Source: Butyrivibrio sp.
Lineage (GTDB): Bacteria > Bacillota > Clostridia > Lachnospirales > Lachnospiraceae
NCBI RefSeq assembly: GCF_017635265.1
Contig: NZ_JAGBLU010000055.1
Coordinates: 1-48,181 of the forward strand
DNA length: 48,181 nucleotides
Direction of reading: 5' to 3'
Both the position numbers and the translations under genes were made by a program. Below, piece after piece: positions 1 through 48,181 of the stretch (position 1 is the stretch's first letter; the number at the start of each line of letters is the position of its first letter). The notes beneath the pieces are model-generated. The model had not been told where the DNA came from. It was given only the letters and a program-made list of their open reading frames with translations, and did no database searches.

Positions 1-1
1 A

Positions 2-70
2 TATCTTTCGGTGAAAGACCTCTTTGCCTCTCTCGCCGAAAAATATAATGATTCTAACGGAAATAATTAA
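2..70 (+). CDS. possible 3' end of a gene cut by the window edge
   Basis: An open frame enters from the left edge and reads 22 codons (ending KYNDSNGNN) to a TAA stop. Its composition, a charged helix with a hydrophilic tail, looks like a real C-terminus, and the two other forward frames read poorly. Family cannot be named. The following bases up to about 311 show no convincing gene on either strand. Confidence 0.3.
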   Translation, partial: YLSVKDLFASLAEKYNDSNGNN

Positions 71-311
71 CAAATCTCAATTAAGCAGAAATGCTCTCAT
101 TTCCAACATCTAACATTGGCACGCATGATATAACTTGCTCCAGAGATTCCCTATGAGCCGTTCGAGGCACTATGTTCCTAGAAAACTCAGGTTTCCGGTT
201 TTTTAACAATCACCTATTCCCCATAAATGCAGATGCTTCTATCCTTAATCTCAACCAGACAGTTATACATCACTTCAACGTAAGGCCCCTATTCTGCAAG
301 GCCGATTCATA

Positions 312-998
312 TTACCTGTCGAGATCCATTAATATACCACATACAATTAGTATCCCAAAAGAGACCAGAATAGTCTTTTCCCCGATTAGTTTTGACAGAT
401 TTCCACCTATACCGGCGCCCATAGCAAAGACAGCAATTACAGAGAAATAATCCAAAGTCTTTCGGAGATCATTGTGTTTTTTTAATCTTAAGTAGTTCGA
501 AAATGACACCACGCCACTTCTTATATTTCCAATGCACATGGTGCTGGCATAAACATTTCCATGGACTTTTTTAAATGATTGCACCTGTAGGGCACATGAA
601 AATGATATCAGGCAGTTGCACAGCATATTTAAGCTTTGTGACAAAAAAGCTGCCAGCAACATTATCATTATTTCTGCCGCTATTATCCCTTGACGCCAGT
701 GGACCTTCCTGGCATTTTTAAAATAAAATTGGATATTATCGGATATGAATATTCCTGTAATAAAAGAGAATAGCGGAAATAAATACATTAATCCTCTGCG
801 GATGTCTCCTCCAATGAGGCATGTACTCATCAAAACTATATTACCCGTTTGCGCATTTGCAAAAACGTTATCCCTGACAATATATGTGTATGCATCCTGA
901 AATCCACCACTAAAAGCCAAAAGCAGATTCAGAATAAGCGATTCTGACATTTGCTTCTGGCTCGTTAGGCAGCTTTTTATTTGCTGTTTACTGATCAT
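312..998 (-). CDS. YoaK/DUF1275-family membrane protein
   Basis: A 228-residue integral membrane protein with about six hydrophobic segments. It shows the hallmark of the YoaK (DUF1275) family near the N-terminus: a first helix followed by [10 protein letters not shown] and then [10 protein letters not shown] (roughly residues 31-55). Biochemical function of this family is not established. Its start codon overlaps the stop of ttdB by 4 bases (ATGA), so it is probably translated with the tartrate dehydratase genes. The association may be simple co-transcription; a transport or membrane-maintenance role for the tartrate locus is only inference. Length is normal for the family. Confidence 0.85.
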
Positions 999-1621
999 TT
1001 AATAAATCCAACCTGCTTACTGATGAGTTCTACTTGTTCGTCTTTTTTCTTATTATACTCTACTTTCTTTTCTTCAAAGTAGTTTCTTCCGCTTGAATCA
1101 ATCGATACAATAAGAGGACCAAATTCTTTTACTCTGCAGTTCCACAAAGTCTCAGGCATCCCAAGATCTTTCCACTTGGCATCCACTATCTCTTCGACTT
1201 CTGTAGCAGCTACTACAGCATTTCCGGCTGGGAAAACACAATGAATCGCACCAAATTCTTTGCATGCTCTTTCTGTATTTTCCTTCATTCCACCCTTACC
1301 TACAATGACTCTTACACCGGTTTCCTTAACAAATTCATACTCAAATTTTTCCATTCGCATTGAAGTGGTCGGCCCGACGGAAACCATCTCATATTTGTCA
1401 TCATCAAGTGGTCTGATGATGGGGCCTGCGTGAAAGATAGCATTATCCCGTACATCTACCGGAATCTGTCTTCCTTCTTCAACAACTCTCCTGTGAGCCA
1501 CATCGCGGCATGTAGTAAGACTCCCTGACAGGTAGACAATATCTCCAATACTGATATCTGCAAGATCTTCCTTTGAAACCGGAGTAACTAAAATCTTCTT
1601 TCCATCCTTAATCTCTACCAT
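995..1621 (-). CDS. ttdB: L(+)-tartrate dehydratase, beta subunit
   Basis: A 208-residue protein of the Fe-S hydro-lyase beta family (the C-terminal half of class I fumarases). It aligns from end to end with E. coli TtdB as I remember it: [20 protein letters not shown] near the N-terminus, [23 protein letters not shown] in the middle, VGKGGM, and the C-terminal [17 protein letters not shown]. With TtdA it should convert L-tartrate to oxaloacetate and water in the cytoplasm under anaerobic conditions. Separated from ttdA by 11 bases with its own GGAGG site. A fumarase role cannot be fully excluded because the families are homologous, but the TtdA-like partner, the permease and the LysR neighbour favour tartrate. 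Confidence 0.9.
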
Positions 1622-1632
1622 CTCAAACCTCC

Positions 1633-2532
1633 TTACAGCTCAACGCCTGAATGCGATGTAATAGTTACGTTAAGATATTTGTCAAATATGATATGGCCTC
1701 TTCTGTGACTCCAGCAGCCCACATTAACGGCTACACCAATAGCAGATGGGTGTCTTGCGGTATTCTCAATATTAACTCCCATAACTGAATACTTACCGCC
1801 CATTCCCTGAGGTCCCAGACCAATGGCGTTAATACCATCTTCAAGAAGTTTCTCCATCTTGGCTGCTTTTTCGTTATCATTATGAGAACCTATGGGACGC
1901 ATAAGTGCTTTTTTTGACAAAAGAGCTGCTGTCTCAACACTTGTTGCCACGCCCACTCCTACTAGAAGTGGAGGGCAGGCATTAAGTCCGTAGGTTGTCA
2001 TCCTGTCCAGCACAAACTTGGTCACACCTTCGTATCCTTCGCCAGGCATAAGAACGGTGGCGTTTCCCGGCAGTGTACATCCACCACCTGCCATATATGT
2101 ATAAATCTCGCACTCATCAGAGTTCGGAACAATATCCCACCATACGGTCGGCGTTCCTTTTCCCACATTCTTACCAGTATTGTATTCATCAAATGTCTCT
2201 ACTGAGTTATGACGAAGCGGCGCTTCAAATGTAGCTTTCACAACTGATTCTTTTAACAATGCTTCCAGTTCGTTAATAAGCGGAAAGCCCGTTCCACATT
2301 TTACCCAGAACTGCAGAACACCTGTATCCTGGCAGGAAGGACGGTTAAGCTGTACCGCCAGTTCCTGGTTTCTGAACATTGTGTCATAAATAACCTTTGT
2401 CATTGGAGAATCTTCTTTGTCTCTGAGTTCCTGAAGCTTTGCTATTACATCATCAGGAAGTTTCTTTGCCGTGTGTGCGATAAACTTCGCCATCAGATCA
2501 GTCATCTTTTCAACTTGTACTTCGTTTGCCAT
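1633..2532 (-). CDS. ttdA: L(+)-tartrate dehydratase, alpha subunit
   Basis: A 299-residue catalytic subunit carrying the oxygen-sensitive [4Fe-4S] cluster. Expected cluster cysteines lie in RPSCQDTG (about residue 67), [10 protein letters not shown] (about 155) and [11 protein letters not shown] near the C-terminus. [20 protein letters not shown] and the surrounding residues follow E. coli TtdA closely, rather than the fused fumarases FumA/FumB. Start chosen at the ATG preceded by GGAGGTAGAAG. It lies directly downstream of the DASS permease gene (about 50 bases) and upstream of ttdB, an arrangement that supplies uptake and the first catabolic step in one transcript. Nothing suggests damage. 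Confidence 0.92.
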
Positions 2533-2584
2533 CTTCTACCTCCTACTTATCTGTTTATTTGATCAGTTTTCCCTTTGCTTTTGA

Positions 2585-3853
2585 TTATGGGAAGAACGGA
2601 AATGCTATTGGAAGGATTATCATGCTCACTACAGTAGCGATCAGGATAAGCGGAACTCCCGCCTTAACATAATCCATAAATTTGTATCCACCTGCACCAA
2701 CTACCATGGTATTTGCAGGCATTCCAATCGGTGTTGCATATGCACAGGATCCGCCGATTACACAAGCCATCAGAACTGCTCTGGGGTCTGCACCCATTCC
2801 CTGCGCAATAGCAAGACATATAGGCGCCATAAGTGCTGTAGTTGCTGTATTGGACATAAAGTTAGTCAGCACGCAGCACAGGATAAATACTGCAAATGTC
2901 AGAACGTATGGAGAAGGATTTGCTCCAAGCGCACTCATTACTGTATCTGCTATCTTCTCTCCCGCGCCTGTAGACTGAAGTGCAGCCGCCAGTGAAAGAG
3001 TTCCGCCAAAAAGAAAAATTGTTTTAAGATCAATTGATTTGATCGCATCTTTTTCAGAAATGACTCCTGTTACAATCAGAAGGATCGCTCCGATACAACC
3101 TGTAATCGCAAGCTTAATCCCTATCTGATCTTCAAAGATCATTCCAAGAAGTGTTGCCACAAGAATCACTAATGAAAGTATCTTCTTCCACTTTGGTACA
3201 TTGCTGAAATCCTTTTTTTCATCAAATACCGACCCGTCGTCCTTTGTATCATGATTTGGAAGAAGTTTATAGCCAATCGTAGCATAAAACAGTATCCCTG
3301 CAGCAAGGATCGGAAGTCCTACGATAGCATATTCAAAGAATCCAAACTTAAGTCCTAAAGGCTCCAGAGTACTCTGTGCTATCATGTTCCCCGGTGCACC
3401 AATAAGTGAAAGATTACCACCCATGGCAGCCGCAAAAACAAGCGGCATAAGAAGCCTTGAACGCTTAAAGCCTGACTTGGATGCTATTCCTATAACTACC
3501 GGTATAAGCACTGCTGCTGTTCCGGTGTTAGAAAGAACCCCACTCATAAGACCCACGATGACCATGATGGCTATGATAAGGCTTCTCTCAGTTTTTGCAA
3601 ACTTTGTTACAATGCCGCCAATCTCGTTGGCCATTCCCGTTTCAAACAATGCTCCACCTACAATAAACATTGCCACAAAAAGTATTACGTTACTGTCGAT
3701 AAATCCCGCAAATGCAGTTTTCAGATCCAGGACACCTGTTACAGCCAGACCGACACATACGATCATGGATGTAAGTCCAAGGGGGATCTTTTCTGTGACA
3801 AACATCACAATGGCAAATGCCAGGAACAATAAAGTTATTGTTGATGCACTCAT
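2585..3853 (-). CDS. DASS/SLC13-family dicarboxylate (probably tartrate) permease
   Basis: A 422-residue, highly hydrophobic protein with the internal two-fold repeat of the divalent anion:sodium symporter (DASS, SLC13) family. It has two SNT substrate/sodium-binding motifs (SNTGTAAVLIPV at about residue 109 and SNTATTALMAPI at about 333), and GAPGNMI and GMPANTMV loops. Members move C4 and C6 dicarboxylates, either with sodium or as antiporters. As first gene of the ttd transcript it is most simply a tartrate importer or tartrate/succinate exchanger, functionally like E. coli TtdT, which belongs to the same superfamily. Substrate is inferred from neighbours only. Start supported by GGAGGATTACAACAG upstream. 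Confidence 0.85.
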   Translation of the reverse strand: MSASTITLLFLAFAIVMFVTEKIPLGLTSMIVCVGLAVTGVLDLKTAFAGFIDSNVILFVAMFIVGGALFETGMANEIGGIVTKFAKTERSLIIAIMVIVGLMSGVLSNTGTAAVLIPVVIGIASKSGFKRSRLLMPLVFAAAMGGNLSLIGAPGNMIAQSTLEPLGLKFGFFEYAIVGLPILAAGILFYATIGYKLLPNHDTKDDGSVFDEKKDFSNVPKWKKILSLVILVATLLGMIFEDQIGIKLAITGCIGAILLIVTGVISEKDAIKSIDLKTIFLFGGTLSLAAALQSTGAGEKIADTVMSALGANPSPYVLTFAVFILCCVLTNFMSNTATTALMAPICLAIAQGMGADPRAVLMACVIGGSCAYATPIGMPANTMVVGAGGYKFMDYVKAGVPLILIATVVSMIILPIAFPFFP

Positions 3854-3973
3854 CTGTTGTAATCCTCCTACCCATATACATCATATTCGCTATTGATACG
3901 CATCGGCCAATGCTCATCTCTTGCCTTAATAGTACGGTAAAAAAGCCATATTGTACATTTCATGCTTTTTATG

Positions 3974-3995
3974 TATAGTATAGTTATAGACTATA
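3974..3995. promoter_or_regulatory. LysR-type operator candidate
   Basis: TATAGT, ten bases, then ACTATA: a perfect 6-bp dyad with LysR-box geometry, located between the divergent permease gene and the LysR gene, 55 bases before the regulator's start codon. LysR proteins normally bind such a site next to their own gene to repress themselves and activate the opposite operon. Seen in sequence; function is inferred. Confidence 0.6.
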
Positions 3996-4050
3996 GCATC
4001 ATATTTTATCATAGCTTTTTGTGAACCTTTACCAATAAGGGAGGTTTTTC

Positions 4051-4917
4051 ATGACTCTGATACAGCTTCAGTATTTCTGCGCGGTCTGCAGATATCACTC
4101 CATTACAAGGGCTGCAAACGAGCTTTTTGTTTCCCAGCCTACTATTTCTGTGTCCATAAGAGATCTTGAAAATGAATTCCATTTAAGGCTATTCAATCAC
4201 GAAAAGAATAAAATAACCCTTACTCCGGATGGCGAGGCTTTTTACATAAAAGCGCAGCAGCTGGTAGACCAGAGCTACTCAATACAGGCTGAGTTCTCGA
4301 CCATGAATTCATCAAAAAGGCCCATAAAAGTCGGAATCCCACCTCTTATGAGCACTGTGTTTTTTCCAAAGTATCTGTATGAAATAAAAAAAAGGACTGA
4401 CATCTCTATCAGCCTTTATGAGTACGGTTCAAACAGAGCCTGTAGTCTTGTTGATTCGGAGGATCTGGATATGGCCATTGTAAATTTGGATTTCTATGGC
4501 TTAGACAGGTTTAACTATCATGTTCTATTAGAGGATAACTATGTCTTATGCCTTAGCAACAAGCATCGTTTCAGTAAGAAGAATGAAATCTCAATAGCAG
4601 ACCTTGAAATGGAGCCGCTTATCTTCTATAACACAGACTCAGTACAAAATCAGACGATAGGTGATCGCTTCAGATCACAGAACGTAACACCTAATATTTT
4701 CATGCACTCAAGTCAGCTTACGACAATCCTTAATACCTTAAAAGGCGCAGATTGCAGCGCCTTTCTATACTCATCCATTCCGGTTCCGGATGATGAATAC
4801 GTGAAGGTGGCTATCTCTCCTGCCATCACAAACAAATTTGGAATAATATGGAAAAAAGGTATATTTATCAGTGAAAGAGTAAGTACACTAATAAACCTGT
4901 TAATTGATATGTCATAA
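4051..4917 (+). CDS. LysR-family regulator of the tartrate locus
   Basis: A 288-residue LTTR. The N-terminal winged helix-turn-helix is clear (MTLIQLQYFCAVCRYHSITR, then AANELFVSQPTISVSIRDLE), followed by a co-inducer-binding domain of normal length starting at about residue 90 (PIKVGIPPLMSTVF). Preceded by AAGGGAGG. It is divergent from the permease-ttdA-ttdB-yoaK run, the same arrangement as E. coli ttdR (dan)/ttdABT. Therefore it most likely activates the operon in response to tartrate or a related dicarboxylate. The ligand is inferred from context. Confidence 0.88.
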   Translation: MTLIQLQYFCAVCRYHSITRAANELFVSQPTISVSIRDLENEFHLRLFNHEKNKITLTPDGEAFYIKAQQLVDQSYSIQAEFSTMNSSKRPIKVGIPPLMSTVFFPKYLYEIKKRTDISISLYEYGSNRACSLVDSEDLDMAIVNLDFYGLDRFNYHVLLEDNYVLCLSNKHRFSKKNEISIADLEMEPLIFYNTDSVQNQTIGDRFRSQNVTPNIFMHSSQLTTILNTLKGADCSAFLYSSIPVPDDEYVKVAISPAITNKFGIIWKKGIFISERVSTLINLLIDMS

Positions 4918-4932
4918 TTATTGGCGCGCAAA

Positions 4933-4948
4933 CGGGGGCTTGCTCCCG
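4933..4948. terminator. short GC-rich hairpin between convergent genes
   Basis: CGGGGG-CTTG-CTCCCG forms a six-pair stem with one G-T pair and a CTTG loop, between the LysR gene and the convergent MATE gene. There is no clear T-run on either side, so a terminator role is only suggested by position. Confidence 0.3.
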
Positions 4949-4995
4949 CCAGTCCCTTAGCACCAATAGAACATAAAATAGCGAGATAACATTCT

Positions 4996-6372
4996 TCACA
5001 CTGCATCAGATACTTTAATATCACAAGGAACGGATTTGGATGCTTCTGTCTTAGCACCGCCCAGATACATTGCAATACAAACTACAGCGAGCATTACTTC
5101 TACTACGGGCTGGGCTGCTATAGCACCATCAAGTCCAAATAGCTTGTTTAGTATAATGACACCGGGGATGAAAAGGATGAGATTCCTCATCAGGGTTATA
5201 ACCAGTGAATTTACAGCTTTTCCCAGAGCCTGGAAATACGAGGTAACCGTATTTATTATCCCAAGGCAAGGTGCTGACAATGCCAGAACGCGAAGGAATG
5301 ACGCTGATAATGCTACAAGCTCTTTTTCTGACAGGAATATGCCTGTAAGGATCTGACTTGCCACCAGGAAAAGAGCTGTGAATAATGCGCCAAGAATGAT
5401 CCCATCAACTGTTGCATAGCGCATAACTTTTCTTAATCTTGTCTTCTGTCCTGCGCCATAGCAGTATCCCATAAGCGGGGCCACACCCTGGCTAAGACCT
5501 ACACTGAGCATGATTGGAAACATATCGATTTTATAGGCAATTCCATAAGCAGCCACAGCATCAGATCCATAAATGCCAATATAGTTATTAAGTACAATAT
5601 TGGAAACACTTATCATTACTGTGATCAGGGCTCCTGGGATTCCGATCTTTACTACATCAAAAGTCATAGCAGGTGTAACAGAAAGGCTCTTTGGAGAGAG
5701 GCTGTAGAGCTCATTTTTCCTGGATATTTCTTTTACCATGCAGGCAAAATAGTACACAGTTGAGCACAAAAATCCCACGGATGTAGCGAGAGCTGCGCCG
5801 GCAGTTCCTTTTTCCATGAGGACGATAAATACCCAGTCAAGCAGGATATTGATCCCATTTCCAATGACAATACCGATAGTAGCTTCCTTTATAAGCCCTG
5901 CAGATCTGAACAGATGAACCATTCCGTTTGACAGGATGATAACTGGTGCTCCGAAAAATATCCATCTGAGATAATCATTGGTATAAAGCAGATTCTCTTC
6001 ATCTGCACCCGCAATGCCTGCCACCTGATTCATGAAAAGAGATCCAAGCACAAGTATCACAATACCTGAAACCGCCATTGCATAAATACAGAAGGTAATG
6101 CATTTCCTAGCCTGGTCAGATTTCTTTTCCCCAAGCATTCTTGCTATCACACTGCTTCCGCCCATTCCAAAGATGCTGGAAACCGACATTATGATCAAAA
6201 GAATCGGCGTGCAAAGTGTAACTGCAGCTATCTGCGCCGGATTTTTGGTCATTGATACAAAATATGTATCTGCCATGTTATAGATAAGTGTGGCCAAAGT
6301 TCCCAGCATAGCGGGAATACCAAGGGTCACGATCAATTTTTGTATATTTTTCTCTTCAAATACGTTTGACAT
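4996..6372 (-). CDS. MATE-family multidrug/sodium antiporter
   Basis: A 458-residue protein with twelve predicted membrane spans and the typical MATE opening (MSNVFEEKNIQKLIVTLGIP, then YNMADTYFVS). It should export cationic drugs or metabolites using a sodium or proton gradient. The start is placed at the ATG preceded by GGAGGTTTT rather than an upstream in-frame ATG 22 codons earlier, which lacks a site and would overlap the regulatory region. The gene is divergent from a Crp-type regulator, suggesting induction by a small molecule. The substrate is unknown. Length and spans look intact. Confidence 0.92.
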   Translation of the reverse strand: MSNVFEEKNIQKLIVTLGIPAMLGTLATLIYNMADTYFVSMTKNPAQIAAVTLCTPILLIIMSVSSIFGMGGSSVIARMLGEKKSDQARKCITFCIYAMAVSGIVILVLGSLFMNQVAGIAGADEENLLYTNDYLRWIFFGAPVIILSNGMVHLFRSAGLIKEATIGIVIGNGINILLDWVFIVLMEKGTAGAALATSVGFLCSTVYYFACMVKEISRKNELYSLSPKSLSVTPAMTFDVVKIGIPGALITVMISVSNIVLNNYIGIYGSDAVAAYGIAYKIDMFPIMLSVGLSQGVAPLMGYCYGAGQKTRLRKVMRYATVDGIILGALFTALFLVASQILTGIFLSEKELVALSASFLRVLALSAPCLGIINTVTSYFQALGKAVNSLVITLMRNLILFIPGVIILNKLFGLDGAIAAQPVVEVMLAVVCIAMYLGGAKTEASKSVPCDIKVSDAV

Positions 6373-6389
6373 AAAACCTCCAATCTGTG

Positions 6390-6418
6390 TTGAAACAATA
6401 CATATTCTAAAATAAAAT
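6390..6418 (+). promoter_or_regulatory. sigma-A promoter for the Crp-type regulator
   Basis: TTGAAA, a 17-base spacer and TAAAAT give a near-consensus vegetative promoter on the + strand. Transcription would begin near 6425, immediately before the 12-bp palindrome at 6433-6444. Confidence 0.6.
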
Positions 6419-6432
6419 AGAATCAATAAACC

Positions 6433-6444
6433 GGACATATGTCC
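6433..6444. promoter_or_regulatory. perfect palindrome GGACATATGTCC, operator candidate
   Basis: A perfect 12-bp palindrome located just downstream of the predicted start of transcription of the regulator and 14 bases before its start codon. Crp/Fnr-family dimers bind such dyads. Binding here would block elongation into the regulator gene (autoregulation) and could affect the divergent MATE promoter. Function inferred. Confidence 0.55.
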
Positions 6445-6458
6445 TGTTGGAGGAAAAC

Positions 6459-7079
6459 ATGAAGAGAATCTATGACAAAAAAACCATAAAAGAAGCCATT
6501 GAGCACAGTTTGTATAGAGAAGTTCTGGAAAGCCTCGATGTACCTATGTTCATCTGCGAATATGAAGACGGCGAAATGGTTGTCGCCCCTTATAGGGAGA
6601 ACAGCCTGTTTCAGATCACCATCTCCGGCAGCATGTCTATTTACTTCATCCGTAATGACGGAAGCAGCTACCATCTTGCATATTCAGATATAGATTCCTT
6701 CATGGGAGATAATGAACTGTTTGATACCGCTAACCATGGTGTTTATGGCGAGGCATCGGGTACACTTAGGTGCCTTGCTTTTTCAGTCAAAGACAGTAAA
6801 GAAGCACTCCTGGAAAACTTAGTTTTCCTAAGAGTGCTTGCAAAAACCCTGGCCGATAGATTTAAATCCATAGCCCTGCAGGACGCTGCTCCCAGCTCTC
6901 TTACAGAGCGGGTCATTTCGTACATGACTTATATCAGTGAAGACAAAGCCCTAAAGGGTGTTGAAAAAACAGCCTATCAGCTCCACTGCAGTCCCAGACA
7001 GTTGCAAAGAATCTTAAATTCCCTGGAAAAATCTGGGGCTATCAAAAAAATAGGGAAAGGGTCTTATGAGATGATATAG
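6459..7079 (+). CDS. Crp/Fnr-family transcriptional regulator
   Basis: A 206-residue protein with an N-terminal cyclic-nucleotide-binding-like beta barrel (about residues 15-110, containing FQITISGSMSIYF and the SDIDSFMGDNELF turn), a dimerisation helix (about 118-140) and a C-terminal winged helix (TAYQLHCSPRQLQRILNSLE). No FNR-type cysteine cluster is seen, so it is not an obvious oxygen sensor. The ATG at 6459 is chosen because the preceding TTG start would lie inside the ribosome binding site TTGGAGG. Divergent to the MATE exporter; most likely its local regulator. The effector is unknown. Confidence 0.82.
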   Translation: MKRIYDKKTIKEAIEHSLYREVLESLDVPMFICEYEDGEMVVAPYRENSLFQITISGSMSIYFIRNDGSSYHLAYSDIDSFMGDNELFDTANHGVYGEASGTLRCLAFSVKDSKEALLENLVFLRVLAKTLADRFKSIALQDAAPSSLTERVISYMTYISEDKALKGVEKTAYQLHCSPRQLQRILNSLEKSGAIKKIGKGSYEMI

Positions 7080-7139
7080 GCATTATGGTGTAACAATCTT
7101 CATATCCAGCAAAATATTTAGCGAATTCGTCAATTCCTA

Positions 7140-7715
7140 TTACTGCCACTCTATCTCCTCCAATACCGTTTCTATTTCGCCCTGAACTCTGGGATCTTTT
7201 GTATCTTTCAACGAAGAAAACAAAGAAAGTTTATCTACCCTATCTTTATCGCTTAATTGTTTAGGGTCATAATTCCATAACTCAATTCTATATATAGAGT
7301 CAGGCTCTTCCCATTCAGGTTCGTCTAATATTTCAAATTCTCTGATAATCTCACTTTTCTTAAAGCAAGCATAAGTCTCTACCGATGGTGGATTTAGCAT
7401 ACTGATCTCAGAAAGTGCATAGTCAGAAGCTTTAAGAAGCTCCTTTACTTCGTCTGTTCTTTTTATATGGATAACATCGCTCACCGGAGTAACAAATATA
7501 TCATTTCCAAGCTCTAATAATTCCTTTGGCTCAAGCACCAGTTTGACAAATGTGTTTTTACCTTCCTTATAATTTTCAATTGAAGGTACAGCATCGCCCT
7601 CCAGAATAAGCTTCTGATTCTCAGATGCCAGTCTGATAGATTCTCTGAGTCTATCGTTTTCTTTGCACATCTTTTCCGTATCCTGGAATATTGCTACATT
7701 TTCATCTCGTCCCAT
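7140..7715 (-). CDS. hypothetical protein, TIGR02452-like N-terminus
   Basis: A 191-residue soluble acidic protein, not confidently recognised. The first 40 residues (MGRDENVAIFQDTEKMCKEN, then a loop ending QKLILEGD) remind me of the helical start of TIGR02452/PARG-like proteins that process ADP-ribose. However, the diagnostic glycine-rich stretch of that family is absent. The rest (VTPVSDVIHIKRTDEV...) resembles nothing I can name. It could be a fusion of an N-terminal remnant to another sequence, or a separate family. Preceded by GAGGAAGG; ends 21 bases before the next gene's C-terminal frame. Confidence 0.5.
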   Translation of the reverse strand: MGRDENVAIFQDTEKMCKENDRLRESIRLASENQKLILEGDAVPSIENYKEGKNTFVKLVLEPKELLELGNDIFVTPVSDVIHIKRTDEVKELLKASDYALSEISMLNPPSVETYACFKKSEIIREFEILDEPEWEEPDSIYRIELWNYDPKQLSDKDRVDKLSLFSSLKDTKDPRVQGEIETVLEEIEWQ

Positions 7716-7765
7716 TTAAACCTTCCTCTCATTTTCTTATTTACTTATCTCAGGATACTCCACAA

Positions 7766-8446
7766 TCAGTTTTTCAACATTTGCCGGTGCAAGCACTGCC
7801 ATGATATCAGTGATATCCTTATCGTTACCGATTGCCCTACGCCTCGTTTCTGCCATAAGGGCAACTTATCATAGTTGATTCCTCTGCTGAAAAGCAGCTC
7901 ATTTTTATACGCAACCCCTTTTCCTTTCAACTCTGACGTAGCTTTATGAACTGATGTGCCCTCCTTTCGGAGCATCCAGTAACAATGTGAATTTAGCGCA
8001 TTCCTGTTAGCATCTTCCTGACGCCATCTGAAGTAATCCTCAACTCTCTCCGCATTTGGAAGAGGCACCATTCTACAGTCAAATGTTGCCGCCATCCCAA
8101 GTTCAAGCGAAAAGACTGCGCTTGCTTCAGCAGCAAGTGTTGAATTATACTTGCGCACTTTTCTGCCGAATGCATCTTCATCTGCCGCAAACAATAATGA
8201 AATCTCATCGCTTTCTGTATAGGCGTATACCACTCTGAATCCGCAATCCATGAGAGTTTTTGTTGTTTTCACCATCATATCTCTAAACTTTTCATCAAAT
8301 GGTGCTTCAAAATGACAGACTTCCTTAGTAAGTCTTGTAAAGCCTCTGCCATCAAGCCTTGCCACCATATAAATATCTGGAAGCAATACCTGATCTAAGG
8401 ACTGCTCGTAAACACGCATCTTTTTGTCCATCTCATCAAAACGCAT
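7766..8446 (-). CDS. Thg1-like tRNA nucleotidyltransferase, C-terminus frameshifted or deleted
   Basis: A 226-residue protein clearly of the tRNA-His guanylyltransferase (Thg1/TLP) family, the only known 3'-5' nucleotide-adding polymerases. LDGRGFTRLTK (about residue 31) carries the first metal-binding Asp, and YTESDEISLLF (about 80) carries the second acidic pair. NSHCYWMLRKEG and LPLWQKRG follow the family. After LPLWQKRGVG the frame runs into an implausible tail. From 7856 to 7737 another frame reads TRRRAIGNDKDITDI and continues to a stop, and its TRRR-basic stretch resembles the family's normal end. The 3' part therefore seems to have lost a segment and changed frame. Bacterial Thg1-like proteins are thought to act in tRNA repair. 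Whether this copy works is uncertain. Confidence 0.85.
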   Translation of the reverse strand: MRFDEMDKKMRVYEQSLDQVLLPDIYMVARLDGRGFTRLTKEVCHFEAPFDEKFRDMMVKTTKTLMDCGFRVVYAYTESDEISLLFAADEDAFGRKVRKYNSTLAAEASAVFSLELGMAATFDCRMVPLPNAERVEDYFRWRQEDANRNALNSHCYWMLRKEGTSVHKATSELKGKGVAYKNELLFSRGINYDKLPLWQKRGVGQSVTIRISLISWQCLHRQMLKN

Positions 8447-8602
8447 TTCTATCATCTCTCCCTGCTATACTTATTTTCCCAAATCTTGCAAATCCGACTG
8501 TTACGGCGACGCCCGATAGGTGGACACCATCTGATTTTCACACCACCTCCGGATTAATGTGACGGCGCACAATCCATTTAATTAAATGATATCCCTATAC
8601 AT

Positions 8603-8615
8603 ACTGACTGTCAGT
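8603..8615. promoter_or_regulatory. 13-bp dyad ACTGAC-T-GTCAGT
   Basis: A perfect inverted repeat with a one-base centre, 157 bases before the Thg1-like start and directly abutting the 80-bp repeated element at 8617. It has the size of a dimeric repressor operator. No partner regulator can be named. Confidence 0.35.
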
Positions 8616-8616
8616 T

Positions 8617-8696
8617 AACTCGTGGTTGATAAAACATGAAGCTGAAACCTGCAAGTTTTCTATAGCTTAGTCGCGGGAGCAGGGTCGCAGGCATCC
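8617..8696 (-). repeat. copy 1 of an ~80-bp element with conserved ends
   Basis: Read on the - strand it begins GGATGCCTGCGACCC and ends TTTATCAACCACGAGTT. A second copy at 12086-12163 begins GGATGCCTGCTACCC and ends TTTATCAACCACGGGTT, with a different centre of almost the same length (80 versus 78 bp). Both copies have the same orientation. Each lies between a transcription terminator and the start of a - strand gene. It may be a small structured RNA, a leader element, or the scar of a mobile element. This copy starts 26 bases past the terminator at 8721-8755. Confidence 0.6.
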
Positions 8697-8720
8697 ATTC
8701 GCTTACCGGTCTTGTGCATC

Positions 8721-8755
8721 AAAAAAGGACCTACCCACTTTCACGGATAGATCCT
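8721..8755 (-). terminator. Rho-independent terminator
   Basis: On the - strand AGGATCTATCC pairs with GGGTAGGTCCT (11 pairs, two of them G-T) around an 8-base loop, followed by six T. This is a strong intrinsic terminator closing the ATPase transcription unit. Confidence 0.85.
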
Positions 8756-8793
8756 AAAACCCTGATTATTATTCCAATGTGCCTGGTATCAGT

Positions 8794-9024
8794 CTAACAT
8801 CGGACTTTATAATCTATCCTTCTATTTCTTTCTATGCCTTTTTTGCCGCGTAATGTCGCCAAATCGAGCGCACGAGTACTAAGCATATCGATCGTGCAAT
8901 CATATGCTCTGGTTTCTATGGCTGTGAAATTTGTAAACATCATATTTCTCATTGAAAGCTTAAAACCTTGCCTTTCGTAGTATTTCTGTTTTAATCCAAT
9001 TAACAAAAAAGGAAGCGACCGCAT
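8794..9024 (-). CDS. small hypothetical protein or remnant
   Basis: A 76-codon frame between the ATPase gene and its terminator, rich in Arg, Met and Tyr (KQKYYERQGFKLSMRNMMF). The frame is open further upstream and there is no good ribosome binding site at the first ATG, which points to a fragment of a larger gene rather than an intact one. No family recognised. Confidence 0.3.
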   Translation of the reverse strand: MRSLPFLLIGLKQKYYERQGFKLSMRNMMFTNFTAIETRAYDCTIDMLSTRALDLATLRGKKGIERNRRIDYKVRC

Positions 9025-9077
9025 ATTTATATTGATGATTGCATCAAAATAAATAGGACAGGCTTGTTTAGAAGACC

Positions 9078-10118
9078 TTATTCATAAGTTTTAGCAACAA
9101 TCTCAAATCGAGGAAGCAGCAAAGAAATATAACCATGTCCCGAAGATATGATTATACCTCTTTTTATCAGTCTATCACGGTATCTTGAGAAAACAGCAGA
9201 TGTCATGCCTACCTTCTTACATATTTCACTGACTTTGGTCTCATCCTTTTTTATTGCAAGAATGACTGCTCTATCCTGCTTTGATAATGAGGACCATATT
9301 TTTTTATATACAAAATCATCAAGCATATCATCAAGCTTGAGGAGAATTTCTCTTAACTCCATTTCATCTCTATATTCATAATATAGAAGACCTAGCGCTT
9401 GGAATGCAAAAGCATATCCCTTAGTTATCCGTGCAAGGTTCTTGGCATTGTCTTCATCAATCTGAAAAATATCTGCATACTGTTTCGTTATTTGATGCAA
9501 GCTTAGTGGTTCTAATGTTATTTTCGGCGTTCTAAGCAAAAAAGTAAGAGCTGGGTCGTTCTGGATTGCATAGATATTTTCATATAATCCTGTCATTAAC
9601 AGGAAAACCGGATAATCTTTTCTAACAAAAATTTGAAACTGACTCGCAAAGTGACGCATGTTGTCATCATGCATTACTTCATCAATAGTAATGATTACTT
9701 TTTTATTATGCTTTTTTAATGAAGAAAGCATATTATCTATGATGCTTACGTTATCCTGAAGAGTATCATTTCCATTAACACCAATACCAAAACCTGCGAT
9801 GGATATGTTGAATCCCTGTTTAAAGAAATCCGGGATTTTCTTGCAGGAATCGATCAAACGCATAGCACAGTCATTGATAAGATCCTGCGTTGAATTTAGG
9901 TCTATTACAATCCAATCCTTATCCTTCCCAAGTTCATTTGTTATTGAAGTCATAAGTACAGTCTTGCCACTTCCTCTGATTCCTTCGATAAGATATGCCT
10001 GACTGATTGGATTGTCAGCCTCAAATGTACTTAAGATCATATCCGTATTTTCATATCTGGATATATATTCATTTGGCTGTTTTCCAAAAGTAAGAGTAAA
10101 TGGATTATTCTTTTTCAT
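9078..10118 (-). CDS. AAA+/STAND-type ATPase with C-terminal winged helix
   Basis: A 346-residue ATPase. Walker A GIRGSGKT lies at about residues 46-53 and Walker B VIITIDEV at about 145. A sensor-like region follows (VFLLMTGLYENI), and the C-terminal 70 residues form a winged helix (SEICKKVGMTSAVFSRYRDR). The domain order is that of the ORC/Cdc6-like ATPase_2 group found in mobile and defence contexts. The start at 10118 is preferred because AAAGGA precedes it. An upstream in-frame ATG six codons earlier would remove that site. Three 28-bp repeats lie immediately upstream, and a DNA-binding winged helix makes autoregulation plausible. Function is unknown; it could act in DNA maintenance or abortive defence. 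Confidence 0.75.
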   Translation of the reverse strand: MKKNNPFTLTFGKQPNEYISRYENTDMILSTFEADNPISQAYLIEGIRGSGKTVLMTSITNELGKDKDWIVIDLNSTQDLINDCAMRLIDSCKKIPDFFKQGFNISIAGFGIGVNGNDTLQDNVSIIDNMLSSLKKHNKKVIITIDEVMHDDNMRHFASQFQIFVRKDYPVFLLMTGLYENIYAIQNDPALTFLLRTPKITLEPLSLHQITKQYADIFQIDEDNAKNLARITKGYAFAFQALGLLYYEYRDEMELREILLKLDDMLDDFVYKKIWSSLSKQDRAVILAIKKDETKVSEICKKVGMTSAVFSRYRDRLIKRGIIISSGHGYISLLLPRFEIVAKTYE

Positions 10119-10129
10119 AACATGACATC

Positions 10130-10213
10130 CTTTCATAATTCTTCATAATCCATTATACTTTCATAATTCTTCATAATTCAATATAGTTTTCATAAACTTT
10201 CATAATTAAATTA
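10130..10213. repeat. three 28-bp tandem repeats (iteron-like) upstream of the ATPase
   Basis: R1 10130-10157, R2 10158-10185 and R3 10186-10213 are each exactly 28 bp with no spacer. R1 and R2 share the first 20 bases, while R3 is more diverged. Every unit contains two TTCATAA boxes ten bases apart, so six boxes lie in register on one DNA face pattern. The array fills the gap between the ATPase start and the stop of the next gene, and its last three bases are that stop codon. Such arrays act as cooperative operators or replication iterons. Operator is more likely here. Confidence 0.75.
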
Positions 10214-10912
10214 CAATGCTTCTATATATTTCCTCGTTTCTGTATCCACAATGTATATCTTCTGGTTTCCATACGGATCCCCATTTGAGTATGTTGAAAA
10301 AAGATCCAGCGTCAGTACTCCTCCCAGATCAAGTGGTTCCTCTACAGGTGTATGTCCCACAACCTGATAAAAGAGATCATCCCTGAACATTCGGTAGAAA
10401 TCAGCCTGAGGTCTTGCCCAAATCGGTGAATTATCCCTCCACAGTTCCTGCTTACCCATACGGTTAATCCTTGCAAGGATATCATCAATCTCTTTCATAT
10501 GATATCCACACGTCTGAAAGACAAAACTCTCCGTGAGACCGGCATGACTGAACAGCACATCATCAATTTTATGGACAAATCTATAACGTTCTTCAATAAC
10601 ACGCTCCAGTCTGATAATACCTTCAATAGCAGTTATCCTTGCCTGGACAGAATACCCCGATTCCATGGCATCCCAAAGATAGGATACATCGTGGTTGCCA
10701 TAGCACCACAATGAATGGTCATGCTCTTTGCCAAATTCAGCAGCCCTGTCCAAAGTCTCGTTATATGCGTCTAAATCATTTCCCTTTCCCCAATCATCTA
10801 CCAGATCTCCGAGAATTACAATGTCATCGTAGCTGTTCTCATCAACTCTATCAGCCATATCAAAAATCCATGGCTTTAAATGTACATCAGGAATCACAAG
10901 TACTCTGCTCAT
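10211..10912 (-). CDS. calcineurin-like metallophosphatase
   Basis: A 233-residue metallophosphoesterase with the full set of metal ligands: PDVHLKP (Asp9, His11), GDLVDD (about 35-40), GNHD (72-75), FSHAGL (about 113) and GHTPVEEP near the C-terminus. The set resembles the Ser/Thr protein phosphatase / Ap4A hydrolase branch, which acts on phosphoproteins or dinucleotides. The substrate cannot be assigned. Preceded by GGAG. Same strand as and immediately upstream of the ATPase repeats, and 54 bases downstream of an XRE regulator gene, so the four genes 12004-9078 may form one functional block. Confidence 0.82.
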   Translation of the reverse strand: MSRVLVIPDVHLKPWIFDMADRVDENSYDDIVILGDLVDDWGKGNDLDAYNETLDRAAEFGKEHDHSLWCYGNHDVSYLWDAMESGYSVQARITAIEGIIRLERVIEERYRFVHKIDDVLFSHAGLTESFVFQTCGYHMKEIDDILARINRMGKQELWRDNSPIWARPQADFYRMFRDDLFYQVVGHTPVEEPLDLGGVLTLDLFSTYSNGDPYGNQKIYIVDTETRKYIEAL

Positions 10913-10966
10913 TTCAAAACTCCGATTATTCCAAACTGATTCATTGCTTCACTAACATTATGGCTC

Positions 10967-11323
10967 TCATCTTTTCTCAATCAGTACTTCCCATTTCTTT
11001 ACGGCTACAGGAACTAAAAGTTTATCAACACTTACACCCAAGAGACCGCTGAGAACATAAAGGTTTTCAATCACAAAAAATGATCCTTTATGGCGCCATT
11101 TATTAACTGCCTGTGGAGTAATACCCAATTTATCAGCGATAGTCTTATCTTTTAACCCTTTTGCTTTAATAAGATCACACACCCTATTCTTTGTAGCTTC
11201 AATGTCAAGTCCTTTTACCCTGTCAGGGTCTTCCCAGCATGCTGTGTAATCCAATAGTCCCAGTCTCTGCTGAAATCTATTCATTTCCATGATTTCCATT
11301 ATTTTTTCATATCCTTCATCCAT
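10967..11323 (-). CDS. XRE-family helix-turn-helix protein
   Basis: 118 residues. An N-terminal segment (about 1-45, with NRFQQRLGLLDY) is followed by a Cro/C1-type helix-turn-helix (about 46-105). That part reads VCDLIKAKGLKDKTIADKLG, then TPQAVNKWRHKG and a third-helix and C-terminal LSGLLGVSVDKLL. Probably a small DNA-binding regulator for the neighbouring phosphatase/ATPase genes. Ribosome binding site GAGGG. No metabolite-binding domain. Confidence 0.75.
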   Translation of the reverse strand: MDEGYEKIMEIMEMNRFQQRLGLLDYTACWEDPDRVKGLDIEATKNRVCDLIKAKGLKDKTIADKLGITPQAVNKWRHKGSFFVIENLYVLSGLLGVSVDKLLVPVAVKKWEVLIEKR

Positions 11324-11365
11324 AAATATTTTCCCTCTATGCCTACTCTGAATGTAATCTTTTCA

Positions 11366-12004
11366 TCAATCCCAAAGGTCCCAAAACCATTCTTTAAACA
11401 TATCAATAGCCCTGTCCTTGCACTCGTCTCTATATTGGTCAAGTTTCCTGCTTTCTTCAAAATATCGGCCTTCTATCTCTTTATATTCCGGCACATCGCC
11501 TGGATGATACAACCTGTACAAGCCCTCTTGTTTCTCCCTGGCAATTTCATCCTCTGTTCTTAGTTTTTCTCCCTGCTTCCCATATTTTTCTCTAAATTCC
11601 TGATATGCCTTATGATAATCCTCTTCATATTTGTTTTTCTTAGTGCAGGTATCCTCATTTGCTTCATTCAAAAGAAATATCATTTCTGACAAGATGTCAT
11701 CCCATTTCTTCATACCTGCATTATCAATATCATCTGGTCTACCTGTACCAAATACTGCATGTGAAGTGTTTCCGCAAAAATCCGGGTAGCTATGAGTTGT
11801 GTCTTTCAATTGTTTCAGCATCCCAGGCATCACCATCAAAAACCAGTAATCAATGCTCCATACATCGGAATCACAATAGCCATACTTTACACGCTGAATA
11901 ATAAACCTAATATTGCGTTTCCATCGTTTTATCTTATCAACCGGCTTCTCAAAACCTTTATACTTTTTCTCAATGCATGTTTTTCCTGTTTTTTCAATAT
12001 TCAT
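11366..12004 (-). CDS. hypothetical protein of a widespread Lachnospiraceae type
   Basis: A 212-residue soluble protein rich in Trp, Tyr and acidic residues (GYCDSDVWSIDYWFLMVMPG near residue 42, CKDRAIDMFKEWFWDLWD at the end). I remember similar proteins ending WDLWD in phage-like and accessory loci of gut Firmicutes, but no biochemical function. Weak ribosome binding site. The 78-bp repeated element and the tRNA remnant lie upstream. No catalytic motif seen. Confidence 0.6.
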   Translation of the reverse strand: MNIEKTGKTCIEKKYKGFEKPVDKIKRWKRNIRFIIQRVKYGYCDSDVWSIDYWFLMVMPGMLKQLKDTTHSYPDFCGNTSHAVFGTGRPDDIDNAGMKKWDDILSEMIFLLNEANEDTCTKKNKYEEDYHKAYQEFREKYGKQGEKLRTEDEIAREKQEGLYRLYHPGDVPEYKEIEGRYFEESRKLDQYRDECKDRAIDMFKEWFWDLWD

Positions 12005-12085
12005 TTCGCTTCTTATACCATGTAATCAATAAACTTATGCCTTTTCTCATATATATTGTATTGGAGATTAATTCTATTGTATATA

Positions 12086-12163
12086 AACCCGTGGTTGATA
12101 AATTAGAAAATCGCTCTATCAAAATGATTAAATAATAGTCCTAGAAACGGGTAGCAGGCATCC
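12086..12163 (-). repeat. copy 2 of the ~80-bp element
   Basis: Partner of 8617-8696. On the + strand ACCCGT at one end can pair with ACGGGT near the other (6 bp). In copy 1 the corresponding pairing is weaker but partly preserved through a wobble. The element is followed without a gap by a GGCATCC/GGATGCC hairpin. It sits 82 bases upstream of the 212-aa gene. Confidence 0.6.
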
Positions 12164-12262
12164 GTGGGATGCCATGCTTGCGACTCCGAGCTCTGCGAGG
12201 GGAACCTGCAACGCCCTGAGTCGTCTCTGCCTAAGTTCGATCACGCAAATCACAGATTTGCT
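12157..12262. ncRNA. three-hairpin structured region next to a tRNA remnant
   Basis: Three perfect dyads lie in about 105 bases: GGCATCC-gtg-GGATGCC (12157-12173), CGACTC...GAGTCG (12181-12223, enclosing further GGG/CCC pairing) and GCAAATC-aca-GATTTGC (12246-12262). The density of perfect short stems and the absence of a reading frame suggest a structured RNA or a mobile-element end. The family is not recognised and the coding strand is not certain; the adjacent tRNA half reads on the - strand. Confidence 0.45.
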
Positions 12263-12270
12263 ATCTCACT

Positions 12271-12308
12271 TAACAGTCAGGTGCTCTACCAATTGAGCTA
12301 TACCGCAA
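12271..12308 (-). pseudogene. tRNA-Asn(GTT) 5'-half remnant
   Basis: On the - strand the acceptor strand TGCGGTA, then TA, a perfect D arm (GCTC-AATTGGTA-GAGC), the stem side CCTGA and the loop CTGTTAA (anticodon GTT) are all present. The expected TCAGG and the whole T arm and 3' acceptor strand are missing; the sequence instead goes into GTGAGATAGC. It ends exactly at the anticodon loop, a usual crossover point for tRNA-targeting integrases. No 3' half was found in the window. Confidence 0.6.
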
Positions 12309-12393
12309 CTCTTAAGACTCTTTAATCATAGAACAAGCGTACAATAGCTATCGAGATGCAATGCGCAAACACCGTTTGCATTATGCGAACATG

Positions 12394-12413
12394 AAAAAAG
12401 CCCCAACCGGGGC
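12394..12413 (-). terminator. Rho-independent terminator of the helicase gene
   Basis: On the - strand GCCCC-GGTT-GGGGC is followed directly by six T. It lies 155 bases beyond the helicase stop codon and is a textbook intrinsic terminator. The other strand also has an A/T-rich flank but there is no + strand gene to close. Confidence 0.85.
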
Positions 12414-12567
12414 GAAAAATATCTATATAACGAAAAACAGAGCTAACATCACACAATGTGCAATGCCGCTCTGCAAAAGTCAAACTTTTTCTTTGTGATT
12501 GTATTCTACTAAATTTCCGACATTAACCGTCCTTTTATTCTTTTTATTACCAAGTTAAACCATGTAG

Positions 12568-15500
12568 TTATCTATATTTCTCCATCAACTCTCTTGCCAT
12601 ATCTACACAACTTGATTTTTTCCATGCCTTTGCATCGCCCACAATGTACAATCTATACTTAGCTCTGGTGACCGCAACATTGACTATATTTTTGTTAACA
12701 AAGCCTATACCTGTATTTTTATCGCTATCATCACATCCCAGAAGGAATATAACTTCATTAGCCTCCTTACCTTGGAAAGTGTGTACAGTACCGATTTTCT
12801 TATACTCATAGTCAAGCATATAGTCTTTGTCTATTTTAGTATCAGGATGATTTTTACAATATCGCTTTATATATTCTTTGATTCCTGCAACAACAGTTGT
12901 AAAAGGACTAATAATATATAAGCTAGGCTCAGGATTCTTACTAAAAGCTATTTCCAGTAACTCGCAAACCTTTTCTCCCTGTGCTTCTACAAAATGATCC
13001 CCATTACCTCTTTCTTTTCCTACTACATCAATCCACTCAGATCTATCTTTAATAAATTGTTTTTGTAGCTCAGCTTTGGGCTCTGCAGTTTTCTTTTTCA
13101 TGATGCCATTGTAGGAAATCGCATTGGAAATATCATACATAGGAGAAATGCACCTTCTATGAACCACTAAAGGTGATCCAACCCATTCTTCTCCGCCTTC
13201 ATTATTATCCAAATTGGTCCCTAAGCAATTAAGGGTATCTGCAAAGCTCTGCACGGATAAAGTTTTATTTTTATAAAAGTCAAGGTCAACATCGCTAAAA
13301 GCCATTTTTAAAAGGGCTAGATCATCTGTAACTACAGGCTCTACCTGTCTTGGATCTCCTACGATAATCGCCTTTCTACTTCTATACAATGCTCCAACCG
13401 CCATCTGTGGCTGAGCTTGTCCTGCTTCATCCACCACAAGAGTACCTATCACAGAAGGTCTCTTAACATCTCTCAAAAAATTTCCCACTGAAGCAAAAGT
13501 TGTTGATACTACCGGCACAAACAAAAATAATGTCTGCAAAACTGCCTGCACAAAGTTATCCTTATCGCTCTGAGCAAAATCTATTTTCTTTCCATCATCT
13601 CCCATACGGACACCCCAATAATGCCCCAAGGTCTTAAAGTTATCTCGGCAATGGTTGGAGGATAATACAAATTCTTTATTGAGCTTCATGGCAAGTGCAA
13701 ATAGCTTTTCTCTCTCTCTGTTATACTGCTCAGTAAGCCATGGATTTTCTACCTGTGCATCAGTTGATTCTTCAGTAGTTGAAAGAAGTTTTTCTATAAA
13801 CGCAGCATCAGCTATTGTAAGTTTTCTCATGCAGTCATTTTGATCATAAGCTTTTATCCGCGCCTCATATTTTGAAACAGCCTCATTATATGCGTTCTCA
13901 CTTGCTACGACTCTCATTTTCTCAGATTCAACATCAGATTTTAGCTTATCAATCTTAGCCTGTTTCTCTTTTAAGTTATCATCGACTCCATCGAGTTTAT
14001 ACGTATATTCTGAATACTGTCTCTGCATTTCTGCAGCTGATTTTTGTACTTCCGCAATTGATTTTTCAATTACATTTAATTCTTCCTGCTTCCTTGCAGC
14101 CTCCGATTCATAATTGTCTGCCAGACGGTTTGCCGAATCATATTTTTTCTTATTTAGAAGTTTTGTAATAAACGATACACTACTTCTAGTATTGAACGAA
14201 AGTTCATTATTTTCTTTAATCTGCTTATAAAGATTTTCTTTTTCCTGTCCTAAATTCTGATTCCTATACGCAAGCTCACTTAAAAGTTCAGACCTCTTAT
14301 CACGCTCTATCAAAAGCTTTTCTCTGTTTTCCTCTATATCAGCCAGTTCTGTCTGCACAATATTAATTTGCTCTGATATCTCGTTAATTTTATTCTTGCT
14401 ATCATTTCTTGTTTCTTCAAGACGCTTCCTGCTTGTCGTACATTTCATCATAGCTAATTGAAGATTATCCAAGTCTTTTTGATGTTTTCGTACTATAGCA
14501 AGCTGCTCGTTAAAAGCATCTCTAGCCTTAATATATTTTTCTCGTCTCTTACCGGCGGCTTCCTTATTGACGTAGAAATCCATATCAATTTTCATCAAAG
14601 CATTCCCATAAAAACGAGAAAGATTAGATCTTTTTCCAAGAGGAGCTGCTATCAATCCCCATGCACTAGCATCATCCAAAAGTTCTCGGGCATATTTTGT
14701 GAAATAAACATCTCGATATTCATCACCCGATTTAGTCGTTTCTATATCTTCTGATTTATCCGGATCAAATAGATCTTCCACTTCCCGCAGCTTTTCCTTC
14801 AATTCATCAGAATCATTGGCTAAAGGTTTAAGATCAGAAAGCATGCTCTTTGGCAATTCTTTTGAAATATTCTCAACTGCAGCATTATTGCATGAAGTTA
14901 CAAGCATACTGTAGTCATTTATGGAGTCATTTTTCAGTGAATACCATTTTGGAACAAACTTTGAATATGCGTTATTTTGCTTGTCACCATATTGAAATCT
15001 ATGCTCATCAAATGCATCATCCGGATTATCATACTTCGATAGCAGTATCGCTCTGTTTACTATATTTCCTACTATAACTTCTTTTAAAAGAGTTGTCTTT
15101 CCTGTTCCTGGAGGTCCATTAACAGAAAAAATATTACCATTACCATCAGTTACATCACCTACACCATTCAGCGCTGCATTTATCGCTACCTCCTGCATCA
15201 TTGCTGGCATAAACCTAGAAGGCCACTTACCCAGTGGAGCTACTTGTGGTCTTAGTAACATATTCAATACACATTCATGAAAATACTTATTTATCGGATT
15301 AATAAGATCTAACTGTTCATGATTACTATTAGCAGCAATTTCAATGTACTTTTGGAGATCTTCTGTCATCTTGCCAGTTTCAACAAGCTTATTGTTTTTG
15401 ACCTTTTCCAAAACCATATTAATATCTGTCGAAAAATAATCGTGACTAAGCCCTAAGTAATTATCATCCTCTTTCTTATCCTTAGTTTTCTCATCGGCAA

Positions 15501-16263
15501 ACACTTGAAATGACAATCCATAAATCACTTCATATGCATCAGGATTTTCATCTGTATTTTTGATACTTCCTCTTACATATTCATCAACAATATAAGAATA
15601 GAGTTTTTTTACTGTTTCCAGCTTAACAGCTTCAACAGCCAAACTCTTAGCAGTTGCTACCTTGTTAACATCAGTAACAACATCTGTACTTTCATGCCTT
15701 TCAATATTTTTATCAAAAAACTTTTCTTCAAGGTCTCTGCAATCCGAACTATATTTTTTGGCCTTTAGATACTCTGATAAATCACCATCTGTATCCTTTA
15801 ATTTATTCATTGCCCACAATACTGGAGATAGTGACAATGACTTTTCAGCGAACTTTCCGTCTGATGTAATCTGGAAACTTACCATAGCAATTTTTTCATT
15901 TGATTTTTCAGGACGCTTTGGTAAATCATTATAATCAACTTTGATATGCTTTGTTATCTCTTCAATACAACAATCTCGCTTTACCTTTCCAACATAGAAA
16001 GAAATATCTCCCCATAATTGCATACCACATTTTTCTGTTTCATCGCTGATTATTTGAAACAGATCTTTATCCATATCGTCATCTTTAAGCTTGATAAATG
16101 TTTCGAGGCTTTTGACACCAGTCGCTCCCATGGCAACTTTTTCTTTCTGCCTCCTAACTTTATTCATGACATCATAATTATCTGGATATTTATCCTGCGA
16201 TAAAAACTCAATTGCAAACCAGTAATTTAAAACTTTCTCAGCAAGTAACTGTGGTTTTTCCAT
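12568..16263 (-). CDS. large SF1 (UPF1-like) helicase with coiled-coil insertion
   Basis: A 1,231-residue protein. It starts with an uncharacterised N-terminal region (about 1-370) and Walker A GPPGTGKTT at about 383. A very charged coiled coil runs from about 578 to 795. Then come Walker B VVDEAG at about 940, motif III GDPRQ at about 966, motif V VHTFQGKE at about 1157 and motif VI VAVTRAKYRLYIVGD at about 1195. This is the AAA_11/AAA_12 arrangement of SF1B helicases. The ATG at 16263 has GGAGGG nine bases upstream, so a longer in-frame start is rejected. A single-gene transcription unit with its own terminator. Related long helicases occur in defence islands, but no nuclease domain is visible. 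Role in phage defence or DNA/RNA repair is inference. Confidence 0.85.
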   Translation of the reverse strand: MEKPQLLAEKVLNYWFAIEFLSQDKYPDNYDVMNKVRRQKEKVAMGATGVKSLETFIKLKDDDMDKDLFQIISDETEKCGMQLWGDISFYVGKVKRDCCIEEITKHIKVDYNDLPKRPEKSNEKIAMVSFQITSDGKFAEKSLSLSPVLWAMNKLKDTDGDLSEYLKAKKYSSDCRDLEEKFFDKNIERHESTDVVTDVNKVATAKSLAVEAVKLETVKKLYSYIVDEYVRGSIKNTDENPDAYEVIYGLSFQVFADEKTKDKKEDDNYLGLSHDYFSTDINMVLEKVKNNKLVETGKMTEDLQKYIEIAANSNHEQLDLINPINKYFHECVLNMLLRPQVAPLGKWPSRFMPAMMQEVAINAALNGVGDVTDGNGNIFSVNGPPGTGKTTLLKEVIVGNIVNRAILLSKYDNPDDAFDEHRFQYGDKQNNAYSKFVPKWYSLKNDSINDYSMLVTSCNNAAVENISKELPKSMLSDLKPLANDSDELKEKLREVEDLFDPDKSEDIETTKSGDEYRDVYFTKYARELLDDASAWGLIAAPLGKRSNLSRFYGNALMKIDMDFYVNKEAAGKRREKYIKARDAFNEQLAIVRKHQKDLDNLQLAMMKCTTSRKRLEETRNDSKNKINEISEQINIVQTELADIEENREKLLIERDKRSELLSELAYRNQNLGQEKENLYKQIKENNELSFNTRSSVSFITKLLNKKKYDSANRLADNYESEAARKQEELNVIEKSIAEVQKSAAEMQRQYSEYTYKLDGVDDNLKEKQAKIDKLKSDVESEKMRVVASENAYNEAVSKYEARIKAYDQNDCMRKLTIADAAFIEKLLSTTEESTDAQVENPWLTEQYNREREKLFALAMKLNKEFVLSSNHCRDNFKTLGHYWGVRMGDDGKKIDFAQSDKDNFVQAVLQTLFLFVPVVSTTFASVGNFLRDVKRPSVIGTLVVDEAGQAQPQMAVGALYRSRKAIIVGDPRQVEPVVTDDLALLKMAFSDVDLDFYKNKTLSVQSFADTLNCLGTNLDNNEGGEEWVGSPLVVHRRCISPMYDISNAISYNGIMKKKTAEPKAELQKQFIKDRSEWIDVVGKERGNGDHFVEAQGEKVCELLEIAFSKNPEPSLYIISPFTTVVAGIKEYIKRYCKNHPDTKIDKDYMLDYEYKKIGTVHTFQGKEANEVIFLLGCDDSDKNTGIGFVNKNIVNVAVTRAKYRLYIVGDAKAWKKSSCVDMARELMEKYR

Positions 16264-16558
16264 AAAACTATGCCCTCCACGGAGCTTAACACTTAATTTA
16301 TAAACGACATTAACCATTATACCGAATATTAAAGCGTCTGTAGATGGCATTTATAGAGATTATCAAAGTTCCGCTAACAGTTTCAGTTGCCTTAAGGCCA
16401 CATCTCGAAGCTTATCATTACTCAATCCATTGTATAGTAGTAGAATACTCCTATCTAATCGTAAGAAGAAATGAGTTTGTTTTCACCTAGATAACGTTTT
16501 TATTCTATAGTCACATTATAAATGTTATCATTCAATATTTATGTTACTGTACTTGATA
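16264..16558. other. intergenic region with a possible C-terminal gene remnant
   Basis: Upstream of the helicase. On the - strand 16363-16482 reads as an open fragment (HFFLRLDRSILLLYNGLSND, then LRDVALRQLKLLAEL and a stop) with no start codon or ribosome binding site. It looks like the end of a helical protein whose beginning is lost. The rest is AT-rich and presumably holds the helicase promoter; no strong consensus pair was picked. Confidence 0.3.
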
Positions 16559-17317
16559 TCACTTCACCAAAGCAAGCTCCTTCCTCTCATCAAATAGTTT
16601 CTGGATCTTATCTTCGTATTCTTCTTCGGCTTGCTTTTCCTCTTTTTCCTTCAAAGTTTCCTGAATGTCATCCAGATCCTTATCTATGCGTTCCATGAGT
16701 TTATCCCATTCCTTTTCGGTAAACTCCTGGTTTCCTATCTTGATCTTAACTTCGGTCTCATTGTTAAGAAGCTTATGATAAAGCTCAGTTTTATATGAGT
16801 TTATCTGTTCTATCAAAGAGTTTTCCTTAATCTCTGGCTCTTTTTCCGCGTCCGGAGTCTCGTTCTCCTCAGCAGTATCCTCTATCGGCTTGGACTTCTC
16901 TTCCTCGATCTCATAACGCTTCCTTGTGCAGTGATTATACTCATGAATGGCCCTCATGATCGCATTGAGATCTTCCGGCGTAAACATGCTGGCAGCCTTC
17001 GAAAGTTGATCAATGTTATCCACGTTCACATGAAGAGCTCCGCCACTTGGAAAATATATCTTAAGGACCTTTTCTTTCTCATACATGTTTCCAAGGGTTA
17101 TGGCATTCTGCTGATAATCGCATTCAAAAATCACGCCATTGTAATTGATGATGCCATCCTTAGCCAGGAAGTTATAAGGACATTTCTTCTCACTGGCCTC
17201 ACTGAGATGAGAACCAAAGCTTTTAGAAGTCTCATCTACGCCTGTATAATTCTCTTTTCCCGCTACAGAATATGTATTGTCCGCATAACGGTCAAGTGCC
17301 AATGCTGTTATACCCAT
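16559..17317 (-). CDS. hypothetical protein with acidic C-terminal coiled coil
   Basis: A 252-residue soluble protein. Residues about 47-130 form a compact domain (CPYNFLAKDGIINYNGVIFE ... MFTPEDLNAIMRAIHEYNH) that I recognise as recurring in Lachnospiraceae proteins of unknown role. The C-terminal 110 residues are Glu/Lys-rich helix (PIEDTAEENETPDAEKEPEI...). Strong site AGGAGGCTGGC. No signal peptide, enzyme motif or membrane span. Isolated on its strand, with the helicase downstream. A structural or secretion-related role has been suspected for such proteins, but nothing here proves it. Confidence 0.6.
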   Translation of the reverse strand: MGITALALDRYADNTYSVAGKENYTGVDETSKSFGSHLSEASEKKCPYNFLAKDGIINYNGVIFECDYQQNAITLGNMYEKEKVLKIYFPSGGALHVNVDNIDQLSKAASMFTPEDLNAIMRAIHEYNHCTRKRYEIEEEKSKPIEDTAEENETPDAEKEPEIKENSLIEQINSYKTELYHKLLNNETEVKIKIGNQEFTEKEWDKLMERIDKDLDDIQETLKEKEEKQAEEEYEDKIQKLFDERKELALVK

Positions 17318-17553
17318 AATGCCAGCCTCCTAGATGGTAACAAAAAACGTGCCCCTTCATAGGATAATCAATCCATTGAAAAGACACGCATTCCTTTTGC
17401 TATCTTATATATCGGTAATTCTCTTTAATTGTTTATACCACCAATAAAAAAGAATCATCTCCAAATCCATCTCTGAATTCTTTGCTGATCCTCTCTTTTT
17501 CCTTCTTGCGGTTGTAGGCCTTTCCACTTGGAACGCTTCTTGTTTCACCTCTA

Positions 17554-18210
17554 TCACGCAATCCAGTATGTCCCATCTGCAGCCTGATATATTGAACCCA
17601 CTTCTTCTGATAACGTGTTACCGGCATGATCTTTTATGAGCACCTTGTCATAATACTTATACTCGTCAGTAGCACAGTCATTCTCCTCATCCCAGCCTTC
17701 TTCGATCCACTTCTCAATATAGACCCGGTCATCTGTCACAATCTCCACAGTCTCAGAACCTTCTAAGGGAAAAGAGATTTTCTCGGGATAGTAACACTTG
17801 AACACCTCGCCATTCTGACTGATGACATGTACCTTCTCACCGACAAGCTGCAGATTGTATAAATCCACTTCATCAGTGCCAAACTCAGCCACAGTCTCAA
17901 GCACATCTTTCGGCAGATACTTATACAGCGTTACTTTTCCCTGCCCATAATCCGCCTGCAGAAAATAATAAAAGCCATCAACGTACGCAGGCTTTGAGTA
18001 GATCACGTCTCTCTTTTTCTCAAAAGGAGTGTATACATTTCCATTCTCAAAGTCATAGAACTTTATCACAGAACCCTGATATCCGCCGCGCTGGGCATAT
18101 TCAACCAAGTCATACAAATCAGACGTATCAGACATTGCAAACGCCAACCTGTCCTGGCCGTAGATTTTTTCTATATAAAGACCATTTACCTCTTTAAATC
18201 TCTTTATCAT
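17554..18210 (-). CDS. hypothetical protein, repeat-rich and probably propeller-like
   Basis: A 218-residue protein rich in Tyr, Asp and Val with short recurring strands (VYTPFEKKRDVIYSKPAYVD, VTLYKYLPKD, VHVISQNGEVFKCYYPEK). This is the pattern of DUF5050-like or beta-propeller surface proteins. No signal peptide in this frame. It begins one base after the stop of the lipoprotein gene (TGA-A-ATG), so it is translationally coupled. It might be the extracellular part of a lipoprotein/membrane-protein complex, or it might have been separated from the lipoprotein frame, since both follow without a gap. Function unknown. Confidence 0.6.
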   Translation of the reverse strand: MIKRFKEVNGLYIEKIYGQDRLAFAMSDTSDLYDLVEYAQRGGYQGSVIKFYDFENGNVYTPFEKKRDVIYSKPAYVDGFYYFLQADYGQGKVTLYKYLPKDVLETVAEFGTDEVDLYNLQLVGEKVHVISQNGEVFKCYYPEKISFPLEGSETVEIVTDDRVYIEKWIEEGWDEENDCATDEYKYYDKVLIKDHAGNTLSEEVGSIYQAADGTYWIA

Positions 18211-18211
18211 T

Positions 18212-18463
18212 TCACTCTTCCAAAAGCCGCTTAAGCAGCTGCTCCTTATTCTCGATAAACATTTTTGTTATCTGGTAGCTATCAGTATCCTCATAATCAA
18301 TCGGATGAATCTGTCCATTGTCATTCTTCGAATCAAGAAAAACAGATGTTGGTCCATCCGCACCACCAATAATTGTCACATCCGATTCGTTTTTTTCTCC
18401 GCAGCCTGCTATCACAAGGGTAAACATTAGCATCGCTACGATAACAATCTCTTTTCGTCTCAT
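18212..18463 (-). CDS. small lipoprotein with the IIGGADGPT motif
   Basis: 83 residues. A lipobox signal peptide (MLMFTLVIAGC) is followed at once by VTIIGGADGPTSVFL, a motif otherwise diagnostic of the membrane beta subunits of sodium-pumping decarboxylases (OadB/GcdB/MmdB). Here there are no membrane helices after the signal, so it cannot be a decarboxylase subunit. Clostridial genomes contain many such short lipoproteins that are wrongly annotated as OadB. Coupled on both sides: start overlaps the upstream membrane-protein stop by 4 bases, and the downstream gene follows after one base. Role unknown. Confidence 0.75.
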   Translation of the reverse strand: MRRKEIVIVAMLMFTLVIAGCGEKNESDVTIIGGADGPTSVFLDSKNDNGQIHPIDYEDTDSYQITKMFIENKEQLLKRLLEE

Positions 18464-18825
18464 TGTTTCTTTTTCTCAGCCATTCTCTCTTTTATTACCA
18501 CCACAACAGTTCCAACCGCAACAACTACAAACGCTATAAAGCCATAAACCATCATGAGAGCCGCACCAAAAATCGGCGCTTCAGAATTAGCACTGACAAA
18601 ATAGTAGTAATAATACGTGTAAAGAACCATTCCCACTACCGTGGATGCAACAAGCATCAGAGAAGAAATCACATACTCTTTCATGCTTTTTGCAAGAAAC
18701 ATATTCATAACTCCAAGTGCAACAATTATGATAAGTAAATACCTGCTGATAAGTGTTCCTCTCAGCTGATCTACAATGAAGAACATAATAAGCGGTATCA
18801 AATTCAGCCATTTCAGATATCTCAT
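18460..18825 (-). CDS. small four-span membrane protein
   Basis: 121 residues with four hydrophobic helices (about 5-20, 28-45, 51-75 and 88-113) and a basic C-terminal end (IKERMAEKKKQ). No family recognised. Its ATG overlaps the stop of the preceding 42-codon stub (ATGA), and its stop overlaps the start of the IIGGADGPT lipoprotein, so all are translated from one message. It may anchor or partner the lipoprotein. Confidence 0.6.
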   Translation of the reverse strand: MRYLKWLNLIPLIMFFIVDQLRGTLISRYLLIIIVALGVMNMFLAKSMKEYVISSLMLVASTVVGMVLYTYYYYYFVSANSEAPIFGAALMMVYGFIAFVVVAVGTVVVVIKERMAEKKKQ

Positions 18826-18950
18826 AATCCCATCCTCATGCTGACGATTCCGTCTTTCTCTCCAACCTCTTCGAAGCCCATGGCGAGCGATGCAGAACAG
18901 TTATTTCCGTTTCTGTGATTTGCTCTTGCTTTCATTTCCATTTCATTCAT
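18822..18950 (-). pseudogene. N-terminal stub of a C_GCAxxG_C_C-type redox protein
   Basis: A 42-codon frame starting at an ATG with GAGGAT seven bases upstream. MKARANHRNGNNCSASLAMG resembles the start of the C_GCAxxG_C_C family (usually about 140 residues with several conserved cysteines). It then breaks off into EEVGEKDGIVSMRM and a stop. Only one cysteine remains. The stop overlaps the next start codon (ATGA). Either a decayed gene or a short leader peptide coupling the ATPase and the membrane protein. Confidence 0.45.
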
Positions 18951-18963
18951 GTTCAAATCCTCA

Positions 18964-19821
18964 TCAAAACTCGTTTTTATGCTTTTCAAAAAAATCAAAG
19001 TAAGTCCTTACTCCCTCAAGCTCCGTCCACTTCTTGATATCTACTGGCCTTTCATCAAGGTCATAAATCAGTGCACCTTTTAACGCCAACAAAAATGGGG
19101 AATGTGTTGCTATTATAAACTGGCATCCAAAGAACCTTGCTGAATTCTGGATAAACTCAAGCAATTCCAACTGCCTCTGAGGCGAGAGTGAGTTTTCAGG
19201 CTCATCCAACAGATAAAGTCCATTATCTTTAATCTTTTCGGAGAAATATTGCAGAGCACTTTCTCCATTGCTGTGCTCTATAATGTTATTTCCAATCGTA
19301 TCTCTGACATACTCTGACTGTGTCTTGGATCTGGCATCCACAACTTTCTTGAGCTGCTCATAATCATCCAATGATTTCATCTGAAACTTTGAATGCTTAT
19401 TCTCAATCCATTCATCAAAAACCTGCTCTTTCTTCCGGTCAACGCCATCGTTCAGTGCTCTTAAGTTGAGCATAAAATCAAATACATCATCACTTGTAAT
19501 CATCCTGATTTCTTCAGGTCTGCCTTCATGTGTCATCTCAAAATCACACATACCGATATAATCACCAAAGAAACTACTTCTGTTGAACAATGTATCTCTT
19601 TCGGCTTTCATTTTCTCTGCCATAAGGTTCAGGGCTGTGCTCTTTCCTGAGCCATTGTTTCCATACAAAATCGTTATTTCAGAAAAAGACATCTCCCGCA
19701 GCTCATTCTCTGCGAACACCCCAAACGGATAGAACGAGGTATAGCACGTTCTTCTTATATAGTTTACAAACTGCTCTTCATTTTCCACTCCTGGAAACTT
19801 AAATGAGTCAATATATCTCAT
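18964..19821 (-). CDS. RecF/AAA_15-like ABC-type ATPase
   Basis: A 285-residue soluble ATPase with Walker A LYGNNGSGKST at about 52, an ABC signature-like NGESALQYFSE (about 187), Walker B LYLLDEPENSLSP (about 205) and the H-loop IIATHSPFLLALKG (about 237). This is the architecture of single-chain SMC/RecF-type ATPases common in defence and DNA-processing loci. The usual long coiled coil is replaced by a short helical segment. Starts one base after the Dabb gene stop with its own GAGG site. It may be coupled with an effector that is not obvious here. Role unknown. Confidence 0.8.
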   Translation of the reverse strand: MRYIDSFKFPGVENEEQFVNYIRRTCYTSFYPFGVFAENELREMSFSEITILYGNNGSGKSTALNLMAEKMKAERDTLFNRSSFFGDYIGMCDFEMTHEGRPEEIRMITSDDVFDFMLNLRALNDGVDRKKEQVFDEWIENKHSKFQMKSLDDYEQLKKVVDARSKTQSEYVRDTIGNNIIEHSNGESALQYFSEKIKDNGLYLLDEPENSLSPQRQLELLEFIQNSARFFGCQFIIATHSPFLLALKGALIYDLDERPVDIKKWTELEGVRTYFDFFEKHKNEF

Positions 19822-19822
19822 T

Positions 19823-20125
19823 TTAAACCTCAAAATCCAGGCAGCTTCTGATCTTGGTATAAGGTCTTACCTTGGAATCAGCTACTGCCACGTGCTCATG
19901 ATGTACTGAATATCCCTTAAGTGCCTCTACGTTCTCAAAAGTTGAATCCAGCATCAGGTCTGCATTTGAAGACTCAAGGCCATTGATGTTAACCTTGATA
20001 TCCACGATTCCGGGTACCTTTCCCTTTAGTCCTTCAAGACCTTCCTTGATTCCCTGCTTGATAGTTACTTTCTCTTCTGCTGAAAGCTCATCCTTAAGTG
20101 TCCACAAAATCACATGCTTAACCAT
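19823..20125 (-). CDS. Dabb (stress-responsive alpha-beta barrel) protein, copy 1
   Basis: A 100-residue dimeric-barrel protein (MVKHVILWTLKDELSAEEK, then the GLEGLKGKVPGIVDIKVNIN core and DSKVRPYTKIRSCLDFE at the end). Dabb proteins form small dimers, sometimes ligand-binding or enzymatic. The ATG at 20125 is preferred because AAGGGGG precedes it. It has a close paralogue at 29982-30284, which differs at only about a fifth of positions. Translationally coupled to the downstream ATPase gene. Confidence 0.88.
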   Translation of the reverse strand: MVKHVILWTLKDELSAEEKVTIKQGIKEGLEGLKGKVPGIVDIKVNINGLESSNADLMLDSTFENVEALKGYSVHHEHVAVADSKVRPYTKIRSCLDFEV

Positions 20126-20155
20126 TCTCGTCCCCCTTATCCTTTCCATCATGAG

Positions 20156-20430
20156 TCACATAAGCATACGCTCTATTATTTCTTTAGTTTCGTCACTGAA
20201 TCCCTCGAGGTCCTTCATTGAGATAACCTCATATCCCGCCAATGATGCCAGATGCAAGTCCGTCGCCTTTAAGGAAATCTACGTATTCTTTTATCAGCTT
20301 TTCCATGTAGTTTTCCTGCCAGTCAGGAAGGTCCTTTCTGAAAAGCATCCAGAACTTTGAGATTTTTCTCGATAAGTTTTTTGTCCGCCTTGGCAGGCAG
20401 ATCGTCGGGGTCCGTTGCCCTTTAAAAAAC
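20156..20430 (-). pseudogene. decayed gene with at least two frameshifts
   Basis: Three consecutive frames each read like protein for a while: ATDPDDLPAKADKKLIEKNL followed by KVLDAFQKG, then LPDWQENYMEKLIKEYVDFL, then LHLASLAGYEVISMKDLEGF ending ETKEIIERMLM and a stop. Joined, they give one helical protein of about 90 residues interrupted twice. The family is not recognised. Upstream part may also be missing, since no start codon was found. Confidence 0.5.
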
Positions 20431-20460
20431 ATATTTTTACTATAACAGAAAAAGAGCCAT

Positions 20461-20652
20461 TTAACAGTAAATTATACTGTCAAAATCAAACGTGCTCTTG
20501 AGCATAGGATTATTCTTATAATAATCCTTATTCTTGTAGGCTCTGTCCATAACTTCATGAAGTCCTTTAGCTTCCTTAGTGTGAACACCACTGCTTGAGA
20601 CAAGTACAATGACGTTGTACTTTTGAGCAAAAGAAAAAGACGCATAAACCAT
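20461..20652 (-). pseudogene. C-terminal fragment of an unknown protein
   Basis: 63 codons (SFAQKYNVIVLVSSSGVHTK, then HEVMDRAYKNKDYYKNNPML). The frame extends upstream of the first ATG until a stop, with no ribosome binding site. Looks like the end of an alpha/beta protein; probably a remnant adjoining the flavoprotein gene. Confidence 0.35.
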
Positions 20653-20694
20653 ATGGCCTATACGTCTTGAGCTATAACTATCATTTTATCCTTT

Positions 20695-21348
20695 TTAATC
20701 ATCTGGCTTATCCATTGTTAAAATTCGATAAACCAAGTTTTTCCCCATATTATATGCATTCTCCAAATCTATCGGAAACTGCTTTTCTCTTTTTGCCTTC
20801 TTTTCTTCAAGCCTCGACCTGAATTGCTCGTTCAAAGCCGTATTTTCATTATACTGAAATGTATCGTAGGCATGAAGTGTTTCGGGCTCAGTTCCAAAGC
20901 AGTCTTTTATGTACATATTAATGATATCCATTGGTGCTTTGGCAAAGTGTGCCTCCTGCTCTTCATTCATGTTCATTGTATATATCAAAGCAGTCGGAAT
21001 GACCTTGGAAGAACGCCCAGGATACATGAGTCGTTCCCAAAATGCTCTAAGCTGAGCTGTTACATTCAGGTAATAGATTGGAGAGCCAAACACGATTCCA
21101 TCCGCATGAAAAGTCTCTGAGAGTATGTCAGATATATTGTCTTTAATCCTACATCCTAAATCAGCCCTATTTGCGGTAAGCTGACAAGCAAAACAGCTCT
21201 TACATCCTGTATAAAGATAGTCATAAAGATTATATGTTACTACCTCAGCATCCGGGTTAGCATCACTGACACCTTTGATAAAAGAATCCAGTAACTGTGC
21301 TGTGTTGCATTTTTTCCTGGGTCCACCATTTATAGCTACGATTCTCAT
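20695..21348 (-). CDS. flavodoxin-fold NAD(P)H:FMN reductase
   Basis: A 217-residue protein with the flavodoxin-like phosphate loop (NGGPRKKCNTAQLLDSFIKG, from residue 7), the GCKSCFACQ cysteine patch seen in iron-sulfur flavoprotein relatives (about 49) and the FMN-binding GSPIYYLNVTAQLRAFWERL (about 88). It likely reduces flavins or quinones or transfers electrons, with FMN bound. Only three cysteines are clustered, so a 4Fe-4S centre is uncertain. AGGAG ribosome site. Monocistronic, with remnants downstream. Confidence 0.85.
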   Translation of the reverse strand: MRIVAINGGPRKKCNTAQLLDSFIKGVSDANPDAEVVTYNLYDYLYTGCKSCFACQLTANRADLGCRIKDNISDILSETFHADGIVFGSPIYYLNVTAQLRAFWERLMYPGRSSKVIPTALIYTMNMNEEQEAHFAKAPMDIINMYIKDCFGTEPETLHAYDTFQYNENTALNEQFRSRLEEKKAKREKQFPIDLENAYNMGKNLVYRILTMDKPDD

Positions 21349-21435
21349 AGAAATCTCCTATTAAAGTACGTTTACCTTACTGAATATCGGTTTTTACATA
21401 ATTCTAAAAAATCCATGTCATACACCTTTCAAATG

Positions 21436-21723
21436 TCAGATTCCTTCTGTGATAAATACTCTGTACTTGGCACCCTTTAAGCGGTGTTTCATAGCCTCCT
21501 GATAAATTGGATTGTCGTAAGTAGCTTTAGCTTCCTCAATATTATTAAACTTTATAATGGTAGCTCCATCTACTGTTGCCCCTTCCAAAGTTACCGTCTT
21601 GCCATAAAAAGCAAGAGGCTCGGCCTCGTATTCATGAGGAGCCTTTTTAGACTCCTCATTGTATATATCCATTTCCTTCTGATCAGTAATCTCATCTCTG
21701 ATATAAATCATATATGCGCTCAT
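21436..21723 (-). CDS. DUF1330 dimeric alpha-beta barrel protein
   Basis: 95 residues with the DUF1330 pattern: MSAYMIYIRDEITDQKEMD, PLAFYGKTVTLEG, and the paired GATIIKFNNIEEAKATYDNP and YRVFITEGI. A small ferredoxin-like barrel of unknown chemistry. GGAGG ribosome site. Follows the crotonase gene by 15 bases on the same strand, and both are divergent from an HxlR regulator, which suggests a shared detoxification or catabolic role. Confidence 0.82.
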   Translation of the reverse strand: MSAYMIYIRDEITDQKEMDIYNEESKKAPHEYEAEPLAFYGKTVTLEGATVDGATIIKFNNIEEAKATYDNPIYQEAMKHRLKGAKYRVFITEGI

Positions 21724-21738
21724 AAAATCACCTCCGGA

Positions 21739-22575
21739 TTACTCTTCATCTGGGCCAAGACGCGCCGGGAAATTAAGCTCCAAATCTTCAATGTTGCTGA
21801 AATCAAGTTGTTTGCCATCGTTAGGATATTCCTCACGGCCTTCCTTCCAGTCATCAAATGCATGAAGCATGTAGTTGGATGTGAAAAGAGTTCCCTCATC
21901 AGGTGCATAAGCTCTTGCATTTACAAGTTTCTTTCCAACATAAAGTGAGCGCTTAGGGAATGAAGCTATTCTTTTTGCAAATTTATCAACAAAATCATCC
22001 AGCTTGTCATCATCAATGGCGCGGTTTACAAATCCGTATTTCTCTCCAAGCTCAGCTCCATACTCATCTGCACTTAGTACAATTTCCAAAGCTCTTGCTC
22101 TGCCGCAGAGATTTGAAAGCCATTCGACTCCGCCACCTCCCGGAATTGAGCCGCCGCCTACTTCTACAAGAGAGAACTTCGCTTTTTCTTTTGAAGCAAA
22201 GATCATATCTGTAGCAAGGGCAAATTCAAATCCCTGTGCCCAGGCACGTCCTCTTACTTTTGAAATCGTAAGTACAGGACTGTTTACAAGACGTGTCACA
22301 AATGTAGGCCACTCATGAAAGAAAGGCTTTGCCCCGGGAACATCAGGTACTTCAAGTCTGTGTTCAACATCATGGTGATCAATGAAGAAATGCTCATTTG
22401 CACTTTCAAATACAACAACCTTTAACTTCTTATCAGCATCCATCTGATCCATAAGTACATTTAACTCAGCAAAAAGATATGGATCCCAGTTGTTGTATGG
22501 AGGATTTCCTATGATAACCCTCCAATAGCCTTCATTTACCTTTACAACTTCAAGTCTTTTTAATTCTCTATTCAT
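21739..22575 (-). CDS. enoyl-CoA hydratase/isomerase (crotonase) family protein
   Basis: 278 residues. Crotonase-fold landmarks: VVVFESANEHFFIDHHDVEH (about 58, the CoA/oxyanion region), GRAWAQGFEFALATDMIFAS (about 118) and LVEVGGGSIPGGGGVEWLSN (about 145), which keeps the Glu that corresponds to the first catalytic acid. Position two of the catalytic pair cannot be judged with confidence. The start at 22575 has GAGG seven bases upstream; a longer frame without a site is rejected. Probable substrate is a CoA thioester or a carboxylic acid, unknown. Divergent from HxlR, and followed by DUF1330. Confidence 0.85.
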   Translation of the reverse strand: MNRELKRLEVVKVNEGYWRVIIGNPPYNNWDPYLFAELNVLMDQMDADKKLKVVVFESANEHFFIDHHDVEHRLEVPDVPGAKPFFHEWPTFVTRLVNSPVLTISKVRGRAWAQGFEFALATDMIFASKEKAKFSLVEVGGGSIPGGGGVEWLSNLCGRARALEIVLSADEYGAELGEKYGFVNRAIDDDKLDDFVDKFAKRIASFPKRSLYVGKKLVNARAYAPDEGTLFTSNYMLHAFDDWKEGREEYPNDGKQLDFSNIEDLELNFPARLGPDEE

Positions 22576-22596
22576 GTCAAAACCTCGCTTTCTTGT

Positions 22597-22625
22597 TTGC
22601 AATTTCTCTTTACAAGACCTATAAT
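22597..22625 (+). promoter_or_regulatory. consensus-like sigma-A promoter of the HxlR gene
   Basis: TTGCAA, 17 bases, TATAAT. The region also contains CTTTCTTG and its exact reverse complement CAAGAAAG, which flank the promoter and could be regulator half-sites controlling both directions. Confidence 0.65.
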
Positions 22626-22687
22626 AACGAGCAAGAAAGAAAATGTATAGTACGCAGAAAAAACTGCCTTGCTTATAGGAGGTCAAA

Positions 22688-23119
22688 ATGAAAGCTGAAG
22701 ATCTAACAGAACTACTTGAGACAGGGGCTAAAACAACAGATGAAATATGCCCTGTTCTTTATACGATGTCCATACTCGGACAGAGGTGGAAACTGCCTAT
22801 CTTGTGGCACCTGGCTGATGAGGGAACTCTCAGATATAATGAGCTGAAACGAGGCATCCCTATTATCACAAATATCATGCTCACACAGTCCTTAAGAGAT
22901 TTGGAAGATGCCATGCTTGTAGAAAGACATAATTTAGAAACTGTACCACCACATGTGGAATATTCTCTTACAGAAAGAGGTAAAACGCTCATTCCAATAC
23001 TAAAACAGATACATGCCTGGGGCGATGATCAGATGGCTCTTGTTGTAGAAAAAGCAAAGGCTGATGGGAAATGGCATGAGAGGACTGGCTCTGAGGATAA
23101 CCCTATAAAGTTGAGATAA
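22688..23119 (+). CDS. HxlR-family regulator (crotonase/DUF1330 side)
   Basis: 143-residue winged-helix protein of the HxlR/MarR-like type: CPVLYTMSILGQRWKLPILW, ELKRGIPIITNIMLTQSLRD and PHVEYSLTERGKTLIPIL. HxlR proteins are dimeric sensors of electrophiles, often with a conserved Cys near the N-terminus (here Cys22 in EICPVLY). GGAGGTCAAA precedes the ATG. Divergent from the crotonase gene with the strong promoter in between, so it is presumably its local regulator. Confidence 0.88.
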   Translation: MKAEDLTELLETGAKTTDEICPVLYTMSILGQRWKLPILWHLADEGTLRYNELKRGIPIITNIMLTQSLRDLEDAMLVERHNLETVPPHVEYSLTERGKTLIPILKQIHAWGDDQMALVVEKAKADGKWHERTGSEDNPIKLR

Positions 23120-23127
23120 AAAAAAGA

Positions 23128-23177
23128 AATGGACTCGGAAGTGAGGTATTTTTTCTTTCCTCATTTCTTTGTCCATT
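23128..23177. terminator. long nested hairpin between convergent HxlR genes
   Basis: AATGGAC pairs with GTCCATT and, inside it, GAAGTGAGG pairs with CCTCATTTC (one G-T). The loop is T-rich. The stem is long and symmetric, and A-rich and T-rich flanks sit on either side. Probably a bidirectional terminator for the two convergent regulators, although the T-run lies in the loop rather than after the stem. Confidence 0.5.
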
Positions 23178-23219
23178 GTAAATATAACACACCCAAAATC
23201 ACTTGAAAACAGACATCAA

Positions 23220-23252
23220 GCAGACATTTTGCAGACATTTTGCGGACATTTT
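23220..23252 (+). repeat. three 11-bp tandem repeats
   Basis: GCAGACATTTT, GCAGACATTTT and GCGGACATTTT stand head to tail, with a fourth, weaker AACAGACATCA just before. They lie in the last bases before the convergent HxlR gene stop. Likely slippage-derived; no function assigned. Confidence 0.7.
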
Positions 23253-23262
23253 TCAAAATCGC

Positions 23263-23619
23263 TTATTTTTCTGCCTTCATCTGATCATCCGCCCAATTAT
23301 ACACAGACTCAAGTGCGGGAATCAGTGTTTTTCCACGCTCAGAAAGAGAATACTCGACTGTAGGCGGAATCGTATTGTACTGCTTTCTCTTTATAAACTT
23401 ATCCTTTTCCAGTTCCTTAAGACATTTCGTAAGCATCGTTGCTGTAATGCCTACAACCTTTCTTTCAAGCTCTCTATATCTTAATGTCTGATTTTCTGCA
23501 TCTGAAATATACCACAAAATAGGAAGCTTCCATTTCTGTCCTATCAGATCCATTGCATACAAAATCGGACAGTCAGTTTTGTATATATTTTCGTCTTTTG
23601 GTAACTCTTTCTTCCCCAT
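23263..23619 (-). CDS. HxlR-family regulator (old-yellow-enzyme side)
   Basis: 118-residue winged-helix protein: DCPILYAMDLIGQKWKLPIL (with the N-terminal Cys), YRELERKVVGITATMLTKCL and PPTVEYSLSERGKTLIPALE. The ATG at 23619 has AAAGGAG upstream; the longer frame is rejected. It diverges from the flavin oxidoreductase operon at 23751 and probably senses the electrophilic substrate of that pathway. It is clearly a different paralogue from the one at 22688. Confidence 0.88.
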   Translation of the reverse strand: MGKKELPKDENIYKTDCPILYAMDLIGQKWKLPILWYISDAENQTLRYRELERKVVGITATMLTKCLKELEKDKFIKRKQYNTIPPTVEYSLSERGKTLIPALESVYNWADDQMKAEK

Positions 23620-23649
23620 AAATACTCCTTTACTATATTTTTTGTAGTG

Positions 23650-23684
23650 ACAAAGAATATTCTGCCTTCTTGTTTTTTCTTTGT
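23650..23684. promoter_or_regulatory. HxlR operator candidate
   Basis: ACAAAGAA and its perfect complement TTCTTTGT are separated by 19 bases between the divergent HxlR gene and the flavin oxidoreductase gene. The spacing suits two dimer half-sites on one face of the helix. Inferred, not proven. Confidence 0.5.
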
Positions 23685-23750
23685 ACCAAATTATAATGAA
23701 GCCAAGGTGAAAAGTAAAGCTTTTCATTGAGTTAATTAAGGAGGTCTGCA

Positions 23751-24773
23751 ATGAAAAAAGTATTTGAACCTGTCGAATTAAAGAATTTATCTGTTAAGAA
23801 TAGATTAGTCAGATCAGCTACCTGGGAAGGAATTGCAAATCCCGATGGCAGTATTACAAAAGAATCCTATGAGATTTATGAAGAGCTTGCAAAAGGAGGC
23901 ATAGGCACTGTAATTACCGGATTTACCAGCGTCAGCCTTCACGACTACTACTTTGAAGGGATGATGAGACTTTGTGATGATGCGCTGATCCCGGAGTATA
24001 AAAAACTTGTAGATATCATCCATACAAACGGAGCAAAAACCATCTCGCAGCTTGCACTCGGAGCTTATTACCGTAACACATCCGGAGGATATGAGCAGGT
24101 AGAGCCCGATGCGATGACGACTGATGAAATTGCCCTTGTAAAGCAGCAGTTTATTGATGCAGCCGCAAGAGCCGAAAAGGCCGGTTTTGATGGTGTGCAG
24201 ATCCATGCAGCCCACTTTTTCTTTTTAAGCCGTTTCATATCTCCTGCCGTCAATCACAGAACTGACTCTTATGGAGGCTCTGTTAAAAACAGAAGTCGCA
24301 TACTGCTTGAAATTCTGGATGGTATAAAAAATGCTGCTCCTTCTCTCCATGTAACGATAAAGCTCAATAGCAGTGACTTCACCTTTGGTGGAAACGAAAA
24401 AGAGGACGCACTTGAAATTGGGATTCTCCTGGACAAAGCAGGGATTGATTCCATTGAAGTCAGCGGAAACGGAACATCGGTAGGAGGCATAAAAGCACAT
24501 GTAAACGAAGGCTATTTTGTCCCACTTGCTAAAGTCCTTGCAGATAATGTCAGCTGTCCTGTGATCGTTGTTGGGGGCTTTAGAAGCCTTGATGTTATAG
24601 AAGATGTTCTAAATAGTTCCGGAATAGAACTTATTTCTCTATCAAGACCTCTTTTATGTGAGCCGGATCTCCCAAACATCTGGATACAGGATAAATCCCA
24701 TATATCAAAGTGCGTTTCCTGTAATGGCTGTTACCGATCCGACTCTCACAAATGCATTTTTAGAAATAGATAA
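23751..24773 (+). CDS. old yellow enzyme-like NADH:flavin oxidoreductase
   Basis: 340-residue TIM-barrel flavoenzyme. Signature stretches: LKNLSVKNRLVRSATWEG (FMN-binding start), GVQIHAAHFFFLSRFISP (about 148, the catalytic His pair), TDSYGGSVKNR (about 178) and the C-terminal CVSCNGC cysteine cluster that in 2,4-dienoyl-CoA reductase relatives binds 4Fe-4S. The large C-terminal NAD(P)H domain is absent, so an external electron donor is needed. It probably reduces activated C=C bonds of enones or nitro compounds. AAGGAGG ribosome site; first of a four-gene run with hydrolase, tautomerase and DsbA-like genes. Confidence 0.9.
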   Translation: MKKVFEPVELKNLSVKNRLVRSATWEGIANPDGSITKESYEIYEELAKGGIGTVITGFTSVSLHDYYFEGMMRLCDDALIPEYKKLVDIIHTNGAKTISQLALGAYYRNTSGGYEQVEPDAMTTDEIALVKQQFIDAAARAEKAGFDGVQIHAAHFFFLSRFISPAVNHRTDSYGGSVKNRSRILLEILDGIKNAAPSLHVTIKLNSSDFTFGGNEKEDALEIGILLDKAGIDSIEVSGNGTSVGGIKAHVNEGYFVPLAKVLADNVSCPVIVVGGFRSLDVIEDVLNSSGIELISLSRPLLCEPDLPNIWIQDKSHISKCVSCNGCYRSDSHKCIFRNR

Positions 24774-24785
24774 GGAGATAATCTC

Positions 24786-25655
24786 ATGATGTACAGACTT
24801 GATGTCCCTACAAAAAGAGGTGTTTTATTAAATGGAGTACTCTTTAGGGACACAGAAAAAAGAATGAATGATACGGTTATGATTGCCATAACCGGTATTC
24901 ACGGGAATTTTTATTCAAATCCATTTTATTACAATGTAGGGGATACCTTAAACGGCGGAGACATTGATTTTATCTATGCCCAGACAAATGATGCTTTTTG
25001 CGAAATTGAAACAATGAATGTAACGACCGGTCAGAAAGAAATCATCGGTTCCTGGAATGAGCGATTTTCCTATGTAGATGAGGATATTGAAGCCTATCTT
25101 TCTTTTGTCAAAGATCAGGGATATGAGCATATCATACTTGCAGGACACTCCCTTGGTGCCAATAAAGTCATCAATTACCTGTCAAGACACCAGGATGCAA
25201 AGATTGATCACTTTTTCCTTCTTTCCCCCGCAAACCTCACCTATATGATGTCAGGCGTGACAGACAGCGAAAAGCAGACCATCAAAAATCAGGTTGAACG
25301 CGGGGAAGGTGAAAAGATGCTGCCGTTTCCATTTATGGGATGGGTTGAATGCATCGCCGATACTGCATATGACTGGCAATTCTCCGAAATCCTTAATAAT
25401 GTACATACTGCTAAGAATGGCGATTTCTCACAGGCAGAGAAAATCACTCATACCGGGGCACTGCTCGTGGGAACATATGACAACTTTACAGACGGTGATC
25501 CTTCTGATTTCCTCAGAAACCTCAATAACCATATGCCATCCTGTAAGGATAACAAGCTGATCTTTATAGAAAAAACAGGTCACACCTACCAGATGAAACA
25601 TCAGGAGCTTGCTGATGACATCCTTCATCAACTTCAGGAATGGAGGTGTGCATAA
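24786..25655 (+). CDS. alpha/beta hydrolase, DUF1749-like
   Basis: 289 residues, cytosolic. GHSLGANK (about 119) gives the nucleophile elbow with Ser; an acid is likely the Asp in LLVGTYDNFTDGD (about 225); and the histidine is in EKTGHTYQMKH near the end. The order and length fit DUF1749-type serine hydrolases. AAGGAGATAATCTC before the ATG. The stop TAA overlaps the start of the tautomerase gene by one base (TAATG), which points to one pathway: reduce, hydrolyse, tautomerise an enone or lactone. Confidence 0.8.
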   Translation: MMYRLDVPTKRGVLLNGVLFRDTEKRMNDTVMIAITGIHGNFYSNPFYYNVGDTLNGGDIDFIYAQTNDAFCEIETMNVTTGQKEIIGSWNERFSYVDEDIEAYLSFVKDQGYEHIILAGHSLGANKVINYLSRHQDAKIDHFFLLSPANLTYMMSGVTDSEKQTIKNQVERGEGEKMLPFPFMGWVECIADTAYDWQFSEILNNVHTAKNGDFSQAEKITHTGALLVGTYDNFTDGDPSDFLRNLNNHMPSCKDNKLIFIEKTGHTYQMKHQELADDILHQLQEWRCA

Positions 25656-26014
25656 TGCCTTTTATCAAAACAAAGGTCAGCTGTGAAATCGATAAAGTTC
25701 AGGAAGAAGAGATTAAAAGTCGTATAGGGAAAGCCATAGAACTTGTCCCAGGAAAAAGTGAAGAATATCTTCTTTTGGAGTTTGAGTCAGACTGCCACTT
25801 ATGGCTGCGTGGCGACAACTCAGAACCGATTGCTTATATAGATGCTGCAATATTCGGGAACGAACCCCATTATGGTTATGATAAATTCACCGCCAAAGTC
25901 ACAGAGATCATATCTGATGTTTTAGGAATAGCACACGATCACATATATATTAAGTATGAAGATATCATCAGCTGGGGCGTTAACGGCATGTACATAGACA
26001 GAAATATTTACTGA
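25655..26014 (+). CDS. MIF/4-OT-type tautomerase
   Basis: 119 residues starting MPFIKTKVSC. Proline at position 2 is the catalytic base of the tautomerase superfamily (exposed after Met removal). The rest has the MIF-like pattern: EYLLLEFESDCHLWLRGD and NEPHYGYDKFTAKVTEI, ending with IYIKYEDIISWGVNG. An earlier in-frame ATG would hide the proline, so 25655 is chosen. Likely interconverts keto and enol forms of an aromatic or unsaturated acid. Coupled to the hydrolase gene by one-base overlap. Confidence 0.85.
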   Translation: MPFIKTKVSCEIDKVQEEEIKSRIGKAIELVPGKSEEYLLLEFESDCHLWLRGDNSEPIAYIDAAIFGNEPHYGYDKFTAKVTEIISDVLGIAHDHIYIKYEDIISWGVNGMYIDRNIY

Positions 26015-26023
26015 GGACGGTTT

Positions 26024-26557
26024 ATGGATAAAATCATTATTACAACTTTCACAGATCCCATGATGGGCCTTACATACGAATGTGAGCCCATTTATGACAA
26101 ATTGCAGGAGTATTATGGAGATGCCTTAGAATTAAAATATGTGATGGCAGGCCTTGTAAGAGATGTTTCCGACTTTATGATTCCAGATGAACTCGCTCTT
26201 CCTGCGAAAGAAGGAATTAAGAAATATAATAAAAGACTTGCCGGTATATATAAAAGTGAGGAGTCCATTGGAGGACTCCCCATAAATATGAAAGGCTTTC
26301 ATCTTTTTGATGAAGAGCACCGCTCCTCATATCCTCTTAACATCGCCTATAAAGCTGCTCAGCTTGCAGACAATGAAAAAGCGGACTTGTTTCTATATAA
26401 TCTGCGACATGCTACTGTTTTAGAAGCCAGGCAGACTACCTTGACCACAGAAATACTTAATGTTGCAAAGGATACAGGGATTAATACTCCCCTGCAATCT
26501 CCACATATTCTTTCATGCTATTCACAACGATGCCATTATTTAGGATCCTGGCATTAA
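26024..26557 (+). pseudogene. DsbA-like protein lacking the CxxC, truncated at its 3' end
   Basis: The first 150 codons are a DsbA/FrnE-like thioredoxin-fold protein (TTFTDPMMGLTYECEPIYDK; FYLLNALR-type region here as LFLYNLRHATVLEARQTTLT). The usual CxxC after DPM is replaced by MMGLTYEC, so oxidoreductase activity by that site is unlikely. From about 26480 the frame enters the antisense of the neighbouring DUF4869 gene and ends 25 codons later. It has lost the second half of its fold. The last gene of the flavin oxidoreductase operon. Confidence 0.6.
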
Positions 26558-26917
26558 AATCCCCATCTCCAAAATCCATCACATGTCGAAGATTGATAGT
26601 TAAATCCTTACTCTCCGCAATTTTCAAAATCCATTTTGCACAGTTATTTCCACAGGCAGAAGCATTAAACACTTTGCCTGTTTCGTCAAATGCCATTAGT
26701 ATCAGAGTTTTTACACCATCCGACAGTTCCTTGGTTGAAATAGGTCCAAGGACTGGACTCTGGATAAGTGAGGACCAACCACCTCAGATTTATCCACATC
26801 CTTTATCATCTCAACTGACAATGAAGCTGTAATCCAGTTATCTTCATAGGTATTGTCAAAATATGTCGGTGGATGATATATAGTATTGTCCGCGTCTCCA
26901 AATACAATGCTTAACAT
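26481..26917 (-). pseudogene. DUF4869 protein interrupted by a frameshift
   Basis: MLSIVFGDADNTIYHPPTYF ... TASLSVEMIKDVDKSEVVGP begins the protein. After GPHL the frame shifts (near 26770), and the continuation IQSPVLGPISTKELSDGVKT ... FNASACGNNCAKWILKIAES completes a normal-length DUF4869 (about 145 residues) to its stop. GGGAGGTGG precedes the ATG. Function of the family is unknown; it is common in clostridial accessory DNA. The single shift could be a sequence error. Confidence 0.7.
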
Positions 26918-26932
26918 ACGTCCACCTCCCAA

Positions 26933-27043
26933 CTATTGATATAGTAATTTTACCATAATATATACTTTTACCCGACCATCATCTAATATCTGAGAATGTG
27001 TTATCTCAGTCTCATCATCTAGTGTTAAATGTGGATACATCAT
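26933..27043 (-). pseudogene. N-terminal stub of a small accessory protein
   Basis: 36 codons with a strong AGGAGGTCATAAATT before ATG-ATG. MMYPHLTLDDETEITHSQIL matches the start of a small family (about 85 residues) that I remember upstream of DUF4869 or DUF4160 genes in gut Firmicutes. The expected middle and end are gone. The stop is followed 15 bases later by the DUF4869 start, so the pair was an operon. Confidence 0.5.
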
Positions 27044-27088
27044 AATTTATGACCTCCTGAAACTTCGAGCTATAGCAGCTTTTGGATG

Positions 27089-27829
27089 TCACTTTATCAT
27101 TTCATAATTACCATCCCTTTTTACCATAAGCTCCATATCAGCTTTCTTTGTATACTCCAGGCATAATCTCACATTTCTCATATCGCTGTAGTCAACAAAC
27201 TGTTCTGATTTTTCCCGGGTGTTACCACTCTTCTGCTTGCGGTCTATCAGCCTTTCTCGGAGCATATCTTCATCTGCTTTTATGGCAATCGTGAAATCTG
27301 CCGCTTCTGATAATCCATTCCATCCAGGCTTATTAAGAAGCAGATAGTTACCCTCGAGAATCACTATGTCTGAGTCTATGGTGATGGCATTTTCAACTGG
27401 ATTATGGAGATGTCTGTCATATGTCGGCCAGTTGCATGTTCCTTGTCTCATTACTTTTTCAATCTGAGCCTTTAGCTTATCCAAGTCGAAAGTCTCAGGG
27501 CACCCCTTCACATCGACCATGACTACTTCTTTCCCATCCAACATCATGGTGTGGCTTTTAAGGTACTCCTGCCTTCTGTGAAAGCCATCCATTCCAATTG
27601 CCTGTACCTTATACTCAGGTATTGTCTCTTTTGATAAGAATTCCAAAAAACTGACAAGTGTACTCTTTCCCGTCCCCGGAGGCGCAGCCAACATAACAAG
27701 GACTCTTTTCGATTTTGCTTTCCTGATCCTGGATAGTTTATGCAAAAGAGGCTTGAATATCTCGTCAACTGCCTTATCATCAAAGTCCGCTTCAACATCT
27801 ATACCATTTATGTTTACCTGATACTTCAT
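27089..27829 (-). CDS. nucleoside/nucleotide-type P-loop kinase (PRK/FrcK-like)
   Basis: 246 residues. Walker A AAPPGTGKST at about 49, then AIGMDGFHRRQEYL (the uridine-kinase/PRK substrate Asp) at about 78. Next are PETFDLDKLKAQI, WPTYDRHLHNPVE and VILEGNYLLLNKPGW (about 155). Same plan as uridine kinase/phosphoribulokinase and the FrcK sugar kinases that sit next to sugar ABC transporters. No transporter is nearby here. Likely phosphorylates a sugar or nucleoside; substrate unknown. An AGGATT site precedes. Confidence 0.85.
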   Translation of the reverse strand: MKYQVNINGIDVEADFDDKAVDEIFKPLLHKLSRIRKAKSKRVLVMLAAPPGTGKSTLVSFLEFLSKETIPEYKVQAIGMDGFHRRQEYLKSHTMMLDGKEVVMVDVKGCPETFDLDKLKAQIEKVMRQGTCNWPTYDRHLHNPVENAITIDSDIVILEGNYLLLNKPGWNGLSEAADFTIAIKADEDMLRERLIDRKQKSGNTREKSEQFVDYSDMRNVRLCLEYTKKADMELMVKRDGNYEMIK

Positions 27830-27847
27830 ATAATCCTGAACCTCTTA

Positions 27848-28357
27848 TCAGATCCGGTGGCTTACTTTTTCAAATGCCATTCTGGGATCATTATCCTCAT
27901 GAACATAAATTGTTCCACAGTAGCTAAATCCAAGCTTCTTAAGCATGTTTTGCATCACAATATTATCACTGTGAGTATCTATTCTAAGATGACGGCATTG
28001 TTCAAGAGCCCACCTGATACAAAAGCTCCCCGTGCCTTTCTCGGTTCCATCTGAAGCTATCCTATGGACAACTCCGTAATTCTCATCACCGATCCAGTTA
28101 CCATCATCTATCTTCTCATATGTAGGTTCTACATTTTTGCCATGATTATAGTAAAAAGTGCCAATGATCCTGCCATCATCATTCTCGCAGGCATAACTGC
28201 AACCTTCTTTTATATCTTCCCTGATCAGATATTCCGGCGGCCAATTAGTCGGACCCCATTGGTTGGGATTACCGTGTTCAGCCATGAACTTTCTGGCATG
28301 TGCATATATTTCCATGACTCTTTCTATATCATTATCAGTTGTTTTTCTTATCAACAT
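27848..28357 (-). CDS. GNAT-family N-acetyltransferase
   Basis: 169-residue acetyltransferase: IRKTTDNDIERVMEIYAHAR opening, VVHRIASDGTEKGTGSFCIR in the acetyl-CoA strand (pyrophosphate loop reads more weakly than the QRxG/A consensus), and LRIDTHSDNIVMQNMLKKLG with the final FSYCGTIYV. The substrate cannot be told. Start at AGGACAT-ATG. Eighteen bases before the kinase gene. Confidence 0.85.
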   Translation of the reverse strand: MLIRKTTDNDIERVMEIYAHARKFMAEHGNPNQWGPTNWPPEYLIREDIKEGCSYACENDDGRIIGTFYYNHGKNVEPTYEKIDDGNWIGDENYGVVHRIASDGTEKGTGSFCIRWALEQCRHLRIDTHSDNIVMQNMLKKLGFSYCGTIYVHEDNDPRMAFEKVSHRI

Positions 28358-28384
28358 ATGTCCTGAGTTCCTTTAATCTACTCA

Positions 28385-28687
28385 TTACTCTTCCTCCGTT
28401 CCAAGGCCATAGTTCAGCATTTCATTGTACTTGGCGTTTGCTTCCTCTGCAGCTTTCTTGCTATGCCAGCTGTCGATATCGCTGCAGATTGCCAGCATCT
28501 CATCAACCACCAGCTCAGCTGTTCTTGGTTTCACGTTATAAAGATAAGCCAGCATCCTGTCCATAGCCTTTGGGCTTCCAAGCTGTTTTGCTATCTGCTC
28601 ACCAAGCTCTTTTGGGAAGCCGAGCTTTGATACAGCAGATACCAGTTCATCACGTTTCCTGGACCATTCAATCTGATTCTCTGTCAT
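28385..28687 (-). CDS. hypothetical protein of the gut-Firmicute accessory type
   Basis: 100 residues, helical and charged (VSKLGFPKELGEQIAKQLGS, PKAMDRMLAYLYNVKPRTAE, ICSDIDSWHSKKAAEEANAK). I have seen the same kind of protein next to the 77-residue CDGC protein, to which its start is coupled through ATGA (28684-28687). No fold or enzyme motif seen. Probably binds or pairs with the upstream protein. Confidence 0.6.
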   Translation of the reverse strand: MTENQIEWSRKRDELVSAVSKLGFPKELGEQIAKQLGSPKAMDRMLAYLYNVKPRTAELVVDEMLAICSDIDSWHSKKAAEEANAKYNEMLNYGLGTEEE

Positions 28688-28917
28688 CTTTTGTACCCGC
28701 AATCTGCCTTTTCAGGTCCATCTACTCCAGACTCGTAATGAGCCCTGAATTCCATATTTATCTCACGGATTTCCTTCTTACCATCAATATAATCCTGGTA
28801 CATATCAGCAAGCCCTGACATGCATCCATCACATGAACCGCTTATATTTCCTATAGACTCTGCAACTATCTGTTCACGCTCTTCACGTGTTGTATCTTTT
28901 ATAAGAATTGATTCCAT
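28684..28917 (-). CDS. small hypothetical protein with CDGC motif
   Basis: 77 residues: MESILIKDTTREEREQIVAE, then SCDGCMSGLADMYQDYIDGK and REINMEFRAHYESGVDG. The CxxC may bind metal or form a disulfide; this is unproven. Starts one base after the ThpR gene and overlaps the next gene by 4 bases. Together with 28385-28687 it behaves as a conserved two-gene unit. Confidence 0.6.
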   Translation of the reverse strand: MESILIKDTTREEREQIVAESIGNISGSCDGCMSGLADMYQDYIDGKKEIREINMEFRAHYESGVDGPEKADCGYKR

Positions 28918-28918
28918 A

Positions 28919-29431
28919 CTAAAATGCCCTCACATATCCAATCTCTGTATATATCATTCCATGCTTCCCACGCTCTGATTTCATAAGAGATATTCCATTC
29001 ACCCTCATCGGATCGCTCTCCTGAAACTGTGGTAAAAAGGCCTTGTCTTTTGTACAGTCAGCTTTTCGTATAAGCGTGACATGAGGCATGAACTTCTTTC
29101 GGTCAAAAGGAATCTCTTCATCCAAAAGAGCACTTCTGAGCCGTTTGACATAGTCTCTTAAATTTTCATTTTCTTCAAAATCTGCAAAGAACATATCCTT
29201 AAATGGCCTGTAACCACTAAGTTTCACAGAAAATGATCTGAGTGGGACTTTCTTCATGACTTCTTCTATCTGCTCCGGATCATCATACTCTCCAATGAAA
29301 GCCAATGTCATGTGCAGGTTCTCACGAGAAGTATAGTTACCCTTGACTCCACTTCTTGTCAGGTCATCCTGGATCTCATTAAGAGAATCCAGCATATTTT
29401 CATCAAAACAGATTGCTATGAACAGTCTCAT
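28919..29431 (-). CDS. thpR: RNA 2',3'-cyclic phosphodiesterase
   Basis: 170 residues of the 2H phosphoesterase (LigT/ThpR) type. MRLFIAICFDENMLDSLNEI opens the fold. The two catalytic HxTx motifs are HMTL (about 41) and HVTL (about 121, in KFMPHVTLIRK). The protein opens 2',3'-cyclic phosphates of RNA ends or ligates tRNA halves in vitro; the cellular role is RNA repair or unknown. GGAGATGGCTGCAG before the ATG. Interesting as RNA-repair company to the Thg1-like gene at 7766, though 20 kb away. Confidence 0.9.
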   Translation of the reverse strand: MRLFIAICFDENMLDSLNEIQDDLTRSGVKGNYTSRENLHMTLAFIGEYDDPEQIEEVMKKVPLRSFSVKLSGYRPFKDMFFADFEENENLRDYVKRLRSALLDEEIPFDRKKFMPHVTLIRKADCTKDKAFLPQFQESDPMRVNGISLMKSERGKHGMIYTEIGYVRAF

Positions 29432-29454
29432 CTGCAGCCATCTCCTTTATATTC

Positions 29455-29568
29455 TTACTCCCACTTTTTCCATATTTCAGGCTGATACTTTATACCATGT
29501 TCTTTAAAAAAGCGTTCTGCTTTTTTCGTGTCATTACTTTTTTTAGTTCCAAAAATCTGTATATTCAT
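29455..29568 (-). pseudogene. ArsC/Spx-type gene with a large internal deletion
   Basis: 37 codons. MNIQIFGTKKSNDTKKAERF then FKEHGIKYQ is the start of an ArsC-related protein. It is followed at once, in frame, by PEIWKKWE, which matches the usual C-terminus of that family (...GYQPxVWKxWE). About 80 codons between are missing, apparently joined at the shared YQ coding triplets. The start overlaps the deformylase stop by one base (TGATG). Confidence 0.6.
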
Positions 29569-29978
29569 CAAATAAGTATTCCTTCAAAATGATCTATCTC
29601 ATGCTGGATTATCTGTGCTGTGAATCCATTGTATTTTCCATGTTTGGGCTGAAAGTCCTGATCTAGGTAATCCACCTCGATCTCTTTATACCTGGTGCAT
29701 GGTCTCACCCCATCCAGGGAGAGGCAACTCTCTTCTGTCTGATATTCACCTCTCTTCTTTGTAATGACAGGATTTATCATAGGAAATACAAAAGGTCCCA
29801 TTGCAACTACTATGATCTTTTTCTTAACCCCGATCATGTTTGCTGCCATACCTACACATCTTTCCTGATTAGCTCTTAATGTATCAAGCAAGTCTTCCAC
29901 AACCTGCTTATCCCTTTCTGTTGCCGGCTCTGCCTTCTGCTGTAAAAAGAACTGGTCCCTGACTATCTTTTTTACCAT
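29568..29978 (-). CDS. peptide deformylase with altered motif 1
   Basis: 136 residues. Motif 2 is ESCLS (about 83, metal Cys) and motif 3 QHEIDH (about 127, two metal His and catalytic Glu). Both are complete. Motif 1 (normally GxGxAAxQ) reads GVGMAANMIG, so the active-site Gln is replaced by Met. This is known to me from clostridial side-branch deformylases. Removes formyl groups from nascent proteins or, as a secondary copy, may have another amidase role. GAGG site. Start-stop overlap with the ArsC stub. Confidence 0.85.
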   Translation of the reverse strand: MVKKIVRDQFFLQQKAEPATERDKQVVEDLLDTLRANQERCVGMAANMIGVKKKIIVVAMGPFVFPMINPVITKKRGEYQTEESCLSLDGVRPCTRYKEIEVDYLDQDFQPKHGKYNGFTAQIIQHEIDHFEGILI

Positions 29979-29981
29979 TTC

Positions 29982-30284
29982 TCAGACCTCATAATCCAGG
30001 CAGCTTCTCAACTTGGTATATGGTCTTACCTTTGAGTCAGCCTCTGCCACATGCGCAGGATGAACTGCATAGTTTTTTAATGCTTCTTCACTTTCAAAAG
30101 TTGAATCAAGCATAAGGTCAGCATTTGATGATGCAAGTCCATTGATGTTGACCTGGATATCAACTATCCCCGGCACCTTTGCTTTTAGTCCCTCAAGACC
30201 TTCCTTTATGTCCTTTTTTATATCATCTTTTTGTTCTTTGGAAAACTCATCTTTCAATGTCCATAAAATTACATGTTTTACCAT
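29982..30284 (-). CDS. Dabb protein, copy 2
   Basis: 100 residues, colinear with the copy at 19823 (MVKHVILWTLKDEFSKEQKD; AKVPGIVDIQVNINGLASSN; DSKVRPYTKLRSCLDYEV). GGAAGGAAAAATAAAT precedes the ATG. Only four bases after the LOG gene. A recent duplication or two acquisitions from the same source; the paralogues have the same length and no gaps. Confidence 0.88.
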   Translation of the reverse strand: MVKHVILWTLKDEFSKEQKDDIKKDIKEGLEGLKAKVPGIVDIQVNINGLASSNADLMLDSTFESEEALKNYAVHPAHVAEADSKVRPYTKLRSCLDYEV

Positions 30285-30288
30285 ATAT

Positions 30289-30834
30289 TTATTTTTCCTT
30301 CCTGTTACTTATAAATTCTGCTATTTCCTTTATATCCTCCGAAAGCAGTACTTTCTCAAAGTACTCTCTCCTTCCAAATTCTGCGCTTAGTATATTATCC
30401 AGAACTGCCTTTAATGGTCTGTAGTATCCGTCAGTGTTATAGAGAACAATCGGTCCCTTGATTATTTCCAGACTTGAGAGCGACATTACCTCGGTAATCT
30501 CATCCAGAGTGCCGATTCCTCCCGGAAGAGCCACAAACACATCTGCAAGCTCAATCATCTTAGACTTTCGTTCTGCCATTGATTTCGTCTCGATAAGCTC
30601 CGTCAGACCGGTATGTTTCCTTGCCTGGATAATGGCCACATCAGGGATGACTCCTATCACTTTCCCTCCGGCTTCAATAACTGCACTGGCCACAGCACCC
30701 ATAAGCCCTTTGTTTGCGCCTCCATATACAAGAGTATGCCCGTTCTCCCCAATCCATTTTCCTAAAATTTTTGCAGATTCGATGAATCTTAGATTATTAC
30801 CACTGCTTGATCCACAATAAACTGCTATATTCAT
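30289..30834 (-). CDS. LOG-family protein (TIGR00730)
   Basis: 181 residues with the Rossmann-like LOG fold: YCGSSSGNN, GENGHTLVYGGANKGLMGAV (about 31), KSMAERKSKM (about 93) and the hallmark PGGIGTLDEITE (about 109). LOG enzymes release base from nucleoside 5'-monophosphates (AMP or cytokinin ribotides). Here it is most likely a nucleotide housecleaning enzyme. First gene of a tight same-strand run that continues to 26481. Confidence 0.9.
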   Translation of the reverse strand: MNIAVYCGSSSGNNLRFIESAKILGKWIGENGHTLVYGGANKGLMGAVASAVIEAGGKVIGVIPDVAIIQARKHTGLTELIETKSMAERKSKMIELADVFVALPGGIGTLDEITEVMSLSSLEIIKGPIVLYNTDGYYRPLKAVLDNILSAEFGRREYFEKVLLSEDIKEIAEFISNRKEK

Positions 30835-31008
30835 CTTTTATCACTAGTCCTTTTTTCTTTTTTCAAATATCTCCTGACTCTCTCAAAATCAAGTCTTTAC
30901 ACATGTGTCTTATTGCATACAACTATTTTACACTTACTAATACCATATCTGAACATGCATCCTGAAATTTTTATATATGATTTTTCAACTTCTTCATCCA
31001 ACTTTACA

Positions 31009-31941
31009 TTACCTGTATGTTTTATAAATAAGTTCGGCAAAAATAAAACAAAGAAAGCTTCCAAGCAGCATACACCATATAGTAATCAGATTTCTTTCTC
31101 CTATCCAATATCCGTATACTAATCCGAGCATACTTACTGCCATCCCCAAAATGCCGCCGAGGACAAGTGCTCCAAAGCCTCTTAGAAGTCGCACTTTGGG
31201 GAGTCTTCTGTCGAGCTTTGCAATTCTTTCAGAAACAAGCTCTGCTATTCCGATTATCATGAAAATAGCCGGTATTACTGAAATTACAACGATCCCAACT
31301 AATCCCCATGAAGAAATGAAATCCGGTTTTACAGCAAAACACCTTGCAAGACATACTATGTAAATAATCCACCCCACGTTGCCCGGAATGTCATAAGCTA
31401 TCCATCTTACATCTGAAATCTCTGTTACATATATCCTGTCCTCGCAGGGCTTCCACGGAATACAGCGGTTTACCTTAGTCTTATATGTCTCATATTCAGC
31501 ACCATATAAATCCAAAAGCCACTTCTCTTCCGAGTTTATAAGTGTGATTGTCATAATAATCCAGTTTATCACAGGCAAGACAAGCATCCATATGTTATGC
31601 CACATAAGGGTGATACCTGCAAAGGCAATCCACCATCCGCTGTACATTGGGTTTCTGACCCAAGCATATATTCCGTTTGTCTTAAGCTTATTGCTCTCTA
31701 TATGATCATCCATATCTGAACGAACCGCACCGATAAACCATATAAATATGCCTGATATTATCAGTAAGGCTCCCATTATCCTGAATACTATTACCCAGGG
31801 CGTTTCCAATATCCAGATTTTAAACACATATCCAAACAGTATGATACCTATCAGTGTAACTAAGCCCATCCCAAAGATCATATATGGCCCTATTCCAAAT
31901 AACGGTAGCTTTTGCCCATCCTTGTTATAATTCTTTAACAC
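31009..31941 (-). CDS. isoprenylcysteine-methyltransferase-like membrane protein with extra C-terminal domain
   Basis: 310 residues, about eight spans. Residues 1-165 follow the ICMT/PEMT type: KTNGIYAWVRNPMYSGWWIA (SAM-binding) and EEKWLLDLYGAEYETYKTKV. Family members of that length usually end here, after RCIPW. The remaining 145 residues form four more helices (VGWIIYIVCLARCFAV; GLVGIVVISVIPAIFMIIGI) and a small basic loop, which I do not recognise. Begins with GTG after AGAGGG. Likely methylates a membrane-bound amine or thiol substrate; unknown. Confidence 0.72.
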   Translation of the reverse strand: MLKNYNKDGQKLPLFGIGPYMIFGMGLVTLIGIILFGYVFKIWILETPWVIVFRIMGALLIISGIFIWFIGAVRSDMDDHIESNKLKTNGIYAWVRNPMYSGWWIAFAGITLMWHNIWMLVLPVINWIIMTITLINSEEKWLLDLYGAEYETYKTKVNRCIPWKPCEDRIYVTEISDVRWIAYDIPGNVGWIIYIVCLARCFAVKPDFISSWGLVGIVVISVIPAIFMIIGIAELVSERIAKLDRRLPKVRLLRGFGALVLGGILGMAVSMLGLVYGYWIGERNLITIWCMLLGSFLCFIFAELIYKTYR

Positions 31942-31958
31942 TTTTCAAGTCCCTCTTT

Positions 31959-32195
31959 CTATAATCTCAACCCTATAAGCCAATATAATCCTCCAACGAT
32001 TGCCGCAAGTGGAATTGCAAATGGAATCAGCTTTAAAAACTTCCATTTTTTTACATTCACGTTATGCCAGGTATCATTTAAGTCTTCGGTGCACTCAATA
32101 AGCCACCAGTCAGACATAGCAACCCAAAAGGTATCAATAAATAACCAGTCAAAAACTCCGCCCCCAAAAACAAGACATAAAATTGCAGACTGCAA
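31959..32195 (-). CDS. small membrane protein, TTG start
   Basis: 78 residues with a hydrophobic N-terminus (SAILCLVFGGGVFDWLFIDT), then FWVAMSDWWLIECTEDLNDT and a last helix (IPFAIPLAAIVGGLYWLIGL). AGGAG sits nine bases before a TTG. The two-span arrangement with a Trp-rich loop could equally be the C-terminal part of a larger protein separated from the gene at 32228. No family name. Confidence 0.45.
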   Translation of the reverse strand: MQSAILCLVFGGGVFDWLFIDTFWVAMSDWWLIECTEDLNDTWHNVNVKKWKFLKLIPFAIPLAAIVGGLYWLIGLRL

Positions 32196-32227
32196 TCAAA
32201 ATAACTCCTTACTTCCATAAGAACATA

Positions 32228-32725
32228 TTAAATCAGTGTACATATCCAAGCTACTAAAGCAGAGATCGCCGGGAATACAACCAAAAGCTTAAGTAGCTGG
32301 CTTTTTATGTTAAACCCATACTTCCTGCCGTGGTTTACGCTTTCAATTTCCGGGAAATAAAACTGAAAGAAATGAAACTTTAGTAAAAGAAAGTAGTCAA
32401 TGCAAATCATGTCAAAGAGCTTATATAATGTGAAAATCATTACAAAGCGCAAAAAGAATTGCCAAAATGAATATTCACATCTAAAACTGTCCCAAACAGA
32501 GATGACCAATGCTCCTATTATCATTACTACACTAAAAATCATTAGCATCCATCCTATAGCCTTGGCTCCATAAAACAGCTCCTTATCCCTTGGCTTTAAT
32601 ACTTCCCTAAATTCTTTTGGTGCTGATGAAAACAGCTTTGTATCCTGAATAAATGCAACTCCGGCAAACATCATAAGTGCGACTGCTGCACATACTACTA
32701 TTGCTAAAAATATGGTTAATAACAT
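32228..32725 (-). CDS. hypothetical membrane protein
   Basis: 165 residues with four to five spans. The first 30 residues (MLLTIFLAIVVCAAVALMMF) lead into a cytoplasmic loop (APKEFREVLKPRDKELFYGA). GGAGGAATAGAT precedes the ATG. Resembles a group of Lachnospiraceae membrane proteins with FxQHYFPE in the middle (here HFFQFYFPE); function unknown. Upstream of the small membrane gene by 32 bases. Confidence 0.6.
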   Translation of the reverse strand: MLLTIFLAIVVCAAVALMMFAGVAFIQDTKLFSSAPKEFREVLKPRDKELFYGAKAIGWMLMIFSVVMIIGALVISVWDSFRCEYSFWQFFLRFVMIFTLYKLFDMICIDYFLLLKFHFFQFYFPEIESVNHGRKYGFNIKSQLLKLLVVFPAISALVAWICTLI

Positions 32726-32787
32726 ATCTATTCCTCCGAAATCACTCCTTTATGAGATCATACATGTGAAATCGTTTATATTTATAA

Positions 32788-32895
32788 TCATAAAAGGCAT
32801 CTGCTATGTCCACCATTCATACCATTTACCATCATCTTTCCAAGAAAGCCTTCCGGTTTTCTTGTCTGACTCACATAATCTTTAAAAAGTCCCAT
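32788..32895 (-). pseudogene. N-terminal stub of a class I methyltransferase
   Basis: 35 codons after GGAGGAAGTAAGAA. MGLFKDYVSQTRKPEGFLGK then MMVNGMNGGHSRC is the standard opening of a SAM-dependent methyltransferase that would continue ...WG...IxDxGCGGG. Here it stops after SRCLL. Starts a few bases past the stop of another, near full-length methyltransferase, so two tandem genes existed. Confidence 0.6.
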
Positions 32896-32898
32896 TTC

Positions 32899-33692
32899 TT
32901 ACTTCCTCCCCATTAAAATAGCTGAACCTGATAATCCCATCCAGGTTGACTCCCATTTAGTCATGAACATTCCGCTTGTTGTATCTACAAGTTTTACATC
33001 GTCATATCCCATGTCTTTTAGCTTCTGTACAAATGCCTGCATATCACCGTATTTTACCTTTGACATAATGTCATGGATTGCGAATGTACCGCCCTTCTTT
33101 AAAGTGCGTAATGTCTCCAAAAGGATCGCCTGTCTGTCACTGCTTGGAATATTGTGATATACATAGTTGCTTGTTACTACATCAAAGGTCTCATCTTCAA
33201 AAGGCAGTTTACATGCGTCTCCCTGCATAAAAGAAGTATTGTTTACACCTTCCGCTTTAGAATTGCTCTCACAGAGATTTTTGCTGAATGAAGCATACTC
33301 CTTCCCCCCCATCTGTCAATTCCTGTAAAAGACGCTCCTGGATTCTTCTTTGCACAGGCTATCGTAAGAGCTCCACTTCCGCATCCAACATCAAGCCCCT
33401 TTCCACCAACAGGAATGCTTACATAAGAGGCGACCCCTTCAATAATCTGTTTTGACATCTGCCGCTTTCCGTTGTAAGAAAAAGCTCTGTACATCAAATA
33501 CATCCATATCGTCACGACACAAAAAATAACTGTAATGATCAAAAGCACAATTCCAATAACTCTTTTTGCGCTTCCTTCCGGCACTATTGGAGACACCCCT
33601 AAAATAAGAAAAAGAACCAGTGAAGCTATTGTTCCGCATCCGGTTCCCATCACCATACCCTTTGGCATCCAGTTTTTATAATCTGCTTTCAT
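32899..33692 (-). pseudogene. membrane-anchored SAM methyltransferase, frameshifted at a G7 run
   Basis: Two overlapping frames make one protein. The first (33692-33304) has two membrane helices and then GGKGLDVGCGSGALTIACAK and FTGIDRWG. The second reads KEYASFSKNLCESNSKAEGV, QGDACKLPFEDETFDVVTSN and KKGGTFAIHDIM to a stop. The shift occurs in a run of seven G (33304-33310, C on the + strand). GGAGGAAAAAGTGT precedes the ATG. Real protein of about 265 residues if read as one. May be a homopolymer error, a phase-variable tract, or decay. Confidence 0.75.
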
Positions 33693-33743
33693 ACACTTTT
33701 TCCTCCGCTTCTATCCATATATATCGCCATTATAACTCTTTTT

Positions 33744-33759
33744 GTTAGTCCTTGCTAAC
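33744..33759. promoter_or_regulatory. inverted repeat GTTAG-N6-CTAAC
   Basis: A 5-bp dyad 52 bases before the methyltransferase start, at the position of a repressor site (MarR or DtxR-like sites have similar half-sites but other spacing). Weak evidence alone. Confidence 0.3.
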
Positions 33760-33769
33760 TATAATTTTA

Positions 33770-33809
33770 AAATAGATAGGGACTGCATTTAAGCAATCCC
33801 CATCTATTT
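33770..33809 (-). ncRNA. 17-bp hairpin upstream of the methyltransferase
   Basis: On the - strand AAATAGATGGGGATTGC pairs with GCAGTCCCTATCTATTT around a TTAAAT loop, all seventeen positions pairing if two G-T pairs are allowed. On the + strand one of these is an A-C mismatch, so the - strand RNA is the better fold. It ends in TTTAAAATT. Either a terminator of an unseen transcript or a leader/small RNA. Confidence 0.5.
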
Positions 33810-33987
33810 GATGAAATCTTATATTATTTTATATATGAGAAAAGTATTCACTTAATAAAGAAGGTATATATTCATTGTTCTAAACAACAGCAAATCTGTA
33901 AGACCAGGCTATCGCCAGCAATAGTAAATAACTAATCGTCATATGAATCAAATTGGAGTAGAATAGTCTGAAAGATAGGAGGATACT

Positions 33988-34602
33988 ATGATTACACGTG
34001 ACGAAGCATTTACACTTCTTAAGCAATATAACAAAGATTCCTTTCATATTCAGCACGCTCTGACTGTAGAAGCTGTTATGAAATGGTATGCTAATGAACT
34101 CGGGTATTCAAATGAAGAAGAACACTGGGGTATCGTTGGATTACTCCATGATATAGATTTTGAACTTTACCCTGATGAGCACTGCCTTAAAGCCCCCGAG
34201 CTTCTCAGAGATGGCGGTGTCAGTGATGATATAATCCATTCCGTTTGCTCCCATGGATATGGAATAACTGTCGGGAACGGAACCACAATAGATGTTGAAC
34301 CTACCTTAGAAATGGAAAAGGTACTCTTCGCTGCGGACGAACTTACCGGATTGATCTGGGCCGCTGCCCTTATGAGGCCATCAAAGAGTACAAAAGATAT
34401 GGAGCTCAAGTCTCTGAAAAAGAAATACAAGAGTAAAGGATTCGCTGCCGGGTGCTCAAGAGAAGTCATAGAAAGAGGCGCCACCCAGCTTGGTTGGGAG
34501 CTAGATAAACTTCTCACCATGACACTTCAGGCAATGCAGGCATGTGAAGATACAATAAATGATGAACTTGCTGCTGAACACATCTCAAGTAAAACAGCTT
34601 AA
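33988..34602 (+). CDS. HD-domain phosphohydrolase-like protein
   Basis: 204 residues. The HD fold metal site is visible as FHIQHALTVEAVMKW (first His), GLLHDIDFELYP (about 54, HD pair) and ICSH-type VCSHGYG (about 89), and there is a distal Asp in AADELTGLIWA (about 115). Members hydrolyse phosphate esters or nucleotides. AGGAGGATACT precedes the ATG. One of the few + strand genes here, with its own terminator 12 bases after the stop; single-gene unit. Confidence 0.85.
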   Translation: MITRDEAFTLLKQYNKDSFHIQHALTVEAVMKWYANELGYSNEEEHWGIVGLLHDIDFELYPDEHCLKAPELLRDGGVSDDIIHSVCSHGYGITVGNGTTIDVEPTLEMEKVLFAADELTGLIWAAALMRPSKSTKDMELKSLKKKYKSKGFAAGCSREVIERGATQLGWELDKLLTMTLQAMQACEDTINDELAAEHISSKTA

Positions 34603-34614
34603 TCCGTCTACACT

Positions 34615-34656
34615 AAAGCGCAGCCGATGTCTATGAACACCAGCTGCGCCTTTGCT
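34615..34656 (+). terminator. Rho-independent terminator after the HD gene
   Basis: AAAGCGCAGC and GCTGCGCCTTT form a 7-bp GC stem extended by A-T pairs around an 18-base loop, with T-rich sequence after it. Works for the + strand HD gene. The mirrored A-run makes it usable by the convergent DUF4342 gene too. Confidence 0.7.
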
Positions 34657-34697
34657 TTACGTTAAAAAAGTTTTCTTCCAAGCCATATACAGATAGC

Positions 34698-35087
34698 TTA
34701 CTTAATTTCGTCCGTGGTTCCATCTTTCTTTACCACTTCCAGTCTGCAGCCAAGTCCAAATGCTGCAACTGATCCGGCAATCAATGCCCACGGAGCTGCT
34801 GCAAGTCCTATTATGCCACCGACTATACCTACATTTACAGGGACACTGAACACAACTTCATTGCCTTTCTTGATCTGTACTCTGTCCACGTTGCCCTCTT
34901 CAACTTTCTTTTTAAGCTTATCCATTGCCTCTTTGATATCCTCACTGATATCTTTTGTATCAGGCTGAATGAGCTTAATTGCAGCATCGGGATCTCCGTC
35001 TGTCTTTAACAGTGCTTCTTTTGCAGCTTTATACTCAACCCCTGTCTGTTCCATTACCTTTTCAATTGCTTCTAATGTGATATTCAT
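34698..35087 (-). CDS. DUF4342 protein with UBA-like N-terminus
   Basis: 129 residues. An N-terminal UBA/TS-N-like helix bundle (MNITLEAIEKVMEQTGVEYK, then DGDPDAAIKLI) is joined to the DUF4342 part (VQIKKGNEVVFSVPVNVGIV, hydrophobic glycine-rich helix GGIIGLAAAPWALIAGSVAA). Function unknown; probably membrane-associated through the glycine helix. AAAGGAGAG before the ATG at 35087; the longer in-frame start is rejected. Next gene upstream is a small membrane protein, so the two may act together. Confidence 0.8.
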   Translation of the reverse strand: MNITLEAIEKVMEQTGVEYKAAKEALLKTDGDPDAAIKLIQPDTKDISEDIKEAMDKLKKKVEEGNVDRVQIKKGNEVVFSVPVNVGIVGGIIGLAAAPWALIAGSVAAFGLGCRLEVVKKDGTTDEIK

Positions 35088-35112
35088 GATATTCTCTCCT
35101 TTCATCATGTAC

Positions 35113-35325
35113 TCATGCACGGCTGAAAAGACTTACCAACCCTACGATTACAAGTATCGGAAGTGCAATATATATTAACCCGCCAAACAGCATTATCATC
35201 AATATCGCAGGCAGGAATACGATATACAGCATCACCTTCATGATGCTCCAGGATGCCCTGAATGCGAATCCTATAAGCTTTCCAAATATACCGAAAAATA
35301 AAACCATAAACAACAATGTCATCAT
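35113..35325 (-). CDS. small hydrophobic membrane protein
   Basis: 70 residues, almost wholly hydrophobic, in two or three spans (MTLLFMVLFFGIFGKLIGFA; VMLYIVFLPAILMIMLFGGL). No recognisable family. AGAGGTGAGTGTT precedes ATG-ATG; an in-frame GTG three codons earlier would take part of the ribosome site. Same strand, 25 bases before the DUF4342 gene. Confidence 0.6.
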   Translation of the reverse strand: MMTLLFMVLFFGIFGKLIGFAFRASWSIMKVMLYIVFLPAILMIMLFGGLIYIALPILVIVGLVSLFSRA

Positions 35326-35526
35326 AACACTCACCTCTTTCGCACAACATCATCAGTTACTACTTTTTCTATCCATCGGTTTTTCCTCTTTCTATCTGTT
35401 TACAAACTTTTATATTTTTCTGTTGATGATATCATTATAGATGTGCCCGTTCTTAGTTTACATAATTACTTCAGTGATATCGGAACGGTTATTTCACATT
35501 TTCAGCAAATTAAAAAGGAAAGCATC

Positions 35527-35586
35527 ATGTCAACCTACGCTATTTCTGACCTTCACGGGCAATTAAGCACCATGATGTCAAGATAA
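35527..35586 (+). pseudogene. N-terminal stub of a metallophosphatase
   Basis: 19 codons after AAGGAAAG: MSTYAISDLHGQLSTMMSR. YxISDLHGQ is the metal-binding start of Ser/Thr-phosphatase-like enzymes. A stop follows at once. The gene is cut where it meets the macro-domain fragment on the opposite strand. Confidence 0.6.
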
Positions 35587-35820
35587 TTCTGCTGCGACAG
35601 TCTGGTAAATCAGGTAGTCCTCTTCACTAAAGCTGACTATGGTTATCTCCATGTCATAGTCTGAATTGGCCTCAAGCCACTCCTTTACAGTCTTAAGGGC
35701 AACTCTTGCCGCGTCCTTCTTGGGATAACCATAGACACCTGTAGATATCTCAGGGAAAAGCAATGCTGTGAAGATTGTTTGCTTTTGCCACTTCAAGGCT
35801 GTTCCAATAACAGTTGTGAA
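35578..35820 (-). pseudogene. macro-domain remnant, 5' part lost and frameshifted
   Basis: The C-terminal half of a macro (ADP-ribose-binding) domain: NCYWNSLEVAKANNLHSIAF in one frame, then PEISTGVYGYPKKDAARVAL and VKEWLEANSDYDMEITIVSF in the next, to a stop. The ISTGVYGYP loop is the diagnostic ligand loop. The N-terminal half with the AANxxLxxG motif is absent, and a one-base shift splits IAF from PEIS. The stop lies within the stub on the + strand. Confidence 0.65.
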
Positions 35821-35891
35821 GATCTAATAAATACATCAAGAGGAACAAAACCTCTTGCCCCCTCATAAAAACATACTTTTTTATAACACAT

Positions 35892-35912
35892 CCCGGTCAT
35901 CCCCTGACCGGG
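35892..35912. terminator. perfect 8-bp GC hairpin after nfo
   Basis: CCCGGTCA-TCCCC-TGACCGGG, 67 bases beyond the nfo stop. No T-run follows on the - strand, so if it acts as the nfo terminator it is atypical. A second small dyad, AAGAGG...CCTCTT, lies at 35838-35856. Confidence 0.45.
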
Positions 35913-35978
35913 TTCTCCCTAAAACTATGCCGCAGTTCGTAAGAGCTACAGCTTTATATATATCCACAGCATCAATGT

Positions 35979-36809
35979 TTAAATAAACCAGCTCTTCACT
36001 GTAGCAATCTCCTGAATATATCCCTTATCATCATTTGGTGTCTCAAGGATAAAAGGGAGTCCGTCGAATACCGGATGCGTCGCTATCCTCTTCATGGCAT
36101 CCATGCCAATGAATCCCTGCCCCAGCTTTTCATGACGATCCTTTGCAGCACCGCATGCGTTCTTACTATCATTAAAGTGAACTGCTTTGAGTTTGTCCAG
36201 ACCTACAATCTTGTCAAACTGCTCCAACACCCCATCCAGGTTATCTACTATATCATATCCCGCATCCCAGATATGGCATGTATCAAAACACACACCAAGC
36301 TTGTCGTTCAACTCTACTCCCTCGATTATTGCTTTTAGCTCCTCAAAGTTTCTACCCACTTCTGACCCTTTCCCCGCCATTGTTTCCAGGAGCACTGTTG
36401 TTTTCATCTGAGGGAAAAGAGCTTTGTTCAATCCTTCAACTATCTGTTCTATGCCTACGTCTGCCCCCTGACCGGTATGTGAACCAGGATGGAAGTTATA
36501 GTATTGTCCCGGAAGAGACTCCATCTTCTCAAGGTCTTTCTGCAGCATATCCAGCCCGTTAGCTCTTGTTTCCGGATTGGATGAACACAGATTCATTGTA
36601 TAACTGCCATGAGCCACGAGCTTCCCAAATTTATTATCCAAAAGGACCTTGGATAAAGACTTCACATCCTCAGGATCTATCTCCTTTGACTTCCCTCCTC
36701 TTGGATTTCTGGTAAACCACGCAAATGTATTTCCTCCAAAATCCAGCATTTGATGGCCCATGGCTTCATATCCATTTGTAACTGTCAAATGACAACCAAT
36801 ATAAATCAT
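35979..36809 (-). CDS. nfo: deoxyribonuclease IV (AP endonuclease)
   Basis: 276 residues, TIM-barrel AP endonuclease with zinc ligands in order: AHGSYTMNL (about 66), YNFHPGSHTGQGAD (about 104), LLETMAGKGSEVGR (about 141), CFDTCHIWDAGYD (about 175), VHFNDSKNACGAAKDRHEKL (about 210) and FILETPNDD near the end. Cleaves DNA at abasic sites and removes blocking 3' ends in base-excision repair. Length and motifs complete. Start at ATG with GGAG 13 bases before; spacing loose. Confidence 0.92.
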   Translation of the reverse strand: MIYIGCHLTVTNGYEAMGHQMLDFGGNTFAWFTRNPRGGKSKEIDPEDVKSLSKVLLDNKFGKLVAHGSYTMNLCSSNPETRANGLDMLQKDLEKMESLPGQYYNFHPGSHTGQGADVGIEQIVEGLNKALFPQMKTTVLLETMAGKGSEVGRNFEELKAIIEGVELNDKLGVCFDTCHIWDAGYDIVDNLDGVLEQFDKIVGLDKLKAVHFNDSKNACGAAKDRHEKLGQGFIGMDAMKRIATHPVFDGLPFILETPNDDKGYIQEIATVKSWFI

Positions 36810-36894
36810 AATTGCAAATCTGCTCCAGTTAAGTTCTAAACATATTCTCTAAAATACATTATATCTGCCTTTCCAGTTCACCTAAAGCACCTTT

Positions 36895-37080
36895 TCACAT
36901 CTCATCCATCTCATCTTCAAAGTCCAGCCACGCATCCAGCCTGTCATCTTCTCTATCCCGGCGGAGCTGTTCCTGACGGCGGTCGAACTCCTTCTTCTCT
37001 TTCCTGCTCATGCTGCCTACCAGATCCTTGTACTGCTTGTCTGTTAATCTAACGTCTTTATCTCTTTTTCCAAAAAACAT
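36895..37080 (-). CDS. small charged hypothetical protein
   Basis: 61 residues, strongly helical and charged (MFFGKRDKDVRLTDKQYKDL, EKKEFDRRQEQLRRDREDDR, LDFEDEMDEM). No motif. GAGAGGTG lies eight bases before the ATG at 37080. Similar very charged small proteins are common in Lachnospiraceae; could be nucleic acid-associated. Confidence 0.5.
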   Translation of the reverse strand: MFFGKRDKDVRLTDKQYKDLVGSMSRKEKKEFDRRQEQLRRDREDDRLDAWLDFEDEMDEM

Positions 37081-37101
37081 AGAATTCACCTCTCTTTCCC
37101 A

Positions 37102-37332
37102 TCATGGTTCATCTAAAATCTTTAACCGCTTTTCCTGAGTGCTTATCCTGTTCAATAGTCGCTGACACACCTCCTGTAACAAAACTGTTATAGCTAGAGC
37201 CATTGCCAGTACAGTAGCCAGCACTTTGAGAATTATTCTCTTTATCTTTATATTATACTTGTCTTTATGCTTCAGATAATGCCTTATAGTGACAACAATT
37301 ACTGCAATTATCAGTTCAAACATAAACAGCAT
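37102..37332 (-). CDS. small two-span membrane protein
   Basis: 76 residues, two hydrophobic helices (MLFMFELIIAVIVVTI; ILKVLATVLAMALAITVLLQ) separated by a basic loop (HYLKHKDKYNIKIKR) and a basic C-terminus. No family recognised. GGAAGGTGG precedes the ATG at 37332; a GTG start four codons earlier is also possible. Confidence 0.45.
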   Translation of the reverse strand: MLFMFELIIAVIVVTIRHYLKHKDKYNIKIKRIILKVLATVLAMALAITVLLQEVCQRLLNRISTQEKRLKILDEP

Positions 37333-37405
37333 GTGTTTCACCACCTTCCATAGAGGACACAGGGCAGGAAATGATATATGATCATCCCCCGCCCAAACTA
37401 AATTG

Positions 37406-37816
37406 TTAATCTATATCCCCATACCAGCCGGGTAATGTGTACCCGTTTTCTCCCTCCGGAAGTCCTATTACATGAAGCTCATCACAGGAGTACACCCATC
37501 CTTTACCTGATCCCGAGTACGAGCCTGTGCTTTCGCCAGCATAACTTCCTGATCCGCTGCTTGATGTTGACTTATGATTAGGGACTCTTCCTTCACCATA
37601 CTTGCCTGCTGCTTTGATTGCTTCAGGAGTAAGGTTGCCATCAGCCTCTAGTTCATCAAGCCACTTCTCCATATGTTCTTTTTCCTGCTGCTCTCTCTTG
37701 GCGCGCATCTTCTCGTAATGCTCATGCCAGTCATAGGCCTGAGCTGTAATGCTTGTTGTTCCAAGGATCAGCAATACAATAGCCATTGTAGACAATGTAA
37801 TCACTATTCTTTTCAT
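37406..37816 (-). CDS. secreted Ser/Gly-rich protein
   Basis: 136 residues. Signal peptide (MKRIVITLSTMAIVLLILG then TTSITAQAY with a likely cut after QA), a charged helix (HYEKMRAKREQQEKEHMEKW), a low-complexity linker of Ser and Gly (STSSSGSGSYAGESTGSYSG) and a small C-terminal part (DELHVIGLPEGENGYTLPGW). Exported and probably surface-associated. Its function is unknown. An in-frame start seven codons upstream is less likely. Confidence 0.6.
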   Translation of the reverse strand: MKRIVITLSTMAIVLLILGTTSITAQAYDWHEHYEKMRAKREQQEKEHMEKWLDELEADGNLTPEAIKAAGKYGEGRVPNHKSTSSSGSGSYAGESTGSYSGSGKGWVYSCDELHVIGLPEGENGYTLPGWYGDID

Positions 37817-37833
37817 AACCTTCACGTCCTTTC

Positions 37834-38259
37834 TCAACTTTCCTCTATTATGCCTTGGCAGTCTCTCAAAAGAGACATATCACCGCATATGACAAGTACC
37901 TCGTTCCAGCACATTTCTATTTCTTCAGGAAGCTGCTCGATATCTTCAAATCTTCTTATTACAGCAAAGTCCTCATAACCGGTAATGTCATTGAAGCCAT
38001 TTATCTCTCTGTCTTCCTGATCAAAGATGTCCTGCATCTCTTCAGAAGCTTCACCGCAGAATGCTATGTTTTTGCAGCCTCTCGTGAGGATGTCATCAGC
38101 GATATTTTTTATTAGCACCTCATCTTCAAGTTCATCTGCTATAATGATTACAGTGTAACTGGAAAGATCATGAAGCCTTTTTCCGGCGATAGCTCTTTTA
38201 CTAATAAGGCTGTATGTGACATTTGATGTGATCTGTTCCGGATATATATGCTGTAACAT
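37834..38259 (-). CDS. hypothetical protein, alpha/beta fold
   Basis: 141 residues. AAGGAGGTGTCCA precedes the ATG at 38259. SSYTVIIIADELEDEVLIKN, GCKNIAFCGEASEEMQDIFD and EMCWNEVLVICGDMSLLRDC suggest a Rossmann-like alternation of strands and helices. Not recognised. The stop is 17 bases before the start of the secreted protein, so one transcript is likely. Confidence 0.5.
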   Translation of the reverse strand: MLQHIYPEQITSNVTYSLISKRAIAGKRLHDLSSYTVIIIADELEDEVLIKNIADDILTRGCKNIAFCGEASEEMQDIFDQEDREINGFNDITGYEDFAVIRRFEDIEQLPEEIEMCWNEVLVICGDMSLLRDCQGIIEES

Positions 38260-38322
38260 TGGACACCTCCTTGTTGTACAATAATGTTTGTTGTTATCTG
38301 TTGTACTCATCTTACAAAATAT

Positions 38323-38405
38323 AGAGTCCAATAATCACACCAGCTACATATTGTGGTTTTAGTGAGATTTCATTTGTTTTCACCACAATATATGCTATTT
38401 TTAGT
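38323..38405. repeat. intergenic element, copy 1 (AGAGTCC...TGYGGTTTT)
   Basis: AGAGTCC-A-ATAATCAC-A-CCAG...TTGTGGTTTT is about four-fifths identical over 38 bases to 45769-45806. This copy lacks the closing arm of the other, but has its own perfect 10-bp dyad ATATTGTGGT (38348-38357) / ACCACAATAT (38382-38391). It lies between divergent genes, upstream of both. Confidence 0.55.
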
Positions 38406-38436
38406 ATCATAACATTAAGTTGAAACGGAGAATAAT

Positions 38437-38880
38437 ATGGGAAATAAAGAGCCAAATATTGATGATTTCTTTAGACATACGGAAGCTATTTCCAAGAAGA
38501 TGCATGAATACATGGCAGGAAAAAGCTTCGATGAGAAATTTGCCACAGCCATGCTCAATGCAACAGATGCCGACAGCAAATTCAAGGCTGACGTAGCTAT
38601 GAAGCTTTCAACAGTTCTTAACATGATAGAAATGCTTGTTGAATACGTAAACAAACCGGTAAAGAAAGAGGGCATCCTTCAAAGAAAGCTTGATGGAACT
38701 GTCATGCTTGAAGATACCCATGTTCCGGTTGGATCTCTGGTAGAATACTGGAAAGATGAAAAATGGAATGTGGGAAAGATTGCTCAGAATCCTCAAACCA
38801 AACAGCTTTCCATTATTGATGTTGTTTCAAACAAAACTATGGTAGACAAGATTGAACAGATAAAGGCTCGGGTCAGATAG
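38437..38880 (+). CDS. hypothetical protein
   Basis: 147 residues. The first 80 residues are helical (MGNKEPNIDDFFRHTEAISK; FATAMLNATDADSKFKADVA). The last 65 form strands with IPVGSLVEYWKDEKWNVGKI-type sequence (VPVGSLVEYWKDEKWNVGKI, KQLSIIDVVSNKT), like a small barrel. Not recognised. ACGGAGAATA before the ATG. A + strand gene in a - strand region. Confidence 0.5.
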   Translation: MGNKEPNIDDFFRHTEAISKKMHEYMAGKSFDEKFATAMLNATDADSKFKADVAMKLSTVLNMIEMLVEYVNKPVKKEGILQRKLDGTVMLEDTHVPVGSLVEYWKDEKWNVGKIAQNPQTKQLSIIDVVSNKTMVDKIEQIKARVR

Positions 38881-38889
38881 TACCAATTA

Positions 38890-39792
38890 TCAATTAAGAT
38901 ACTTGTTCAGGGAAAATAGCTGCCTTTTAGCATCTTCGTAGCCAAGCCAGTACAGATCACCGAGTTTATCCATGTTACCTTCAACACGCTTTACTGTAAC
39001 ATGTTCTGAAGGAGCTATTACAAATATCCTTCCTTCTTTTTCAAGCTGGTCGATCTCGTCGCATTCTTTGTTATAATCAGAATTCATATTTTCAAGCTTT
39101 GATGCGAACTCAGGATAGTTTTTATAAAAGCGCTGAGGCATTCCCGATTTTTTAACTTTTTTTCTGTAGCCTCTTTCTCTTGTCTTGATTACCACTATAT
39201 TCTCATATCCCTGCTCCATGGCCCATCTGTATGGGATATGGCAACTACATCCACCATCAAGGCACAGCTTCCCATCTACTTCCACCATCGGAGATACATA
39301 CGGCATTGAAGCAGATGCCTTGATAGCAGATAGGATATCTCTGCATTTTCCCTTTTCAAAATAAACCGTTTTGCCGCTCCTGCAATCAGTCGCAACAGCC
39401 ACAAAACGCCTGGCCGGATCATAGAATGTTCTTTCATCAAGCTTATCCAGCTTGTCATTAGGCTGGATGGCAAAGTCAATATTAAGCGGACTATGCGCAT
39501 GAACAAGAGCCAGCGCACCGATATAATCAGGATCATGTCTGAATTCAAGGTTGCACCTGGCAGACCGTCCAACCTGGCCTGCAGCATAGTTTAGTCCTGC
39601 CATAGCTCCTGCACTAACTCCAATGACGCACTCAAAGTTCAGGTTGTTTTCCATGAAAAAGTCCATTACTCCCTGATTGTAGAGTCCACGAAAAGCGCCG
39701 CCCTCAATCACAAGGCATCCTTTGGTAAGTCTTCCTCTTGCATGTCCTTCCGGTATATCATTTAATTTTTCATATACTTTTTTGGTAATCAT
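38890..39792 (-). CDS. patatin-like phospholipase
   Basis: 300 residues. Oxyanion motif GGAFRGLYNQGVMDFF (about 32), nucleophile GVSAGAMAGLNYAAG (about 60, GxSxG) and catalytic Asp in LCLDGGCSCHIPY (about 183, DGG). Resembles the YjjU group of bacterial patatins rather than ExoU toxins. Acts on acyl esters of lipids in the cytoplasm or at the inner membrane face. AAAGGATATTTAGTTTG precedes ATG at 39792. Confidence 0.88.
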   Translation of the reverse strand: MITKKVYEKLNDIPEGHARGRLTKGCLVIEGGAFRGLYNQGVMDFFMENNLNFECVIGVSAGAMAGLNYAAGQVGRSARCNLEFRHDPDYIGALALVHAHSPLNIDFAIQPNDKLDKLDERTFYDPARRFVAVATDCRSGKTVYFEKGKCRDILSAIKASASMPYVSPMVEVDGKLCLDGGCSCHIPYRWAMEQGYENIVVIKTRERGYRKKVKKSGMPQRFYKNYPEFASKLENMNSDYNKECDEIDQLEKEGRIFVIAPSEHVTVKRVEGNMDKLGDLYWLGYEDAKRQLFSLNKYLN

Positions 39793-39819
39793 CAAACTAA
39801 ATATCCTTTACATGTCCCG

Positions 39820-40347
39820 TCAAAGTCTTTTCTCTATTTCTTTAAGGCTATTACAGAAATCTTCGTCGTTGTGGTCAGAAACATGATATAGAAATTCATG
39901 GAACGGCATTACTTTCACATCGTTTACTTCTCTGGCATCAAACTTAAAGCCGCCCTCAGGCACTTCTACTCTGCACATAAAAACAGAAACAAGAAGTCCT
40001 GTTCCATCATCCCAGTCAACAATATTCTCAAATCCAAGCTTTAGCTCATCAGCAGGAACTGTTATATCAAGTTCCTCTTTTACCTCTCTTGCAGCTGCTG
40101 CCTCCGGAGTCTCACCAGCCATTACAGCTCCGCCGGTCATGTCCCATTTACCAGCATAATATTTTGCCTTCAACGATCTCTGCTGAACAATATACTGCCC
40201 TTCGCCTTCCCCAGGCTCTGGGCTGTCAGCTGTCTTCATAATAATAAGCACATGCCTGTAATATTCACCAGGCTGTTTAGGATCATGCTTAGGCCTACTG
40301 ATTCCTGTAAATATTCCATCCCTTGTAAAAATGTCTATATATTCCAA
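39820..40347 (-). CDS. NUDIX hydrolase
   Basis: 175 residues with a complete Nudix box, GGAVMAGETPEAAAAREVKE then ELDI (GX5EX7REUXEEXGU, about residues 72-94). IYFTGISRPKHDPKQPGEYY-type opening resembles the Idi/ADP-ribose branch of cytosolic family members. It hydrolyses a nucleoside diphosphate linked to a moiety; substrate unknown. TTG start after GAGGAAGAAAAA. Twenty-seven bases before the patatin start. Confidence 0.88.
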   Translation of the reverse strand: MEYIDIFTRDGIFTGISRPKHDPKQPGEYYRHVLIIMKTADSPEPGEGEGQYIVQQRSLKAKYYAGKWDMTGGAVMAGETPEAAAAREVKEELDITVPADELKLGFENIVDWDDGTGLLVSVFMCRVEVPEGGFKFDAREVNDVKVMPFHEFLYHVSDHNDEDFCNSLKEIEKRL

Positions 40348-40442
40348 TTTTTCTTCCTCTTTAGTGTCATATCAAAGGTATTCCATGAAAATCATGGGAT
40401 GTGCAGTACAGAACGGAGTCTGCATTTTTTATAACCATCTTT

Positions 40443-41201
40443 TCATTTAAATCTTGAAAACAACCATTCCTTAACTTCTTCGTCCTCCCCTGCCGGTACC
40501 CAGCTGCAATGAGGATTGATGCCAAACCTTTCTTTCAGTTCACCAACTTTATACTCTGTGTAATGTAAATCCGGGTGTATATCCTTTAGTTCATCATAAA
40601 TATCTCTTGAACCCAAGTGTACAGTATTCCCATCAGTCTTATAGGATGCCTTTACTATCATGTCATCTGCAGCGTGGATCATCCATATTGATGTCTTTGT
40701 CAATTCCCTCAAGTTCTCCCATCCTGTGGCACCACATATTGGGACTGCTGCAGCAAAAATGTCAGGATGATATTTAAGAATTTCAAAACAGCCTACTCCA
40801 CCGGCACTGTAGCCATGAATATAGATTCTTCTGACATCAATGTTTGGATACCGTTCCAAAAGTGATCTGATCAAGCTGCATATCTTGTTCTGCGTCATGA
40901 GATTGGACCAGCGATTGCCCCGATTACACTGCGGAGCACAAACATAACAAGGATGTTTTTTCTGCCATTCATCCTTTGCGAAAGATGTTCCAATATCATG
41001 CATGGTCAGCTGAAGATCATTATCGTTCCCGAAAGCATCTGCTCCATGAAGATACACTACAAGTGGAACTGCATCGCGACTATCTGGTATAAACAGCCTA
41101 TATAGCAGGCTCCCAGAATAATCAAACGTTTCATATATGAATTTGTCACATAAATCTTTATTTCCTTGGGATGGAACATCCCAGTCAGATGATAATTTCA
41201 T
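40443..41201 (-). CDS. alpha/beta hydrolase, esterase D / PHB-depolymerase-like
   Basis: 252 residues. The strand with the oxyanion loop is LVVYLHGADAFGNDNDLQLT. The nucleophile elbow is IHGYSAGGVGCFEIL (about 145); the acid is probably in MIHAADDMIVKASY (about 190); the His is in INPHCSWVPAGED near the end. Serine esterase for short acyl esters, or a feruloyl-esterase-like plant-cell-wall enzyme without a signal peptide. The ATG at 41201 overlaps the stop of the small upstream gene (ATGA) and is preferred to the one two codons earlier. Confidence 0.8.
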   Translation of the reverse strand: MKLSSDWDVPSQGNKDLCDKFIYETFDYSGSLLYRLFIPDSRDAVPLVVYLHGADAFGNDNDLQLTMHDIGTSFAKDEWQKKHPCYVCAPQCNRGNRWSNLMTQNKICSLIRSLLERYPNIDVRRIYIHGYSAGGVGCFEILKYHPDIFAAAVPICGATGWENLRELTKTSIWMIHAADDMIVKASYKTDGNTVHLGSRDIYDELKDIHPDLHYTEYKVGELKERFGINPHCSWVPAGEDEEVKEWLFSRFK

Positions 41202-41377
41202 AAGCATTTAAAAAATTTATCTTGCATTTTCAGTAACTGTTTCAAGGAATATTTTCTTGTCAAACGCTCCTCGCTTATCAGCTTTCTCTTACGTGGCTGA
41301 GATACTGATTCTGATGGATGTCTTTTTCCAATATCCTTTGAACGGGTATAGCCTAATATCCTATCCAGTAATCCCAT
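41198..41377 (-). CDS. small basic protein, coupled to the esterase
   Basis: 59 codons. MGLLDRILGYTRSKDIGKRH, then PSESVSQPRKRKLISEERLT and RKYSLKQLLKMQDKFFK. Highly basic, helix-forming, with Pro. GAGGAAATAAAAGAGT precedes the ATG. Stop and esterase start overlap (ATGA), so the frame is likely translated. No family known; it could also be the N-terminal stub of a longer protein. Confidence 0.45.
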   Translation of the reverse strand: MGLLDRILGYTRSKDIGKRHPSESVSQPRKRKLISEERLTRKYSLKQLLKMQDKFFKCL

Positions 41378-41470
41378 ACTCTTTTATTTCCTCACTGCCT
41401 TTTCGATTCAACGCTCTATATGCTATCTACAGATGCATCTCATGTTTAGCACGATTCCTATAATATGCTT

Positions 41471-41593
41471 TCAGCACCTATAAATCTCTTTAAACCCTAT
41501 ACTCTTCAAATACCGGTATGTACCATCATAGTACTCCGGCAAACGAGTCTCATCTTCCCAGAATCCAGTCTTGGTCTTATTTGCATGCAATTC
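41471..41593 (-). pseudogene. C-terminal fragment of unknown protein
   Basis: An open stretch with no start: ELHANKTKTGFWEDETRLPE then YYDGTYRYLKSIGFKEIYRC and a stop. The even amino acid composition and the Trp/Tyr content look like real protein. It lies just after the ArsC-like gene, separated by two stops. Fits the general pattern of gene remnants in this window. Confidence 0.35.
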
Positions 41594-41602
41594 TCATATA
41601 TT

Positions 41603-41956
41603 TCACAGCAAAGCATCCTTCCACTCATCTTCTTTAAAACCGGTAAGAACTCTGTCACCACTTACAAGCAGTGGCCTTTTCACAAGCATCCCGTCCGATG
41701 CAAGGAGTCTGAACTGTTCATCCTCGCTCATGTCTGGCAGTTTCTTTGAAAGTTCAAGATCCTTATAGATTTTTCCGCTTGTATTAAAGAACTTCTTAAG
41801 CGGAACTCCACTCTTCTTATAATACTCCCTGAGAACAGCCTCATCCGGATGCTGCTCTTTAATGTCTGCCTGCTCATAACTCACGCCATTATCATCAAGC
41901 CATTTAAGGGCTTTCTTACATGTAGAGCATTTCGAATAACAGTATACTTTGTTCAT
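41603..41956 (-). CDS. ArsC/Spx-family thiol reductase
   Basis: 117 residues with the thioredoxin-fold start KVYCYSKCSTCKKALKWLDD (CSTC redox pair), LREYYKKSGVPLKKFFNTSG (about 50) and the terminal LVKRPLLVSGDRVLTGFKED. Usually annotated 'arsenate reductase family'; it lacks any neighbouring ars genes. It more likely belongs to the Spx/YffB-like group and reduces or regulates through thiols. CAGGAGAAAACT before the ATG, which overlaps the previous small frame. Confidence 0.88.
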   Translation of the reverse strand: MNKVYCYSKCSTCKKALKWLDDNGVSYEQADIKEQHPDEAVLREYYKKSGVPLKKFFNTSGKIYKDLELSKKLPDMSEDEQFRLLASDGMLVKRPLLVSGDRVLTGFKEDEWKDALL

Positions 41957-42075
41957 AGTTTTCTCCTGATTACCAAGTAGTCAAAAGCACAGTACAGATC
42001 TGTTTCATATTCATCGAGATACATGTCATGGCTCATGTTCTCATAAAAGTCCTTCCACTCTTTAATCTGCAGCAT
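41953..42075 (-). CDS. very small frame coupled to the ArsC-like gene
   Basis: 40 codons: MLQIKEWKDFYENMSHDMYL then DEYETDLYCAFDYLVIRRKL. The stop overlaps the ArsC-like start by 4 bases. No clear ribosome site or family. Either a tiny protein or an N-terminal stub of a longer one. Confidence 0.3.
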   Translation of the reverse strand: MLQIKEWKDFYENMSHDMYLDEYETDLYCAFDYLVIRRKL

Positions 42076-42091
42076 TCTCCTATTATAGCGC

Positions 42092-42543
42092 TTAAAACTT
42101 AAGATTATCTCCCAACACCGGGACTTTGCTTGCAAAGAAGGAAAACTCTCCACTATCTAGGAGATTCCCTTCATCATCAGTCACTCTGATATCAAATACA
42201 AGAATATGCTTTCCGGTCTTGAGTTTCATACATTCGCAGTAAATATATTCAGTATTTACCGCAGGCAAAAGAAAATTCAGATTAGCCGAAACTGTGGTAA
42301 CATAATATCCGCTCATGCTGCCTGTAGCACCTGCCATGGCATCAACAAAAGACAAAAGTGCCCGCCATGGATGCTCCCATAAGAATTATGAAGTCTGGTA
42401 TCACATTTTATCCTGGACTTGCTGTAAGTCGGACTTAATTCCATCACCTCAAAGCCTATAAATTTGTTATATTCATTTGCATAAAGCTCAGGTATTATCT
42501 TCTCCCTGATTGCTTTTTCTTTTTCTGTACGAGCTTTTCTCAT
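42092..42543 (-). pseudogene. hotdog-fold (PaaI-like) thioesterase, frameshifted
   Basis: First frame: REKIIPELYANEYNKFIGFE and CDTRLHNSYGSIHGG (the hotdog catalytic HGG). After HGG one base is missing, and the continuation ALLSFVDAMAGATGSMSGYY, then TTVSANLNFLLPAV lies in the next frame. Together a normal 150-residue thioesterase 4-type protein acting on acyl-CoA. Single-base loss near 42355; could be sequence error. Confidence 0.72.
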
Positions 42544-42647
42544 TCCTTTTAATTTCTCACAATGTCTGGACTCCCTTTATCCAACCTCTCCTGTTTCTTC
42601 GCTGATTCTTATTATACTGTCTCCCATAAGTGGCATGACAAGCATAT

Positions 42648-43103
42648 TCATTCCTCAGGTTTTTCTTCTCTACCACTAAGCCTTGAGTCAAATATGGCTT
42701 CTTCTATGACTTTGACGCACTCATCCGGATTCTTCTTAATATCTGTTCCCCAGAAACGCATTACCGTCCAGCCCTCAAAAAGAAGCTTCTTGTTAATTTC
42801 ATTGTCACGTTCACGGTTTCTCGAAATCTTACTTATCCAGAACTCACTGTTATTGCTTTTCTCCAGTCTGGGTTTTAATAATTCCCAGTCCTTTCCATGA
42901 AAAAACTCGCCATCACAAAATATGGCAATCTTATACTTTGTGATGACTATGTCTGGGTGTCCTGGAAGTTTAGCGTAATTTTTCCTGTATCTGTACCCTT
43001 TCTTCCATAGGGCCTTCCGCAGGATGACTTCTATTCTGGTATCCTTGGACCGGATGTGTTTCATATTTTTCGTGCGCTGTTCTTTCGAAAGTACATCAGC
43101 CAT
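42648..43103 (-). CDS. vsr: very short patch repair endonuclease
   Basis: 151 residues. VLSKEQRTKNMKHIRSKDTR opening, LRKALWKKGYRYRKNYAKLP (about 34), the zinc/DNA site GHPDIVITKYKIAIFCDGEF (about 53, catalytic Asp in PDIV), FHGKDWELLKP, EFWISKISRNRERDNEINKK and VMRFWGTDI. Nicks 5' of T in T:G mismatches arising from deamination of 5-methylcytosine. The ATG at 43103 lies inside the restriction gene's end (8-base overlap). Its pairing with a Dcm-type methylase is the usual arrangement. Confidence 0.93.
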   Translation of the reverse strand: MADVLSKEQRTKNMKHIRSKDTRIEVILRKALWKKGYRYRKNYAKLPGHPDIVITKYKIAIFCDGEFFHGKDWELLKPRLEKSNNSEFWISKISRNRERDNEINKKLLFEGWTVMRFWGTDIKKNPDECVKVIEEAIFDSRLSGREEKPEE

Positions 43104-44343
43104 TCTTATACCCATCAGCAAATATCTGCCGCTCTTTGACCAGTCCCAGGAAATCCTCAACCGAGTATAACCATGACTGCTGTTTCTCAGAATATGTTGC
43201 ATGAATTTCTTTAGGAACAACAAGCTGTAACTTACGGCTTATCATTTCATTAGTCTGATTCTCGCTAATAGCTCCTTCAAGTGTTATGAGATGCTTTCTC
43301 TCAATTCTATCTGCCTCCTCAAGAACCTGCCTCCACCTGTCTTTAGCAGTAGTCTTGGCACCAAGCATCGTAAGCTGTGTGGCAGGATAATTCACATCAC
43401 GGTAATAATCTATTGAAGGAAAGATAAAATCAGGTTTGGATTTATTCTCTGTAACAGGAGTATGGGAATATCTTATTTTATGCTCAGCAAATAACGCTTC
43501 CAAATGATTCTCAAATGACAGACCCGCCCTTGATTTTCTTCTGTTATTAACGGAGAGCGAAAACTGGATAAACGCATCAACATCAACATCGTCTCCAGTT
43601 TTGAATCCAACCATAAGACGTTCCTGTATCAGATACCTCTCCATGCACTTAAACATTTTTTCTTCCCTGTCAAACCACAGCAAAAGTGCACCATCAGGAT
43701 CATGAAGCGGATCTGCTTCAACCGTTTCTCTTGCAAACTTGGAAAATTCTCTCGTAGATGGAAACGCATTTCCAAACTTGGCAACAAGCATATCTGTATA
43801 ATCTTCTTTGTCATCCTGTGTTTCAACTCCAATGGCATACAAAATCATTCTGGCTGTAAACGACACCTTGTCAGATGGCTGTGATGTCATATCAGTTTTG
43901 GCGACAAACTGGTTCGGATTTTCATCCGGTCTTACGTCAAAGAGCCAAAAAAGCTGGTTCTCAATTATTGAGTCTTTTCTTGCAATGATCTCAAGAACCG
44001 TTCCGTCAGCTTTAAGGCAAATAAAAAGTGAATCTTCTGCAACAGCTGATTCTGTGACGGTATTTGTAGGATAATACAGTCTCCATTCTGTTCTAGTAGG
44101 ATGATTAAACCTGGCATCATACCATGTCAGCTCACCATCCGCAGAAATAGTACTGTCATCATCTGTAACATAAATAAAATGCGTTGGTATGCTTATTTTC
44201 TGCTCGTCTGTTCCAAACATTTTCTTAAGCAGACTCACACCATTATATTCATGCTGGTTGCTTACAGCGGCATCGGCTTCAACTGCCGAGAGGCGCTTCA
44301 CAGCAACAGCTTTAAAATACTGATTTAAATATCCCGCTTCCAT
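43096..44343 (-). CDS. EcoRII-type type IIE restriction endonuclease
   Basis: 415 residues, close to EcoRII (404). The N-terminal effector domain (about 1-180) is followed by the PD-(D/E)XK core: AGLSFENHLEALF (about 275, Glu), KSKPDFIFPSIDYYRD (about 299, the PD Asp) and TMLGAKTTAKDRWRQVLEEA (about 325, catalytic Lys and the Arg-Trp of the EcoRII family). EcoRII-type enzymes cut CCWGG and need two sites for activity. The adjacent Dcm-type methylase and Vsr agree with that specificity. GGGGGAATGT before the ATG; 17 bases after the methylase gene. Confidence 0.88.
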   Translation of the reverse strand: MEAGYLNQYFKAVAVKRLSAVEADAAVSNQHEYNGVSLLKKMFGTDEQKISIPTHFIYVTDDDSTISADGELTWYDARFNHPTRTEWRLYYPTNTVTESAVAEDSLFICLKADGTVLEIIARKDSIIENQLFWLFDVRPDENPNQFVAKTDMTSQPSDKVSFTARMILYAIGVETQDDKEDYTDMLVAKFGNAFPSTREFSKFARETVEADPLHDPDGALLLWFDREEKMFKCMERYLIQERLMVGFKTGDDVDVDAFIQFSLSVNNRRKSRAGLSFENHLEALFAEHKIRYSHTPVTENKSKPDFIFPSIDYYRDVNYPATQLTMLGAKTTAKDRWRQVLEEADRIERKHLITLEGAISENQTNEMISRKLQLVVPKEIHATYSEKQQSWLYSVEDFLGLVKERQIFADGYKNG

Positions 44344-44360
44344 ACATTCCCCCTAAGTTC

Positions 44361-45584
44361 TCATACAACTGCCTGTATTTTCTTTTTGGCGTTGATTTCA
44401 GGGATATCCCCATCAACTCCCACAGCCATAAGCTTTTCTGCTTTCACAGATACATTATTATGCTCTGCAGCCGCATCAAGTTCTGAAATCTTAGAGCATA
44501 TAAGCTGTGCCACATTGCTCATAAGAGGAACTACTACAGAATTGCCAAACTGTCTGTATGCCTGTGTATCTGAAACAGTAATTTTAAAAGTATCAGGAAA
44601 TCCCTGCAGGCGGGCACACTCTCTTGGCGTAAGTCTTCTTGGATTTTTCCCTTTCTGGGCAATGAGAATCTCTGATCCATCTTTATAGTATCTGGCACTT
44701 AGTGTTCTTGATATTCCATCAGGATCCGCAATGCCATATCCGAATCCATTACCAGCCGCCTTGTGCTTTGCAGCATATCCCTGAAGATATGTCCATAGCT
44801 TGTCTGACAATGTATACTTGGAATCAACCTCTGTCTCAAGGATATCTTTCATGACTGGTTTTGGATCAATCTTCTTTATATCAAAAGAGAATCCTATATC
44901 GCTGCCATAACGCTTTCTGTCAAAACCAACGATGATAATTCTCTCCCTGTGTTGGGGAACAAAAGCCTGCCCATCAATAACCTGGTAGAAAACCTCATAA
45001 TCCAATTCATCAAGTGATTCCCTGATTACCCGGAATGTCCTTCCCCTGTCATGACTGCAGAGATTCTTAACATTCTCAAGCATAAACGCTTTAGGCCTTT
45101 TAGCTTTTAAAATCCTGCACACATCGAAGAAAAGAGTCCCTTGTGTCTTATCTTCAAATCCCGTTGCTCGTCCCATGCTCTGTTTCTTGGAAACACCAGC
45201 AATTGAAAATGGCTGGCATGGAAAACCTGCAACAAGAATATCGTGATCAGGAATCTCATTCTCATCCACTTTGGTTATATCTCCCTCTGGCTGTTCTCCA
45301 AAGTTTGCAAAATAAGTCTGCTGACTGTATTTATTCCATTCGCTGGAGTAAACGCAATGGCCACCTGCACTTTCATATGCAAGTCTCATACCACCTATAC
45401 CGGCAAATAGATCTATGAATGTGAAGTTTGCATTTTCAGGAATTTCTTCCTTGTTCTGATTATTTATATACTGCATGATTGCAGATGAAACCACATCCTG
45501 CAGTGATGAATTTTCATTGGTGTTGCAGCCAGTCAATGCCTCATAAACAGCATCATCAAGTCTGACATGTAATTGCTTTGCCAT
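44361..45584 (-). CDS. Dcm/EcoRII-type DNA (cytosine-5-)-methyltransferase with N-terminal RHH-like extension
   Basis: 407 residues. C5-methyltransferase motifs: [20 protein letters not shown] (about 55), [20 protein letters not shown] (about 118, catalytic Cys), [23 protein letters not shown] (about 210), [14 protein letters not shown] near the end, with the target-recognition part (about 225-330) between. The first 48 residues ([20 protein letters not shown] ... [13 protein letters not shown]) look like a ribbon-helix-helix, which may bind the gene's own promoter as in several C5-methylases. Protects CCWGG sites from the partner endonuclease. GAGGAGTAAGAT precedes the ATG. Confidence 0.92.
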
Positions 45585-45768
45585 ATCTTACTCCTCCCCG
45601 GGTATTATCCCATACCAATTCTATCCCATTATAGCAAATTCAATTTCTTACTACAATATATTGGGGACATTTATGGTATATGATAATTCCCTGCACAAAA
45701 TGTTGAATACACTACAAAAGCCTCCTTCGTATCACATGTATTCTGTTATATCCATCATAAAAAAAATA

Positions 45769-45813
45769 AGAGTCCGATAATCACCCCAGAATATGTTGCG
45801 GTTTTCGGACTCT
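45769..45813. repeat. intergenic element, copy 2, with closing hairpin
   Basis: AGAGTCCG (45769-45776) pairs perfectly with CGGACTCT (45806-45813). The 29-base loop contains ATAATCACCCCAGAATATG and TTGCGGTTTT. Homologous to 38323-38361. T-rich on both sides, so it could act as a terminator for the broken gene at 45864 on the - strand as well as be a structured RNA. Confidence 0.6.
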
Positions 45814-45863
45814 ATTTCATGCTGAATATACAATATGTAGTTTTTATTCAAATAGACAGCTAT

Positions 45864-46124
45864 CTATTTCTTTATTATCTCATCAAAGCAGGCTTCTCCA
45901 TCTGAAAGGTCTAAATGACGCACAAACGTGGCATGCCTAGTCAGTTCGGAATATGCTATACGGTCGGTGTTACAGAATATCTTGCATAAGGGTCTGATTC
46001 CATAACTTGAAAAGATCTCGACATGCATTCATTTTTCAATATCATTTACATTTTCATTAATAAACGCATTCCGATAATACCTGGAATATGACTTAATGTT
46101 TTTATCAATTTCCTTATTATCCAT
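45864..46124 (-). pseudogene. gene broken by an in-frame stop
   Basis: A continuous frame that begins MDNKEIDKNIKSYSRYYRNA then FINENVNDIEK, meets a TGA (46029-46031) and goes on without shift as MHVEIFSSYGIRPLCKIFCN ... HATFVRHLDLSDGEACFDEI and a stop. Total about 85 residues. The TGA is followed at once by ATG, so re-initiation is possible. Family not recognised. Lies between the YdcF gene and the repeat copy 2. Confidence 0.45.
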
Positions 46125-46158
46125 CTCTTTTAATCTAATCCTTTAAAGTTTCAAATGC

Positions 46159-46923
46159 CTACCACTTCATTATGGTAATATCTCTTATTATTCCAAAGCA
46201 TTCCCTTATCATGTTGTTGGGCAGATACCATGGCACTGTATAGGCTGCAATTCCATAAACATCCGCTTCCGTAAGCTTTTTTGCCAAATGTATTCCGCGG
46301 AAAACATGGAAATTATTTGTCACAATCCCAATCGACTTTAGTTTATCTGACTCCCCACCAGTAGTTCCGATGATATCCAGTGAATTTGCTATATTTTCTG
46401 TTGTGTCCATGGCTCTTGTCTCTGCTATGATGCGGCCCGCTTCAACTCCTTTTGAGATTAGATACTCTTTTCCTCCTTCTCCCTCGGTAACGGATTCATT
46501 TCTTCCCTGCCCTCCTGAGACAATGCATATTGTCTCGGGATTATCCAGAAGATACTCATATGCCTCATCAAGTCTGTACTTAAATATGATACTCGGACCG
46601 TTTTCTCTCATCTGAGCTCCAAGTACAACGATATAGTCAAGATCTTTTACTCCCTTGTCACCAAAGTGGCTTAACATTGCCGTCATGCAGACAGTAAAGA
46701 CAATAAGCGCCACAATAATAAAACAGTAACAGGCTCCTCTTAGTACTGCCGGCACCTTCATCCATCTGTCATCACCGGCAAAGAACCATGCACATCCGAA
46801 TAATGCTGCACCCACCAGCCATATAGCAAAAGAAAAGGTTCCACTTCCTACCATGTATATGCTCACAGAATAGATCAGGCATATGACCGTGAGTACGCAG
46901 AAAATGGCTCTCAAGTATTTCAC
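46159..46923 (-). CDS. YdcF/SanA-family (DUF218) membrane protein
   Basis: 254 residues. Three N-terminal spans (about 5-90) are followed by a DUF218 domain: LDYIVVLGAQMRENGPSIIF (about 100), CIVSGGQGRNESVTEGEGGK (about 132), ETRAMDTTENIANSLDIIG (about 165), IGIVTNNFHVFRGIHLAKKL (about 190) and AAYTVPWYLPNNMIRECFGI. The family acts at the cell envelope, with suggested roles in peptidoglycan or vancomycin resistance (SanA), but chemistry is not established. GTG start after AAGGGATAAGGA. Confidence 0.88.
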   Translation of the reverse strand: MKYLRAIFCVLTVICLIYSVSIYMVGSGTFSFAIWLVGAALFGCAWFFAGDDRWMKVPAVLRGACYCFIIVALIVFTVCMTAMLSHFGDKGVKDLDYIVVLGAQMRENGPSIIFKYRLDEAYEYLLDNPETICIVSGGQGRNESVTEGEGGKEYLISKGVEAGRIIAETRAMDTTENIANSLDIIGTTGGESDKLKSIGIVTNNFHVFRGIHLAKKLTEADVYGIAAYTVPWYLPNNMIRECFGIIRDITIMKW

Positions 46924-46954
46924 AGTAAATCTTCCTTATCCCTTCATTTATATT

Positions 46955-47065
46955 TCAGAACAGGTTCAGCTGTTCATAGTCGCTTTTTCTATTAAGCTCA
47001 GGCAGGCCAAGCTCTTCTTCCACGTCCTCTGCAGTTTTATCAGCATAATAATATCTTCCGCACAT
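46955..47065 (-). pseudogene. N-terminal stub of an SRAP (YedK/HMCES) protein
   Basis: 36 codons: MCGRYYYADKTAEDVEEELG then LPELNRKSDYEQLNLF and a stop. MCGRY with Cys2 is the diagnostic start of SOS-response-associated peptidases that crosslink to abasic sites in single-stranded DNA. The remaining 200 residues are absent. No ribosome binding site is obvious. Confidence 0.55.
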
Positions 47066-47180
47066 GCATTCATTATACCTTATCTGTAATAATAAAAAAT
47101 TAATAATTTGTTCAATTGAAACAATAGTCTGATAAGATGTTCGAAACATACATTCGATAATCATTCATGAGGATATGCGT

Positions 47181-47447
47181 ATGGACAACAATTATAAGAT
47201 CATAGCCGTTGATTTCGATGGTACTCTCTGCTACAGTAACTGGCCGGAACTTGGTAATCCCAATACCAGGCTTATCAGCTATCTGTTAAAAGAAAAAGCG
47301 GCAGGAAACAAGCTCATACTCTGGACTTGTAGAGCCGGAAAAGCTCTTTCAGATGCTACCGTTTGGTGTCATGAACAGGGACTTAGCATTTCACAAGTGT
47401 TTGGGTTGCACTCCAAAAGAAGCTTAACCAGCTTATTGAAACCATAA
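47181..47447 (+). pseudogene. N-terminal part of a HAD-like hydrolase, 3' end lost
   Basis: IAVDFDGTLCYSNWPELGNP (the DxDGT nucleophile) and LISYLLKEKAAGNKLILWTC then RAGKALSDATVWCHEQGL are a phage- or accessory-type HAD protein (about 150-170 residues when complete). From about 47385 the frame is the antisense of the neighbouring nucleotidyltransferase fragment and stops. GAGGATATGCGT precedes the ATG. Confidence 0.65.
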
Positions 47448-47674
47448 ATAACTGTATCTGTCTTGTCATCTTCGTACTGGTCAAATTCAGTCATCCCCAA
47501 CAGATCAGATGGCATCTGAAGTGTCACTCCCCTGAAATCGATATCACTGCCTTCATTGTTGGTACCATATGAATAACTGCCTCCAAGGCCCAGCAACATT
47601 ATTCTATTTCCAAGTCTTTCATTTGTCCGGAGGAAATCATACTCCTCCGAGTTCATTAACTCCTTAAAATCCAT
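47369..47674 (-). pseudogene. N-terminal part of a nucleotidyltransferase, 3' end lost
   Basis: 102 codons. MLLGLGGSYSYGTNNEGSDI then DFRGV is the polymerase-beta-type metal site (GSxxxGTxxxSDxD) of a small predicted nucleotidyltransferase that normally continues to about 250 residues. TVIYGFNKLVKLLLECNPNT follows the family, then it ends after EMLSPCS. The lost 3' end coincides with the lost 3' end of the convergent HAD gene, consistent with one deletion. Confidence 0.7.
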
Positions 47675-47739
47675 TACAATTTAAAAACTCGTTACTTAAC
47701 AATGTACCCATACAACCTTTGCCCAAAATGGAAACCTTC

Positions 47740-47991
47740 TCAAACAAAATGACTTCTATCCTGAATATCCACATCCAGGCCCTCATCATATAGCAGCTTC
47801 TCTATATGCGTAGCTGCATAGTCACCAATTCCAAATACTTGCCACTCCCATCTCTTTTGACGGGCAAGAAGAACAAGCAGCCCCACGTTATCAATTCCCA
47901 TATTTAAAAGACATTTGATATTATCGGAACTAAGGCCTTTAATACTGCCAAGATCGTAATACACCTGCTTCGACTGTTCATATTTTGCCAT
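47740..47991 (-). CDS. hypothetical protein
   Basis: 83 residues (MAKYEQSKQVYYDLGSIKGL, SSDNIKCLLNMGIDNVGLLV, WQVFGIGDYAATHIEKLLYD). GGAGAGGTTGCTT precedes the ATG at 47991. Not recognised; a helix-hairpin-helix like arrangement is conceivable from KGLSSDNIKCLLNMGIDN. Overlaps the end of the previous fragment by 14 bases, in another frame. Confidence 0.45.
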   Translation of the reverse strand: MAKYEQSKQVYYDLGSIKGLSSDNIKCLLNMGIDNVGLLVLLARQKRWEWQVFGIGDYAATHIEKLLYDEGLDVDIQDRSHFV

Positions 47992-48181
47992 AAGCAACCT
48001 CTCCACTCCTGGCAATAAGCTCCCGCCACTCCCATGGGTTCACTTTAGGATTTCCACACCACCAATACTCAACTGCAGTACGCTCCTCAAGTGAAAATCC
48101 CGGAATATCATTCTTAAAAAGTGGCAGAAATCCTACTTCATTTATGTAATCAATTGCATCCTGAACTGTATGCAGGCATTC
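47978..48181 (-). pseudogene. AlkZ-related protein, truncated, cut by the window edge
   Basis: Enters from the right edge: TVQDAIDYINEVGFLPLFKN then DIPGFSLEERTAVEYWWCGN and NPWEWRELIARSGEVAYGKI to a stop. The phrases GFLPLFKN, WW and PWEWRELIARSG are familiar to me from 'AlkZ-related' (winged-helix glycosylase-like) proteins of gut Firmicutes, which go on for about 150 more residues after VAYGKFF. Here the frame stops right after VAYGK. Confidence 0.5.

Follow-up and report, generated by a model that had tools for sequence, protein, structure and literature searches.

The window analyzed here is an entire contig of 48,181 bases from a draft genome of the genus Butyrivibrio. To the right of about 7 kb, mosaic blocks of 0.1-2.8 kb have 90-99% identity to other Butyrivibrio genomes, and blocks with at least 90% identity were found in at least 10 of 78 other genomes, both among the matches listed. 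In these DNA searches the best 3 candidates per genome were scored in one search and the best 12 in the others. For positions 1-7000 no block of at least 90% identity was detected in the relatives and the longest match was 31 bases (best 12 candidates per genome). A phage origin was rejected, as the region at 18-40 kb gave no near match among phage records and the protein encoded at 10211-10912 had no match in phage records and no confirmed relative in viral contigs. A plasmid origin was rejected as well, because a near-match search with the region at 26-48 kb returned two matches only, both to an HD-domain gene at 72.6%.

Broken genes in the window

A first-pass annotation had described nine N-terminal gene stubs in this region, given as the lower coordinate of small minus-strand ORFs or the start of plus-strand ones. 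Comparison of each stub with the ORFs of relatives confirmed that all nine are broken genes; eight of them are truncations, but the one at 46955 turned out to be an in-frame internal deletion. As intact longer alleles exist in relatives, the pattern is more than chance. On the minus strand, the stub at 18822..18998 combines residues 1-44 of 130 from one ORF with residues 129-147 of 147 from another, the one at 29455..29571 retains residues 1-29 of 113 with a weak ArsC/Spx profile match, and the one at 32788..32895 residues 1-32 of 207. For the stub at 26933..27043 (minus strand), 4 of the 78 other genomes have open frames of 97-115 residues that match its first 28-30 residues, with a best identity of 73%. 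The ATG at 35527 lies within a plus-strand frame at 35443..35586; only the 12 codons following this ATG are common to relatives, and read from the upstream start the frame covers residues 1-40 of 277. Close to the right end, a plus-strand stub (47175..47399, listed at 47181; residues 1-75 of 117, positions 2-67 of 137 of an NCBIfam HAD profile) lies tail to tail with a minus-strand stub of the RlaP family (47369..47686; residues 3-103 of 344, positions 9-97 of 249 of the Pfam profile). The last one, listed at 47978 (47948..48181, minus strand), is an AlkZ-related gene (AlkZ-rel) with residues 19-97 of 254, in which 606 bp are absent in comparison to G078 with a 2-bp joint. Its start signal, which the annotation had counted as preserved, is not visible, as the gene start lies beyond the contig end. 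In the gene at 46955..47164 (minus strand) residues 1-23 and 178-193 of 193 remain after an in-frame deletion of 471 bp with a 3-bp joint, and the same deletion allele is present in G012 (P18).

Two 3' losses had also been proposed. The one at 7737 was confirmed: a Thg1 gene at 7835..8455 (minus strand) keeps residues 1-207 of 253 and is followed by the C-terminal 33 residues of a protein of 368 residues (7740..7838, minus strand; residues 336-368, 100% identity to an ORF in G039). At this locus 2317 bp are absent compared with G022, with a 3-bp joint. For the one at 26480 the profile match points to a loss, as the Thioredoxin_5 match of the plus-strand gene at 26024..26557 stops at position 127 of 186.

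Furthermore, the window contains a number of other broken or altered genes, all on the minus strand where a strand is given. The 191-aa ORF at 7143..7715 matches residues 1-66 of 284 and residues 186-331 of 331 of larger proteins in relatives, an N-terminal and a C-terminal part, and it is possibly a fusion of two gene pieces. In an 83-aa ORF at 18215..18463 the N-terminal residues 1-58 of 155 are joined to the C-terminal residues 213-248 of 253, and at 20161..20604 small C-terminal and internal gene pieces follow each other end to end. Three genes are split into two frames: a DUF4869 gene at 26481..26932 (profile positions 1-50 and 64-128 of 128), a methyltransferase gene at 32902..33692 as found by ORF comparison with relatives, and a 150-residue gene at 42095..42543, which is an undivided ORF in another contig (C94) of the same genome. 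C-terminal remnants are represented by a Macro-domain gene at 35581..35824 (residues 98-178 of 178) and by the pieces at 45867..46040 (residues 143-200 of 201) and 47743..47991 (residues 87-169 of 169).

Deletion joints and surviving gene parts

To describe the joints themselves, we collected 55 separate one-sided deletion joints, each with a long allele, from 42 loci in 13 genomes; the loci were picked for their likeness to the window and give no genome-wide rate. Of 77 raw events, context left 70, and 60 of these had an unambiguous joint and no more than 6 mismatches (one of the 60 junctions is internal to a single genome); merging joints of the same short allele, with the smallest overlap kept, gave the 55. 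The window itself carries the short allele at 4 joints. On average 3.56 bases are shared per joint compared to 0.74 for random joints nearby (n = 55), a value reached in 0 of 20,000 random resamplings, and 23 of the 55 joints share at least 4 bases versus 2.4% of random joints; these counts come from pairwise comparisons of related loci, which are not independent. Before merging, the 60 joints gave 3.68 versus 0.72-0.75 shared bases. This excess of microhomology supports the earlier idea of short-homology deletion. The overlap ranges from 0 to 13 bp, and as five joints share no base and seven share one, some deletions may use another route. Ku-dependent end joining was rejected, as Ku is absent in all 10 genomes searched for it. 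Reading frames, rather than a tree, suggest deletion and not insertion as the polarity of these events.

The shared breakpoint motif that the first-pass annotation had recommended looking for did not emerge: across 60 joints every position stayed at or below 0.2 bits. The removed segments have no excess of inverted ends either (mean 9.5 versus 9.1 of 25; 2 of 60 segments at or above the 99th percentile of random pairs, best 17). Transposon excision would call for terminal inverted repeats on the removed segments, which this comparison does not show, and the variable joints, the lack of a motif and of inverted ends leave the proposed mobile element that cuts and leaves without support.

It could be argued that the joints are chimeric joins of a draft assembly. 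The genome of the window is 88% complete in 151 contigs, two more contigs of this genome also contain the first 141 bases of the window, and 19 of 27 probed block ends of the window are not spanned at all in other loci. Joints unique to the window are based on one draft assembly. However, in 7 of the 27 probed block ends or joints a match of at least 86% identity runs through in another assembly, and several places are contiguous elsewhere, including that at 47000 in G012 with 98% identity. Furthermore, the same type of joint occurs between two different named isolates in 11 of the 55 cases, with a mean of 3.64 shared bases, and we regard an assembly artefact as very improbable.

A census of gene remnants yielded 122 remnants over 58 loci (one near-duplicate of 59 removed), namely 42 N-terminal, 54 C-terminal and 18 internal pieces and 8 genes with the middle gone, again counted pairwise over related loci that are not independent. 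The ORF comparison gives more pieces than this census, from which those lying no more than 150 bases from a contig end were excluded. The theme of N-terminal stubs was therefore one-sided: C-terminal remnants had been missed and are equally common (54 versus 42, p 0.26). Stub lists made from start codons capture only half of the remnants, a point to be kept in mind for other annotations. These numbers also bear on the suggestion that selection keeps gene starts with promoter, ribosome site and coupling and removes the products. The putative ribosome site of the stub at 26933 is good, as is that of some other ORFs, but gene fronts and gene backs survive in similar numbers, and deletion lengths have no clear tie to the reading frame (23 of the 55 are divisible by three, slightly but not clearly above one third). 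Gene starts thus do not seem to be preserved for their own sake, and we give this suggestion hardly any credence.

Order and orientation of the blocks

In 168 of 914 HSP pairs the blocks stand in a different order, which means that deletion alone cannot account for the arrays. The strand agrees in 181 of 181 block-chain pairs from 66 contig pairs. Relative to replication, shared blocks keep their direction in 168 of 170 contig pairs and so are almost never flipped; this count and the one for head-on genes below cover contigs with a clear skew and at least 4000 unshared bases. Some G022 matches of weaker identity run against the fork direction (0.99, 1.28 and 2.48 Mb). Genes oriented head-on remain head-on in 43 of 45 comparisons, which count both directions and comprise 27 distinct head-on ORFs, some of them the same gene; selection on gene direction alone is therefore disfavored as the source of this orientation. 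All of these counts derive from pairwise comparisons of related, non-independent loci. Descent together with origin-symmetric inversions would also give a constant fork orientation.

Chromosomal integron cassette arrays likewise contain many unrelated small genes, mostly in one direction, with shuffled order and constant orientation. It is conceivable that the blocks are cassettes of an integron-like or other site-specific system and the stubs cassette parts left by its recombinase, in line with the complete strand agreement, the sharp ends of gene pieces that recur in several genomes (among the matches listed) and the presence in all 10 genomes of tyrosine recombinases that fall below the integron cut-off, some of them near array stretches. 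In contrast to integron arrays, an integrase (IntI) over the cut-off was found in none of the 10 genomes, the blocks have no shared end site and end inside genes, and the 23 joints with at least 4 bp all differ from one another. One gene is even cut at different places in different relatives: at 11366..12004 (minus strand) it is intact in the window, and G012, G039 and G022 each have a different internal deletion of it. Site-specific cassettes are therefore highly unlikely.

No precedent for such arrays appeared among the papers listed from an open-licence library, which is weak evidence. Among related systems, Touzain et al. (2010; PMC2884548) describe small variable segments in bacterial genomes, gained or lost by illegitimate recombination within three species, with 10-18% of the segments flanked by repeats, and propose homology-assisted replacement. 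The arrays resemble these segments in illegitimate recombination partly between short direct repeats, but they vary between species with blocks of 90-99% identity. Azpiroz and Lavina (2017; PMC5426353) present RecA-independent deletion between short direct repeats for two experimental models in E. coli. In the arrays, too, a segment between direct repeats is lost with no known site-specific recombinase involved, and the evidence here is comparative. Homology-facilitated illegitimate recombination, with one homologous and one illegitimate end (Amarir-Bouhram et al., 2011; PMC3240628), would give oriented mosaic arrays and is a candidate process.

As the main process it would pair one end of incoming DNA with the array and join the other by microhomology, and stubs would be made at acquisition and not by later deletion. 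It is known from naturally competent bacteria, according to two of these studies (PMC2884548; PMC3240628), and all 10 genomes searched have ComEC above the cut-off. Blocks from different relatives overlap at their ends by a few bases, two-sided replacements occur (68 bp at 32738-32805 versus 537 bp in G022), and orientation flips hardly ever, as homology-anchored entry would demand. However, incoming DNA is unnecessary for one-sided deletions, and we see this process as a possible but less probable main source of the stubs. An even more doubtful proposal is a recombinase-free counterpart of the superintegron in Butyrivibrio and Oribacterium, an open accessory-gene pool whose blocks would be reshuffled between species by short-homology joining tied to replication direction, keeping fork orientation whatever the gene direction or chromosome arm, with stubs as the next homology anchors.

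Probable trimming of an exchanged gene array

Taken as a whole, we consider it very probable that deletions between short direct repeats occurring by chance in an exchanged accessory-gene array left the stubs as scars, and known mechanisms suffice for this. A chromosomal array of accessory genes would be swapped among rumen Butyrivibrio, at least one gene also with Oribacterium, and blocks would enter by horizontal transfer, most simply by recombination at sequences common to arrays. Unneeded genes would be cut between chance direct repeats, mostly of 2-9 bp, probably by slippage or Ku-free end joining as the joints suggest, and such cuts would leave pieces from either end or from the middle of a gene without distinction. 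Purifying selection would retain the genes that matter, which would explain the intact genes between the scars; over 20 intact array genes pN/pS is 0.14.

The trimming of acquired genes can thus be followed base pair by base pair and from species to species. Selection keeps the useful genes intact, and their neighbors are cut by short-repeat deletions, with fused ORFs sometimes remaining. The arrays are a natural record for measuring the balance of gene gain and loss.

Remnants of broken genes

When the open reading frames (ORFs) of relatives were placed on the window, with the stub at 26933 searched across 79 genomes, all nine stubs listed by the first-pass annotation turned out to be broken genes. 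Eight of them (18822, 26933, 29455, 32788, 35527, 47181, 47369 and 47978) are truncations, and the one at 46955 is an in-frame internal deletion. The start of 47978 lies off the contig, and 35527 retains just 12 shared codons. The 3' losses at 7737 and 26480 were both supported. In addition, a DUF4869 gene (26481-26932) is broken across two frames, and relatives' ORFs reveal two further genes split over two frames at 32902-33692 and 42095-42543. Open fused ORFs, composed of pieces of different genes and left by deletions, are present in the window (18212-18463 and 7140-7715) and in B. proteoclasticus P18 (contig C66, 20479-20844).

The stub observation is real, but the emphasis on N-terminal remnants covers only half of the material. 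A strict count of 122 remnants in 58 loci comprised 54 C-terminal and 42 N-terminal cases (p 0.26), 18 internal ones and eight of both ends, and the 12 remnants of the window alone are divided into five, five, one and one, respectively. There is no clear bias toward the survival of gene starts; the apparent N-terminal bias arose because ORFs were read from their starts.

Short homology at deletion joints

Comparison of 42 loci (1.2 Mb) yielded 77 one-sided indel events and 60 clean joints, the points where deletion ends meet, from 13 genomes; merging joints of an identical short (deleted) allele left 55. These deletions range from 46 to 6900 bp with a median of 477 bp, and the length is a multiple of three in 23 of the 55. 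The joints share a mean of 3.56 bases (median 3; at least four in 23 of 55). Random joints placed no more than 200 bp from the true ends gave a mean of 0.74 (at least four in 2.4%), and the observed mean was reached by none of 20,000 resamples, which supports the earlier suggestion of short-homology deletion. Mean values were 3.68 for the 60 joints before merging (random 0.72 or 0.75), 3.64 for the 11 of 55 joints separating two different named isolates and 3.33 for the 12 joints involving the window. A shared breakpoint motif, which the first-pass annotation had considered, was not found in the 60 clean joints, and inverted ends on the removed segments showed no general excess (2 of 60 at or above the 99th percentile).

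The gene at 11366-12004 is intact in the window and carries three differing deletions in P18, Butyrivibrio sp. FCS014 and the genome G022, which is hard to explain other than by repeated independent loss. As Ku is absent in 10 of 10 genomes, classical end joining is unlikely, and the deletions may have arisen via replication slippage or Ku-free end joining. ComEC was found in 10 of 10 genomes, so DNA uptake is possible. The best explanation for the stubs is repeated short-homology deletion within exchanged accessory arrays.

Orientation and probable exchange of array blocks

The window represents contig C23 in full, from a 4.15 Mb genome in 151 contigs (88% complete). DNA searches of 28182-48181 against 79 same-genus genomes including the window's own (best three candidates per genome scored) and of 8182-28181 against 25 of them (best 12) revealed, among the matches listed, numerous sharp-ended blocks of 90-99% identity. 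For positions 1-7000, searched against the same 25 genomes (best 12 candidates per genome), matches outside the own genome reached only 66-79% identity above 100 bases and 72-94% below. The array and the left flank therefore seem to have separate histories. Bases 1-141 repeat at 100% in two other contigs of this genome, C147 and C109 (at 1-141 in the latter), resembling an assembly fork. Within the array, 19827-20125, covered by a Dabb-domain gene, shows 79% DNA likeness to 29986-30284, about 10 kb away.

The array protein encoded at 10211-10912 occurs at 25 loci among named genomes (72-100% protein identity), all in Butyrivibrio, Oribacterium or Clostridia/Lachnospiraceae hosts, with three full-length Oribacterium copies at 91-94%. 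Only residues 137-233 are matched in Butyrivibrio AC2005 (L122), 164-233 in Oribacterium NK2B42 (L121) and 191-233 in Oribacterium KHPX15 (L123); with the latter two, erosion seems to reach a second genus.

Among pairs of shared blocks (minimum 100 bp and 90% identity), relative strand was kept in 914 of 914 and order in 746. Block chains agreed in strand in 181 of 181 cases (66 contig pairs). In 168 of 170 contig pairs, strand tracked the sign of the GC skew of the DNA outside the shared blocks, and in 43 of 45 comparisons an ORF lying head-on in one genome did so in the other as well. All these orientation counts are mutually dependent. In G022, whose skew sign switches near 0.75 and 2.9 Mb, blocks that neighbour one another in the window are split over both chromosome arms (1.81 and 3.54 Mb), each fork-consistent, whereas weaker matches at 0.99, 1.28 and 2.48 Mb run against this orientation. 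The plain reading is descent combined with homologous exchange and origin-symmetric inversions, but a fork-coupled mechanism may also contribute to the pattern.

Retained genes and significance

When twenty array genes were each set against the nearest relative of full length (85-99% identical in DNA), the overall pN/pS was 0.14, a ratio indicating that they are under purifying selection. Their products include LigT-like, Nudix, patatin, HD, AP-endonuclease-like and DUF218 proteins. Kept array genes are adjoined by a Vsr, EcoRII-C endonuclease and cytosine methylase set (42648-45584), of which C94 of the same genome holds a second copy (83% DNA identity). For a large helicase-like protein at 12568-16350, the top-scoring model was that of the defence system MkoC (8.5e-60). 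No tRNA genes were found in the window; in relatives' arrays, groups of 4 to 16 of them, largely common in order, sit amid the accessory genes (L048-L049 in Butyrivibrio sp. Su6, L056-L057 in FCS014, L060 in G022, L068-L069 in P18 and L091 in G052).

Touzain et al. (PMC2884548) name deletion at short homologies and replacement assisted by homology as origins of small variable segments. The Butyrivibrio arrays match that picture, here between species. Array erosion is a good instance of an already known kind, and its main value lies in the orientation pattern and in the opportunity for measuring gain and loss.
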